This document shows positions 1 through 64,000 of a DNA stretch of 64,000 bases, piece after piece. The stretch comes from Clavelina lepadiformis (lineage: Eukaryota; Chordata; Ascidiacea; Aplousobranchia; Clavelinidae). Below the pieces are notes generated by a model. The model saw nothing but the letters and a program-made list of their open reading frames with translations. It searched no databases and was not told where the DNA came from. Position numbers and translations under genes: made by a program. Within the stretch, counting starts at the first letter, position 1; each line of letters starts with the position of its first letter. The stretch is from the NCBI RefSeq assembly GCF_947623445.1, contig NC_135246.1, positions 17,715,856 to 17,779,855 of the forward strand. The letters are read 5' to 3'.

Positions 1-1090
1 TTTAAGCTTCTCCGACTTTGTTTTGTGTTTCGGAAAAAAAATATTTTTATGTCATGCCCGTAACAGAGTAAGATTGGAAACAACTTGGGTGCCGTGCTAT
101 TAATAGAAAAGATTCCGTCCACTCACGAAAACTATATCAGTATAAAATTTAAGTGAAACGAACAAAAAGAAGTCAGTGCTTTGGTAACTTACTCAAAACA
201 TGATCAACTTGACAGTCTAATGAAACTTGTTACACACAGGCACTTAGTGATTGGCGCTGCATGTAGGCTATGTATACATAAGAATATATTTCTGTGTTAT
301 ATGCTATGCTATTTTTTGCCACGTGTTGTTAGCAAAACGTTTTTCCATTTTCACTTTTGTATTTGCTGTATATTGCCTAAACACTGCATTCCACAAATGG
401 ACCTCATTGCATACCTTTTTGCGTATATTCCTTTAATGATGCTAGTGATCTCAGTGCTGTTAGACTCTGTACCGTGTTTGTTTGCACACACTCGTTTCCA
501 GAGCACCACATTTACACCTGACCTTCCCGTGACGATAGAGGCTGCAGGCTCAGCTGTACCTTTACTCACTTTCGGTAAAAGCACGGCGGGTGCTTTGCAA
601 TAATTTGAGCAGTCTAGACATTTACTATAGCTGCCCGACTGGGATGGTGGCTCGTTTTATAAAATCTCTTCATACCATGTTGTTGTATTTGAGTTGGGTG
701 AAATGAATACTTTTTTTTTCATGCTGCTTTATGTGGGAAAGGACTTGGCGTTAATACAATTACAAGGTTTGATGTCGTTATCGTATCGTGTGGATTAGCC
801 CAGCAAAAGAATGCACACACGTGGGTAACCGATAACAACTAGCCCGTGAGATATAAAGACAAAGCTTTCATCATCAAGAATCACTTTAAAATCATTAAAG
901 TGGACATCTTCCTTGACCTTTTACTACTTCGTATGTAAACAACTAGGCGCTACACGCTGATACGGACTCAAACAGTCAAGAAAATTATTTGTTTGCTCTA
1001 CACTTCCGCTTGGATCGTGGGTTTTCTGAACTCGTGGGTTCCCTCCTTCGAGCTATATCGGCCACCGAACTCAAAGTCTGTTGAAATAGT
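1..1090. other. Left flank of the amplicon, no gene recognised
   Basis: No convincing exon, RNA gene or transposon end was found. An open frame at 181-603 has no ATG at its start and no recognisable domain, and I treat it as chance. The sequence stops matching the other repeat units exactly at 1090/1091, so this is the unique DNA into which the first, left-truncated unit runs. Confidence 0.5.
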
Positions 1091-1689
1091 CCGATGAAAT
1101 AAACCTCGAAATGTAGAAACGTAATTAAAAATACCTTGTCGCTACTGCCATCACACAGTAAAACATCATGCTGGTTTCACCTTAATAAACATCTTAACAT
1201 TTTTTCTCTGTCGACTGAATCTCGCAACAAACCCTGCAACTTCAACTCTGCCTCATTTTCATCACGTTATTTTCCTCATCAGGAACTTTTAATTTAATCT
1301 AAAAATTTAATTTTAGCCAATATTGCTTAACTGAAAATCAAGGCAAGTTGCTGTTCCCACATTGTCCGCCTGTTAAAGCTGCCCTGTGCAGATCTTGTAA
1401 AAATTAGTTTACAGTACGAGAAGTTTCAGATTGGTAGATATCGAATCAGCTTTACACATAAAAAATCTCTTTTAAAACAGATTGTCTGATGCAGGGTTTG
1501 TTGTGCGCAAATTCTCCAACCAGAATCCAGATAACGGAATGTAACAAATTCAGACAAAACATCACTGATTTCCATTAAGTTAACTGTATGGCCAGAACAA
1601 TACTCAAACTACAAAAATAATAAACACCAAAATAAAACCAATATTTTACCGACCCCAACAAAGAAATAAACGCCAAAGCGCAGCAAAGC

Positions 1690-2008
1690 AACAGCGACAA
1701 AGAATCATCGCGAAAGCGCGCGCAGAGAGCTCAACAGCAATAAATCGAAACTTAAACCACGAAAGCCAAAACATTCAAGACACGTAAATGTGCAAAAGCC
1801 ACCAACAACGACTATGCAAAAAATACTACAATTAATACAAAACCCAACTCCAAAGAGCAAAGAACCGACTCGCGAGCCAAATCGCGAAACAAAAAACATT
1901 ACCCGCATACCTGACAGAACATCCATCAATCAGATAGTCACGTCTGATCATTCTGTTTTCTGCAGAGAGCTTTTGAAACCGAGTGTTACTCGATTATCTA
2001 CCTTATAG
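1690..2008 (+). other. A-rich open-frame segment, second type (all units)
   Basis: A lysine/threonine/proline-rich frame ends in TAG at 2006-2008 (equivalents end at 9986, 22004, 33462 and 42895). Just upstream, at about 1575-1640, the translation KLTVWPEQ resembles KVTEWTEQ of the other A-rich segment at about 7460, so the two look like old diverged copies of one sequence. Frames on both strands are open, as expected for A-rich DNA, so coding status is unproven. No domain is recognised. Confidence 0.3.
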
Positions 2009-2140
2009 TTAAGCCACATGCCTTCAGTAAATCATCATCAGTAAATCAGTAAACATACAATCAGTGCAAAAATATTCAACAAATTTATCACCACACCTAC
2101 GCAGAGAAATCTGCAAGCAAAAAGATATTATTAGTAAGTA

Positions 2141-2349
2141 GTTTTAACTAATATTTGTAAAGATTACATCAAATTAACCATAACGTTAATCAAACATGAA
2201 TGATACCAGAACGGTTTAACACTGCAAGCAATTTACGATTGCGTTACTTACAAATTTAATTATTTAATTTGGCTGCTTTAGTACACCGTTAAATATTTTG
2301 ATGAAGCTTGCAAATATCCGCGCGGTATCCGAGTATTAAGTTAAACGTA
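2141..2349 (+). repeat. 209-bp direct repeat, first member (copy 1)
   Basis: Nearly identical to 3191-3399, with one C/T difference seen, 1,050 bp downstream. The equivalent pairs are 10119-10327 with 11169-11377, 22137-22345 with 23187-23395, and 33595-33803 with 34645-34853. In copy 5 only the first member exists (43028-43236), so the second arose with the rearrangement that built the unit. Confidence 0.95.
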
Positions 2350-3190
2350 AAGCACTAATAATCCTTCGCTTATTAACTAACGTATTTCCCAACAAAACCT
2401 CAACTCGATCGTATTTAAATTCATTGCATAAATATATACCTGGTTAATACATTACTAAACTAAACCTAAACTTAAACCTGGTTTATAGATTGTAAGTTAC
2501 CTACATTATTCTTCACTTACTCTTAACTACCAAGTACCAACCAACCACTTTAACTACACAAGCCATATGAATGAATGAAGGCCGAATACTGGCAAATAAG
2601 GTTCGAAAATCGCGCGCAAATTCCAGAGCTGATTTCAGATACCCACAAAATTTGCTCCAAGGTGAATTCCAAGGGAAAACGTGTAAGTGCCAGCGTCTTG
2701 CTCGAAATTGTAATTATTGGCTAATTCATTGTTTAACAATGCCACGTCCTGATACAAAAAATGCATTATTCTTCAAGCATGCCCTAATAGGACTTTGAAT
2801 TTGTTATTTGTTTATTGTAGTACGGTGTTGTATGATACAAATTGCCATTGCCGGTTACTCAGCAATATTTTTTCCTTTAAACAATGAAGTTATGAAGCTA
2901 CGTATGTTTTCAAGTCTCTTCTAGATTTTGTTGCGCTCCCTGGACAAACAGGCCAGATGTGGGCCTGAAAATATTGAAAACATAACTATACCCTAAGAAG
3001 AAATTCAACAAAATTTTCAACAGAGTTTTGGCGCCAATGTCAATATGCATTATTTTTGTTGTTAAGGCACGTATCCGCTAGGTAGTAAAGTAGAGTCTCA
3101 TAAATAATACTTACTTAGCCTAGTCATTTGGTTTAAGTAACTGGTGTCAAATCGAATAAATTTATTTTCAAAACCTAATATTTTTAAAGT

Positions 3191-3399
3191 GTTTTAACTA
3201 ATATTTGTAAAGATTACATCAAATTAACCATAACGTTAATCAAACATGAATGATACCAGAACGGTTTAACACTGCAAGCAATTTACGATTGCGTTATTTA
3301 CAAATTTAATTATTTAATTTGGCTGCTTTAGTACACCGTTAAATATTTTGATGAAGCTTGCAAATATCCGCGCGGTATCCGAGTATTAAGTTAAACGTA
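3191..3399 (+). repeat. 209-bp direct repeat, second member (copy 1)
   Basis: The duplicate stops abruptly at 3399 and is followed at once by GTTAGCTAGTT and then a tRNA-Ser gene, whereas the first member continues into unrelated AT-rich DNA. It looks like a short templated copy laid down between two breakpoints. Confidence 0.95.
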
Positions 3400-3409
3400 G
3401 TTAGCTAGT

Positions 3410-3491
3410 TGTTGTCGGCAGGATTCGAACCAACGCAGGCAGAGCCCAACAGATTTCAAGTCTGTCGCCTTAACCACTCGGCCACGACAAC
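3410..3491 (-). tRNA. tRNA-Ser(TGA)-like, junction-damaged (copy 1, Ser-1)
   Basis: A type II tRNA with acceptor arm GTTGTCG/CGACAAC, anticodon loop CTTGAAA (anticodon TGA) and a long variable arm. Three features suggest impairment. The base after the acceptor stem reads A instead of the G seen in Ser-2 to Ser-4. The T stem has a T-T mismatch (GTTGG against CCTGC). No T-run terminator follows, because the gene abuts a GTTAGCTAGTT tract where its natural 3' flank should be. Possibly a pseudogene. Confidence 0.8.
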
Positions 3492-3567
3492 TGTGCTTAA
3501 TGTTCAATGCAAATAAATAAGATCCCACTTTTCTCGAATCTCTTATGAAAACATAATTTCAATCCCG

Positions 3568-3649
3568 CGTTGTCGGCAGGATTCGAACCTACGCAGGCAG
3601 AGCCCAACAGATTTCTAGTCTGTCGCCTTAACCACTCGGCCACGACAAC
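3568..3649 (-). tRNA. tRNA-Ser(AGA) (copy 1, Ser-2)
   Basis: Anticodon loop CTAGAAA (anticodon AGA), full acceptor, D, anticodon, variable and T arms, discriminator G, and good A and B boxes (GGTTCGAAT). A TTTT run lies about 20 bp past the 3' end on the minus strand. It is the second of four 158-bp tandem tRNA-Ser repeats. Confidence 0.92.
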
Positions 3650-3725
3650 TGTGCCTAATGTTCAATGCAAATAAATAAGATCCCACTTTTCTCGAATCTC
3701 TTATGAAAACATAATTTCAATTCCG

Positions 3726-3807
3726 CGTTATCGGCAGGGTTCGAACCTACGCGGGCAGAGCCCAACAGATTTCAAGTCTGTCGCCTTAACCACTCGGCCA
3801 CGACAAC
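3726..3807 (-). tRNA. tRNA-Ser(TGA) (copy 1, Ser-3)
   Basis: Anticodon loop CTTGAAA (TGA). One G-T wobble in the acceptor stem (GTTGTCG against CGATAAC); otherwise a complete cloverleaf with discriminator G and a perfect GGGC/GCCC variable-arm stem. Likely functional. Confidence 0.9.
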
Positions 3808-3883
3808 TGTGCCTAATGTTCAATGCAAATAAATAAGATCCCACTTTTCTCGAATCTCTTATGAAAACATAATTTCAATTCCG

Positions 3884-3965
3884 CGTTGTCGGCAGGATTC
3901 GAACCTACGCGGGCAGAGCCCAACAGATTTTAAATCTTTCGCCTTAACTACTCGGCCACGACAAC
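3884..3965 (-). pseudogene. tRNA-Ser-derived gene with TAA anticodon (copy 1, Ser-4)
   Basis: The body is tRNA-Ser, but the anticodon loop is TTTAAAA (anticodon TAA, which would read the Leu codon UUA). The anticodon stem has an A-G mismatch, and the D loop reads GAGTAGTT instead of GAGTGGTT, which breaks a conserved G and the A box. Best read as a tRNA pseudogene; a mis-decoding tRNA is the less likely alternative. Confidence 0.75.
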
Positions 3966-4590
3966 TTTGCTTAATGTGCAATGCAAATAGATAAAATCCC
4001 ACTTTTCTCGAATCGCTAGATTGATTCCACCATGTCGGTGTTTCCGGAATCTTCTCCTGATTTTCAAATCTGACAAGTTGATAATCTAGCGAGCGTAGAG
4101 AGATGTTCGCACTCAATGCGTCATATTAGAAAAAGTAAAAATTTTCCGGTCCAATGCGCATGTGACGTCGATGTGGAGTAGTTCGTCGTTGCTTTGACGA
4201 CAGCTGGTTCCAGGTCTAGGCTAAGTTGTAAATTTTGTGTGGGTTTGAATTTTTGGTTTTTTGGAGTATTTGTCATAAACTTTTAAGCTAAAAACTTGTT
4301 GTAAAGTGTAGGCAACTGTTATAGAAAACTGAGTACATGGATTTTGTCCAAATTAAGACTGTAGACAGACATAACCTAGGTCTCGTTGCAAGCCAAAATT
4401 CAGGGTAGGTTTATGATGTAGTTTTGCGTTGGTAGCTTCTTGATTTAATGTATTTTGCATTGAAAAGCCTATCTCTTTGAATTGGGACATGACCCCTTAA
4501 GAACAAGGACCACAGCTAAAATAGCTTTAAATGTAAAAAGACATGGAAATGAGACTCTAGTACTCTAGTAGTAGTTTAGTAGTAGTAGTA
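3966..4590. other. Spacer between tRNA-Ser cluster and tRNA-Leu pseudogene (each unit)
   Basis: Non-coding spacer. It contains an inverted repeat TCGCTAGATT (4011-4020) / AATCTAGCGA (4081-4090) with about 60 bp between the arms. At its right end a CTAGTA/GTAGTAGTAG-type simple repeat grades into the GTTAGCTA motif. Equivalent stretches follow in copies 2-4 (from 11944, 23962 and 35420). Confidence 0.6.
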
Positions 4591-4616
4591 GGTAGCTAGT
4601 TAGCTAGTTAGCTAGA
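4591..4616. repeat. Short GTTAGCTA seed tract at tRNA-Leu breakpoint (copy 1)
   Basis: About three units of the 8-bp motif (GTAGCTAGTTAGCTAG type) follow a GTAGTAGTAG run and stop at the truncated tRNA-Leu gene. Equivalent tracts lie near 12569-12594, 24587-24612 and 36045-36070. Unlike arrays A-D, this tract has the same short length in all copies. Confidence 0.85.
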
Positions 4617-4618
4617 TT

Positions 4619-4719
4619 CCACGTCTCCATTCGGAGACCAGAACACCCTAGAGCCGCACAAATCGGCTAACCCTCTGCTTGAGTCTGGCGCCTTAGACCA
4701 CTCGGCCATCCATCCTGAC
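4619..4719 (-). pseudogene. tRNA-Leu(CAA) pseudogene lacking T arm (copy 1)
   Basis: Matches the 5' two-thirds of the intact tRNA-Leu(CAA) at 44834-44951, including anticodon CAA and the intron. The T arm, B box and 3' acceptor strand are replaced by the short GTTAGCTA tract at 4591-4616. There is also a 4-bp duplication between the acceptor stem and the D arm (GGATGGATGG). Confidence 0.88.
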
Positions 4720-5001
4720 CTCGATGTTTTGTATGCATCTCAGTTCTTATAATACTTACCACAAAACCAGGAAAGGGCTTAATTTAGCACTAATATCACG
4801 GTTGTTTTTCTGCGTGGCTGTATAAAATTCACAGATGCATGCAACGATGTTTAATCGAGGATAAATACAACGAAGCAGGCAAAGTTGTTTCGTTCTAGTT
4901 TCACTTTATGGAAGACGTAGACGATGATGTTAACGGTATGCTCAATTTAGGATGAAACTATGTACAGTTAAGTGATAAGATTTTAAAAATATTAAGCCAA
5001 T

Positions 5002-5075
5002 CATCCCTGCCGGGACTCGAACCCGGAACATCTGGATTAGAAGTCCAGCGCGCTAATCCATTGCGCCACAGAGAC
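5002..5075 (-). tRNA. tRNA-Arg(TCT) (copy 1)
   Basis: 74-nt cloverleaf: acceptor GTCTCTG/CAGGGAT with a G-T pair at 1-72, D stem GCGC/GCGC, anticodon stem CTGGA/TCCAG with loop CTTCTAA (anticodon TCT), T stem CCGGG/CCCGG, discriminator G. No intron. A and B boxes are intact, so it is probably transcribable. Confidence 0.92.
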
Positions 5076-5264
5076 AAACTCATACCAACCGTTAACATTT
5101 TCACGCTTTAAAAAACAATCCAGCCTAGAAAGTCGGAAACAATTACTTGATGGAACCGTTTTTGAATTAAGACATAAGCTTCTCAATGTTCGATTTTACT
5201 ATCCGCTTCAATGCAATCCGACACAAAGTTAGCATATATGTGAAGTAAAACTTTCCAAAGCTAC

Positions 5265-5292
5265 TGTCAGAAGTGGGATTCGAACCCACGCC
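5265..5292 (-). pseudogene. tRNA-Leu 3' end fused to LINE fragment (each unit)
   Basis: The discriminator, 3' acceptor strand and T arm of tRNA-Leu(CAA) are present and then break off into the LINE fragment at 5293. The intact gene at 44834-44951 continues through the same bases into the variable arm. Equivalents are 13243-13270, 25261-25288 and 36719-36746. Confidence 0.85.
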
Positions 5293-5940
5293 ACGTGTTT
5301 AGGGTCCAAAGCGCGGCGGGCGAGGGAAATCATGGCTCCTTTGCGGCGTAGCTCAGCAGGTTGGATGCCTGCAAGGATTGGTAGGTAGTCCGTTGGAGTG
5401 GGACGCAGGCAACCAGTCACAATACGCAGCGCGTCGTTGATGGCGGTGTTAATATGGCGGGTATGGGAGCTACGACACCACACTGGTGCGCATTACTCGG
5501 CGGTGGAGTGGACAAGTGCCAGGGTGGCTGTGTTGAAGGTTTTTGAGCCGGCCCCCCAACCTGAGCCCGCCAGCCGCCTTAGGAGTGCGACGCGCGCAGA
5601 TAGTTTATTGCGCAGTAACTCCAAGTGTCGACGATACGTGAGTGCCCTGTCCAAGGTCACGCCGAGGTAGGTGGGCTCGGCTCTGTAGGGCAGGGTTTCC
5701 CAATCAATAATGAGGTTTATCTCACGCTGTGCTTCTTTGTTGTTGAGGTGGAAGACCGCCGACACTGTCTTTGCCTTGCTGAGCTGCAGCTTCCATTTCT
5801 GGAGATATGCTGTTAGTGTTTGCATGTCTTGGCTAAGATGCCTCTCCATCGACTGCCAGTCTCCGGCAGAATGCAGGAGTGCCAGGTCGTCTGCATAAGC
5901 ATACTTCCTGGAGGTGGTGCTGGGCAGATCGTAGGTGTAT
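5293..5940 (-). mobile_element. LINE reverse-transcriptase fragment (copy 1)
   Basis: Internal piece of a non-LTR retrotransposon ORF2. Reading leftwards, it begins at DLPSTTSRKYAYADD with the RT catalytic YADD (about 5886-5897), continues through the palm/thumb region (TYLGVTLDRALTY), then ALRIVTGCLRPTP and LPILAGIQPAELRRKGA, and stops after RRALDPKH. This resembles jockey/I/CR1-like elements in general; I cannot fix the clade. The frame is open apart from one TAA at 5493-5495, where a Tyr is expected. Both ends are cut, the right edge is approximate, and there is no 3' tail, so it is not an ordinary 5'-truncated insertion. It is clearly GC-richer than its surroundings. It sits between two tRNA-Leu fragments. 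Confidence 0.9.
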
Positions 5941-5944
5941 GTAA

Positions 5945-6020
5945 CGCAATAAGACACAAAGTTAGTATGGGATTTGAATCCAAGCCTCCATTTGATACCA
6001 AAACACCCTACAACCGCACA
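5945..6020 (-). pseudogene. Decayed tRNA-Leu 3' fragment abutting the satellite (each unit)
   Basis: Recognisable by its similarity to the intact tRNA-Leu(CAA): GGATTTGAATCC for the T loop, CCTCCATTTGATACC for the variable arm, and the intron-like CACCCTACAACCGCACA. It is more diverged than the other Leu copies and is cut inside the intron, where the 8-bp array begins. Equivalents end at 13998, 26016 and 37474. Confidence 0.75.
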
Positions 6021-7076
6021 GTTAGCTAGTTAGCTAGTCAGCTGGTCAGCTGGTCAGCTGGTCAGCTGGTCAGCTGGTCAGCTGGTCAGCTGGTCAGCTG
6101 GTCAGCTGGTCAGCTGGTCAGCTGGTCAGCTGGTCAGCTGGTCAGCTGGTCAGCTGGTCAGCTGGTCAGCTGGTCAGCTGGTCAGCTGGTCAGCTGGTCA
6201 GCTGGTCAGCTGGTCAGCTGGTCAGCTGGTCAGCTGGTCAGCTGGTCAGCTGGTCAGCTGGTCAGCTGGTCAGCTGGTCAGCTGGTCAGCTGGTCAGCTG
6301 GTCAGCTGGTCAGCTGGTCAGCTGGTCAGCTGGTCAGCTGGTCAGCTGGTCAGCTGGTCAGCTGGTCAGCTGGTCAGCTGGTCAGCTGGTCAGCTGGTCA
6401 GCTGGTCAGCTGGTCAGCTGGTCAGCTGGTCAGCTGGTCAGCTAGTCAGCTAGTCAGCTAGTCAGCTAGTCAGCTAGTCAGCTAGTCAGCTAGTCAGCTA
6501 GTCAGCTAGTCAGCTAGTCAGCTAGTCAGCTAGTCAGCTAGTCAGCTAGTCAGCTAGTCAGCTAGTCAGCTAGTCAGCTAGTCAGCTAGTCAGCTAGTCA
6601 GCTAGTCAGCTAGTCAGCTAGTCAGCTAGTCAGCTAGTCAGCTAGTCAGCTAGTCAGCTAGTCAGCTAGTCAGCTAGTCAGCTAGTCAGCTAGTCAGCTA
6701 GTCAGCTAGTCAGCTAGTCAGCTAGTCAGCTAGTCAGCTAGTCAGCTAGTCAGCTAGTCAGCTAGTCAGCTAGTCAGCTAGTCAGCTAGTCAGCTAGTCA
6801 GCTAGTCAGCTAGTCAGCTAGTCAGCTAGTCAGCTAGTCAGCTAGTCAGCTAGTCAGCTAGTCAGCTAGTCAGCTAGTCAGCTAGTCAGCTAGTCAGCTA
6901 GTCAGCTAGTCAGCTAGTCAGCTAGTCAGCTAGTCAGCTAGTCAGCTAGTCAGCTAGTCAGCTAGTCAGCTAGTCAGCTAGTCAGCTAGTCAGCTAGTCA
7001 GCTAGTCAGCTAGTCAGCTAGTCAGCTAGTCAGCTAGTCAGCTAGTCAGCTAGTCAGCTAGTCAGCTAGTCAGCTA
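6021..7076. repeat. 8-bp satellite array A (132 units, three blocks)
   Basis: Two units of GTTAGCTA, then 50 units of GTCAGCTG (6037-6436), then 80 units of GTCAGCTA (6437-7076). I see no impure unit inside a block. The blocks differ by single substitutions at positions 3 and 8 of the motif, and the boundaries are abrupt, which fits repeated block expansion rather than gradual drift. Confidence 0.95.
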
Positions 7077-7397
7077 GAAGTCCAAAAAATATTTACAACA
7101 TACCTTGCAAATATTAACGTCGTCGGAGAGTAGCCTATGCTTAACACGTCACCACTTGCGTCATCTGTAAAAGGTGAACTTTTGGCACCGTGACCATAAT
7201 GTTAAATAAAGTTTAAAACACACGCAACACAATCTTACTGAACTGAACAAAGCCGACGCAGATTTTTAAGCTTCTACACTGCTCACATATGCTATAGTTC
7301 TGGTTCAAATCTTGTCATGTTCAGTTCACAGCAAGAAATGTTCAGATTTGCAGATTCTAGATAAGCTTTGAGGGAACAAATTCTCGTGAAACACCAG

Positions 7398-7817
7398 ATG
7401 CCAGATATCTCGAGCTCAAATTTTGAACAGGATCCAGAGAAACTGAACATATTTATACTGAAGGTCACTGAATGGACAGAACAAAATAAATCAATAAACT
7501 CCAACAAGAAAAATCCAAAAAAAATCACTAATTCAGTGACTACTGATTCTGTACAAAATACTGTACAAACGCCAACGCGTAGAAATACAACAACGACCTA
7601 GACGCTAAAGCGCGCGCAGAGAGCAGCAGCAACAAAGCAGGGACAAAGGCTGACAACAAGAACATCGAAGTGTACAACAAAGGTCAAACAAATACCAAAT
7701 TCAGCAACAAGCGCGAACTGTGTTTCAGCATCAAACAAAATACAACTTGCAGCCCTGACCAAATCCTTATCGTTATTAAACAAGTCAGACAAACCGGCCC
7801 ACAAATATGAGCCTTAA
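7398..7817 (+). pseudogene. A-rich K/T/S-rich open frame, interrupted (copy 2)
   Basis: Same frame as the 139-aa ORF of copy 5 (40307-40726), but the lysine codon AAG is TAG at 7599-7601, leaving 67 codons after the first ATG. If the copy-5 ORF is a gene, this is a nonsense copy; if not, it is simply non-coding A-rich DNA. The stop is shared with copies 3 and 4, so it predates their multiplication. Confidence 0.2.
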
Positions 7818-10800
7818 GGCAAGCAATGAAGTTTCAATTCAACATAGACAAGCTGTTGTGCTTCAAACCAGTCACAAGATCAAAAATATCTTACACTTGG
7901 CCTTTTTACTTACGACACCAAACTGAACTCCGCATTCACCTGGGATCTTCTAAACTTTTCTACCTCAGCTATATCTGATATATCCCGGAGGTAACTGAAA
8001 TAAAATTACTTTCGCATTTGCATTGACGCCCCTTACCGACGACAAAAATAATAGAAAAAGAGAGAAGGAAGGAAGGAGAAAAATGCACAAAAATACAAAT
8101 TGTCATTGTCTTTCATTGCAGTAGATTCAATGAATTCTTAAAGTTATATTAGTCTGATAACATAATGTCCCTTTGGTATAAACCAATTCATCTGCATGCC
8201 AACATGGCGGCATATTACTGCTCCATACATGGTTTAACATTTCTACACCAGGGGCGCAATGTGCGATGGTAGTGCCGCCTAAACCGAAAACCTACGACTC
8301 ACGACCACAACTTGTGGTCGGAAGCTTTCTCTCTCTTCCGTGTTTATCTCATCGTTACTTCTCATCGTCCCTCGTTGGTTACCAGCACGCTGTTAACAGT
8401 CTAAATATCTGCCACTTAGCCTACTACTGCTTTCGATTATGGTCTTGTTTATAATCCTGAAAAACGAGTGTTCAGTCAATTATACTGTACGCTACTTACA
8501 CCATTAATCAATTAATATTATTATACTATTAATATCAACTGGCCTTAATCAATGACAGGAAACCAGCTAGGTCTTATGCTAGCGTAGAACGAAAACAAGT
8601 TCCTAACATTTGGCTTACCGGTAACGAGCTGGAAACACGTCTGGAAAGCTGGAAGCGGAAGCTGGAGCGATGGATTTGGATTGCATTCTCTTAAATTAAA
8701 TATGTTGGATTGCATGTTGACATTGTGTGCTAATAAATACAAGAGGTGCAATGAAAACCTGCCCAATTTCGTGACGTCTGATGTCTGTCATGATGTCTGA
8801 CGAATCATCTAAAAGGTTGGGCTTTTACCGTAGTTTTCTTGGCATGGCCGTCCTGAAAATTAAAAGCAGGTTGTCTTTTAAGGTTTGGAAATTAATAGAT
8901 TTCCAAAATTGTTGAATACGAAGCGGAAGAATTTCTTATTTTAAACAGTTAAATTATGATAAAAGATTAAGAAAAATGGATGCCAATAAAATAGATTTCA
9001 AATTACCAGGAGAGCAGCAGCTGAATGGGAGAGATGACAAGGAAAGGTGGAACCGTAACTGACGTCACCCGATGAAATAAACCTCGAAATGTAGAAACGT
9101 AATTAAAAATACCTTGTCGCTACTGCCATCACACAGTAAAACATCATGCTGGTTTCACCTTAATAAACATCTTAACATTTTTTCTCTGTCGACTGAATCT
9201 CGCAACAAACCCTGCAACTTCAACTCTGCCTCATTTTCATCACGTTATTTTCCTCATCAGGAACTTTTAATTTAATCTAAAAATTTAATTTTAGCCAATA
9301 TTGCTTAACTGAAAATCAAGGCAAGTTGCTGTTCCCACATTGTCCGCCTGTTAAAGCTGCCCTGTGAAGATCTTGTAATAATCAGTTTACAGTACGAGAA
9401 GTTTCAGATTGGTAGATATCGAATCAGCTTTACACATAAAAAATCTCTTTTAAAACAGATTGTCTGATGCAGGGTTTGTTGTGCGCAAATTCTCCAACCA
9501 GAATCCAGATAACGGAATGTAACAAATTCAGACAAAACATCACTGATTTCCATTAAGTTAACTGTATGGCCAGAACAATACTCAAACTACAAAAATAATA
9601 AACACCAAAATAAAACCAATATTTTACCGACCCCAACAAAGAAATAAACGCCAAAGCGCAGCAAAGCAACAGCGACAAAGAATCATCGCGAAAGCGCGCG
9701 CAGAGAGCTCAACAGCAATAAATCGAAACTTAAACCACGAAAGCCAAAACATTCAAGACACGTAAATGTGCAAAAGCCACCAACAACGACTATGCAAAAA
9801 ATACTACAACTAATACAAAACCCAACTCCAAAGAGCAAAGAACCGACTCGCGAGCCAAATCGCGAAACAAAAAACATTACCCGCATACCTGACAGAACAT
9901 CCATCAATCAGATAGTCACGTCTGATCATTCTGTTTTCTGCAGAGAGCTTTTGAAACCGAGTGTTACTCGATTATCTACCTTATAGTTAAGCCACATGCC
10001 TTCAGTAAATCATCATCAGTAAATCAGTAAACATACAATCAGTGCAAAAATATTCAACAAATTTATCACCACACCTACGCAGAGAAATCTGCAAGCAAAA
10101 AGATATTATTAGTAAGTAGTTTTAACTAATATTTGTAAAGATTACATCAAATTAACCATAACGTTAATCAAACATGAATGATACCAGAACGGTTTAACAC
10201 TGCAAGCAATTTACGATTGCGTTACTTACAAATTTAATTATTTAATTTGGCTGCTTTAGTACACCGTTAAATATTTTGATGAAGCTTGCAAATATCCGCG
10301 CGGTATCCGAGTATTAAGTTAAACGTAAAGCACTAATAATCCTTCGCTTATTAACTAACGTATTTCCCAACAAAACCTCAACTCGATCGTATTTAAATTC
10401 ATTGCATAAATATATACCTGGTTAATACATTACTAAACTAAACCTAAACTTAAACCTGGTTTATAGATTGTAAGTTACCTACATTATTCTTCACTTACTC
10501 TTAACTACCAAGTACCAACCAACCACTTTAACTACACAAGCCATATGAATGAATGAAGGCCGAATACTGGCAAATAAGGTTCGAAAATCGCGCGCAAATT
10601 CCAGAGCTGATTTCAGATACCCACAAAATTTGCTCCAAGGTGAATTCCAAGGGAAAACGTGTAAGTGCCAGCGTCTTGCTCGAAATTGTAATTATTGGCT
10701 AATTTATTGTTTAACAATGCCACGTCCTGATACAAAAAATGCATTATTCTTCAAGCATGCCCTAATAGGACTTTGAATTTGTTATTTGTTTATTGTAGTA

Positions 10801-11387
10801 CGGTGTTGTATGATACAAATTGCCATTGCCGGTTACTCAGCAATATTTTTTCCTTTAAACAATGAAGTTATGAAGCTACGTATGTTTTCAAGTCTCTTCT
10901 AGATTTTGTTGCGCTCCCTGGACAAACAGGCCAGATGTGGGCCTGAAAATATTGAAAACATAACTATACCCTAAGAAGAAATTCAACAAAATTTTCAACA
11001 GAGTTTTGGCGCCAATGTCAATATGCATTATTTTTGTTGTTAAGGCACGTATCCGCTAGGTAGTAAAGTAGAGTCTCATAAATAATACTTACTTAGCCTA
11101 GTCATTTGGTTTAAGTAACTGGTGTCAAATCGAATAAATTTATTTTCAAAACCTAATATTTTTAAAGTGTTTTAACTAATATTTGTAAAGATTACATCAA
11201 ATTAACCATAACGTTAATCAAACATGAATGATACCAGAACGGTTTAACACTGCAAGCAATTTACGATTGCGTTATTTACAAATTTAATTATTTAATTTGG
11301 CTGCTTTAGTACACCGTTAAATATTTTGATGAAGCTTGCAAATATCCGCGCGGTATCCGAGTATTAAGTTAAACGTAGTTAGCTAGT

Positions 11388-11469
11388 TGTTGTCGGCAGG
11401 ATTCGAACCAACGCAGGCAGAGCCCAACAGATTTCTAGTCTGTCGCCTTAACCACTCGGCCACGACAAC
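11388..11469 (-). tRNA. tRNA-Ser Ser-1 with switched anticodon AGA (copy 2)
   Basis: Same gene as 3410-3491 but with T instead of A at 11436 (plus strand), turning anticodon TGA into AGA. It keeps the discriminator A, the T-stem mismatch and the missing terminator of the Ser-1 series. Confidence 0.8.
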
Positions 11470-11545
11470 TGTGCTTAATGTTCAATGCAAATAAATAAGA
11501 TCCCACTTTTCTCGAATCTCTTATGAAAACATAATTTCAATCCCG

Positions 11546-11627
11546 CGTTGTCGGCAGGATTCGAACCTACGCAGGCAGAGCCCAACAGATTTCTAGTCTG
11601 TCGCCTTAACCACTCGGCCACGACAAC
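11546..11627 (-). tRNA. tRNA-Ser(AGA) (copy 2, Ser-2)
   Basis: Identical to 3568-3649. Complete cloverleaf with G discriminator. Confidence 0.92.
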
Positions 11628-11703
11628 TGTGCCTAATGTTCAATGCAAATAAATAAGATCCCACTTTTCTCGAATCTCTTATGAAAACATAATTTCAATT
11701 CCG

Positions 11704-11785
11704 CGTTATCGGCAGGGTTCGAACCTACGCGGGCAGAGCCCAACAGATTTCAAGTCTGTCGCCTTAACCACTCGGCCACGACAAC
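11704..11785 (-). tRNA. tRNA-Ser(TGA) (copy 2, Ser-3)
   Basis: Identical to 3726-3807. Confidence 0.9.
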
Positions 11786-11861
11786 TGTGCCTAATGTTCA
11801 ATGCAAATAAATAAGATCCCACTTTTCTCGAATCTCTTATGAAAACATAATTTCAATTCCG

Positions 11862-11943
11862 CGTTGTCGGCAGGATTCGAACCTACGCGGGCAGAGCCCA
11901 ACAGATTTTAAATCTTTCGCCTTAACTACTCGGCCACGACAAC
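11862..11943 (-). pseudogene. tRNA-Ser-derived pseudogene, TAA anticodon (copy 2, Ser-4)
   Basis: Identical to 3884-3965. Confidence 0.75.
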
Positions 11944-12596
11944 TTTGCTTAATGTGCAATGCAAATAGATAAAATCCCACTTTTCTCGAATCGCTAGATT
12001 GATTCCACCATGTCGGTGTTTCCGGAATCTTCTCCTGATTTTCAAATCTGACAAGTTGATAATCTAGCGAGCGTAGAGAGATGTTCGCACTCAATGCGTC
12101 ATATTAGAAAAAGTAAAAATTTTCCGGTCCAATGCGCATGTGACGTCGATGTGGAGTAGTTCGTCGTTGCTTTGACGACAGCTGGTTCCAGGTCTAGGCT
12201 AAGTTGTAAATTTTGTGTGGGTTTGAATTTTTGGTTTTTTGGAGTATTTGTCATAAACTTTTAAGCTAAAAACTTGTTGTAAAGTGTAGGCAACTGTTAT
12301 AGAAAACTGAGTACATGGATTTTGTCCAAATAAAGACTGTAGACAGACATAACCTAGGTCTCGTTGCAAGCCAAAATTCAGGGTAGGTTTATGATGTAGT
12401 TTTGCGTTGGTAGCTTCTTGATTTAATGTATTTTGCATTGAAAAGCCTATCTCTTTGAATTGGGACATGACCCCTTAAGAACAAGGACCACAGCTAAAAT
12501 AGCTTTAAATGTAAAAAGACATGGAAATGAGACTCTAGTACTCTAGTAGTAGTTTAGTAGTAGTAGTAGGTAGCTAGTTAGCTAGTTAGCTAGATT

Positions 12597-12697
12597 CCAC
12601 GTCTCCATTCGGAGACCAGAACACCCTAGAGCCGCACAAATCGGCTAACCCTCTGCTTGAGTCTGGCGCCTTAGACCACTCGGCCATCCATCCTGAC
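12597..12697 (-). pseudogene. tRNA-Leu(CAA) pseudogene (copy 2)
   Basis: Identical to 4619-4719. Confidence 0.88.
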
Positions 12698-12979
12698 CTC
12701 GATGTTTTGTATGCATCTCAGTTCTTATAATACTTACCACAAAACCAGGAAAGGGCTTAATTTAGCACTAATATCACGGTTGTTTTTCTGCGTGGCTGTA
12801 TAAAATTCACAGATGCATGCAACGATGTTTAATCGAGGATAAATACAACGAAGCAGGCAAAGTTGTTTCGTTCTAGTTTCACTTTATGGAAGACGTAGAC
12901 GATGATGTTAACGGTATGCTCAATTTAGGATGAAACTATGTACAGTTAAGTGATAAGATTTTAAAAATATTAAGCCAAT

Positions 12980-13053
12980 CATCCCTGCCGGGACTCGAAC
13001 CCGGAACATCTGGATTAGAAGTCCAGCGCGCTAATCCATTGCGCCACAGAGAC
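12980..13053 (-). tRNA. tRNA-Arg(TCT) (copy 2)
   Basis: Identical to 5002-5075. Confidence 0.92.
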
Positions 13054-13270
13054 AAACTCATACCAACCGTTAACATTTTCACGCTTTAAAAAACAATCCA
13101 GCCTAGAAAGTCGGAAACAATTACTTGATGGAACCGTTTTTGAATTAAGACATAAGCTTCTCAATGTTCGATTTTACTATCCGCTTCAATGCAATCCGAC
13201 ACAAAGTTAGCATATATGTGAAGTAAAACTTTCCAAAGCTACTGTCAGAAGTGGGATTCGAACCCACGCC

Positions 13271-13918
13271 ACGTGTTTAGGGTCCAAAGCGCGGCGGGCG
13301 AGGGAAATCATGGCTCCTTTGCGGCGTAGCTCAGCAGGTTGGATGCCTGCAAGGATTGGTAGGTAGTCCGTTGGAGTGGGACGCAGGCAACCAGTCACAA
13401 TACGCAGCGCGTCGTTGATGGCGGTGTTAATATGGCGGGTATGGGAGCTACGACACCACACTGGTGCGCATTACTCGGCGGTGGAGTGGACAAGTGCCAG
13501 GGTGGCTGTGTTGAAGGTTTTTGAGCCGGCCCCCCAACCTGAGCCCGCCAGCCGCCTTAGGAGTGCGACGCGCGCAGATAGTTTATTGCGCAGTAACTCC
13601 AAGTGTCGACGATACGTGAGTGCCCTGTCCAAGGTCACGCCGAGGTAGGTGGGCTCGGCTCTGTAGGGCAGGGTTTCCCAATCAATAATGAGGTTTATCT
13701 CACGCTGTGCTTCTTTGTTGTTGAGGTGGAAGACCGCCGACACTGTCTTTGCCTTGCTGAGCTGCAGCTTCCATTTCTGGAGATATGCTGTTAGTGTTTG
13801 CATGTCTTGGCTAAGATGCCTCTCCATCGACTGCCAGTCTCCGGCAGAATGCAGGAGTGCCAGGTCGTCTGCATAAGCATACTTCCTGGAGGTGGTGCTG
13901 GGCAGATCGTAGGTGTAT
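13271..13918 (-). mobile_element. LINE reverse-transcriptase fragment (copy 2)
   Basis: Identical in translation to 5293-5940, including the single in-frame TAA (13471-13473). Confidence 0.9.
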
Positions 13919-13998
13919 GTAACGCAATAAGACACAAAGTTAGTATGGGATTTGAATCCAAGCCTCCATTTGATACCAAAACACCCTACAACCGCACA

Positions 13999-16900
13999 GT
14001 TAGCTAGTTAGCTAGTTAGCTAGTTAGCTAGTTAGCTAGTTAGCTAGTTAGCTAGTTAGCTAGTTAGCTAGTTAGCTAGTTAGCTAGTTAGCTAGTTAGC
14101 TAGTTAGCTAGTTAGCTAGTTAGCTAGTTAGCTAGTTAGCTAGTTAGCTAGTTAGCTAGTTAGCTAGTTAGCTAGTTAGCTAGTTAGCTAGTTAGCTAGT
14201 TAGCTAGTTAGCTAGTTAGCTAGTTAGCTAGTTAGCTAGTTAGCTAGTTAGCTAGTTAGCTAGTTAGCTAGTTAGCTAGTTAGCTAGTTAGCTAGTTAGC
14301 TAGTTAGCTAGTTAGCTAGTTAGCTAGTTAGCTAGTTAGCTAGTTAGCTAGTTAGCTAGTTAGCTAGTTAGCTAGTTAGCTAGTTAGCTAGTTAGCTAGT
14401 TAGCTAGTTAGCTAGTTAGCTAGTTAGCTAGTTAGCTAGTTAGCTAGTTAGCTAGTTAGCTAGTTAGCTAGTTAGCTAGTTAGCTAGTTAGCTAGTTAGC
14501 TAGTTAGCTAGTTAGCTAGTTAGCTAGTTAGCTAGTTAGCTAGTTAGCTAGTTAGCTAGTTAGCTAGTTAGCTAGTTAGCTAGTTAGCTAGTTAGCTAGT
14601 TAGCTAGTTAGCTAGTTAGCTAGTTAGCTAGTTAGCTAGTTAGCTAGTTAGCTAGTTAGCTAGTTAGCTAGTTAGCTAGTTAGCTAGTTAGCTAGTTAGC
14701 TAGTTAGCTAGTTAGCTAGTTAGCTAGTTAGCTAGTTAGCTAGTTAGCTAGTTAGCTAGTTAGCTAGTTAGCTAGTTAGCTAGTTAGCTAGTTAGCTAGT
14801 TAGCTAGTTAGCTAGTTAGCTAGTTAGCTAGTTAGCTAGTTAGCTAGTTAGCTAGTTAGCTAGTTAGCTAGTTAGCTAGTTAGCTAGTTAGCTAGTTAGC
14901 TAGTTAGCTAGTTAGCTAGTTAGCTAGTTAGCTAGTTAGCTAGTTAGCTAGTTAGCTAGTTAGCTAGTTAGCTAGTTAGCTAGTTAGCTAGTTAGCTAGT
15001 TAGCTAGTTAGCTAGTTAGCTAGTTAGCTAGTTAGCTAGTTAGCTAGTTAGCTAGTTAGCTAGTTAGCTAGTTAGCTAGTTAGCTAGTTAGCTAGTTAGC
15101 TAGTTAGCTAGTTAGCTAGTTAGCTAGTTAGCTAGTTAGCTAGTTAGCTAGTTAGCTAGTTAGCTAGTTAGCTAGTTAGCTAGTTAGCTAGTTAGCTAGT
15201 TAGCTAGTTAGCTAGTTAGCTAGTTAGCTAGTTAGCTAGTTAGCTAGTTAGCTAGTTAGCTAGTTAGCTAGTTAGCTAGTTAGCTAGTTAGCTAGTTAGC
15301 TAGTTAGCTAGTTAGCTAGTTAGCTAGTTAGCTAGTTAGCTAGTTAGCTAGTTAGCTAGTTAGCTAGTTAGCTAGTTAGCTAGTTAGCTAGTTAGCTAGT
15401 TAGCTAGTTAGCTAGTTAGCTAGTTAGCTAGTTAGCTAGTTAGCTAGTTAGCTAGTTAGCTAGTTAGCTAGTTAGCTAGTTAGCTAGTTAGCTAGTTAGC
15501 TAGTTAGCTAGTTAGCTAGTTAGCTAGTTAGCTAGTTAGCTAGTTAGCTAGTTAGCTAGTTAGCTAGTTAGCTAGTTAGCTAGTTAGCTAGTTAGCTAGT
15601 TAGCTAGTTAGCTAGTTAGCTAGTTAGCTAGTTAGCTAGTTAGCTAGTTAGCTAGTTAGCTAGTTAGCTAGTTAGCTAGTTAGCTAGTTAGCTAGTTAGC
15701 TAGTTAGCTAGTTAGCTAGTTAGCTAGTTAGCTAGTTAGCTAGTTAGCTAGTTAGCTAGTTAGCTAGTTAGCTAGTTAGCTAGTTAGCTAGTTAGCTAGT
15801 TAGCTAGTTAGCTAGTTAGCTAGTTAGCTAGTTAGCTAGTTAGCTAGTTAGCTAGTTAGCTAGTTAGCTAGTTAGCTAGTTAGCTAGTTAGCTAGTTAGC
15901 TAGTTAGCTAGTTAGCTAGTTAGCTAGTTAGCTAGTTAGCTAGTTAGCTAGTTAGCTAGTTAGCTAGTTAGCTAGTTAGCTAGTTAGCTAGTTAGCTAGT
16001 TAGCTAGTTAGCTAGTTAGCTAGTTAGCTAGTTAGCTAGTTAGCTAGTTAGCTAGTTAGCTAGTTAGCTAGTTAGCTAGTTAGCTAGTTAGCTAGTTAGC
16101 TAGTTAGCTAGTTAGCTAGTTAGCTAGTTAGCTAGTTAGCTAGTTAGCTAGTTAGCTAGTTAGCTAGTTAGCTAGTTAGCTAGTTAGCTAGTTAGCTAGT
16201 TAGCTAGTTAGCTAGTTAGCTAGTTAGCTAGTTAGCTAGTTAGCTAGTTAGCTAGTTAGCTAGTTAGCTAGTTAGCTAGTTAGCTAGTTAGCTAGTTAGC
16301 TAGTTAGCTAGTTAGCTAGTTAGCTAGTTAGCTAGTTAGCTAGTTAGCTAGTTAGCTAGTTAGCTAGTTAGCTAGTTAGCTAGTTAGCTAGTTAGCTAGT
16401 TAGCTAGTTAGCTAGTTAGCTAGTTAGCTAGTTAGCTAGTTAGCTAGTTAGCTAGTTAGCTAGTTAGCTAGTTAGCTAGTTAGCTAGTTAGCTAGTTAGC
16501 TAGTTAGCTAGTTAGCTAGTTAGCTAGTTAGCTAGTTAGCTAGTTAGCTAGTTAGCTAGTTAGCTAGTTAGCTAGTTAGCTAGTTAGCTAGTTAGCTAGT
16601 TAGCTAGTTAGCTAGTTAGCTAGTTAGCTAGTTAGCTAGTTAGCTAGTTAGCTAGTTAGCTAGTTAGCTAGTTAGCTAGTTAGCTAGTTAGCTAGTTAGC
16701 TAGTTAGCTAGTTAGCTAGTTAGCTAGTTAGCTAGTTAGCTAGTTAGCTAGTTAGCTAGTTAGCTAGTTAGCTAGTTAGCTAGTTAGCTAGTTAGCTAGT
16801 TAGCTAGTTAGCTAGTTAGCTAGTTAGCTAGTTAGCTAGTTAGCTAGTTAGCTAGTTAGCTAGTTAGCTAGTTAGCTAGTTAGCTAGTTAGCTAGTTAGC

Positions 16901-19094
16901 TAGTTAGCTAGTTAGCTAGTTAGCTAGTTAGCTAGTTAGCTAGTTAGCTAGTTAGCTAGTTAGCTAGTTAGCTAGTTAGCTAGTTAGCTAGTTAGCTAGT
17001 TAGCTAGTTAGCTAGTTAGCTAGTTAGCTAGTTAGCTAGTTAGCTAGTTAGCTAGTTAGCTAGTTAGCTAGTTAGCTAGTTAGCTAGTTAGCTAGTTAGC
17101 TAGTTAGCTAGTTAGCTAGTTAGCTAGTTAGCTAGTTAGCTAGTTAGCTAGTTAGCTAGTTAGCTAGTTAGCTAGTTAGCTAGTTAGCTAGTTAGCTAGT
17201 TAGCTAGTTAGCTAGTTAGCTAGTTAGCTAGTTAGCTAGTTAGCTAGTTAGCTAGTTAGCTAGTTAGCTAGTTAGCTAGTTAGCTAGTTAGCTAGTTAGC
17301 TAGTTAGCTAGTTAGCTAGTTAGCTAGTTAGCTAGTTAGCTAGTTAGCTAGTTAGCTAGTTAGCTAGTTAGCTAGTTAGCTAGTTAGCTAGTTAGCTAGT
17401 TAGCTAGTTAGCTAGTTAGCTAGTTAGCTAGTTAGCTAGTTAGCTAGTTAGCTAGTTAGCTAGTTAGCTAGTTAGCTAGTTAGCTAGTTAGCTAGTTAGC
17501 TAGTTAGCTAGTTAGCTAGTTAGCTAGTTAGCTAGTTAGCTAGTTAGCTAGTTAGCTAGTTAGCTAGTTAGCTAGTTAGCTAGTTAGCTAGTTAGCTAGT
17601 TAGCTAGTTAGCTAGTTAGCTAGTTAGCTAGTTAGCTAGTTAGCTAGTTAGCTAGTTAGCTAGTTAGCTAGTTAGCTAGTTAGCTAGTTAGCTAGTTAGC
17701 TAGTTAGCTAGTTAGCTAGTTAGCTAGTTAGCTAGTTAGCTAGTTAGCTAGTTAGCTAGTTAGCTAGTTAGCTAGTTAGCTAGTTAGCTAGTTAGCTAGT
17801 TAGCTAGTTAGCTAGTTAGCTAGTTAGCTAGTTAGCTAGTTAGCTAGTTAGCTAGTTAGCTAGTTAGCTAGTTAGCTAGTTAGCTAGTTAGCTAGTTAGC
17901 TAGTTAGCTAGTTAGCTAGTTAGCTAGTTAGCTAGTTAGCTAGTTAGCTAGTTAGCTAGTTAGCTAGTTAGCTAGTTAGCTAGTTAGCTAGTTAGCTAGT
18001 TAGCTAGTTAGCTAGTTAGCTAGTTAGCTAGTTAGCTAGTTAGCTAGTTAGCTAGTTAGCTAGTTAGCTAGTTAGCTAGTTAGCTAGTTAGCTAGTTAGC
18101 TAGTTAGCTAGTTAGCTAGTTAGCTAGTTAGCTAGTTAGCTAGTTAGCTAGTTAGCTAGTTAGCTAGTTAGCTAGTTAGCTAGTTAGCTAGTTAGCTAGT
18201 TAGCTAGTTAGCTAGTTAGCTAGTTAGCTAGTTAGCTAGTTAGCTAGTTAGCTAGTTAGCTAGTTAGCTAGTTAGCTAGTTAGCTAGTTAGCTAGTTAGC
18301 TAGTTAGCTAGTTAGCTAGTTAGCTAGTTAGCTAGTTAGCTAGTTAGCTAGTTAGCTAGTTAGCTAGTTAGCTAGTTAGCTAGTTAGCTAGTTAGCTAGT
18401 TAGCTAGTTAGCTAGTTAGCTAGTTAGCTAGTTAGCTAGTTAGCTAGTTAGCTAGTTAGCTAGTTAGCTAGTTAGCTAGTTAGCTAGTTAGCTAGTTAGC
18501 TAGTTAGCTAGTTAGCTAGTTAGCTAGTTAGCTAGTTAGCTAGTTAGCTAGTTAGCTAGTTAGCTAGTTAGCTAGTTAGCTAGTTAGCTAGTTAGCTAGT
18601 TAGCTAGTTAGCTAGTTAGCTAGTTAGCTAGTTAGCTAGTTAGCTAGTTAGCTAGTTAGCTAGTTAGCTAGTTAGCTAGTTAGCTAGTTAGCTAGTTAGC
18701 TAGTTAGCTAGTTAGCTAGTTAGCTAGTTAGCTAGTTAGCTAGTTAGCTAGTTAGCTAGTTAGCTAGTTAGCTAGTTAGCTAGTTAGCTAGTTAGCTAGT
18801 TAGCTAGTTAGCTAGTTAGCTAGTTAGCTAGTTAGCTAGTTAGCTAGTTAGCTAGTTAGCTAGTTAGCTAGTTAGCTAGTTAGCTAGTTAGCTAGTTAGC
18901 TAGTTAGCTAGTTAGCTAGTTAGCTAGTTAGCTAGTTAGCTAGTTAGCTAGTTAGCTAGTTAGCTAGTTAGCTAGTTAGCTAGTTAGCTAGTTAGCTAGT
19001 TAGCTAGTTAGCTAGTTAGCTAGTTAGCTAGTTAGCTAGTTAGCTAGTTAGCTAGTTAGCTAGTTAGCTAGTTAGCTAGTTAGCTAGTTAGCTA
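13999..19094. repeat. 8-bp satellite array B (637 units of GTTAGCTA)
   Basis: 5,096 bp of the motif GTTAGCTA, an exact multiple of eight, with no variant unit noticed. Because eight is not a multiple of three, every frame soon meets a stop (TAG or TAA), so the array is non-coding on both strands. It is the longest and, with array C, the most homogeneous of the four arrays. Confidence 0.97.
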
Positions 19095-19415
19095 GAAGTC
19101 CAAAAAATATTTACAACATACCTTGCAAATATTAACGTCGTCGGAGAGTAGCCTATGCTTAACACGTCACCACTTGCGTCATCTGTAAAAGGTGAACTTT
19201 TGGCACCGTGACCATAATGTTAAATAAAGTTTAAAACACACGCAACACAATCTTACTGAACTGAACAAAGCCGACGCAGATTTTTAAGCTTCTACACTGC
19301 TCACATATGCTATAGTTCTGGTTCAAATCTTGTCATGTTCAGTTCACAGCAAGAAATGTTCAGATTTGCAGATTCTAGATAAGCTTTGAGGGAACAAATT
19401 CTCGTGAAACACCAG

Positions 19416-19835
19416 ATGCCAGATATCTCGAGCTCAAATTTTGAACAGGATCCAGAGAAACTGAACATATTTATACTGAAGGTCACTGAATGGACAGAAC
19501 AAAATAAATCAATAAACTCCAACAAGAAAAATCCAAAAAAAATCACTAATTCAGTGACTACTGATTCTGTACAAAATACTGTACAAACGCCAACGCGTAG
19601 AAATACAACAACGACCTAGACGCTAAAGCGCGCGCAGAGAGCAGCAGCAACAAAGCAGGGACAAAGGCTGACAACAAGAACATCGAAGTGTACAACAAAG
19701 GTCAAACAAATACCAAATTCAGCAACAAGCGCGAACTGTGTTTCAGCATCAAACAAAATACAACTTGCAGCCCTGACCAAATCCTTATCGTTATTAAACA
19801 AGTCAGACAAACCGGCCCACAAATATGAGCCTTAA
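19416..19835 (+). pseudogene. A-rich K/T/S-rich open frame, interrupted (copy 3)
   Basis: Equivalent of 7398-7817 with the same TAG in place of the lysine codon present in copy 5. No other difference from copy 2 was seen. Confidence 0.2.
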
Positions 19836-22800
19836 GGCAAGCAATGAAGTTTCAATTCAACATAGACAAGCTGTTGTGCTTCAAACCAGTCACAAGATCA
19901 AAAATATCTTACACTTGGCCTTTTTACTTACGACACCAAACTGAACTCCGCATTCACCTGGGATCTTCTAAACTTTTCTACCTCAGCTATATCTGATATA
20001 TCCCGGAGGTAACTGAAATAAAATTACTTTCGCATTTGCATTGACGCCCCTTACCGACGACAAAAATAATAGAAAAAGAGAGAAGGAAGGAAGGAGAAAA
20101 ATGCACAAAAATACAAATTGTCATTGTCTTTCATTGCAGTAGATTCAATGAATTCTTAAAGTTATATTAGTCTGATAACATAATGTCCCTTTGGTATAAA
20201 CCAATTCATCTGCATGCCAACATGGCGGCATATTACTGCTCCATACATGGTTTAACATTTCTACACCAGGGGCGCAATGTGCGATGGTAGTGCCGCCTAA
20301 ACCGAAAACCTACGACTCACGACCACAACTTGTGGTCGGAAGCTTTCTCTCTCTTCCGTGTTTATCTCATCGTTACTTCTCATCGTCCCTCGTTGGTTAC
20401 CAGCACGCTGTTAACAGTCTAAATATCTGCCACTTAGCCTACTACTGCTTTCGATTATGGTCTTGTTTATAATCCTGAAAAACGAGTGTTCAGTCAATTA
20501 TACTGTACGCTACTTACACCATTAATCAATTAATATTATTATACTATTAATATCAACTGGCCTTAATCAATGACAGGAAACCAGCTAGGTCTTATGCTAG
20601 CGTAGAACGAAAACAAGTTCCTAACATTTGGCTTACCGGTAACGAGCTGGAAACACGTCTGGAAAGCTGGAAGCGGAAGCTGGAGCGATGGATTTGGATT
20701 GCATTCTCTTAAATTAAATATGTTGGATTGCATGTTGACATTGTGTGCTAATAAATACAAGAGGTGCAATGAAAACCTGCCCAATTTCGTGACGTCTGAT
20801 GTCTGTCATGATGTCTGACGAATCATCTAAAAGGTTGGGCTTTTACCGTAGTTTTCTTGGCATGGCCGTCCTGAAAATTAAAAGCAGGTTGTCTTTTAAG
20901 GTTTGGAAATTAATAGATTTCCAAAATTGTTGAATACGAAGCGGAAGAATTTCTTATTTTAAACAGTTAAATTATGATAAAAGATTAAGAAAAATGGATG
21001 CCAATAAAATAGATTTCAAATTACCAGGAGAGCAGCAGCTGAATGGGAGAGATGACAAGGAAAGGTGGAACCGTAACTGACGTCACCCGATGAAATAAAC
21101 CTCGAAATGTAGAAACGTAATTAAAAATACCTTGTCGCTACTGCCATCACACAGTAAAACATCATGCTGGTTTCACCTTAATAAACATCTTAACATTTTT
21201 TCTCTGTCGACTGAATCTCGCAACAAACCCTGCAACTTCAACTCTGCCTCATTTTCATCACGTTATTTTCCTCATCAGGAACTTTTAATTTAATCTAAAA
21301 ATTTAATTTTAGCCAATATTGCTTAACTGAAAATCAAGGCAAGTTGCTGTTCCCACATTGTCCGCCTGTTAAAGCTGCCCTGTGAAGATCTTGTAATAAT
21401 CAGTTTACAGTACGAGAAGTTTCAGATTGGTAGATATCGAATCAGCTTTACACATAAAAAATCTCTTTTAAAACAGATTGTCTGATGCAGGGTTTGTTGT
21501 GCGCAAATTCTCCAACCAGAATCCAGATAACGGAATGTAACAAATTCAGACAAAACATCACTGATTTCCATTAAGTTAACTGTATGGCCAGAACAATACT
21601 CAAACTACAAAAATAATAAACACCAAAATAAAACCAATATTTTACCGACCCCAACAAAGAAATAAACGCCAAAGCGCAGCAAAGCAACAGCGACAAAGAA
21701 TCATCGCGAAAGCGCGCGCAGAGAGCTCAACAGCAATAAATCGAAACTTAAACCACGAAAGCCAAAACATTCAAGACACGTAAATGTGCAAAAGCCACCA
21801 ACAACGACTATGCAAAAAATACTACAACTAATACAAAACCCAACTCCAAAGAGCAAAGAACCGACTCGCGAGCCAAATCGCGAAACAAAAAACATTACCC
21901 GCATACCTGACAGAACATCCATCAATCAGATAGTCACGTCTGATCATTCTGTTTTCTGCAGAGAGCTTTTGAAACCGAGTGTTACTCGATTATCTACCTT
22001 ATAGTTAAGCCACATGCCTTCAGTAAATCATCATCAGTAAATCAGTAAACATACAATCAGTGCAAAAATATTCAACAAATTTATCACCACACCTACGCAG
22101 AGAAATCTGCAAGCAAAAAGATATTATTAGTAAGTAGTTTTAACTAATATTTGTAAAGATTACATCAAATTAACCATAACGTTAATCAAACATGAATGAT
22201 ACCAGAACGGTTTAACACTGCAAGCAATTTACGATTGCGTTACTTACAAATTTAATTATTTAATTTGGCTGCTTTAGTACACCGTTAAATATTTTGATGA
22301 AGCTTGCAAATATCCGCGCGGTATCCGAGTATTAAGTTAAACGTAAAGCACTAATAATCCTTCGCTTATTAACTAACGTATTTCCCAACAAAACCTCAAC
22401 TCGATCGTATTTAAATTCATTGCATAAATATATACCTGGTTAATACATTACTAAACTAAACCTAAACTTAAACCTGGTTTATAGATTGTAAGTTACCTAC
22501 ATTATTCTTCACTTACTCTTAACTACCAAGTACCAACCAACCACTTTAACTACACAAGCCATATGAATGAATGAAGGCCGAATACTGGCAAATAAGGTTC
22601 GAAAATCGCGCGCAAATTCCAGAGCTGATTTCAGATACCCACAAAATTTGCTCCAAGGTGAATTCCAAGGGAAAACGTGTAAGTGCCAGCGTCTTGCTCG
22701 AAATTGTAATTATTGGCTAATTCATTGTTTAACAATGCCACGTCCTGATACAAAAAATGCATTATTCTTCAAGCATGCCCTAATAGGACTTTGAATTTGT

Positions 22801-23405
22801 TATTTGTTTATTGTAGTACGGTGTTGTATGATACAAATTGCCATTGCCGGTTACTCAGCAATATTTTTTCCTTTAAACAATGAAGTTATGAAGCTACGTA
22901 TGTTTTCAAGTCTCTTCTAGATTTTGTTGCGCTCCCTGGACAAACAGGCCAGATGTGGGCCTGAAAATATTGAAAACATAACTATACCCTAAGAAGAAAT
23001 TCAACAAAATTTTCAACAGAGTTTTGGCGCCAATGTCAATATGCATTATTTTTGTTGTTAAGGCACGTATCCGCTAGGTAGTAAAGTAGAGTCTCATAAA
23101 TAATACTTACTTAGCCTAGTCATTTGGTTTAAGTAACTGGTGTCAAATCGAATAAATTTATTTTCAAAACCTAATATTTTTAAAGTGTTTTAACTAATAT
23201 TTGTAAAGATTACATCAAATTAACCATAACGTTAATCAAACATGAATGATACCAGAACGGTTTAACACTGCAAGCAATTTACGATTGCGTTATTTACAAA
23301 TTTAATTATTTAATTTGGCTGCTTTAGTACACCGTTAAATATTTTGATGAAGCTTGCAAATATCCGCGCGGTATCCGAGTATTAAGTTAAACGTAGTTAG
23401 CTAGT

Positions 23406-23487
23406 TGTTGTCGGCAGGATTCGAACCAACGCAGGCAGAGCCCAACAGATTTCAAGTCTGTCGCCTTAACCACTCGGCCACGACAAC
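23406..23487 (-). tRNA. tRNA-Ser(TGA)-like, junction-damaged (copy 3, Ser-1)
   Basis: As 3410-3491, anticodon TGA, discriminator A. Confidence 0.8.
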
Positions 23488-23563
23488 TGTGCTTAATGTT
23501 CAATGCAAATAAATAAGATCCCACTTTTCTCGAATCTCTTATGAAAACATAATTTCAATCCCG

Positions 23564-23645
23564 CGTTGTCGGCAGGATTCGAACCTACGCAGGCAGAGCC
23601 CAACAGATTTCTAGTCTGTCGCCTTAACCACTCGGCCACGACAAC
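23564..23645 (-). tRNA. tRNA-Ser(AGA) (copy 3, Ser-2)
   Basis: Identical to 3568-3649. Confidence 0.92.
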
Positions 23646-23721
23646 TGTGCCTAATGTTCAATGCAAATAAATAAGATCCCACTTTTCTCGAATCTCTTAT
23701 GAAAACATAATTTCAATTCCG

Positions 23722-23803
23722 CGTTATCGGCAGGGTTCGAACCTACGCGGGCAGAGCCCAACAGATTTCAAGTCTGTCGCCTTAACCACTCGGCCACGAC
23801 AAC
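23722..23803 (-). tRNA. tRNA-Ser(TGA) (copy 3, Ser-3)
   Basis: Identical to 3726-3807. Confidence 0.9.
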
Positions 23804-23879
23804 TGTGCCTAATGTTCAATGCAAATAAATAAGATCCCACTTTTCTCGAATCTCTTATGAAAACATAATTTCAATTCCG

Positions 23880-23961
23880 CGTTGTCGGCAGGATTCGAAC
23901 CTACGCGGGCAGAGCCCAACAGATTTTAAATCTTTCGCCTTAACTACTCGGCCACGACAAC
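23880..23961 (-). pseudogene. tRNA-Ser-derived pseudogene, TAA anticodon (copy 3, Ser-4)
   Basis: Identical to 3884-3965. Confidence 0.75.
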
Positions 23962-24614
23962 TTTGCTTAATGTGCAATGCAAATAGATAAAATCCCACTT
24001 TTCTCGAATCGCTAGATTGATTCCACCATGTCGGTGTTTCCGGAATCTTCTCCTGATTTTCAAATCTGACAAGTTGATAATCTAGCGAGCGTAGAGAGAT
24101 GTTCGCACTCAATGCGTCATATTAGAAAAAGTAAAAATTTTCCGGTCCAATGCGCATGTGACGTCGATGTGGAGTAGTTCGTCGTTGCTTTGACGACAGC
24201 TGGTTCCAGGTCTAGGCTAAGTTGTAAATTTTGTGTGGGTTTGAATTTTTGGTTTTTTGGAGTATTTGTCATAAACTTTTAAGCTAAAAACTTGTTGTAA
24301 AGTGTAGGCAACTGTTATAGAAAACTGAGTACATGGATTTTGTCCAAATTAAGACTGTAGACAGACATAACCTAGGTCTCGTTGCAAGCCAAAATTCAGG
24401 GTAGGTTTATGATGTAGTTTTGCGTTGGTAGCTTCTTGATTTAATGTATTTTGCATTGAAAAGCCTATCTCTTTGAATTGGGACATGACCCCTTAAGAAC
24501 AAGGACCACAGCTAAAATAGCTTTAAATGTAAAAAGACATGGAAATGAGACTCTAGTACTCTAGTAGTAGTTTAGTAGTAGTAGTAGGTAGCTAGTTAGC
24601 TAGTTAGCTAGATT

Positions 24615-24715
24615 CCACGTCTCCATTCGGAGACCAGAACACCCTAGAGCCGCACAAATCGGCTAACCCTCTGCTTGAGTCTGGCGCCTTAGACCACTCG
24701 GCCATCCATCCTGAC
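24615..24715 (-). pseudogene. tRNA-Leu(CAA) pseudogene (copy 3)
   Basis: Identical to 4619-4719. Confidence 0.88.
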
Positions 24716-24997
24716 CTCGATGTTTTGTATGCATCTCAGTTCTTATAATACTTACCACAAAACCAGGAAAGGGCTTAATTTAGCACTAATATCACGGTTG
24801 TTTTTCTGCGTGGCTGTATAAAATTCACAGATGCATGCAACGATGTTTAATCGAGGATAAATACAACGAAGCAGGCAAAGTTGTTTCGTTCTAGTTTCAC
24901 TTTATGGAAGACGTAGACGATGATGTTAACGGTATGCTCAATTTAGGATGAAACTATGTACAGTTAAGTGATAAGATTTTAAAAATATTAAGCCAAT

Positions 24998-25071
24998 CAT
25001 CCCTGCCGGGACTCGAACCCGGAACATCTGGATTAGAAGTCCAGCGCGCTAATCCATTGCGCCACAGAGAC
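24998..25071 (-). tRNA. tRNA-Arg(TCT) (copy 3)
   Basis: Identical to 5002-5075. Confidence 0.92.
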
Positions 25072-25288
25072 AAACTCATACCAACCGTTAACATTTTCAC
25101 GCTTTAAAAAACAATCCAGCCTAGAAAGTCGGAAACAATTACTTGATGGAACCGTTTTTGAATTAAGACATAAGCTTCTCAATGTTCGATTTTACTATCC
25201 GCTTCAATGCAATCCGACACAAAGTTAGCATATATGTGAAGTAAAACTTTCCAAAGCTACTGTCAGAAGTGGGATTCGAACCCACGCC

Positions 25289-25936
25289 ACGTGTTTAGGG
25301 TCCAAAGCGCGGCGGGCGAGGGAAATCATGGCTCCTTTGCGGCGTAGCTCAGCAGGTTGGATGCCTGCAAGGATTGGTAGGTAGTCCGTTGGAGTGGGAC
25401 GCAGGCAACCAGTCACAATACGCAGCGCGTCGTTGATGGCGGTGTTAATATGGCGGGTATGGGAGCTACGACACCACACTGGTGCGCATTACTCGGCGGT
25501 GGAGTGGACAAGTGCCAGGGTGGCTGTGTTGAAGGTTTTTGAGCCGGCCCCCCAACCTGAGCCCGCCAGCCGCCTTAGGAGTGCGACGCGCGCAGATAGT
25601 TTATTGCGCAGTAACTCCAAGTGTCGACGATACGTGAGTGCCCTGTCCAAGGTCACGCCGAGGTAGGTGGGCTCGGCTCTGTAGGGCAGGGTTTCCCAAT
25701 CAATAATGAGGTTTATCTCACGCTGTGCTTCTTTGTTGTTGAGGTGGAAGACCGCCGACACTGTCTTTGCCTTGCTGAGCTGCAGCTTCCATTTCTGGAG
25801 ATATGCTGTTAGTGTTTGCATGTCTTGGCTAAGATGCCTCTCCATCGACTGCCAGTCTCCGGCAGAATGCAGGAGTGCCAGGTCGTCTGCATAAGCATAC
25901 TTCCTGGAGGTGGTGCTGGGCAGATCGTAGGTGTAT
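25289..25936 (-). mobile_element. LINE reverse-transcriptase fragment (copy 3)
   Basis: Identical in translation to 5293-5940, including the single in-frame TAA (25489-25491). Confidence 0.9.
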
Positions 25937-26016
25937 GTAACGCAATAAGACACAAAGTTAGTATGGGATTTGAATCCAAGCCTCCATTTGATACCAAAAC
26001 ACCCTACAACCGCACA

Positions 26017-29000
26017 GTTAGCTAGTTAGCTAGTTAGCTAGTTAGCTAGTTAGCTAGTTAGCTAGTTAGCTAGTTAGCTAGTTAGCTAGTTAGCTAGTTA
26101 GCTAGTTAGCTAGTTAGCTAGTTAGCTAGTTAGCTAGTTAGCTAGTTAGCTAGTTAGCTAGTTAGCTAGTTAGCTAGTTAGCTAGTTAGCTAGTTAGCTA
26201 GTTAGCTAGTTAGCTAGTTAGCTAGTTAGCTAGTTAGCTAGTTAGCTAGTTAGCTAGTTAGCTAGTTAGCTAGTTAGCTAGTTAGCTAGTTAGCTAGTTA
26301 GCTAGTTAGCTAGTTAGCTAGTTAGCTAGTTAGCTAGTTAGCTAGTTAGCTAGTTAGCTAGTTAGCTAGTTAGCTAGTTAGCTAGTTAGCTAGTTAGCTA
26401 GTTAGCTAGTTAGCTAGTTAGCTAGTTAGCTAGTTAGCTAGTTAGCTAGTTAGCTAGTTAGCTAGTTAGCTAGTTAGCTAGTTAGCTAGTTAGCTAGTTA
26501 GCTAGTTAGCTAGTTAGCTAGTTAGCTAGTTAGCTAGTTAGCTAGTTAGCTAGTTAGCTAGTTAGCTAGTTAGCTAGTTAGCTAGTTAGCTAGTTAGCTA
26601 GTTAGCTAGTTAGCTAGTTAGCTAGTTAGCTAGTTAGCTAGTTAGCTAGTTAGCTAGTTAGCTAGTTAGCTAGTTAGCTAGTTAGCTAGTTAGCTAGTTA
26701 GCTAGTTAGCTAGTTAGCTAGTTAGCTAGTTAGCTAGTTAGCTAGTTAGCTAGTTAGCTAGTTAGCTAGTTAGCTAGTTAGCTAGTTAGCTAGTTAGCTA
26801 GTTAGCTAGTTAGCTAGTTAGCTAGTTAGCTAGTTAGCTAGTTAGCTAGTTAGCTAGTTAGCTAGTTAGCTAGTTAGCTAGTTAGCTAGTTAGCTAGTTA
26901 GCTAGTTAGCTAGTTAGCTAGTTAGCTAGTTAGCTAGTTAGCTAGTTAGCTAGTTAGCTAGTTAGCTAGTTAGCTAGTTAGCTAGTTAGCTAGTTAGCTA
27001 GTTAGCTAGTTAGCTAGTTAGCTAGTTAGCTAGTTAGCTAGTTAGCTAGTTAGCTAGTTAGCTAGTTAGCTAGTTAGCTAGTTAGCTAGTTAGCTAGTTA
27101 GCTAGTTAGCTAGTTAGCTAGTTAGCTAGTTAGCTAGTTAGCTAGTTAGCTAGTTAGCTAGTTAGCTAGTTAGCTAGTTAGCTAGTTAGCTAGTTAGCTA
27201 GTTAGCTAGTTAGCTAGTTAGCTAGTTAGCTAGTTAGCTAGTTAGCTAGTTAGCTAGTTAGCTAGTTAGCTAGTTAGCTAGTTAGCTAGTTAGCTAGTTA
27301 GCTAGTTAGCTAGTTAGCTAGTTAGCTAGTTAGCTAGTTAGCTAGTTAGCTAGTTAGCTAGTTAGCTAGTTAGCTAGTTAGCTAGTTAGCTAGTTAGCTA
27401 GTTAGCTAGTTAGCTAGTTAGCTAGTTAGCTAGTTAGCTAGTTAGCTAGTTAGCTAGTTAGCTAGTTAGCTAGTTAGCTAGTTAGCTAGTTAGCTAGTTA
27501 GCTAGTTAGCTAGTTAGCTAGTTAGCTAGTTAGCTAGTTAGCTAGTTAGCTAGTTAGCTAGTTAGCTAGTTAGCTAGTTAGCTAGTTAGCTAGTTAGCTA
27601 GTTAGCTAGTTAGCTAGTTAGCTAGTTAGCTAGTTAGCTAGTTAGCTAGTTAGCTAGTTAGCTAGTTAGCTAGTTAGCTAGTTAGCTAGTTAGCTAGTTA
27701 GCTAGTTAGCTAGTTAGCTAGTTAGCTAGTTAGCTAGTTAGCTAGTTAGCTAGTTAGCTAGTTAGCTAGTTAGCTAGTTAGCTAGTTAGCTAGTTAGCTA
27801 GTTAGCTAGTTAGCTAGTTAGCTAGTTAGCTAGTTAGCTAGTTAGCTAGTTAGCTAGTTAGCTAGTTAGCTAGTTAGCTAGTTAGCTAGTTAGCTAGTTA
27901 GCTAGTTAGCTAGTTAGCTAGTTAGCTAGTTAGCTAGTTAGCTAGTTAGCTAGTTAGCTAGTTAGCTAGTTAGCTAGTTAGCTAGTTAGCTAGTTAGCTA
28001 GTTAGCTAGTTAGCTAGTTAGCTAGTTAGCTAGTTAGCTAGTTAGCTAGTTAGCTAGTTAGCTAGTTAGCTAGTTAGCTAGTTAGCTAGTTAGCTAGTTA
28101 GCTAGTTAGCTAGTTAGCTAGTTAGCTAGTTAGCTAGTTAGCTAGTTAGCTAGTTAGCTAGTTAGCTAGTTAGCTAGTTAGCTAGTTAGCTAGTTAGCTA
28201 GTTAGCTAGTTAGCTAGTTAGCTAGTTAGCTAGTTAGCTAGTTAGCTAGTTAGCTAGTTAGCTAGTTAGCTAGTTAGCTAGTTAGCTAGTTAGCTAGTTA
28301 GCTAGTTAGCTAGTTAGCTAGTTAGCTAGTTAGCTAGTTAGCTAGTTAGCTAGTTAGCTAGTTAGCTAGTTAGCTAGTTAGCTAGTTAGCTAGTTAGCTA
28401 GTTAGCTAGTTAGCTAGTTAGCTAGTTAGCTAGTTAGCTAGTTAGCTAGTTAGCTAGTTAGCTAGTTAGCTAGTTAGCTAGTTAGCTAGTTAGCTAGTTA
28501 GCTAGTTAGCTAGTTAGCTAGTTAGCTAGTTAGCTAGTTAGCTAGTTAGCTAGTTAGCTAGTTAGCTAGTTAGCTAGTTAGCTAGTTAGCTAGTTAGCTA
28601 GTTAGCTAGTTAGCTAGTTAGCTAGTTAGCTAGTTAGCTAGTTAGCTAGTTAGCTAGTTAGCTAGTTAGCTAGTTAGCTAGTTAGCTAGTTAGCTAGTTA
28701 GCTAGTTAGCTAGTTAGCTAGTTAGCTAGTTAGCTAGTTAGCTAGTTAGCTAGTTAGCTAGTTAGCTAGTTAGCTAGTTAGCTAGTTAGCTAGTTAGCTA
28801 GTTAGCTAGTTAGCTAGTTAGCTAGTTAGCTAGTTAGCTAGTTAGCTAGTTAGCTAGTTAGCTAGTTAGCTAGTTAGCTAGTTAGCTAGTTAGCTAGTTA
28901 GCTAGTTAGCTAGTTAGCTAGTTAGCTAGTTAGCTAGTTAGCTAGTTAGCTAGTTAGCTAGTTAGCTAGTTAGCTAGTTAGCTAGTTAGCTAGTTAGCTA

Positions 29001-30552
29001 GTTAGCTAGTTAGCTAGTTAGCTAGTTAGCTAGTTAGCTAGTTAGCTAGTTAGCTAGTTAGCTAGTTAGCTAGTTAGCTAGTTAGCTAGTTAGCTAGTTA
29101 GCTAGTTAGCTAGTTAGCTAGTTAGCTAGTTAGCTAGTTAGCTAGTTAGCTAGTTAGCTAGTTAGCTAGTTAGCTAGTTAGCTAGTTAGCTAGTTAGCTA
29201 GTTAGCTAGTTAGCTAGTTAGCTAGTTAGCTAGTTAGCTAGTTAGCTAGTTAGCTAGTTAGCTAGTTAGCTAGTTAGCTAGTTAGCTAGTTAGCTAGTTA
29301 GCTAGTTAGCTAGTTAGCTAGTTAGCTAGTTAGCTAGTTAGCTAGTTAGCTAGTTAGCTAGTTAGCTAGTTAGCTAGTTAGCTAGTTAGCTAGTTAGCTA
29401 GTTAGCTAGTTAGCTAGTTAGCTAGTTAGCTAGTTAGCTAGTTAGCTAGTTAGCTAGTTAGCTAGTTAGCTAGTTAGCTAGTTAGCTAGTTAGCTAGTTA
29501 GCTAGTTAGCTAGTTAGCTAGTTAGCTAGTTAGCTAGTTAGCTAGTTAGCTAGTTAGCTAGTTAGCTAGTTAGCTAGTTAGCTAGTTAGCTAGTTAGCTA
29601 GTTAGCTAGTTAGCTAGTTAGCTAGTTAGCTAGTTAGCTAGTTAGCTAGTTAGCTAGTTAGCTAGTTAGCTAGTTAGCTAGTTAGCTAGTTAGCTAGTTA
29701 GCTAGTTAGCTAGTTAGCTAGTTAGCTAGTTAGCTAGTTAGCTAGTTAGCTAGTTAGCTAGTTAGCTAGTTAGCTAGTTAGCTAGTTAGCTAGTTAGCTA
29801 GTTAGCTAGTTAGCTAGTTAGCTAGTTAGCTAGTTAGCTAGTTAGCTAGTTAGCTAGTTAGCTAGTTAGCTAGTTAGCTAGTTAGCTAGTTAGCTAGTTA
29901 GCTAGTTAGCTAGTTAGCTAGTTAGCTAGTTAGCTAGTTAGCTAGTTAGCTAGTTAGCTAGTTAGCTAGTTAGCTAGTTAGCTAGTTAGCTAGTTAGCTA
30001 GTTAGCTAGTTAGCTAGTTAGCTAGTTAGCTAGTTAGCTAGTTAGCTAGTTAGCTAGTTAGCTAGTTAGCTAGTTAGCTAGTTAGCTAGTTAGCTAGTTA
30101 GCTAGTTAGCTAGTTAGCTAGTTAGCTAGTTAGCTAGTTAGCTAGTTAGCTAGTTAGCTAGTTAGCTAGTTAGCTAGTTAGCTAGTTAGCTAGTTAGCTA
30201 GTTAGCTAGTTAGCTAGTTAGCTAGTTAGCTAGTTAGCTAGTTAGCTAGTTAGCTAGTTAGCTAGTTAGCTAGTTAGCTAGTTAGCTAGTTAGCTAGTTA
30301 GCTAGTTAGCTAGTTAGCTAGTTAGCTAGTTAGCTAGTTAGCTAGTTAGCTAGTTAGCTAGTTAGCTAGTTAGCTAGTTAGCTAGTTAGCTAGTTAGCTA
30401 GTTAGCTAGTTAGCTAGTTAGCTAGTTAGCTAGTTAGCTAGTTAGCTAGTTAGCTAGTTAGCTAGTTAGCTAGTTAGCTAGTTAGCTAGTTAGCTAGTTA
30501 GCTAGTTAGCTAGTTAGCTAGTTAGCTAGTTAGCTAGTTAGCTAGTTAGCTA
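26017..30552. repeat. 8-bp satellite array C (567 units of GTTAGCTA)
   Basis: 4,536 bp, an exact multiple of eight, of the same motif and phase as array B, with no variant unit seen. It joins the unit at the same bases on both sides (decayed tRNA-Leu fragment on the left, GAAGTCC on the right) as the other arrays. Confidence 0.97.
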
Positions 30553-30873
30553 GAAGTCCAAAAAATATTTACAACATACCTTGCAAATATTAACGTCGTC
30601 GGAGAGTAGCCTATGCTTAACACGTCACCACTTGCGTCATCTGTAAAAGGTGAACTTTTGGCACCGTGACCATAATGTTAAATAAAGTTTAAAACACACG
30701 CAACACAATCTTACTGAACTGAACAAAGCCGACGCAGATTTTTAAGCTTCTACACTGCTCACATATGCTATAGTTCTGGTTCAAATCTTGTCATGTTCAG
30801 TTCACAGCAAGAAATGTTCAGATTTGCAGATTCTAGATAAGCTTTGAGGGAACAAATTCTCGTGAAACACCAG

Positions 30874-31293
30874 ATGCCAGATATCTCGAGCTCAAATTTT
30901 GAACAGGATCCAGAGAAACTGAACATATTTATACTGAAGGTCACTGAATGGACAGAACAAAATAAATCAATAAACTCCAACAAGAAAAATCCAAAAAAAA
31001 TCACTAATTCAGTGACTACTGATTCTGTACAAAATACTGTACAAACGCCAACGCGTAGAAATACAACAACGACCTAGACGCTAAAGCGCGCGCAGAGAGC
31101 AGCAGCAACAAAGCAGGGACAAAGGCTGACAACAAGAACATCGAAGTGTACAACAAAGGTCAAACAAATACCAAATTCAGCAACAAGCGCGAACTGTGTT
31201 TCAGCATCAAACAAAATACAACTTGCAGCCCTGACCAAATCCTTATCGTTATTAAACAAGTCAGACAAACCGGCCCACAAATATGAGCCTTAA
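30874..31293 (+). pseudogene. A-rich K/T/S-rich open frame, interrupted (copy 4)
   Basis: Equivalent of 7398-7817 with the same TAG. Shared with copies 2 and 3. Confidence 0.2.
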
Positions 31294-34200
31294 GGCAAGC
31301 AATGAAGTTTCAATTCAACATAGACAAGCTGTTGTGCTTCAAACCAGTCACAAGATCAAAAATATCTTACACTTGGCCTTTTTACTTACGACACCAAACT
31401 GAACTCCGCATTCACCTGGGATCTTCTAAACTTTTCTACCTCAGCTATATCTGATATATCCCGGAGGTAACTGAAATAAAATTACTTTCGCATTTGCATT
31501 GACGCCCCTTACCGACGACAAAAATAATAGAAAAAGAGAGAAGGAAGGAAGGAGAAAAATGCACAAAAATACAAATTGTCATTGTCTTTCATTGCAGTAG
31601 ATTCAATGAATTCTTAAAGTTATATTAGTCTGATAACATAATGTCCCTTTGGTATAAACCAATTCATCTGCATGCCAACATGGCGGCATATTACTGCTCC
31701 ATACATGGTTTAACATTTCTACACCAGGGGCGCAATGTGCGATGGTAGTGCCGCCTAAACCGAAAACCTACGACTCACGACCACAACTTGTGGTCGGAAG
31801 CTTTCTCTCTCTTCCGTGTTTATCTCATCGTTACTTCTCATCGTCCCTCGTTGGTTACCAGCACGCTGTTAACAGTCTAAATATCTGCCACTTAGCCTAC
31901 TACTGCTTTCGATTATGGTCTTGTTTATAATCCTGAAAAACGAGTGTTCAGTCAATTATACTGTACGCTACTTACACCATTAATCAATTAATATTATTAT
32001 ACTATTAATATCAACTGGCCTTAATCAATGACAGGAAACCAGCTAGGTCTTATGCTAGCGTAGAACGAAAACAAGTTCCTAACATTTGGCTTACCGGTAA
32101 CGAGCTGGAAACACGTCTGGAAAGCTGGAAGCGGAAGCTGGAGCGATGGATTTGGATTGCATTCTCTTAAATTAAATATGTTGGATTGCATGTTGACATT
32201 GTGTGCTAATAAATACAAGAGGTGCAATGAAAACCTGCCCAATTTCGTGACGTCTGATGTCTGTCATGATGTCTGACGAATCATCTAAAAGGTTGGGCTT
32301 TTACCGTAGTTTTCTTGGCATGGCCGTCCTGAAAATTAAAAGCAGGTTGTCTTTTAAGGTTTGGAAATTAATAGATTTCCAAAATTGTTGAATACGAAGC
32401 GGAAGAATTTCTTATTTTAAACAGTTAAATTATGATAAAAGATTAAGAAAAATGGATGCCAATAAAATAGATTTCAAATTACCAGGAGAGCAGCAGCTGA
32501 ATGGGAGAGATGACAAGGAAAGGTGGAACCGTAACTGACGTCACCCGATGAAATAAACCTCGAAATGTAGAAACGTAATTAAAAATACCTTGTCGCTACT
32601 GCCATCACACAGTAAAACATCATGCTGGTTTCACCTTAATAAACATCTTAACATTTTTTCTCTGTCGACTGAATCTCGCAACAAACCCTGCAACTTCAAC
32701 TCTGCCTCATTTTCATCACGTTATTTTCCTCATCAGGAACTTTTAATTTAATCTAAAAATTTAATTTTAGCCAATATTGCTTAACTGAAAATCAAGGCAA
32801 GTTGCTGTTCCCACATTGTCCGCCTGTTAAAGCTGCCCTGTGAAGATCTTGTAATAATCAGTTTACAGTACGAGAAGTTTCAGATTGGTAGATATCGAAT
32901 CAGCTTTACACATAAAAAATCTCTTTTAAAACAGATTGTCTGATGCAGGGTTTGTTGTGCGCAAATTCTCCAACCAGAATCCAGATAACGGAATGTAACA
33001 AATTCAGACAAAACATCACTGATTTCCATTAAGTTAACTGTATGGCCAGAACAATACTCAAACTACAAAAATAATAAACACCAAAATAAAACCAATATTT
33101 TACCGACCCCAACAAAGAAATAAACGCCAAAGCGCAGCAAAGCAACAGCGACAAAGAATCATCGCGAAAGCGCGCGCAGAGAGCTCAACAGCAATAAATC
33201 GAAACTTAAACCACGAAAGCCAAAACATTCAAGACACGTAAATGTGCAAAAGCCACCAACAACGACTATGCAAAAAATACTACAACTAATACAAAACCCA
33301 ACTCCAAAGAGCAAAGAACCGACTCGCGAGCCAAATCGCGAAACAAAAAACATTACCCGCATACCTGACAGAACATCCATCAATCAGATAGTCACGTCTG
33401 ATCATTCTGTTTTCTGCAGAGAGCTTTTGAAACCGAGTGTTACTCGATTATCTACCTTATAGTTAAGCCACATGCCTTCAGTAAATCATCATCAGTAAAT
33501 CAGTAAACATACAATCAGTGCAAAAATATTCAACAAATTTATCACCACACCTACGCAGAGAAATCTGCAAGCAAAAAGATATTATTAGTAAGTAGTTTTA
33601 ACTAATATTTGTAAAGATTACATCAAATTAACCATAACGTTAATCAAACATGAATGATACCAGAACGGTTTAACACTGCAAGCAATTTACGATTGCGTTA
33701 CTTACAAATTTAATTATTTAATTTGGCTGCTTTAGTACACCGTTAAATATTTTGATGAAGCTTGCAAATATCCGCGCGGTATCCGAGTATTAAGTTAAAC
33801 GTAAAGCACTAATAATCCTTCGCTTATTAACTAACGTATTTCCCAACAAAACCTCAACTCGATCGTATTTAAATTCATTGCATAAATATATACCTGGTTA
33901 ATACATTACTAAACTAAACCTAAACTTAAACCTGGTTTATAGATTGTAAGTTACCTACATTATTCTTCACTTACTCTTAACTACCAAGTACCAACCAACC
34001 ACTTTAACTACACAAGCCATATGAATGAATGAAGGCCGAATACTGGCAAATAAGGTTCGAAAATCGCGCGCAAATTCCAGAGCTGATTTCAGATACCCAC
34101 AAAATTTGCTCCAAGGTGAATTCCAAGGGAAAACGTGTAAGTGCCAGCGTCTTGCTCGAAATTGTAATTATTGGCTAATTCATTGTTTAACAATGCCACG

Positions 34201-34863
34201 TCCTGATACAAAAAATGCATTATTCTTCAAGCATGCCCTAATAGGACTTTGAATTTGTTATTTGTTTATTGTAGTACGGTGTTGTATGATACAAATTGCC
34301 ATTGCCGGTTACTCAGCAATATTTTTTCCTTTAAACAATGAAGTTATGAAGCTACGTATGTTTTCAAGTCTCTTCTAGATTTTGTTGCGCTCCCTGGACA
34401 AACAGGCCAGATGTGGGCCTGAAAATATTGAAAACATAACTATACCCTAAGAAGAAATTCAACAAAATTTTCAACAGAGTTTTGGCGCCAATGTCAATAT
34501 GCATTATTTTTGTTGTTAAGGCACGTATCCGCTAGGTAGTAAAGTAGAGTCTCATAAATAATACTTACTTAGCCTAGTCATTTGGTTTAAGTAACTGGTG
34601 TCAAATCGAATAAATTTATTTTCAAAACCTAATATTTTTAAAGTGTTTTAACTAATATTTGTAAAGATTACATCAAATTAACCATAACGTTAATCAAACA
34701 TGAATGATACCAGAACGGTTTAACACTGCAAGCAATTTACGATTGCGTTATTTACAAATTTAATTATTTAATTTGGCTGCTTTAGTACACCGTTAAATAT
34801 TTTGATGAAGCTTGCAAATATCCGCGCGGTATCCGAGTATTAAGTTAAACGTAGTTAGCTAGT

Positions 34864-34945
34864 TGTTGTCGGCAGGATTCGAACCAACGCAGGCAGAGCC
34901 CAACAGATTTCAAGTCTGTCGCCTTAACCACTCGGCCACGACAAC
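34864..34945 (-). tRNA. tRNA-Ser(TGA)-like, junction-damaged (copy 4, Ser-1)
   Basis: As 3410-3491, anticodon TGA, discriminator A. Confidence 0.8.
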
Positions 34946-35021
34946 TGTGCTTAATGTTCAATGCAAATAAATAAGATCCCACTTTTCTCGAATCTCTTAT
35001 GAAAACATAATTTCAATCCCG

Positions 35022-35103
35022 CGTTGTCGGCAGGATTCGAACCTACGCAGGCAGAGCCCAACAGATTTCTAGTCTGTCGCCTTAACCACTCGGCCACGAC
35101 AAC
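35022..35103 (-). tRNA. tRNA-Ser(AGA) (copy 4, Ser-2)
   Basis: Identical to 3568-3649. Confidence 0.92.
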
Positions 35104-35179
35104 TGTGCCTAATGTTCAATGCAAATAAATAAGATCCCACTTTTCTCGAATCTCTTATGAAAACATAATTTCAATTCCG

Positions 35180-35261
35180 CGTTATCGGCAGGGTTCGAAC
35201 CTACGCGGGCAGAGCCCAACAGATTTCAAGTCTGTCGCCTTAACCACTCGGCCACGACAAC
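35180..35261 (-). tRNA. tRNA-Ser(TGA) (copy 4, Ser-3)
   Basis: Identical to 3726-3807. Confidence 0.9.
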
Positions 35262-35337
35262 TGTGCCTAATGTTCAATGCAAATAAATAAGATCCCACTT
35301 TTCTCGAATCTCTTATGAAAACATAATTTCAATTCCG

Positions 35338-35419
35338 CGTTGTCGGCAGGATTCGAACCTACGCGGGCAGAGCCCAACAGATTTTAAATCTTTCGCCTTA
35401 ACTACTCGGCCACGACAAC
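35338..35419 (-). pseudogene. tRNA-Ser-derived pseudogene, TAA anticodon (copy 4, Ser-4)
   Basis: Identical to 3884-3965. Confidence 0.75.
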
Positions 35420-36072
35420 TTTGCTTAATGTGCAATGCAAATAGATAAAATCCCACTTTTCTCGAATCGCTAGATTGATTCCACCATGTCGGTGTTTCCG
35501 GAATCTTCTCCTGATTTTCAAATCTGACAAGTTGATAATCTAGCGAGCGTAGAGAGATGTTCGCACTCAATGCGTCATATTAGAAAAAGTAAAAATTTTC
35601 CGGTCCAATGCGCATGTGACGTCGATGTGGAGTAGTTCGTCGTTGCTTTGACGACAGCTGGTTCCAGGTCTAGGCTAAGTTGTAAATTTTGTGTGGGTTT
35701 GAATTTTTGGTTTTTTGGAGTATTTGTCATAAACTTTTAAGCTAAAAACTTGTTGTAAAGTGTAGGCAACTGTTATAGAAAACTGAGTACATGGATTTTG
35801 TCCAAATTAAGACTGTAGACAGACATAACCTAGGTCTCGTTGCAAGCCAAAATTCAGGGTAGGTTTATGATGTAGTTTTGCGTTGGTAGCTTCTTGATTT
35901 AATGTATTTTGCATTGAAAAGCCTATCTCTTTGAATTGGGACATGACCCCTTAAGAACAAGGACCACAGCTAAAATAGCTTTAAATGTAAAAAGACATGG
36001 AAATGAGACTCTAGTACTCTAGTAGTAGTTTAGTAGTAGTAGTAGGTAGCTAGTTAGCTAGTTAGCTAGATT

Positions 36073-36173
36073 CCACGTCTCCATTCGGAGACCAGAACAC
36101 CCTAGAGCCGCACAAATCGGCTAACCCTCTGCTTGAGTCTGGCGCCTTAGACCACTCGGCCATCCATCCTGAC
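36073..36173 (-). pseudogene. tRNA-Leu(CAA) pseudogene (copy 4)
   Basis: Identical to 4619-4719. Confidence 0.88.
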
Positions 36174-36455
36174 CTCGATGTTTTGTATGCATCTCAGTTC
36201 TTATAATACTTACCACAAAACCAGGAAAGGGCTTAATTTAGCACTAATATCACGGTTGTTTTTCTGCGTGGCTGTATAAAATTCACAGATGCATGCAACG
36301 ATGTTTAATCGAGGATAAATACAACGAAGCAGGCAAAGTTGTTTCGTTCTAGTTTCACTTTATGGAAGACGTAGACGATGATGTTAACGGTATGCTCAAT
36401 TTAGGATGAAACTATGTACAGTTAAGTGATAAGATTTTAAAAATATTAAGCCAAT

Positions 36456-36529
36456 CATCCCTGCCGGGACTCGAACCCGGAACATCTGGATTAGAAGTCC
36501 AGCGCGCTAATCCATTGCGCCACAGAGAC
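36456..36529 (-). tRNA. tRNA-Arg(TCT) (copy 4)
   Basis: Identical to 5002-5075. Confidence 0.92.
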
Positions 36530-36746
36530 AAACTCATACCAACCGTTAACATTTTCACGCTTTAAAAAACAATCCAGCCTAGAAAGTCGGAAACAATTAC
36601 TTGATGGAACCGTTTTTGAATTAAGACATAAGCTTCTCAATGTTCGATTTTACTATCCGCTTCAATGCAATCCGACACAAAGTTAGCATATATGTGAAGT
36701 AAAACTTTCCAAAGCTACTGTCAGAAGTGGGATTCGAACCCACGCC

Positions 36747-37394
36747 ACGTGTTTAGGGTCCAAAGCGCGGCGGGCGAGGGAAATCATGGCTCCTTTGCGG
36801 CGTAGCTCAGCAGGTTGGATGCCTGCAAGGATTGGTAGGTAGTCCGTTGGAGTGGGACGCAGGCAACCAGTCACAATACGCAGCGCGTCGTTGATGGCGG
36901 TGTTAATATGGCGGGTATGGGAGCTACGACACCACACTGGTGCGCATTACTCGGCGGTGGAGTGGACAAGTGCCAGGGTGGCTGTGTTGAAGGTTTTTGA
37001 GCCGGCCCCCCAACCTGAGCCCGCCAGCCGCCTTAGGAGTGCGACGCGCGCAGATAGTTTATTGCGCAGTAACTCCAAGTGTCGACGATACGTGAGTGCC
37101 CTGTCCAAGGTCACGCCGAGGTAGGTGGGCTCGGCTCTGTAGGGCAGGGTTTCCCAATCAATAATGAGGTTTATCTCACGCTGTGCTTCTTTGTTGTTGA
37201 GGTGGAAGACCGCCGACACTGTCTTTGCCTTGCTGAGCTGCAGCTTCCATTTCTGGAGATATGCTGTTAGTGTTTGCATGTCTTGGCTAAGATGCCTCTC
37301 CATCGACTGCCAGTCTCCGGCAGAATGCAGGAGTGCCAGGTCGTCTGCATAAGCATACTTCCTGGAGGTGGTGCTGGGCAGATCGTAGGTGTAT
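36747..37394 (-). mobile_element. LINE reverse-transcriptase fragment (copy 4)
   Basis: Identical in translation to 5293-5940, including the single in-frame TAA (36947-36949). Confidence 0.9.
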
Positions 37395-37474
37395 GTAACG
37401 CAATAAGACACAAAGTTAGTATGGGATTTGAATCCAAGCCTCCATTTGATACCAAAACACCCTACAACCGCACA

Positions 37475-39985
37475 GGTAGCTAGTTAGCTAGTTAGCTAGT
37501 TAGCTAGTTAGCTAGTTAGCTAGTTAGCTAGTTAGCTAGTTAGCTAGTTAGCTAGTTAGCTAGTTAGCTAGTTAGCTAGTTAGCTAGTTAGCTAGTTAGC
37601 TAGTTAGCTAGTTAGCTAGTTAGCTAGTTAGCTAGTTAGCTAGTTAGCTAGTTAGCTAGTTAGCTAGTTAGCTAGTTAGCTAGTTAGCTAGTTAGCTAGT
37701 TAGCTAGTTAGCTAGTTAGCTAGTTAGCTAGTTAGCTAGTTAGCTAGTTAGCTAGTTAGCTAGTTAGCTAGTTAGCTAGTTAGCTAGTTAGCTAGTTAGC
37801 TAGTTAGCTAGTTAGCTAGTTAGCTAGTTAGCTAGTTAGCTAGTTAGCTAGTTAGCTAGTTAGCTAGTTAGCTAGTTAGCTAGTTAGCTAGTTAGCTAGT
37901 TAGCTAGTTAGCTAGTTAGCTAGTTAGCTAGTTAGCTAGTTAGCTAGTTAGCTAGTTAGCTAGTTAGCTAGTTAGCTAGTTAGCTAGTTAGCTAGTTAGC
38001 TAGTTAGCTAGTTAGCTAGTTAGCTAGTTAGCTAGTTAGCTAGTTAGCTAGTTAGCTAGTTAGCTAGTTAGCTAGTTAGCTAGTTAGCTAGTTAGCTAGT
38101 TAGCTAGTTAGCTAGTTAGCTAGTTAGCTAGTTAGCTAGTTAGCTAGTTAGCTAGTTAGCTAGTTAGCTAGTTAGCTAGTTAGCTAGTTAGCTAGTTAGC
38201 TAGTTAGCTAGTTAGCTAGTTAGCTAGTTAGCTAGTTAGCTAGTTAGCTAGTGAGCTAGTGAGCTAGTGAGCTAGTGAGCTAGTGAGCTAGTGAGCTAGT
38301 GAGCTAGTGAGCTAGTGAGCTAGTGAGCTAGTGAGCTAGTGAGCTAGTGAGCTAGTGAGCTAGTGAGCTAGTGAGCTAGTGAGCTAGTGAGCTAGTGAGC
38401 TAGTGAGCTAGTGAGCTAGTGAGCTAGTGAGCTAGTGAGCTAGTGAGCTAGTGAGCTAGTGAGCTAGTGAGCTAGTGAGCTAGTGAGCTAGTGAGCTAGT
38501 GAGCTAGTGAGCTAGTGAGCTAGTGAGCTAGTGAGCTAGTGAGCTAGTGAGCTAGTGAGCTAGTGAGCTAGTGAGCTAGTGAGCTAGTGAGCTAGTGAGC
38601 TAGTGAGCTAGTGAGCTAGTGAGCTAGTGAGCTAGTGAGCTAGTGAGCTAGTGAGCTAGTGAGCTAGTGAGCTAGTGAGCTAGTGAGCTAGTGAGCTAGT
38701 GAGCTAGTGAGCTAGTGAGCTAGTTAGCTAGTTAGCTAGTTAGCTAGTTAGCTAGTTAGCTAGTTAGCTAGTTAGCTAGTTAGCTAGTTAGCTAGTTAGC
38801 TAGTTAGCTAGTTAGCTAGTTAGCTAGTTAGCTAGTTAGCTAGTTAGCTAGTTAGCTAGTTAGCTAGTTAGCTAGTTAGCTAGTTAGCTAGTTAGCTAGT
38901 TAGCTAGTTAGCTAGTTAGCTAGTTAGCTAGTTAGCTAGTTAGCTAGTTAGCTAGTTAGCTAGTTAGCTAGTTAGCTAGTTAGCTAGTTAGCTAGTTAGC
39001 TAGTTAGCTAGTTAGCTAGTTAGCTAGTTAGCTAGTTAGCTAGTTAGCTAGTTAGCTAGTTAGCTAGTTAGCTAGTTAGCTAGTTAGCTAGTTAGCTAGT
39101 TAGCTAGTTAGCTAGTTAGCTAGTTAGCTAGTTAGCTAGTTAGCTAGTTAGCTAGTTAGCTAGTTAGCTAGTTAGCTAGTTAGCTAGTTAGCTAGTTAGC
39201 TAGTTAGCTAGTTAGCTAGTTAGCTAGTTAGCTAGTTAGCTAGTTAGCTAGTTAGCTAGTTAGCTAGTTAGCTAGTTAGCTAGTTAGCTAGTTAGCTAGT
39301 TAGCTAGTTAGCTAGTTAGCTAGTTAGCTAGTTAGCTAGTTAGCTAGTTAGCTAGTTAGCTAGTTAGCTAGTTAGCTAGTTAGCTAGTTAGCTAGTTAGC
39401 TAGTTAGCTAGTTAGCTAGTTAGCTAGTTAGCTAGTTAGCTAGTTAGCTAGTTAGCTAGTTAGCTAGTTAGCTAGTTAGCTAGTTAGCTAGTTAGCTAGT
39501 TAGCTAGTTAGCTAGTTAGCTAGTTAGCTAGTTAGCTAGTTAGCTAGTTAGCTAGTTAGCTAGTTAGCCGGCTAGTTAGCTAGTTAGCCGGCTAGTTAGC
39601 TAGTTAGCCGGCTAGTTAGCTAGTTAGCTAGTTAGCCGGCTAGTCGGCTAGTCGGCTAGTCGGCTAGTCGGCTAGTTAGCTAGTTAGCTAGTTAGCCGGC
39701 TAGTCGGCTAGTCGGCTAGTCGGCTAGTCGGCTAGTCGGCTAGTCGGCTAGTTAGGCTAGTTAGGCTAGTTAGGCTAGTTAGGCTAGTTAGGCTAGTTAG
39801 GCTAGTTAGGCTAGTTAGGCTAGTTAGGCTAGTTAGGCTAGTTAGGCTAGTTAGGCTAGTTAGGCTAGTTGGCTAGTTGGCTAGTTGGCTAGTTAGGCTA
39901 GTTAGGCTAGTTAGGCTAGTTAGGCTAGTTGGCTAGTTAGGCTAGTTGGCTAGTTGGCTAGTTAGCTAGTTAGGCTAGTTAGCTA
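37475..39985. repeat. 8-bp satellite array D with variant blocks and degenerate right end
   Basis: Begins with GGTAGCTA, then GTTAGCTA units, an abrupt block of 59 GTGAGCTA units (38251-38722), a long return to GTTAGCTA, and from about 39563 a mixed tail. The tail has GCCGGCTA-type junctions, runs of GTCGGCTA, a run of the 9-mer GTTAGGCTA and some GTTGGCTA. Its total length is not a multiple of eight because of the 9-mers. Degeneracy at the outer edge is typical of satellites kept uniform in the centre by unequal exchange. Confidence 0.95.
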
Positions 39986-42900
39986 GAAGTCCAAAAAATA
40001 TTTACAACATACCTTGCAAATATTAACGTCGTCGGAGAGTAGCCTATGCTTAACACGTCACCACTTGCGTCATCTGTAAAAGGTGAACTTTTGGCACCGT
40101 GACCATAATGTTGAATAAAGTTTAAAACACACGCAACACAATCTTACTGAACTGAACAAAGCCGACGCAGATTTTTAAGCTTCTACACTGCTCACATATG
40201 CTATAGTTCTGGTTCAAATCTTGTCATGTTCAGTTCACAGCAAGAAATGTTCAGATTTGCAGATTCTAGATAAGCTTTGAGGGAACAAATTCTCGTGAAA
40301 CACCAGATGCCAGATATCTCGAGCTCAAATTTTGAACAGAATCCAGAGAAACTGAACATATTTATACTGAAGGTCACTGAATGGACAGAACAAAATAAAT
40401 CAATAAACTCCAACAAGAAAAATCCAAAAAAAATCACTAATTCAGTGACTACTGATTCTGTACAAAATACTGTACAAACGCCAACGCGTAGAAATACAAC
40501 AACGACCAAGACGCTAAAGCGCGCGCAGAGAGCAGCAGCAACAAAGCAGGGACAAAGGCTGACAACAAGAACATCGAAGTGTACAACAAAGGTCAAACAA
40601 ATACCAAATTCAGCAACAAGCGCGAACTGTGTTTCAGCATCAAACAAAATACAACTTGCAGCCCTGACCAAATCCTTATCGTTATTAAACAAGTCAGACA
40701 AACCGGCCCACAAATATGAGCCTTAAGGCAAGCAATGAAGTTTCAATTCAACATAGACAAGCTGTTGTGCTTCAAACCAGTCACAAGATCAAAAATATCT
40801 TACACTTGGCCTTTTTACTTACGACACCAAACTGAACTCCGCATTCACCTGGGATCTTCTAAACTTTTCTACCTCAGCTATATCTGATATATCGCGGAGG
40901 TAACTGAAATAAAATTACTTTCGCATTTGCATTGACGCCCCTTACCGACGACAAAAATAATAGAAAAAGAGAGAAGGAAGGAAGGAGAAAAATGCACAAA
41001 AATACAAATTGTCATTGTCTTTCATTGCAGTAGATTCAATGAATTCTTAAAGTTATATTAGTCTGATAACATAATGTCCCTTTGGTATAAACCAATTCAT
41101 CTGCATGCCAACATGGCGGCATATTACTGCTCCATACATGGTTTAACATTTCTACACCAGGGGCGCAATGTGCGATGGTAGTGCCGCCTAAACCGAAAAC
41201 CTACGACTCACGACCACAACTTGTGGTCGGAAGCTTTCTCTCTCTTCCGTGTTTATCTCATCGTTACTTCTCATCGTCCCTCGTTGGTTACCAGCACGCT
41301 GTTAACAGTCTAAATATCTGCCACTTAGCCTACTACTGCTTTCGATTATGGTCTTGTTTATAATCCTGAAAAACGAGTGTTCAGTCAATTATACTGTACG
41401 CTACTTACACCATTAATCAATTAATATTATTATACTATTAATATCAACTGGCCTTAATCAATGACAGGAAACCAGCTAGGTCTTATGCTAGCGTAGAACG
41501 AAAACAAGTTCCTAACATTTGGCTCACCGGTAACGAGCTGGAAACACGTCTGGAAAGCTGGAAGCGGAAGCTGGAGCGATGGATTTGGATTGCATTCTCT
41601 TAAATTAAATATGTTGGATTGCATGTTGACATTGTGTGCTAATAAATACAAGAGGTGCAATGAAAACCTGCCCAATTTCGTGACGTCTGATGTCTGTCAT
41701 GATGTCTGACGAATCATCTAAAAGGTTGGGCTTTTACCGTAGTTTTCTTGGCATGGCCGTCCTGAAAATTAAAAGCAGGTTGTCTTTTAAGGTTTGGAAA
41801 TTAATAGATTTCCAAAATTGTTGAATACGAAGCGGAAGAATTTCTTATTTTAAACAGTTAAATTATGATAAAAGATTAAGAAAAATGGATGCCAATAAAA
41901 TAGATTTCAAATTACCAGGAGAGCAGCAGCTGAATGGGAGAGATGACAAGGAAAGGTGGAACCGTAACTGACGTCACCCGATGAAATAAACCTCGAAATG
42001 TAGAAACGTAATTAAAAATACCTTGTCGCTACTGCCATCACACAGTAAAACATCATGCTGGTTTCACCTTAATAAACATCTTAACATTTTTTCTCTGTCG
42101 ACTGAATCTCGCAACAAACCCTGCAACTTCAACTCTGCCTCATTTTCATCACGTTATTTTCCTCATCAGGAACTTTTAATTTAATCTAAAAATTTAATTT
42201 TAGCCAATATTGCTTAACTGAAAATCAAGGCAAGTTGCTGTTCCCACATTGTCCGCCTGTTAAAGCTGCCCTGTGAAGATCTTGTAATAATCAGTTTACA
42301 GTACGAGAAGTTTCAGATTGGTAGATATCGAATCAGCTTTACACATAAAAAATCTCTTTTAAAACAGATTGTCTGATGCAGGGTTTGTTGTGCGCAAATT
42401 CTCCAACCAGAATCCAGATAACGGAATGTAACAAATTCAGACAAAACATCACTGATTTCCATTAAGTTAACTGTATGGCCAGAACAATACTCAAACTACA
42501 AAAATAATAAACACCAAAATAAAACCAATATTTTACCGACCCCAACAAAGAAATAAACGCCAAAGCGCAGCAAAGCAACAGCGACAAAGAATCATCGCGA
42601 AAGCGCGCGCAGAGAGCTCAACAGCAATAAATCGAAACTTAAACCACGAAAGCCAAAACATTCAAGACACGTAAATGTGCAAAAGCCACCAACAACGACT
42701 ATGCAAAAAATACTACAACTAATACAAAACCCAACTCCAAAGAGCAAAGAACCGACTCGCGAGCCAAATCGCGAAACAAAAAACATTACCCGCATACCTG
42801 ACAGAACATCCATCAATCAGATAGTCACGTCTGATCATTCTGTTTTCTGCAGAGAGCTTTTGAAACCGAGTGTTACTCGATTATCTACCTTATAGTTAAG

Positions 42901-44062
42901 CCACATGCCTTCAGTAAATCATCATCAGTAAATCAGTAAACATACAATCAGTGCAAAAATATTCAACAAATTTATCACCACACCTACGCAGAGAAATCTG
43001 CAAGCAAAAAGATATTATTAGTAAGTAGTTTTAACTAATATTTGTAAAGATTACATCAAATTAACCATAACGTTAATCAAACATGAATGATACCAGAACG
43101 GTTTAACACTGCAAGCAATTTACGATTGCGTTACTTACAAATTTAATTATTTAATTTGGCTGCTTTAGTACACCGTTAAATATTTTGATGAAGCTTGCAA
43201 ATATCCGCGCGGTATCCGAGTATTAAGTTAAACGTAAAGCACTAATAATCCTTCGCTTATTAACTAACGTATTTCCCAACAAAACCTCAACTCGATCGTA
43301 TTTAAATTCATTGCATAAATATATACCTGGTTAATACATTACTAAACTAAACCTAAACTTAAACCTGGTTTATAGATTGTAAGTTACCTACATTATTCTT
43401 CACTTACTCTTAACTACCAAGTACCAACCAACCACTTTAACTACACAAGCCATATGAATGAATGAAGGCCGAATACTGGCAAATAAGGTTCGAAAATCGC
43501 GCGCAAATTCCAGAGCTGATTTCAGATACCCACAAAATTTGCTCCAAGGTGAATTCCAAGGGAAAACGTGTAAGTGCCAGCGTCTTGCTCGAAATTGTAA
43601 TTATTGGCTAATTCATTGTTTAACAATGCCACGTCCTGATACAAAAAATGCATTATTCTTCAAGCATGCCCTAATAGGACTTTGAATTTGTTATTTGTTT
43701 ATTGTAGTACGGTGTTGTATGATACAAATTGCCATTGCCGGTTACTCAGCAATATTTTTTCCTTTAAACAATGAAGTTATGAAGCTACGTATGTTTTCAA
43801 GTCTCTTCTAGATTTTGTTGCGCTCCCTGGACAAACAGGCCAGATGTGGGCCTGAAAATATTGAAAACATAACTATACCCTAAGAAGAAATTCAACAAAA
43901 TTTTCAACAGAGTTTTGGCGCCAAGGTCAATATGCATTATTTTTGTTGTTAAGGCACGTATCCGCTAGGTAGTAAAGTAGAGTCTCATAAATAATACTTA
44001 CTTAGCCTAGTCATTTGGTTTAAGTAACTGGTGTCAAATCGAATCAATTTATTTTCGAAACC
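39986..44062 (+). repeat. Amplicon unit copy 5 (right-truncated, edge copy)
   Basis: Aligns with copy 4 at an offset of 9,433 up to 44062 and then departs. Where copies 1-4 continue into the second 209-bp direct repeat and the tRNA-Ser cluster, copy 5 runs into different DNA with a tRNA-Leu/Arg array. It has private bases at 40113, 40340, 40508, 40894, 41525 and 43925. At 40508-40510 it keeps a lysine codon where copies 2-4 have TAG. It probably represents the ancestral right edge. Confidence 0.92.
40307..40726 (+). CDS. Hypothetical 139-aa Lys/Thr/Ser-rich ORF, uninterrupted only in copy 5
   Basis: Starts at the first ATG after an upstream in-frame TAA and ends at a TAA at 40724-40726. The N-terminal third is mixed in composition with two tryptophan/glutamate-containing segments (for example KVTEWTEQ). 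The rest is basic and rich in Thr, Ser, Ala and Gln. No signal peptide, membrane segment or known domain is visible. It could be one exon of a spliced gene. The opposite strand is also open for 170 codons but is rich in Phe, Val, Cys and Leu, as expected for the complement of A-rich codons, so I treat that as the shadow. Coding status is uncertain; the only support is that it is open here and closed by a shared stop in copies 2-4. Confidence 0.25.
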   Translation: MPDISSSNFEQNPEKLNIFILKVTEWTEQNKSINSNKKNPKKITNSVTTDSVQNTVQTPTRRNTTTTKTLKRAQRAAATKQGQRLTTRTSKCTTKVKQIPNSATSANCVSASNKIQLAALTKSLSLLNKSDKPAHKYEP

Positions 44063-44194
44063 ATGCAACCATATAATCAAGCATGGATAATAGTTCCTAA
44101 GAACTGTGAACTTGATTCGGGCTATTACGCCAGTCAGATAAACTGTAAGTATAAAACCGTCTATATTATCTTGATATATAGCTTTCACGTTTTT
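44063..44194. other. Unique DNA at right edge of the amplicon
   Basis: AT-rich sequence present only here, between the end of unit homology and the tRNA-Leu pseudogene. It occupies the place taken by the second 209-bp repeat and the tRNA-Ser cluster in the other copies. Confidence 0.6.
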
Positions 44195-44290
44195 CACGCC
44201 TCCATTCGGTGACCAGAACACCCTAGAGCCGCACAAAGCGACTAAGCCTCTGCTTGAGTCTGGCGCCTTAGACCACTCGGCCATCCTGAC
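44195..44290 (-). pseudogene. tRNA-Leu(CAA) pseudogene lacking T arm (right flank)
   Basis: Anticodon CAA, intron, D arm and 5' acceptor strand match the intact gene at 44834-44951. Homology stops before the T arm at 44194/44195. Compared with the amplicon pseudogenes, the 4-bp duplication is absent and the breakpoint lies a few bases away, so it is a separate truncation. Confidence 0.85.
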
Positions 44291-44572
44291 CTCGATGTTT
44301 TGTATGCATCTCCGTTCTTATAATACTTACAACAAAACCAGGAAAACGCTTAATTTAGCACTAATATCACGGTTGTTTTTCCTCGTGGCTGTATAAACTT
44401 CACAGATGCATGCAACGATGTTTAATCGAGGATAAATACAACGAACCAGGCCAAGTTGTTTCATTCTAGTTTTACTTTATGGAAGACGTAGACGATGATG
44501 TTAACGGTATGCTCAATTTAAGATGAAACTATGTACAGTTAAGTGATAAGATTTTAAAAATATTAAGCCAAT

Positions 44573-44646
44573 CATCCCTGCCGGGACTCGAATCCGGAAC
44601 CTCTGGATTAGAAGTCCAGCGCGCTAATCCATTGCGCCACAGAGAC
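44573..44646 (-). tRNA. tRNA-Arg(TCT), B-box variant (right flank)
   Basis: Same cloverleaf as 5002-5075, but the T stem reads CCGGA against CCCGG, giving an A-C mismatch at 53-61 and changing the B box from GGTTCGAGTCC to GATTCGAGTCC. Transcription and folding may be weakened. Confidence 0.85.
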
Positions 44647-44833
44647 AAACTCATAATAAACTTTAACATTTTCACGCTTTAAAAAACAATCCAGCCTAGA
44701 AAGTCGGAAAAAATTATTGGATCGAACCGTTTTTGAACTAAGACATAAGTTTCTCAATGTTCGATTTTACTATCCGCTTCAATGCAATCCGACACAAAGT
44801 TAGCATAAGTGAAGTGAAACTTTCCAAAGCTAC

Positions 44834-44951
44834 TGTCAGAAGTGGGATTCGAACCCACGCCTCCATTCGGAGATCAGAACACCCTAGAGCCGCACAAAGC
44901 GACTAAGCCTCTGCTTGAGTCTGGCGCCTTAGACCACTCGGCCATCCTGAC
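44834..44951 (-). tRNA. tRNA-Leu(CAA), intron-containing, intact
   Basis: Acceptor stem GTCAGGA/TTCTGAC with discriminator A; D arm GGCCGAGTGGTCTAAGGCGC; anticodon loop CTCAAG with anticodon CAA, interrupted after the base 3' of the anticodon by an intron of about 35 nt; variable arm TCTCCGAATGGAGG; T arm GTGGGTTCGAATCCCAC. Other animals also carry an intron in tRNA-Leu(CAA). This is the only complete Leu gene in the window and the template from which the truncated copies can be recognised. Confidence 0.93.
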
Positions 44952-45233
44952 CTCCATGTTTTGTATGCATCTCCTTTCTTATAATTCTTACCACAAAACC
45001 AGGAAAAGGCTTAATTTAGCACTAATATTACGGTTGTTTTTCCTCGTGGCTGTATAAAATTCACAGATGCATGCAACGATGTTTAATCGAGGATAAATAC
45101 AACGAACCAGGCCAAGTTGTTTCATTCTAGTTTTACTTTATGGAAGACGTAGACGATGATGTTAACGGTATGCTCAATTTAAGATGAAACTATGTACAGT
45201 TAAGTGATAAGATTTAAAAAAAATTAAGCCAAT

Positions 45234-45261
45234 CATCCCTGCCGGGACTCGAACCCGGAAC
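45234..45261 (-). pseudogene. tRNA-Arg(TCT) 3' fragment cut by a hAT element
   Basis: Discriminator, 3' acceptor strand and T arm of tRNA-Arg stop at 45261, where the terminal inverted repeat of the next element starts. The rest of the tRNA does not resume on the other side. Confidence 0.85.
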
Positions 45262-45489
45262 CAATGTTCCCTCTAAGCTGCGCGCGTGCGCAAATGCGCA
45301 CTGCTGACACGGTCTCCGCGCACAGAAAATCTGTGCTGCGCACAAGAAAAAAATCCACCCTGAATTGAAATTGGAATAAACGCATAATAATGACCACGCG
45401 CACGTCTGATGTTGCTCACAGTGGTCCAAGGGACCGCTCAGGGAGTTAGAGTGTTTGCTCAGACTCGTGAAAAATTAGAGGGAACATTG
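45262..45489. mobile_element. hAT-like MITE (228 bp, 15-bp terminal inverted repeats)
   Basis: Ends are CAATGTTCCCTCTAA and TTAGAGGGAACATTG, perfect inverted repeats. The interior is GC-rich with alternating GCGC/TGCGCA steps. Flanking 8-mers (CCCGGAAC and CCCAGATG) match only partly, so the right flank may have been rearranged after insertion. No transposase. Confidence 0.75.
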
Positions 45490-45689
45490 CCCAGATGTAA
45501 CAGAGAACGTCGAACAATGTTTGCAATAACAATCAAGAAGGTAGGGCTGGTAGGGCAATTTGTTGGAAAACCTTTTTTAAACCAGCAATTCAGCATGTTT
45601 CATGGCTCCAGTAATTTTTTGGAAATAAATACAACGTCTCGCCTAAAAGTCTTGTTGAAAGTATAAGCAACTAACTCGAAATGCGAAAA

Positions 45690-45800
45690 AAGAGGACATT
45701 TGGGCATTTTGGAGCGTCCTCGGAGGACCATTCACTTTTCTTGAGAAAAGAGGACAAATCCTCCTAAAAGAGGACATATGGTAGGCCTACCTAACTGGCA
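45690..45800. mobile_element. Possible hAT (Tip100-like) end remnant
   Basis: Several AGAGGACA/CCTCCT steps end in AAGAGGACATATGGTAGG. This resembles the ends of Tip100-group hAT elements, in which GACC or ACC is followed by a GTCC-rich stretch. Only one end is seen. Weak call. Confidence 0.3.
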
Positions 45801-46447
45801 CACAACCTAATGGGGAAACAGTATGCTTAACTTTAATTTCCGTTAATTGTTATTATTATATGTAATTACTATTCCCTTTAAGTTTGTGTAGTACCGGTGT
45901 CATTCGAATTACCTTGAAATCATTCGATTGTACTAGCCGTCGTGTGTGCATGCACGCTCTGTGTGAGCGGATGTAGAATCGCATCAATCTATCACAATAA
46001 CGCTGTTCCAAGTGACCTTGTCTCAAAATTTAGTTACCAGTAAAACAAATAGGCTGCTACAGTACTTGGACTAACTTATGAAATCGCCAATCGCTGTCAA
46101 AAGCACTTGTCGCAGAATAACGTCACAAGTTATTTAGTTAAGGTGGGTGAGTACCAGTATAAGTTCATAAATAACTTTTACAAACAAGCATCAATCAAAC
46201 TGAAGAACACTCTTCCGCGGCCCAACAAACGTTATCAGTTTTCTAAATGACGAGCTTCAGATTTCGCATTAAAGACAGGATCACGACATTAAAACGGATT
46301 GTATTTGAAGAAGGGCGCAATATCGACAAGAGATGAAGTTAAGTGTCGTTTTAAGCAAGATTTTCTGTTGATTGGTTGAGTTCGCGGCTTAGCTCTGTCA
46401 ATCATTGACTGCCGCATCTTACAATTTATACAAGTTGACGCTGTAGG

Positions 46448-46456
46448 CTATATAAG
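46448..46456 (+). promoter_or_regulatory. Candidate TATA box of the ureohydrolase gene
   Basis: CTATATAAG lies about 130 bp upstream of the ATG at 46585. A possible donor at CAG|GTAAAT near 46525 could belong to a 5' non-coding exon. Confidence 0.45.
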
Positions 46457-46584
46457 CAAGTTGACGGCCAAACATTATTCTTTTGTCTTTGCGTTTTGCG
46501 CTCGTAATTAGGTTGTAATTGTGCAGGTAAATGCTGCAAATTTGAGAGCTTATTTCTACAAAGTGAATTTTTTTTGAGTAAAAA

Positions 46585-49500
46585 ATGTTTCAACCAGCAC
46601 CACGAACAACTGTGGGCGGAAGACAATTGAACCAACCACTCAACGCAGATGACTTTGCGCTTTCAGCAGGTAAAATGGATTTTACTTGCTTGTATCCTAT
46701 CTATGTAACTGTAGCACTAAATGATTCAGTTACGTGTAGTGAAAGTATATTATCATCAACTAGTGCGATATAGTAAGGTTTATGTTGACAAAACTGTATA
46801 CAGCATGAGGCAAAACATGTCTATATAAAACCATATTGCTGCAACAAAATTAACTGAATTTTCTCAACAGTATATTTCTTATTTATACAACATAAAACCA
46901 ATAATGTTTAATTTTATCCAAGGGTTTAACAGCTTTATGCGGTTGCCCATAGCAACAACAACAGAGGGCTTAGATGCATGCTTTGTCGGCGTTCCGATGG
47001 ACAATGGTACAGCATATAGACCTGGACCAAGGTGACATGCAAGACTATGACCTAATAATTGTGTTAGATAATTTATCTTCAACAATATATACGTTAAAAG
47101 CTGTACTTTTTACTATTAAATTGTATATCATTTGCCATACATTAAGTAAAAAACACAGACGCCGACATTCGATCATTTTAAACGTGGCATATATTTTTCG
47201 TGGCATATAAAAGGGTACGTATGAGGCTACACTTATAGATATTTCGATAACTGGTTTTCGAAAAATGTTTTAAACTTAGAGTTAAGACTTATTGTACCAT
47301 TTCGTTTGTTCTGTAGCACTTTCCCATGCACTTCAAAGTTGATTTGTAGGTCGCTGCCTGTCATTGTTCAAAACAGAAGTTACTGATCCAAAGAACAAAA
47401 CATAGTGGGCCACCATTAAAATACACGTTATAGGCAATTTTTTCCATCCCATCTTAAATTTAAGATTTATGATTTTTTTTCAATGAACGGAGACGCCTTA
47501 TGTCAGAGAAAACACCGCACGATGTTGCCAAACGCTGACTCCACACAACGATTTTCTGCAAGAGTTTTCTGTTTGTTTGTTTCTGTTTGTTTTCTGCATT
47601 TTCACGTTTGTTTAGCTGACCATGTTAAAAAAACGTGAAATTCCCTTGTGTGAAAGCTCTGTAGGGGTACAGCTTATAAGAGTTTGTTTAAAGACCAATA
47701 ACGTTGCGAAAACAAACAGCTTTATTAGAATTATTGTTTTTTCAAAATTCCAATTATAAAAGAATTCAACTAAATTCTTATGAAGATTCAGCATAGGTAC
47801 TTTATTCAGGTACTTTAAACCGACTGGAATGCGCCAGTGCCGATAAGATAAGGCATAAATTTCCAAGGCACTGACACGCACTACTTAGACCGAAAGTCAT
47901 TTATTTGGCTGAAATATGTAGGCTACAGCTGAAGTTGCTTTTTTCAGGTTCGCGCCGCGGGAAATCCGATCCGAATCAACGCTCATAGGCGCTGCTAATC
48001 CTGACACCGGTGCAGAACCATTCGCGTCACTTAACGTAAGAGCAAAGTTCTATTAAATCTGACTCTAAAAAGTGTTTGGCTCGATAGAAAGGCTTACTAA
48101 GGGATTGCTTCGATTTGTGAACAAATTTGATGTCGCTGTTTTTGTTTCTCGCGATCTCAGGTTGCTGACATTGGAGACGTTCCGGTCAATTTGTTCAACG
48201 TCGCCAACAGCTGCGAGATGATCAAAGAAAGTTACGACAAAATCATTAAGGATGGCTGCGTGCCAATTACAATGGGTTCGGAAATATATCGTATTGATGG
48301 GAATGTGTAGTCCTTTGTTGGACAAAACCTGCTTTTTCGATATATATTTGTTAATCGAATGCTTTTAGGTGGCGGTCACACTATTTCTTTTCCCATCTTG
48401 CAAGCTATAGCCCAAAAGTATGTATTGATAAACATGCACAACCTAATACATGCAACAAAACTTTGCGACGCTACGTTGCTGCAGAATATCAATATGACAA
48501 ACTTCCTATCTGCAGACACGGTCCAGTGGGTTTGGTCTACATAAACGCGCACAGCGACATCGCAGACTCAATGTTCGGGGAAAAACTTACCCACAACACG
48601 CCGCTAAAACGCGCGGTGGACAATGAACTGCTCGATTGTAAAAGAGTGGTGCAGATCGGTCTGAGAGGAACTTCTGCCGTAGCCAATGCTCATGAACACG
48701 AGAAAAACTTGGTAAGCTTCCCACCATAGAAGTACAGACCATAGATGTCATATATACGAAAGCTACTTACAAAATTTCTTTCGCTGAAATAAAGTCTGCT
48801 GCACATTTAAACGCTTGCACATTCACGCTGTCATGATAAAGCTAAACACAATTCTTTTAGGGTTTCAGAATGGTCCGGGCTAAGGATTGCTGGTACAAAT
48901 CTCTCACGCCGCTGATGGCTGAAGTTAGGCAACAGATGGGTGAAGGACCGGTATATTTGTGGTAAATTGACAAGTAGACATAGCCTACTTTTATAAATTG
49001 GATTTTGAGGCCTCATTTATTAAGATAATTCTTAATTTATAAACAAGCATAATAACCGCACTCTTACAGGCCTAGACATAAACGTACTTTTGCATGAGCA
49101 GCTTCTGGTAAACTTTCCCAAAACCACTTTGAGTTTCTTTTTAAACCGAGTGAAGGTTTAGTTTATAAACAAGCTCTGATAATCTGAAGTCTTACGCCTT
49201 TGCATTCTAAAGTCGTTTTTTCTTGTTCAGTTTTGATATCGATGGTCTTGACCCCGCCTATGCCCCAGGTACGGGATTCCCCGAAATAGGGGGCCTAACT
49301 TCCATACAAGTGCTGGAGATAATAAGGGGGTGCAAGGGATTAAATATGGTTGGATTTGAAGTGAACGAAGTCTCTCCAATTTACGATTCTTCAGGTAATT
49401 AAACATACAGGTATCTGTTGTGTTTGCTGGATTATATGAATCGCATTTATCACTATAGCTGATATAGGAGCTATTTGAGTAGTTAAAATGCCATTCTTAC

Positions 49501-50314
49501 CTTATTTTGTTATCTGTGTTTTATATGGAATGAGAGGAAACTCTAAAACCAAGTTGACCTTAAATCAAAGAGTAGTTGTCAGTAAACATACTGGCATTCT
49601 GTTCATATCGGATCGAAATACCTGAGTCATTCCTATTGTTTCTTTTATTGTGACGTAATAAGAACCACGATCTTCGTCATAATTACGCGACGAATTTGCG
49701 TTTTTTGACACTTATTTAACCAATACATATTCATACAAATCCTTTCACCAGTATGTTTAGCGACGACTACTCCTTGATTTAAGACCAACATGCTTTTGGA
49801 CTCTCCTCTCACTTTAAGCCTAGATTTTTCACACCATAAAAAATTGAATAAACAAGGACCATAATACGGCATGGCTATATCTTTCTACAACAGTAAGAAA
49901 ACTTTAGAACTTTGGATCAATCATTATATCTAAAACCTAAACTTCGAATCAAAGCAGCCCTAGTGCTAAGTGCTTTTAACAAAACCTGCGCTAAACACGT
50001 TTTCTGGGAAGCTACGTCAAAATTAAGAGTGACGTTATAGCGGTTTTAAGGTTGAAAGTAACAAATCAGATAGGTTACATGTGTGGTAGGTTTATTCCTT
50101 GTCTACACCGGAATATTAAAGTGAAACGTATGAACGATGTACGAACGGTACAAAGGCCTGCATATTATCTTATACTTTATGATAAGTTAAGCTCAGTTTA
50201 GTGTTCATTGTAACGACAACGACCATTCCAGGTTCCACATCGATGGCTGCTGGGAAATATTTGTTTGAGATGTTATGTGTGGTGCCAGGTGTGAAATATG
50301 CCGAGTGCAGCTGA
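46585..50314 (+). CDS. Ureohydrolase, guanidinobutyrase/agmatinase-like (9 exons, 329 aa)
   Basis: Exons: 46585-46669, 46923-47031, 47948-48035, 48161-48275, 48369-48417, 48516-48711, 48861-48961, 49231-49394, 50232-50314. All introns are GT..AG and the phases agree, giving 990 bp. The family hydrolyses guanidino compounds (agmatine, guanidinobutyrate, guanidinopropionate) to urea plus an amine, using two Mn ions. Visible landmarks: FMRLPI near residue 34; [19 protein letters not shown] near 54-72; GGGHTIS at 133-139; INAHSD at 158-163; MFGEK and VVQIGLR typical of the guanidinobutyrase branch; CFDIDGLDP at 248-256; APGTGFPE at 259-266; NEVSPIYD before the C-terminus. Metal ligands H136, H161, D163, D250 and D252 are kept, but the first Asp of DAHxD is Asn159, GGDH is GGGH and SFDID is CFDID. 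Length is normal. No clear signal peptide. Substrate cannot be decided from sequence. Confidence 0.88.
47032..47947 (+). other. Large intron 2 of the ureohydrolase gene
   Basis: 916 bp, GT..AG. Apart from simple T-rich and GTTT repeats near 47560-47600, I see no gene, RNA or transposon end in it. The other long intron is intron 8 (49395-50231, 837 bp), also without recognised content. Confidence 0.7.
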
Positions 50315-51012
50315 GCAAAGACGACTTGGATCAACATCGATTTTTCTGCCTGTGATGTGTTATGTGAAAAAGTAATTGCGTAGTAAAAAATCGAGGAAAG
50401 TATTCTTAACTGCTATACAGACATAAGCAAAGTAAGTGTACAAATTGTTACTGGGCCCATCACTTCTACGCTACCTCGATTTTTCTGCTAATTGGATAAT
50501 GTTTTGTCTAAGACGATTGTCTTTGGAAATCTGTCAAATACATGAACCAAGTTTTAAAACAAAACGTTTGTCTATCTGCCCGGACGCTAGAAACTAAGCA
50601 AGTTACTGAAATTGCAAACTTGCCGTAACCGTCTGTGTATCAACGGATTCTTCATCATCGGTTACAATTAATCGCAAGATGATCATTCTAGAAATTTGTG
50701 GGACTTAAAGCTTTATTTGTCAGTTCGGCAGCGGAATTGTTCGAGCGCTGAACTCACAATAATTTAAAACTCAAAATAATAATTTCTACAAAGGCTATAG
50801 CTCCTTAACTGGTGCTCGAGGGTGAAAAATCATCGCTGAGTTTAAGTCATACAAAGACTTTCTTCAGTCCTAGGATAGAGATTATGAAACCATGCCATAC
50901 CATTTCAAATACTTAGACATTATTTTCCAGACATAACGTCACCTACTGCCAGCAAAATCTTGTTCGAAATCTTGTGAGTTGCTGTATGTACCCGGTGCGA
51001 AGCACATTAACA
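50315..51012. other. Intergenic, downstream of the ureohydrolase gene
   Basis: AT-rich; no coding exon or RNA gene seen. It probably contains the 3' untranslated region, but no clear AATAAA close to the stop was found. Confidence 0.5.
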
Positions 51013-51020
51013 CTCAAAGC

Positions 51021-51975
51021 CATACATGTCAAACTCCCGGCCCGCTTTACTATAAAATTTGGCCCCCGTAGTTATTTCATACATTGAACTATTTCCGGCC
51101 CACGAGATCATTGTACGGTATAACTTACTTTTTCAAGCAAGTAACAAGATTATAACAAATCGCACAATACACTAGCACAGTAGTTTCCCCACCATACGAT
51201 AGAATAAATAGCTTTATTCTATCGCTTGTAACCTGGGCTGCAACAAAAGAATAATTAAAAACAGCCCAGTCAAAACTGCTCTTATTCAGCAGCGTCAGTT
51301 TAATTTTGGCAAGTCTAATAGTACGGCACCTTTCAATATGGCCAAACTTTCAAATGCATGGTTTCATTTACATTTTTTGATGCAGGCTACCTGTAGTACG
51401 GTCGTGTTTGACAGAATCTTATTACTGCATATCTGCGTATGAGCTTACAGTTATATAGGATACAGTAAGCCGTGTACATTCATTTTTTGCATATTCATTT
51501 TATCGGTCTACTTTGTGCTCATACTTGAGAGCGGCTTATTTAAACATCCAACAATGCGGCTCAGACTTAATAAAATATTTTTCAATTCATGTTGTTCCAG
51601 CTGATTGCGTGGCCCAATTTCTGTGAAATACACTGGTTTTCCCAAAGCCTTGTTTTCAATAATAAGCCTACTTCCGTACTTCGTGGTAGGTAAGCTTTTA
51701 TTCTATTTCATGGTTTATCGAGCGCGACATATTTTTCCTTTTTTTAGTCTATATTTGGTTGACTTGTATTCGAAGAAGAACAATACACCGAGCTTTAAAC
51801 ATCAAAAAATTGGTGTTGTTTCGCTGCCTGTTCCAATTCATGTACTCGTGTCGGGAAACGATCAATCAAGTCCCGTCAAGTTACGAAACGTTCAATTAAT
51901 TATCATCCTTACGGCCCGCGGCGTTAAATAAGTTTTGAGATTTGGCCTCTGGTGCGATTGAGTTTGACACGCCTG
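51021..51975. mobile_element. hAT-type DNA transposon, non-autonomous (955 bp)
   Basis: Left end CATACATGTCAAACTC followed by CGGCCCGC and TTTGGCCCC; right end GAGTTTGACACGCCTG, its imperfect inverted complement. It is flanked by CTCAAAGC (51013-51020) and CTCTAAGC (51976-51983), an 8-bp target duplication with one mismatch as expected for hAT. The open frame at 51605-51931 starts at the ATG, but I see no transposase motif in it. Confidence 0.8.
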
Positions 51976-52256
51976 CTCTAAGCAAAAAACAAGAATTTTT
52001 TGTTTATAATGGACTTTGTGACGTAATAAAGCAAATCAATAATTGACCAAGTGAAAAGCCTCATACCAAGCTAAGAACGATAGAAATCTTGAGATAATGC
52101 AAAAGCCTGGCTTGTACGGAACACAAAGCGGTCATGTTTGGCCGCCAGACCGCTTTTTTCCCTAATGAAGGCTGAAATGTACAAGATGATCACAGCAGCT
52201 GTATTGCATGTTGACTAGTAGGCAGACCTGTTTTAGCAGCTTGACGAGGTTTTAAA

Positions 52257-54245
52257 ATGGTTAGTATATTTAGATTATTTGGTAGTTACTGTATATGTAA
52301 AACAGCACTTGTATTACGAAGAAGTTGTTTACAGTTTTGTAGTCAGTATCAAAAACTGGTATCTTTGAACGCCACTCAACTTACAACGCTGCTCACTTCA
52401 TAGCGATAGCTTTCATTGCAGTGAAGTATGCCAGATACTGATAACATGGTGTAATGACCTAATAATTATTTGTTAGGCTGCACAGTGTCTTGTTAACCTT
52501 CAGAACTTAAGTATTCTAACATAGTAACCTAAATCTAACTTTAAATTAAACCCTAATTAGATAAAATCAACCTTTTGCGTTCCCATTTTCCTAACCGCCT
52601 ATATTTAACAACAGGCGACTTGACCTACTTTTGGTGAAATAGTCAAACTCTATTTGTTGCCTACTATAACGTAATTGCGCAAATATGTATGAAAATATCT
52701 GGATGTTTACGACACATGGTTGTGTTGATTGTCGTCGTCAATTTGCTGCACTCGTGCTTTCTTCAAAAAGCGTTGCTGTTTGAACTATTCTATGTTGTCA
52801 TAGGCTAACATCTCAACCCCGGTTTCAAACCGCTTCTACTTATTCAACGTCTTCGAAAGGGTAAAACCTGAAAATGTTGAGACCTTTAAGGAAAAGTGGG
52901 ATGTAGCCGCCCAGTATGCCAAATGCTTAGACGGTTTCGAAGCAAGTTATCTGCATCTGTCCATAGACCCCGACGCAAAGTAAGACCTAATATTAGAAAC
53001 GTTTGCTAGTTAAGCGCAAATCGAGCTTGGGTTTAGTCATTCAATCGTTGCACAACCGAGGTTATAGTTGTTTATATTAACAACAAAATACTGAGTCGAA
53101 AACTTAGGTAAAAGATGTCTGATTGTGCTAAAGGTTTCCTTGGATTAATTTTGCTATCACAAACGTTGCGGATATTTGCATCTTTGGAAAGCCGGACCCG
53201 GATTGGCGGAAAATAACCAGAGAAGGCGTTGGACCGTATGCAAAAGGCTATCCTGGTATATAGCCTAGACTTCTGGTTATACTTATAGAATTCTTATTTG
53301 TATAATACAGTTAGTTTTATGTACAGGTAGTTTGTATAAAACTATTTTTAGATTTTTTTAGCATAACGTTTCGACGTAATGCCTTTCCATCATTTAATCA
53401 AGGCATACAAAAGTGCTGAGTCAAGCTTCGTTTTTATTTTTCGTTTGCTCATTTTAGCTGGATTTCGCGAAATAGCGAGTTACAAAGGAAACGTCATCAC
53501 AGACCAAAAGAAAGACCCGAAAACAGGAGCGCTTTATTTCATCACAGTGATGAAAGGTAAGGTGTGGTGGTTGACAAAGCCAAACAAGAATTCCGCTTTA
53601 TAAATGTCCATTGAATTTGCACCAAAGTTTGCTGATTATAGCTTTCACTGTACATGAGGCTATGTAAGTATATAGCTTTGTTTGATTACGATCTATTGAT
53701 ATTGACGCTTTCCAGTGAGCGATAACATTTCGGATGATGATTTCGAAACAAATTGGAAGAAATGGTCTGGGGCTGATTTACTGCACGAAAAACTTGGGAA
53801 TAAAGCTATGGATAGTCATCTGTACAAAGTAAATATTTCATACAGATCCTTAAAACTTGTGCGGTTATAACGATTGTGATTACGCTGAGTTTGACAACTA
53901 CATAGGCCGTGATTATAAATTGCTGTTACAATTCATCAACTTTGTGACAAGAATTTCAAAATAGTTAAAGTAAAGTTTGACTTTTTGCAAAGATTAATGT
54001 TTTATGAAAGAATAAAGAAAAGCACAAGAACACATAAAAAACAATTGATTAATTTTTTGTAGAGGTTTACAAGCAACATGGCTCCGGTTTTCCGTTACGC
54101 GGTGAGAACGGAAGTTGATAACGTCAGCAATGACGTATGTAACGTGATTTCCAAAGCTATCAATGAGAGAATTGGAGTCCCAGATGGAATCGAAACTGCC
54201 ACGGCCTGTTACGACGTTGCAATAGCTATCAATAAGCCATTATAA
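52257..54245 (+). CDS. ABM-domain (antibiotic biosynthesis monooxygenase-like) protein, about 231 aa
   Basis: Well-supported exons: 52804-52979, 53134-53255, 53458-53556, 53716-53828, 54063-54245 (stop TAA), all with GT..AG borders and consistent phases. They give 230 codons but no internal start. The likely first exon is an ATG at 52257-52259 directly followed by a donor (GTTAGT), giving MANISTPVSNRFYLFNV; this start is tentative. Residues about 8-110 have the look of an ABM dimeric alpha/beta barrel: a strand RFYLFNVFER, a helix VETFKEKWDVAAQYAKC, then GFEASYLHLSIDPDAK and FPWINFAITNVADIC. The C-terminal half (ALYFITVMKV, a helix around FETNWKKWSG, FRYAVRTEV) may be a second, diverged barrel. 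ABM proteins oxidise small aromatics or degrade haem, often without cofactors; the substrate here is unknown. Intracellular by appearance. Independent of the upstream gene. Confidence 0.72.
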
Positions 54246-54354
54246 ATTGTTATCCATAAGTTCCTCCATTATTCACAAACTTTGTGGTGTGAGTTGTGTG
54301 TGCGTCCTTTCTAAGACAAATGTTCGTTGATAATAGACTTTATTGTGTCAGATT

Positions 54355-54360
54355 ATTAAA
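54355..54360 (+). terminator. Candidate polyadenylation signal (ATTAAA) of the ABM-like gene
   Basis: ATTAAA lies 110 bp after the stop codon, the nearest recognisable signal downstream. Confidence 0.35.
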
Positions 54361-56837
54361 CTGCCAACACCACCATAAAAATTGCAATTAGTATTTTAGG
54401 TTTTGATAGTTGTGAAGTGGAATTCTAGCCCTGCGGCGAATGAATGTATCCTCTCTTTGCTTGATAAGATGTTCATGCGTCGTGTGTTGTGTTGCATGTC
54501 AGTGATTTTTGTTGCTATTAACCACGAAAATGAATGAATATGAATAAAGCAGAAGAATGAAAATGCTTGATAAATTTCCATTTCAGTAGCATTATGTGGG
54601 TGTTGGTCGCCCTGCAAGGAAACCAAGATGGGCTCCCCATGTTGGATCAATGCTATTTGTAGAAAAACATATTTATTACACATAAAAAAGGTTTTGCTTT
54701 GTTGTAATTTATCCCCAGAAGAAAATTAAACGAATGAACGCCGCCTTTCAGTATTCTGGGAGCAACTGGCCACAAAAAGTTATTCAAATTTTGGCGAAGA
54801 GCTTACGCAATAAATTTACAAACCTCTAAGCAACGAATCTGCAAACTTTCGAGGAACATTCGACAAATTAACAGCTTTATCATTATCGGCAGCCGCGAGC
54901 GCACTGAATTGTATTCTGGACATTGTTTGTGTGTTTGTGCAATATGTCATATGACAATATCAGTGTGCCAGCAATTTTTTTACAATTCTACAATAAGCTT
55001 ATTGGCCTAAGGTCTTGCCAGTTTGGCTGAGTTAAATAAATTAAAAAATAAATTTACTGAATTAACGAATTTTTAATTGAGAAGTTAATTTTGTAGGTGA
55101 CAGAAAACTGGAGAATGTAAAATATTGCACAAAAGATTTAGAGTGGGTTCAGATAGGGCCTAATTTGTTAGGCAACATTGGTAACTTCAACAAAATTTGA
55201 CGCTCTTCGTTGATGTATAGAGAACTTCAATAAAATTAAACGTTTGATTAACACTTTTAAAATCGCAGTTGTAAAGTTTAATTACCTTCAAAAGCGCAAT
55301 AAGAATGCTAAACATTCGTAAGCAAACTTATGAAACTGTGCTATTTGAATCTATTTGTAGTTGTGAAACTTTCTTTTAACATTTTGTACATATCATTTTT
55401 TTTTGACAAAAAGTGCATGGGATAGAATGGAAAATTGATTTAAACCATGTAGAATGCAAACAAATCTTATGAATATTAAGGTTAATTTCTAATTTCTACA
55501 TAATGTAACTATTGCTAATTAATAATAATCTCATTTCAATCATAGTCTTCACATCCAAATTTTACCTTGTTTGTTAGTTATGAGTTGTCCTACATGTGAA
55601 AAAGTTAGTTGAGCGCGTCAGCGAGTTCTCTGCACGCGTGTACTGTACCACACTTCGGCAGAGCAAGCAAGTGTTTATCATTGTATCACATTCTATTCAT
55701 GTATTGTCGACCATGGTTGAATTAACCAGAGAAAAATATTACATCCAAATGAAGCTGTCCGTGTTATGATTTTTATGAAGTTTTGTTGTTGTCATCGATA
55801 CGTCATTTGGCGCCACAAAGCAACAAGTGGATCACGTGATCTGCTCTGCAGCTCAACAACAAAACGCAATTCGTTCGTTAACATTAACTAGAAATTATTT
55901 TCTCCGTTTTGTTTGTGTTTGCTGTGATGAAAATAAAGTGAGGAATATGTTTTAAAATAGACGCATGCTGTATTTTGTTGAGGAATAGTGCGCCAAGCAA
56001 TTGAAAAAGTCATAAACTTAGTGTAAAAAGGCATAAAAATATTAAAGGGCTCGGTGTTTGACTGTTTGTTGATTAATCATGTCAAGTTGGGAACGATTAG
56101 GCCTAGGTATTTTGCTTGTCGCCTTAGGCGTCAGCTGACTAAACCAAAGGCCATGCTATCAAAGTTTTCTTTTAAAAAGATAATGGTTTTTAGTCAGCCA
56201 TGTTTTTTGTTTTGAGCCTATTTTGTCAGGGTCATAGGCTATGCTATAGTCTAGATCCGGAGTGCAGAGTATGGCCGTTTTCAGAGGACACACTAAAAGC
56301 CTGAACGGACTAAAAAGGTCGAAATTGAAAACAGTGTATCCCAACTAGGCCTATATTGTTGCTTTCAGCTCTTTCAAGATTTTAGTGAGACGTGTCTTCA
56401 GCAAGATCTTGGGTGCGCCACACAAACAAAAATGACAAGTGCGTTTGCGCATAAATGCTCAAACGCTATAGAAGTGTGCACTTACAGACTTATATAGGTG
56501 CGCAATTACAATGTACATGTAATGTGTTTTTGTAATCGAGTCTGAAAACAACAGGCATCATTTACCACATCAATTTTACTCAGTAATTGTTGCATAACCT
56601 TCAGCCTAGCGCATGTAGCCTAACTCTGATAAAATTTTGGCATTTAATTCAGTACAAAAAATTGTTCCTGTCATGCAAAATCAAAATTCAGAAATAGCTT
56701 TCACTGTTTCTAAGAGTATCACTATCATGTGATTTATTAGGCTGAACTCCAAGTTAAACAAACAACTAAAGAAGGAAAACTGTGTAACTTCAGTGCCACA
56801 TAAACAAAGAATTGAAGCTGTAGTATATGCTGCCAAG
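54361..56837. other. AT-rich intergenic DNA
   Basis: No convincing exon, tRNA or transposon end. The one notable site is a perfect 12-bp palindrome GATCACGTGATC at 55840-55851, with a CGTCA half-site about 40 bp upstream, which could mark a promoter. No gene start follows that I can recognise. Confidence 0.5.
55840..55851. promoter_or_regulatory. 12-bp palindrome with CACGTG E-box
   Basis: GATCACGTGATC is a perfect palindrome around the CACGTG core bound by bHLH-zip factors of the USF/MITF/Myc type. TACGTCA (CRE-like) occurs about 40 bp upstream. Function is inferred only from motif content. Confidence 0.35.
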
Positions 56838-56845
56838 TGATAGCC

Positions 56846-57034
56846 CAAAGGTGGGCAAACTGCGACTCGCCAGGCTCTTCAACATGTTTTTAGTGGCTCT
56901 TCTAGCTGAATAGTAATATCCATGATCCATGCATTGTTCACTGTATTTGCATTGACACTACTGATTTTGCGGCTCGCTGGAGTTTGTAGTTTTCCGCAAG
57001 TGACTCTTTTATTGAACAAGCTTGGCCACCCCTG
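56846..57034. mobile_element. hAT MITE (189 bp) with perfect 8-bp target duplication
   Basis: Left end CAAAGGTGGGCAAAC, right end GCTTGGCCACCCCTG (inverted complement with a few mismatches), flanked on both sides by TGATAGCC (56838-56845 and 57035-57042). GCGGCTCGC-type interior motifs are common in hAT derivatives. No coding capacity. Confidence 0.88.
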
Positions 57035-57042
57035 TGATAGCC

Positions 57043-58266
57043 TCCACACGATCAAGTTCTCATCAAAAACTGCTTGGTTATATACTTTTCAGTTTGGCGT
57101 ATAGGCTTAGTTCAATAAAAGAAGATGAAATGTTTGTTTGAGTTAGTATCCGACTTGTGCCAGCATTTAAGTGAAATCTGGCATTACTTTGGGATATTTT
57201 CAAAATTTACGATTATAATAAAGAGCGTAACTATGTCAGTTGTATGGTGAAACAGCCTTTGTTTTACCCGGTATATCGTTTTTATCAAATTGTTCCTGAT
57301 TACTAGGCTTATCTTATTCCAGAATTTAATGGTCTATTTTCAGCTGCCATCTCGTTCATAATTCATCTACATTGCCTCTACTTTGATTGATCACAGATGA
57401 GTACCAAAACATGAATTATGACATGCATGGCGGCTTTCAAAGTGGAAAAACCTTCGTATGGAATGTTCACCATTGGCCCCATGTCTTCTGCACATTGTGG
57501 TGAGCTTGTAATTCATTACCGGTACATTGTGCAAGTTGTACTGAACCAACGAAAACTTGTATGTGTGAACATTGTTTGGGGTCGTATCGGCCCATCCCTA
57601 GTAAACATTGTTTGAAATAAACATGAAGGTTTACAAATCATTGTTTACCCAACTTTTACACAGTTTCTTGTCAAAAAATACAACTACTCTTGCAAACATA
57701 TATGCTTGGCTTTGTCAATGACAGATTTTTGCAGGCTTTTCGTCTTTATAACTTCAACATATTTTACTTTCTGCACTGGTATATTTGTGCACATGAGTCA
57801 AGGAAATGTTTTTTTGGTGCTAAAATAACATTTTTTGTCTTGTAAACATGCGTAGCTTAAATAGATGTGTTTGAAATTGATGTATAGATATTTTGAAAAA
57901 ATTGAATAAGTAAGTTGGTAATCTAAAAAGAAACAAAATATTATATTGCCACTATGGATAGAATTGTTTTTGTTTATTTAATTTTATACTTAATTAGATT
58001 TAATAGAGTACTTAGGTAGTCTATATACATACTTAAGTTTACACTTCTTAAATCACGTTTGGATTGCAATTTTTTAAGTGCATAGAATTTAATTGTATTC
58101 TAACCCCACGGTTCTATGATTGTTCTTTTGTAAATCTATTATTGTTGTTTTGTATAGTCTATTTATGAATGCTTGATATGAATTGACTATCATGCATGGT
58201 AGTTATTCTCATTATTGAAGCAGGGAAATTAAATCATATTGCTTGTTGGTGAGTGTATGAATTAGT
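57043..58266. other. AT-rich intergenic DNA with a hAT end remnant
   Basis: No gene recognised. GTCGTATCGGCCCATCCCTA at 57581-57600 matches the end of the remnant at 59731-59836, so both derive from one hAT family; a left end was not found here. Confidence 0.45.
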
Positions 58267-58271
58267 GATTA

Positions 58272-58580
58272 TGTTATGAGGTTATGTAGTAGTAGTTTTA
58301 TATTATTTTGATACTATAGTATAGTGTGTTGGTTTCTTGTTGAGTATTACGTATTGAGGCATATTGGTTTGCCACCATTACTACTATTTGCTCATTGGAC
58401 AAGCTCGAGGTTTTTCTTCAGTCTATAAGTTGGCGGTGGGCAGTAGCCATTGTGTGTAGCAATAGTGTCAGTGTTAACAATAAACTTATAAAGGTTTGTG
58501 ATATCTGCAAGGACATATCTTGCTTGTATCTCACTGCCACCCCGGACTTATGCTCAGAGGCACATTATTAGTACATGTCA
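58272..58580 (+). mobile_element. Probable solo LTR (309 bp)
   Basis: Begins TGTTATGAGG and ends ACATGTCA (TG..CA), flanked by the 5-bp direct repeat GATTA (58267-58271 and 58581-58585). Inside, a TATA-like TATAAG precedes an AATAAA by about 55 bp, the usual order in an LTR. No internal region is present, as expected after recombination between two LTRs. The target repeats are perfect, suggesting a fairly young insertion. A Ty3/gypsy or Bel/Pao origin is possible; the family is not determined. Confidence 0.5.
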
Positions 58581-58585
58581 GATTA

Positions 58586-59730
58586 TGATGAATTTTGAAA
58601 AAATACTTGCACACTCCTTCATCAAATGTATATGCAGGCAAGTGGGTAAATGAATTAGACAAAACTCCGTTCATGTATTTTTCTCAAATATGTTTTAATG
58701 ACAAACTACAGTACTTATTTTTTCCACTTTTTTTAATTTACTTATTTTTATTGTGCAGCTGAGAAAACTATGTGACCTTTTCTTATTGGTAATTTACCTA
58801 ATTGCTAGTTATCCTATGGTAGTTCAGTTTGTCAGGTTTGCTTACCATGCCTTAGTTCTTCCATGTACATTCCAATTCACCGATTGACTGTTGGTTACCT
58901 GTTTAAAGAACTATATATTATTGTATATAAGAGTAAACTTTGAATCTGTCTTGAATCAAAAAGGCTAAAGTTAATTACATTGTAATGGCTTTGATCAGTT
59001 TTTAATAGTTTACTAGTTGATATTTTAACGAAGTGCTTAAAATTGCGATGCAAAAATTGTTTTTAGGTTTTTTAGTAAGATGGTTAGTACAAATATAATG
59101 AAAATGTTCCCATGCACTGTATGAAAGCTAATTTCAGTTAGTGAAGTTATCAAATATTGTAAGTTTACTTTTGTTTTTCTGAAAGAAAGTGCTTGTGGTT
59201 GGATGAACATTTTGCGGTTTTTGAAAACAGAGTGAGATGACATTAATCTCACTTGAAGTATTTACTACTAAATAGACAGGTCAGCATTTCAAAGCTTTAA
59301 TCCATTCTGTGTGATACCACCTAAAATCAACGGTTAGACTGACCTTGACTTAGTTTTATATCTAAAGGGATGATCATTTGTGGTTATGTTTAGTGTTTGA
59401 TGTTAATAATTAGCATTTAATGTTAATTTACCACATAATTATAATTATCAAGAGCACTTCATTAGATGCAGATATAGTGTATATGCACATACAGCTGTAA
59501 TGTTCAACTGGAGTACTGGTTGCTTCAGTTATTGTAAGTTCTTTGGCCATCGCCATGGCCAATCGATAAACAAATCGCTTTCTTTTGAAAAGTAGTGTTT
59601 AAAAAACGATCGAAAAAGCAAAATCGTTAGGAAAACGACCTTCATTGTAAGTACTGCTGACTCTAGTTTAGCATTGTCGGGAAACTAGATCATCATTTTT
59701 TACGAAAGTCAGTAAATTTATAAGTAATAT
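58586..59730. other. AT-rich intergenic DNA
   Basis: No exon, RNA gene or transposon end that I can support. Confidence 0.5.
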
Positions 59731-59836
59731 TGTATTCGGGTTCGCCATTGTTGGTATTCGTGTTCGCCCGAATCTTCCGTAAAGGCGATATTCGGCGAAT
59801 CTATTCGGGTTTGGGTTCGTATCGGCCCATCTCTAG
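59731..59836. mobile_element. hAT end remnant with TTCGGG-rich interior
   Basis: A run of ATTCGGGTTCG/TTCGCCCGAATC-type steps ends in GTATCGGCCCATCTCTAG, a typical subterminal and terminal pattern of a hAT family whose end reads CTAGAGATGGGCCGATAC in the other direction. The opposite end was not located. Confidence 0.5.
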
Positions 59837-60156
59837 TAGTTACTGACCCGTGGTAGTTGTAGGCTAAAATCTAACATGTTATATTTGTTATGTGTATAAT
59901 GCTGCTTATAACTTTTGCAGGCGTAATATTTAATATAGCCTGTGTGGACAAATTAGCTAAAAATCAAATGTTTGAATGTAGGGTCCATAAATATGATCAG
60001 AAAATTATGTTTCAGCACTCTACCGCTACCAGCCATATATTTTTAGGTTCCGTTCAAGTCAAGCCTTTCATAAGCAGCAGGTGTTCAATTACCGGAAATT
60101 GTAGCCAAATAAATTGGGCTGCTTTTAGTAAACCGTCAATTGTTGTTAGTGTAAAC

Positions 60157-60474
60157 CAGGCATGTGCAACCTTTTTCACTGGAGGGCCAAATACAAAATT
60201 TTGAATGACAACGCGAGCCACATGATTTTTTCAGAAAAAATTAGTATCATAAAACGACTTTCCTATGCAGTTTATATAGTTAAGAAATAGATTTAATGTA
60301 GTCCACGACACGAAAATGCGAAAATTTCGAAAATTTCCATTGCTTTGATGTAAACTGCATCAAATAGTGATGGCTAGTATGAACTTCTAACATTTTTCTG
60401 AGCACCACGCGGGCCGCTTGGAACAACCTGGCGGGCCGCACTGCGGCCCGCGGGCCACTGGTTGCACATGTCTG
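60157..60474. mobile_element. hAT MITE (318 bp) with perfect 8-bp target duplication
   Basis: Terminal inverted repeats CAGGCATGTGCAACC and GGTTGCACATGTCTG (one mismatch), with GGGCC-rich subterminal parts, flanked by GTGTAAAC on both sides (60149-60156 and 60475-60482). No coding capacity. Confidence 0.9.
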
Positions 60475-60482
60475 GTGTAAAC

Positions 60483-62218
60483 CATCTACCTTTTTTGTGA
60501 GACCTGTGGGGATATATATTCCCACAACTGGAACAACATCAATAATAATTTAATACAAACTTAGGATTATTCATTTGTGTACATATTAGTATAGAACTTT
60601 TTTGGGTATATGAGAATAACATATTTGTGACTTCTGAATTGAATTTGTGCATGCACTATATTCCATTTCTTCTATGTGCATCACTGGATGAATACCAACT
60701 TTAGTAATTCTCTATACAGTACTAATTATAAGGCATTTTAAGTAAATGGAGGGCGCATACCGGTAGTTTTTTTTATTAATGTTTGGGCAAACTTTGAAGT
60801 TGATGTAATATCGCTGAACTGAACGCATTTGCGTGTTGAGTACTACTTAGGTTTAGATCGTTTCAGTGCACATTACATATTATGTTTGTGATGTCTTAAC
60901 GCAAGACTAAGCATACATATGACATAACAAGCAGATAAGGGGAATGCCTATTGTTGAAGCCACTTTGATTTCATGAAGTCTTATGGTATCAAACCTTCAA
61001 AAGTGACAGCACCATGTCACCGACACTTATCTTTGCTTAAGTGGAGAAAAGGTGCATTTTTAAGCGACAATCCTAGTTGTTATACCTGTTGTCATGTAAT
61101 GTTAAACAAGTGCAAGGTTTAATATGATCTTACTTATTTTTTCAGAATAATAATTAATTATTTGTTAAATGTGTTTTACTTAAAAGTGTAATTTTTTAAT
61201 TCTTACTAATGAGGAAAATTGGAGAAGTCACGTAACATCATCCATCAGCAGAAAAACGAAGACACATATCACTCATCTGTGATTTGAAGCTGTGCTGATT
61301 CTGTCATATATAAAGGTGAGTTATGGAAAAAATATGCATGGTACTGGATTAAATTCGAACTTGTATAAACAGTGACAGCGTACAAACCTTTTGGACACCC
61401 TTAAGGCATCCTAAGAGACTTCAAAATTGTGCATGGTTGGCTGTTATATATGTGGTAATGGTTTTATTAAAGTTTTGTTACCTAATGAACTTTTAAGTTT
61501 TATAAGGAATTGCATTTTCCACCGTCTTTCATTCCATTAAACAAAGAATTTGTTTGCAGTCAACATACTATGCTGAGTGTAAGAATTTACAAAATATTTA
61601 TTGAACAAACGTGCCCAGTTCATTTCTAAATAAATTTTAATCACATTTGCTGATGCAGGAAGTAAGTCAAATGGAGTTAGTGTTGTCAACAGTTAAGCTA
61701 TTTGATAAGCACGACAAAGATTGAGCAAGCTTTAGTCTTTTGTGTGATGGGGTTTTGTGTTGTTTTCAATTTTCACATTGATTGGTGCCACATTAAGGTA
61801 ACCTTATCTTTGAAGCACAATTTGCAAATCGATATCTTATTTTTAGAGAGCAGTTGCACCAGCCTTTGTTGGGTTGCTTTGTTTGCTTTGACAAGAGAGT
61901 CTTGTAACAATTAGCTTTCGATATCATTTCTTCAGACATAGTGCAATAAAAGCTTCCATATATTTTTCCTTTTACGAATGTCCTACTACAGGTCTGTGTA
62001 CGTCCTATTGTCTTTAGTGCACGTGGCACTAACGATAGGAGTAGGAGTTCCTGGACGCGCAAGTTTGTTATGACAACCGATTTAGACACACGGTGGCGCA
62101 TTTGCTTAACAAAAGTGATTTATTCCAGGTAAGGACTAATTTTATGGCCAGTGGTAAATCGTAACAAGAATTCGGAAACTCGTTTGAATTTTGAAAACTT
62201 ACGTGCAGACGATACGTT
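60483..62218. other. AT-rich intergenic DNA
   Basis: No gene that I can support. An open frame of 102 codons on the minus strand (61793-62101) has no recognised domain. A 31-codon ORF on the plus strand (61978-62073) has a signal-peptide-like hydrophobic core but no other support. Confidence 0.45.
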
Positions 62219-63102
62219 TCAATTGTCTTGTAAAACATTGAAGATGGCGAGAATATCTGAATTAAATCGTGTTGGATCTAACGCTATATCAGACAACCAG
62301 TTCTCCAAACGCAAATAATCGCCTACTGTATCTCACACTTACTAAAGCGCAAAGACGTTTTTATTGACTTAATGTGACAGTTCTTACCGCAATGGAAACT
62401 TTTACAGGATCTTTCGTCACGCCATCAATGGATACTCTATATCTAAGCTAACTTGCGCTCGTAGTTGCAATTTTAACTGATTTTTAACTGCCCCTAAACT
62501 CAGCGACAAGCTGGCTACAATATTGCACAAACGTTTCCTTCGCAAAGAACCATGGAAAATTAATTGGCCGTGCTGCTTCAGCACTTGGTATTTTAAAAAT
62601 GTGATAAAATGGAATACCACACCAAGAAAATTATAGGTAAAATTTTTTATATCTATCAAAGTTCTTCGATTCGTAAGTGCAAGTACACACTGTGCAGTGC
62701 GCATAAAATTTCTTTGCCTTGTTCGATTTGCCTAAAAAAACTATGAAGTAATAACTTACACGCAGGCCATGCATTGCCTGTTTCCCGCTTATTTACGTTA
62801 ATTATTACCCACGCCAGGCGATAAATATATTTGCAGCTTGAATTACGTGTAATAACGTCCTTAATGCTATTTACCGTTCTTCCGTTTCGTTGTAGCTCGT
62901 TTGACTTCACAGCATGTGGCAATTCTGCCTTGTGTATAGTTTGATTTACTGTTAACAAACACGTTTTGGTGCCTTCTCACGTTTGGTTAATTTCTTAAAC
63001 AAACTTATTGTACTGCCTATGGTTTCTGACGTAGGACTTACCAACACCAAGCGTCCACCACAGGATCTGTGGGCGTCTCCGTGGCAACGGTGAAGAGATC
63101 AT
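62219..63102 (-). CDS. Tentative three-exon gene, unknown protein of about 118 aa
   Basis: Proposed exons in transcription order: 63102-63042 (ATG; MISSPLPRRRPQILWW...; donor GTAAGT), 62948-62760 (acceptor AACAG, donor GTAAGT) and 62325-62219 (acceptor ACAG, stop TGA). Phases agree and the total is 357 bp. The middle exon is open and mixed in composition with two cysteines; the last encodes DYLRLENWLSDIALDP and FNSDILAIFNVLQDN, which looks helical and protein-like. A further exon may exist near 62395-62440 (minus-strand translation VSIDGVTKDPVKVSIA before GTAAGA), but its phase does not fit simply. A strong donor-like GTAAGT also follows the proposed stop. I recognise no family; the model rests only on splice signals and open frames. 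Confidence 0.25.
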
Positions 63103-64000
63103 TGTGATTGCGATTTACGTGTAAATGCTAAGCGAACGATGACTTTGTAGACATTCAATTCAGAAGAGAATTTTGAATGTCTCACCCGCTATTGACAATG
63201 CACTTTATCTGTTCTTGTGAAAATCTGGTTGCTTCTTGGCGATTGACCGATTAGCTTCATTCTCTCCGGTTGTCTGCTCGTCTTCGATTTGGTCGAGGTT
63301 GTTGTTAAGATCAGCAAATACCGAGAAACATCGGTCGTGTCTACAAAATCCCATTGTGTGCTTCGGTCGTAAAACTTTACAAAGTCTAGAGAGGATATCC
63401 CGGCGTAGCGGGAGCCTCAAGAACAAACTTTTGCTTACTTCATGGTGACCGATTTTACGATCGTATCAGATTGATGGAAAGTTTGACAAATCACCAACGT
63501 TTTTCACAGCTTGAGAAGTTCGAATCAGTTACATGCTCGCACACGCTAAGTGGGTATTACTAACGGAGCTTGTTCTAAGGAGACCGTAACCATAAATCAT
63601 AATAATCTCTATCTGTTTCGTGTTTGGAATGACTTCTGTTTGTTTGTGGTTAGCGATCTGAATGTCGTCTCAGTTTGAATTATTTGAGTTAAGTTGTTAA
63701 TGACAAATTCTGTAGGAGTTAGCAACGTCAAGAAGTAATAGTCGATCGGGTACTTTGTGAGTTTATGGTAGCATCTATCGTGCTTAAGATTTATGTAATC
63801 TGTAATTAACGGAATATAACAACCAGTAGATGCTTTTCGCTTCGAAGTTTAAGGGCATGTCTGAAATAGGGTATATATTTAGTTCGTTGTTTCAATTTTA
63901 ATCAATCTAAAAGGGCACCAGTACTAGTTTTCATTAAGATTTTTGCAACCACTACAACAATTTAAGGTGGCCAGCGAATTGTGTAAAGTTACTATTTGAA
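63103..64000. other. Right end of window, no firm gene
   Basis: A 73-codon open frame on the minus strand at 63205-63426 (acidic, EDEQTTGENEANRS) could be an exon. It lacks an ATG of its own, although ATGAA followed by a GTAAGC donor lies just upstream on that strand at about 63440. Nothing else recognised. Confidence 0.35.

Follow-up and report, generated by a model that had tools for sequence, protein, structure and literature searches.

A direct precedent for the locus described here is the tRNA tandem repeat at human 1q23.3, which consists of 7.3-kb units with 98% identity, each bearing five tRNA genes (Darrow and Chadwick 2014, PMC4041453). A second is provided by the tRNA arrays of Entamoeba (Tawari et al. 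2007, PMC2652664), which in E. histolytica and E. dispar carry short repeats of mostly 7–12 bp between the genes. Units there are mostly uniform within an isolate and repeat numbers are variable; almost all tRNA genes of E. histolytica reside in such arrays, and the species appears to be without ordinary micro- or minisatellites elsewhere (PMC2652664). Further tandem or clustered arrangements include the Arabidopsis Ser-Tyr-Tyr tRNA cluster, expanded by tandem duplication (PMC12308677), the large clusters of mostly parallel genes that hold most tRNA genes of zebrafish and stickleback, and the high tRNA numbers of Nematostella (Bermudez-Santana et al. 2010, PMC2888827).

In Clavelina lepadiformis, an ascidian, chromosome 7 carries an unusual version of this already known class of repeat. 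Within the window (the 64,000-nucleotide stretch analysed, read from one primary assembly), a 6,920-bp unit is repeated head-to-tail across positions 1091–44062, in three whole and two end-truncated copies. The preliminary description counted five units of 6.9 kb; their near-identity and tandem order stand, but the count does not. Its indel-free alignment at offsets of 7,978, 12,018, 11,458 and 9,433 was reproduced, and the dozen or so single-base differences that it noted correspond to 15 variable columns across the whole alignment of unit copies (6,920 columns). Separating the units are arrays of the (AGTTAGCT)n type, two of them perfect, which measure 1,058, 5,098, 4,538 and 2,513 bp, in agreement with the 1–5 kb given earlier. 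The tRNA-bearing macrosatellite with a nested satellite of variable length is real in the assembly (Table 1).

Table 1. Features of the tandem tRNA locus, in window coordinates.
Feature	Position	Strand	Remarks
Unit copy 1, left-truncated	1091..6019	+	Unit positions 1992-6920
Array 1	6020..7077	+	AGTCAGCT x80, GGTCAGCT x50, AGTTAGCT x2
Unit copy 2, whole, 6,920 bp	7078..13997	+	
Stub of AGTTAGCTAGTT at 3' end of tRNA-Ser	11377..11388	+	Final T complements the gene's last A
First tRNA-Ser of unit copy 2	11388..11469	-	AGA; TGA in copies 1, 3 and 4
tRNA-Ser(AGA)	11545..11627	-	ARAGORN
tRNA-Ser(TGA)	11703..11785	-	ARAGORN
Ser-bodied tRNA with TAA anticodon	11861..11943	-	Labelled Leu by ARAGORN
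Short 8-bp-repeat stub	12568..12593	+	Joined to T-arm of tRNA-Leu(CAA) remnant
tRNA-Leu(CAA) remnant with intron, without 3' end	12594..12697	-	
tRNA-Arg(TCT)	12979..13054	-	ARAGORN
LINE (reverse transcriptase) internal fragment, 648 bp	13273..13920	-	Adjoins tRNA-Leu 3' remnant
tRNA-Leu(CAA) 3' half and end of intron	13946..13997	-	Array 2 begins within that intron
Array 2	13998..19095	+	637 perfect AGTTAGCT
Unit copy 3, whole, 6,920 bp	19096..26015	+	Same sequence as copy 4
Array 3	26016..30553	+	567 perfect AGTTAGCT
Unit copy 4, whole, 6,920 bp	30554..37473	+	
Array 4	37474..39986	+	Blocks of TTAGCTAG (96, 105) and TGAGCTAG (59), then mixed end with 9-mers TTAGGCTAG
Unit copy 5, right-truncated	39987..44062	+	Unit positions 1-4076; without tRNA genes
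Right-flank tRNA-Arg(TCT)	44572..44647	-	ARAGORN
Right-flank tRNA-Leu(CAA) with intron, no break visible	44834..44951	-	CAA is our own reading; ARAGORN: Arg-ccg

With at least three head-to-tail units of kilobase length, identity of about 98% or higher and several tRNA genes per unit, the locus is a tRNA macrosatellite, and the earlier statement that it represents no standard class of repeat went too far, given the human (PMC4041453) and Entamoeba (PMC2652664) precedents. Shared with human 1q23.3 are the tandem array, the five tRNA genes per unit, a partial LINE and the presence of simple repeats (PMC4041453). The human simple repeats, (GAAA), (TC) and (CA), lie within the unit, whereas the Clavelina 8-bp arrays of 1–5 kb lie between units; the human repeat comprises 9–43 units, with variable copy number and demonstrated CTCF binding (PMC4041453), whereas that of Clavelina is known from one assembly. 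The two also carry different tRNAs, and we make no claim of homology. Common to Entamoeba and Clavelina are short repeats in the 7–12-bp range tied to tandem tRNA units, here as 8-bp arrays at the unit borders, and confinement of the short repeat, in Clavelina this one 8-mer, to tRNA arrays. The Entamoeba repeats are described as lying between genes, whereas those of Clavelina extend for as much as 5 kb and frequently begin within a broken tRNA gene. The locus therefore behaves like the Entamoeba-type arrays but is not placed among them, its repeats not lying between intact tRNA genes: the long arrays join a broken tRNA, the 3' end of tRNA-Arg or no tRNA at all. The Arabidopsis cluster likewise has tandem clustered tRNA genes, but its description, as far as we drew on it, mentions no kilobase 8-bp arrays (PMC12308677), and the survey covering zebrafish, stickleback and Nematostella, which share a high tRNA gene number with Clavelina, describes in the parts consulted no structure of unit plus satellite (PMC2888827). 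Within the freely accessible journal papers searched, we found no published account of this repeat.

Given the length and identity of the tandem copies, their origin by chance is ruled out. Copies 3 and 4 show no difference over 6,920 bp, yet the arrays differ in length and in variant blocks. Concentrated in the truncated end copies are the private differences (4 and 8 in 9,005 bp, as against 3, 0 and 0 in the 20,760 bp of the inner three; binomial p 1e-4), which is the end effect predicted by unequal exchange. Part of the tandem copy number could instead be an assembly error, in which haplotypic copies with arrays of unequal length were placed end to end. The identity of copies 3 and 4 is compatible with such an error, and from 12332 (the last copy-2 difference) to 37474 (array 4), a distance of about 25 kb, copies are told apart by array length alone; the DNA used for the assembly is reported to have been sheared to 12–20 kb on average (PMC10884593). 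In the middle, the assembled copy number is provisional. The sequences of arrays 1 and 4 are distinct, however, and private differences are present in copies 1, 2 and 5, which together mark a minimum of four separate copies. A like tandem arrangement on chromosome 2, together with the reported 117-fold coverage by HiFi reads and QV of 67.4 (PMC10884593), also argues against this explanation, which we regard as unlikely.

ARAGORN finds one and the same series, Ser, Ser, Ser, ‘Leu(taa)’ and Arg(tct), in truncated copy 1 as in every whole unit, and no tRNA gene in truncated copy 5; of the 22 Rfam tRNA matches in the window, two lie in the right flank. Three of the five predicted genes per whole unit (Ser-AGA, Ser-TGA and Arg-TCT) are judged from their sequence to be probably sound, and downstream of these whole-looking genes TTTT begins at 11 or 15 bp. 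The first tRNA-Ser adjoins a 12-bp stub of the 8-bp repeat and has A after the acceptor stem, in contrast to the G of other Ser genes; no TTTT was found in the 60 bp downstream of it. The tRNA genes of the locus are probably active only in part.

Relatives of the unit are found on chromosomes 2, 6 and 8: a pair on chromosome 2 with 99.7% identity over 6,218 bp and an array in between, and single copies on chromosome 6 (5,383 bp aligned to chromosome 2 at 99.3% identity, some of it array) and chromosome 8 (97.9%, 5,495 bp). Compared with one another, the sequences that border the array on its left on these three chromosomes gave no hit. When four perfect copies of the 8-mer were used as a query against the whole genome, all 2,319 exact matches fell in Ser/Arg/Leu tRNA clusters (2,020 of 2,020 forward, 299 of 299 reverse); a pattern for the ends of arrays, with only three sites, was too strict for listing arrays. 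Arrays or short stubs meet tRNA sequence in six distinct places and in a single orientation throughout, AGCTAACT being the reading of the repeat on the tRNA sense strand. Only stubs, of no more than about three repeats, occur at the Leu T-arm, the Arg anticodon arm and the Ser 3' end, and long arrays join the Leu intron, the Ser T-arm/acceptor border, the Arg 3' end or no tRNA. The long arrays adjoin non-tRNA sequence on one side, and those at C2:22402102 and C8:1321189 have a tRNA on neither side, the nearest called being 3,874 and 1,046 bp away. Because the clusters are paralogous, the six junctions may not be independent; the Arg 3'-end junctions at C7:18.717 Mb and C8:0.620 Mb have paralogous flanks and were counted once. 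This confinement of the 8-mer to tRNA clusters and its six joints with tRNA genes in one orientation appear to be what makes the locus unusual.

tRNA genes are targeted by mobile elements such as the Dictyostelium TRE elements, and the 8-bp array could be the tail or footprint of an element of this kind, with the units as passengers. The location of every array found in a tRNA cluster and the uniform reading of the repeat at all six junction types would fit such an origin. The non-tRNA side, however, varies from locus to locus, and the arrays have no common element beside them once paralogous copies (the units of chromosomes 2, 6, 7 and 8, and the pair at C7:18.717 Mb and C8:0.617 Mb) are set aside. 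Situated in the tRNA-Leu remnant is the sole LINE piece (RVT_1 E 9.4e-05, below Pfam's cut-off), both ends of which are internal to a longer dispersed LINE, as would fit repair filler, and four other LINE copies examined had no ARAGORN tRNA call in 5-kb stretches. The LINE was accordingly rejected as a tRNA-specific mobile element behind the units, and we consider a mobile origin of the arrays very improbable.

Selection on the repeat, for its supply of Ser and Arg tRNAs or for a chromatin barrier formed by tRNA genes, is equally hard to sustain: the whole-looking genes with their TTTT runs, and the barrier activity discussed for human and mouse tRNA repeats (PMC4041453), speak for it, but the unit's Leu(CAA) pieces are broken, its first Ser has neither a nearby terminator nor the usual G, Ser matches elsewhere in the genome number hundreds, and the tandem Arabidopsis cluster is reported to be silent in most tissues (PMC12308677). 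The tRNA-Ser query gave 336 genome-wide matches at E <= 0.001 (a lower bound that includes fragments and pseudogenes), as against 16 Ser-bodied genes in this window; for Arg(TCT), all 40 candidates scored, of 167, were matches, hence at least 40 as against five here. Further tandem tRNA clusters are present in the genome, and since the locus is one among many, a small dosage effect is expected. The earlier proposal that copy number would alter tRNA-Ser and tRNA-Arg dosage is accordingly weak, and dosage was dropped as the main point.

The reading that we favour, and hold to be probable, is a tRNA macrosatellite whose units would owe their likeness to unequal exchange or gene conversion. The 8-mer would have arisen within an ancestral Ser/Arg/Leu(CAA) tRNA cluster, become joined to tRNA genes at several of their breakpoints and been carried to other chromosomes with duplicated pieces of the cluster, after which the arrays may have lengthened through slippage and local exchange, at a pace above that of point mutation in the units. 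We infer this order of events, as well as slippage as the process of growth and a tie between breakage and tRNA genes acting as fork barriers. Hairpin-driven slippage is not strongly supported, because the repeat folds weakly as a single strand (z -0.42 and -2.05) and outperforms shuffles on just one strand (an equal fold in 4 of 200 shuffles there, in 70 of 200 on the other). Nor was a telomeric identity of the 8-mer supported: of three chromosome starts, C1 alone is readable in the first 200 bp and opens with other sequence, the two others opening with N. A bolder extension of the favoured reading, in which the satellite grows only at tRNA breaks, is seeded or captured by damage to Pol III genes, expands from there to kilobases, provides in its ends the joints by which clusters are copied to other chromosomes and so drives the spread of tRNA genes, is speculative, and we give it a low probability.

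tRNA genes are weak points for replication. Here, one satellite tied to broken tRNA genes occurs in several sizes in a single high-quality genome, from stubs of two to three copies through tens to hundreds and up to 637. The tRNA-dosage aspect appears to be minor, but such a size series would make the link between tRNA genes, the birth of satellites and segmental duplication testable in a chordate.

Three of the copies in the tandem are whole, at 6,920 bp each by copy alignment; of the two truncated end copies, one lacks the first 1,991 bp and the other everything beyond unit position 4076. The preliminary description of five near-identical 6.9-kb units is thus borne out for near-identity and not for five full units, and its estimate of about a dozen single-base differences, correct in that they are few, becomes 15 variable columns in the alignment. 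Private differences number 4, 3, 0, 0 and 8 in copies 1–5, with copies 3 and 4 identical. The end copies, 9,005 bp out of a total of 29,765, account for 12 of the 15 differences (binomial p 1e-4), an edge effect that would be expected under homogenisation by unequal exchange or conversion. One single-base difference, at unit position 4359 (window 11436 in copy 2), is an anticodon change: the first tRNA-Ser has AGA in copy 2 and TGA in copies 1, 3 and 4.

Between copies, the four 8-bp arrays vary more than the units, differing in composition and, as had been noted, in length. Array variants are grouped in blocks (see table), the pattern that local expansion would leave. The available portion of the genome note reports a hifiasm assembly of 210.1 Mb in 102 scaffolds, from 117-fold HiFi coverage of DNA sheared to 12–20 kb on average (PMC10884593); the sequence searched here comprises 209.06 Mb in 95 contigs. 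From 12332 to 37474 the copies are told apart by array length only. Given the identity of copies 3 and 4, and a span longer than the sheared fragments, the assembled number of middle units may be off by some.

Called by ARAGORN in each whole unit, all on the minus strand, are five tRNA genes: Ser, Ser(AGA), Ser(TGA), 'Leu(TAA)' and Arg(TCT). The first tRNA-Ser adjoins an 8-mer stub and, after the acceptor stem, carries A in place of the G of the other Ser genes. That G matters for SerRS. Downstream of this first gene no TTTT occurs within 60 bp; in the other four, TTTT begins 15 bp downstream (11 bp for Arg). The unit also carries fragments of an intron-containing tRNA-Leu(CAA) gene (CAA is our reading; ARAGORN labels such genes variously). 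The first breaks off in the T-arm, where it meets an 8-mer stub, the second is a 3' end adjoining a 648-bp LINE fragment, and the third is a 3' half in whose intron every large array starts. The match of the LINE fragment to RVT_1 is weak (E 9.4e-05, 22.6 bits, under Pfam's 29.6), and the fragment is complete in all five loci compared, which represent four distinct loci because L008 and L021 are one place. Four pairwise comparisons among the LINE copies L021–L024 give 2.5–3.2 kb of common sequence, and both fragment ends are therefore internal to the LINE.

Genome-wide, four exact AGTTAGCT in tandem give 2,020 forward and 299 reverse matches, every one within stretches read, and the same pattern read backwards, as a control, gives 0. 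With the AGTCAGCT variant or lower-copy arrays included, the regions number nine (the seven listed for these matches plus C2:2.687 and C8:1.321 Mb), and in this survey of the one 8-mer the fetched stretch of each contains Ser, Arg or Leu tRNA genes. The arrays at C2:22402102 and C8:1321189 have tRNA sequence on neither side and count against a strict tRNA-contact rule; the closest tRNA called lies 3,874 and 1,046 bp away, respectively. Six distinct kinds of tRNA/8-mer junction were read, three with long arrays and three with stubs of roughly three repeats at most. On the sense strand of the tRNA the repeat runs AGCTAACT at each of the six (p 0.03 if independent); because clustered tRNA genes are mostly parallel and the loci paralogous, this uniformity is only suggestive.

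Arrays, junctions, tRNA loci and other features (bare numbers, window positions; C, chromosome; L, stretch fetched from the same genome)
Feature	Location	Observation
Array 1		two AGTTAGCT and one AGTCAGCT, then 50 GGTCAGCT, then 79 AGTCAGCT
Array 2		perfect AGTTAGCT, 637 copies
Array 3		perfect AGTTAGCT, 567 copies
Array 4		blocks of 96, 59 and 105 repeats, mixed end with 9-mers
Junction, Leu(CAA) intron	C7, C2, C6; on C1 a few bases apart	long arrays
Junction, Leu T-arm	window	stub
Junction, Arg(TCT) anticodon arm	C2:2.687, C7:18.715 Mb	stub
Junction, Arg 3' end	C7:18.7157, C8:0.620 Mb	long arrays
Junction, Ser 3' end	window	stub
Junction, Ser T-arm/acceptor border	C6:19.716 Mb	long array
Forward matches	window; C2:22.40; C8:0.617-0.620; C6:19.716 Mb	1,393; 391; 126; 110
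Reverse matches	C7:18.717; C6:18.42; C1:24.98 Mb	179; 114; 6
'Leu(TAA)' gene, minus	3883-3965, 11861-11943, 23879-23961, 35337-35419	identical in four copies
tRNA cluster	C1:24.98-25.03 Mb	Arg/Leu units about 663 bp
tRNA cluster	C2:23.285-23.375 Mb	Ser units about 156 bp
tRNA cluster	C9:4.94-5.17 Mb (C9:4936555-5170352)	tRNA spacing often about 1,180 bp
tRNA-Ser runs	L011 (C2:22414500-22424499)	called CGA and GGA, spacing about 159 bp; perfect 28-bp satellite, about 1.1 kb
tRNA-Arg	L031 671-759	internal 13-bp tandem duplication (TTAGCGCGCTGGA); adjoins 182-copy 8-bp array
tRNA called Ala(tgc)	L018 3983-4065 (C9:14.53 Mb)	83 nt, within Ser cluster; another Ser-like gene, anticodon altered
Open frame, plus	48355-48726	arginase-family match, Pfam E 1.4e-10
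Dispersed repeat	60157-60472; L033 1714-2007	97%; common to window and left flank of C8:0.617-Mb array

Related units lie on other chromosomes. Chromosome 2 (22.402–22.417 Mb) has two, 99.73% identical over 6,218 bp (partly array), with arrays of 56 and 341 copies ahead of them; chromosomes 6 (18.42 Mb) and 8 (1.32 Mb) have a single unit apiece, with arrays, that on chromosome 6 lacking an inner segment (about unit positions 669–1765). On chromosomes 2, 6 and 8 the sequences that border the array on its left, and on chromosome 7 the tandem's left edge, have no mutual match at E 1e-5. Away from the arrays, a 223-bp match (98.7%) links the left flank on chromosome 2 to the right flank on chromosome 6. 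The flank on chromosome 8 is similar to several others, which is expected given the tRNA genes in it. In the window's right flank, the open frame with an arginase-family match is probably an exon of a gene.

The simplest account, which we prefer, is that the units would undergo unequal exchange with one another and the arrays would grow fast by slippage, within a tRNA-cluster family duplicating between chromosomes. The breaks in tRNA genes, together with their presumed filler DNA (8-mer stubs, the LINE piece), would fit error-prone repair at stalled forks. Set against shuffled sequences, the single-stranded fold of the repeat shows no advantage for one strand (z -0.42) and a modest one for the other (z -2.05). 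The locus had been considered not to be a standard class of repeat; its main features are already known, jointly, from the available portions of reports on the 7.3-kb human 1q23.3 tRNA macrosatellite (PMC4041453) and the Entamoeba tRNA arrays (PMC2652664), from which it differs in its kilobase 8-bp arrays at broken tRNA genes.

A tRNA-Ser query finds at least 336 matches genome-wide and an Arg(TCT) query at least 40 (40 scored of 167 candidates), genes and pseudogenes together, and further tandem tRNA clusters lie on chromosomes 1, 2 and 9. Among the tRNA-Ser runs of L011, the GGA anticodon is unusual for Ser in eukaryotes. Copy number had been thought to alter tRNA-Ser and tRNA-Arg dosage; given the numbers of matches, gain or loss of a few units should have little effect on tRNA supply. 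The 'Leu(TAA)' gene is a Ser body with a UAA anticodon, and one mismatch read in its anticodon stem suggests a pseudogene; if made and charged by SerRS, this tRNA would insert Ser at UUA Leu codons.
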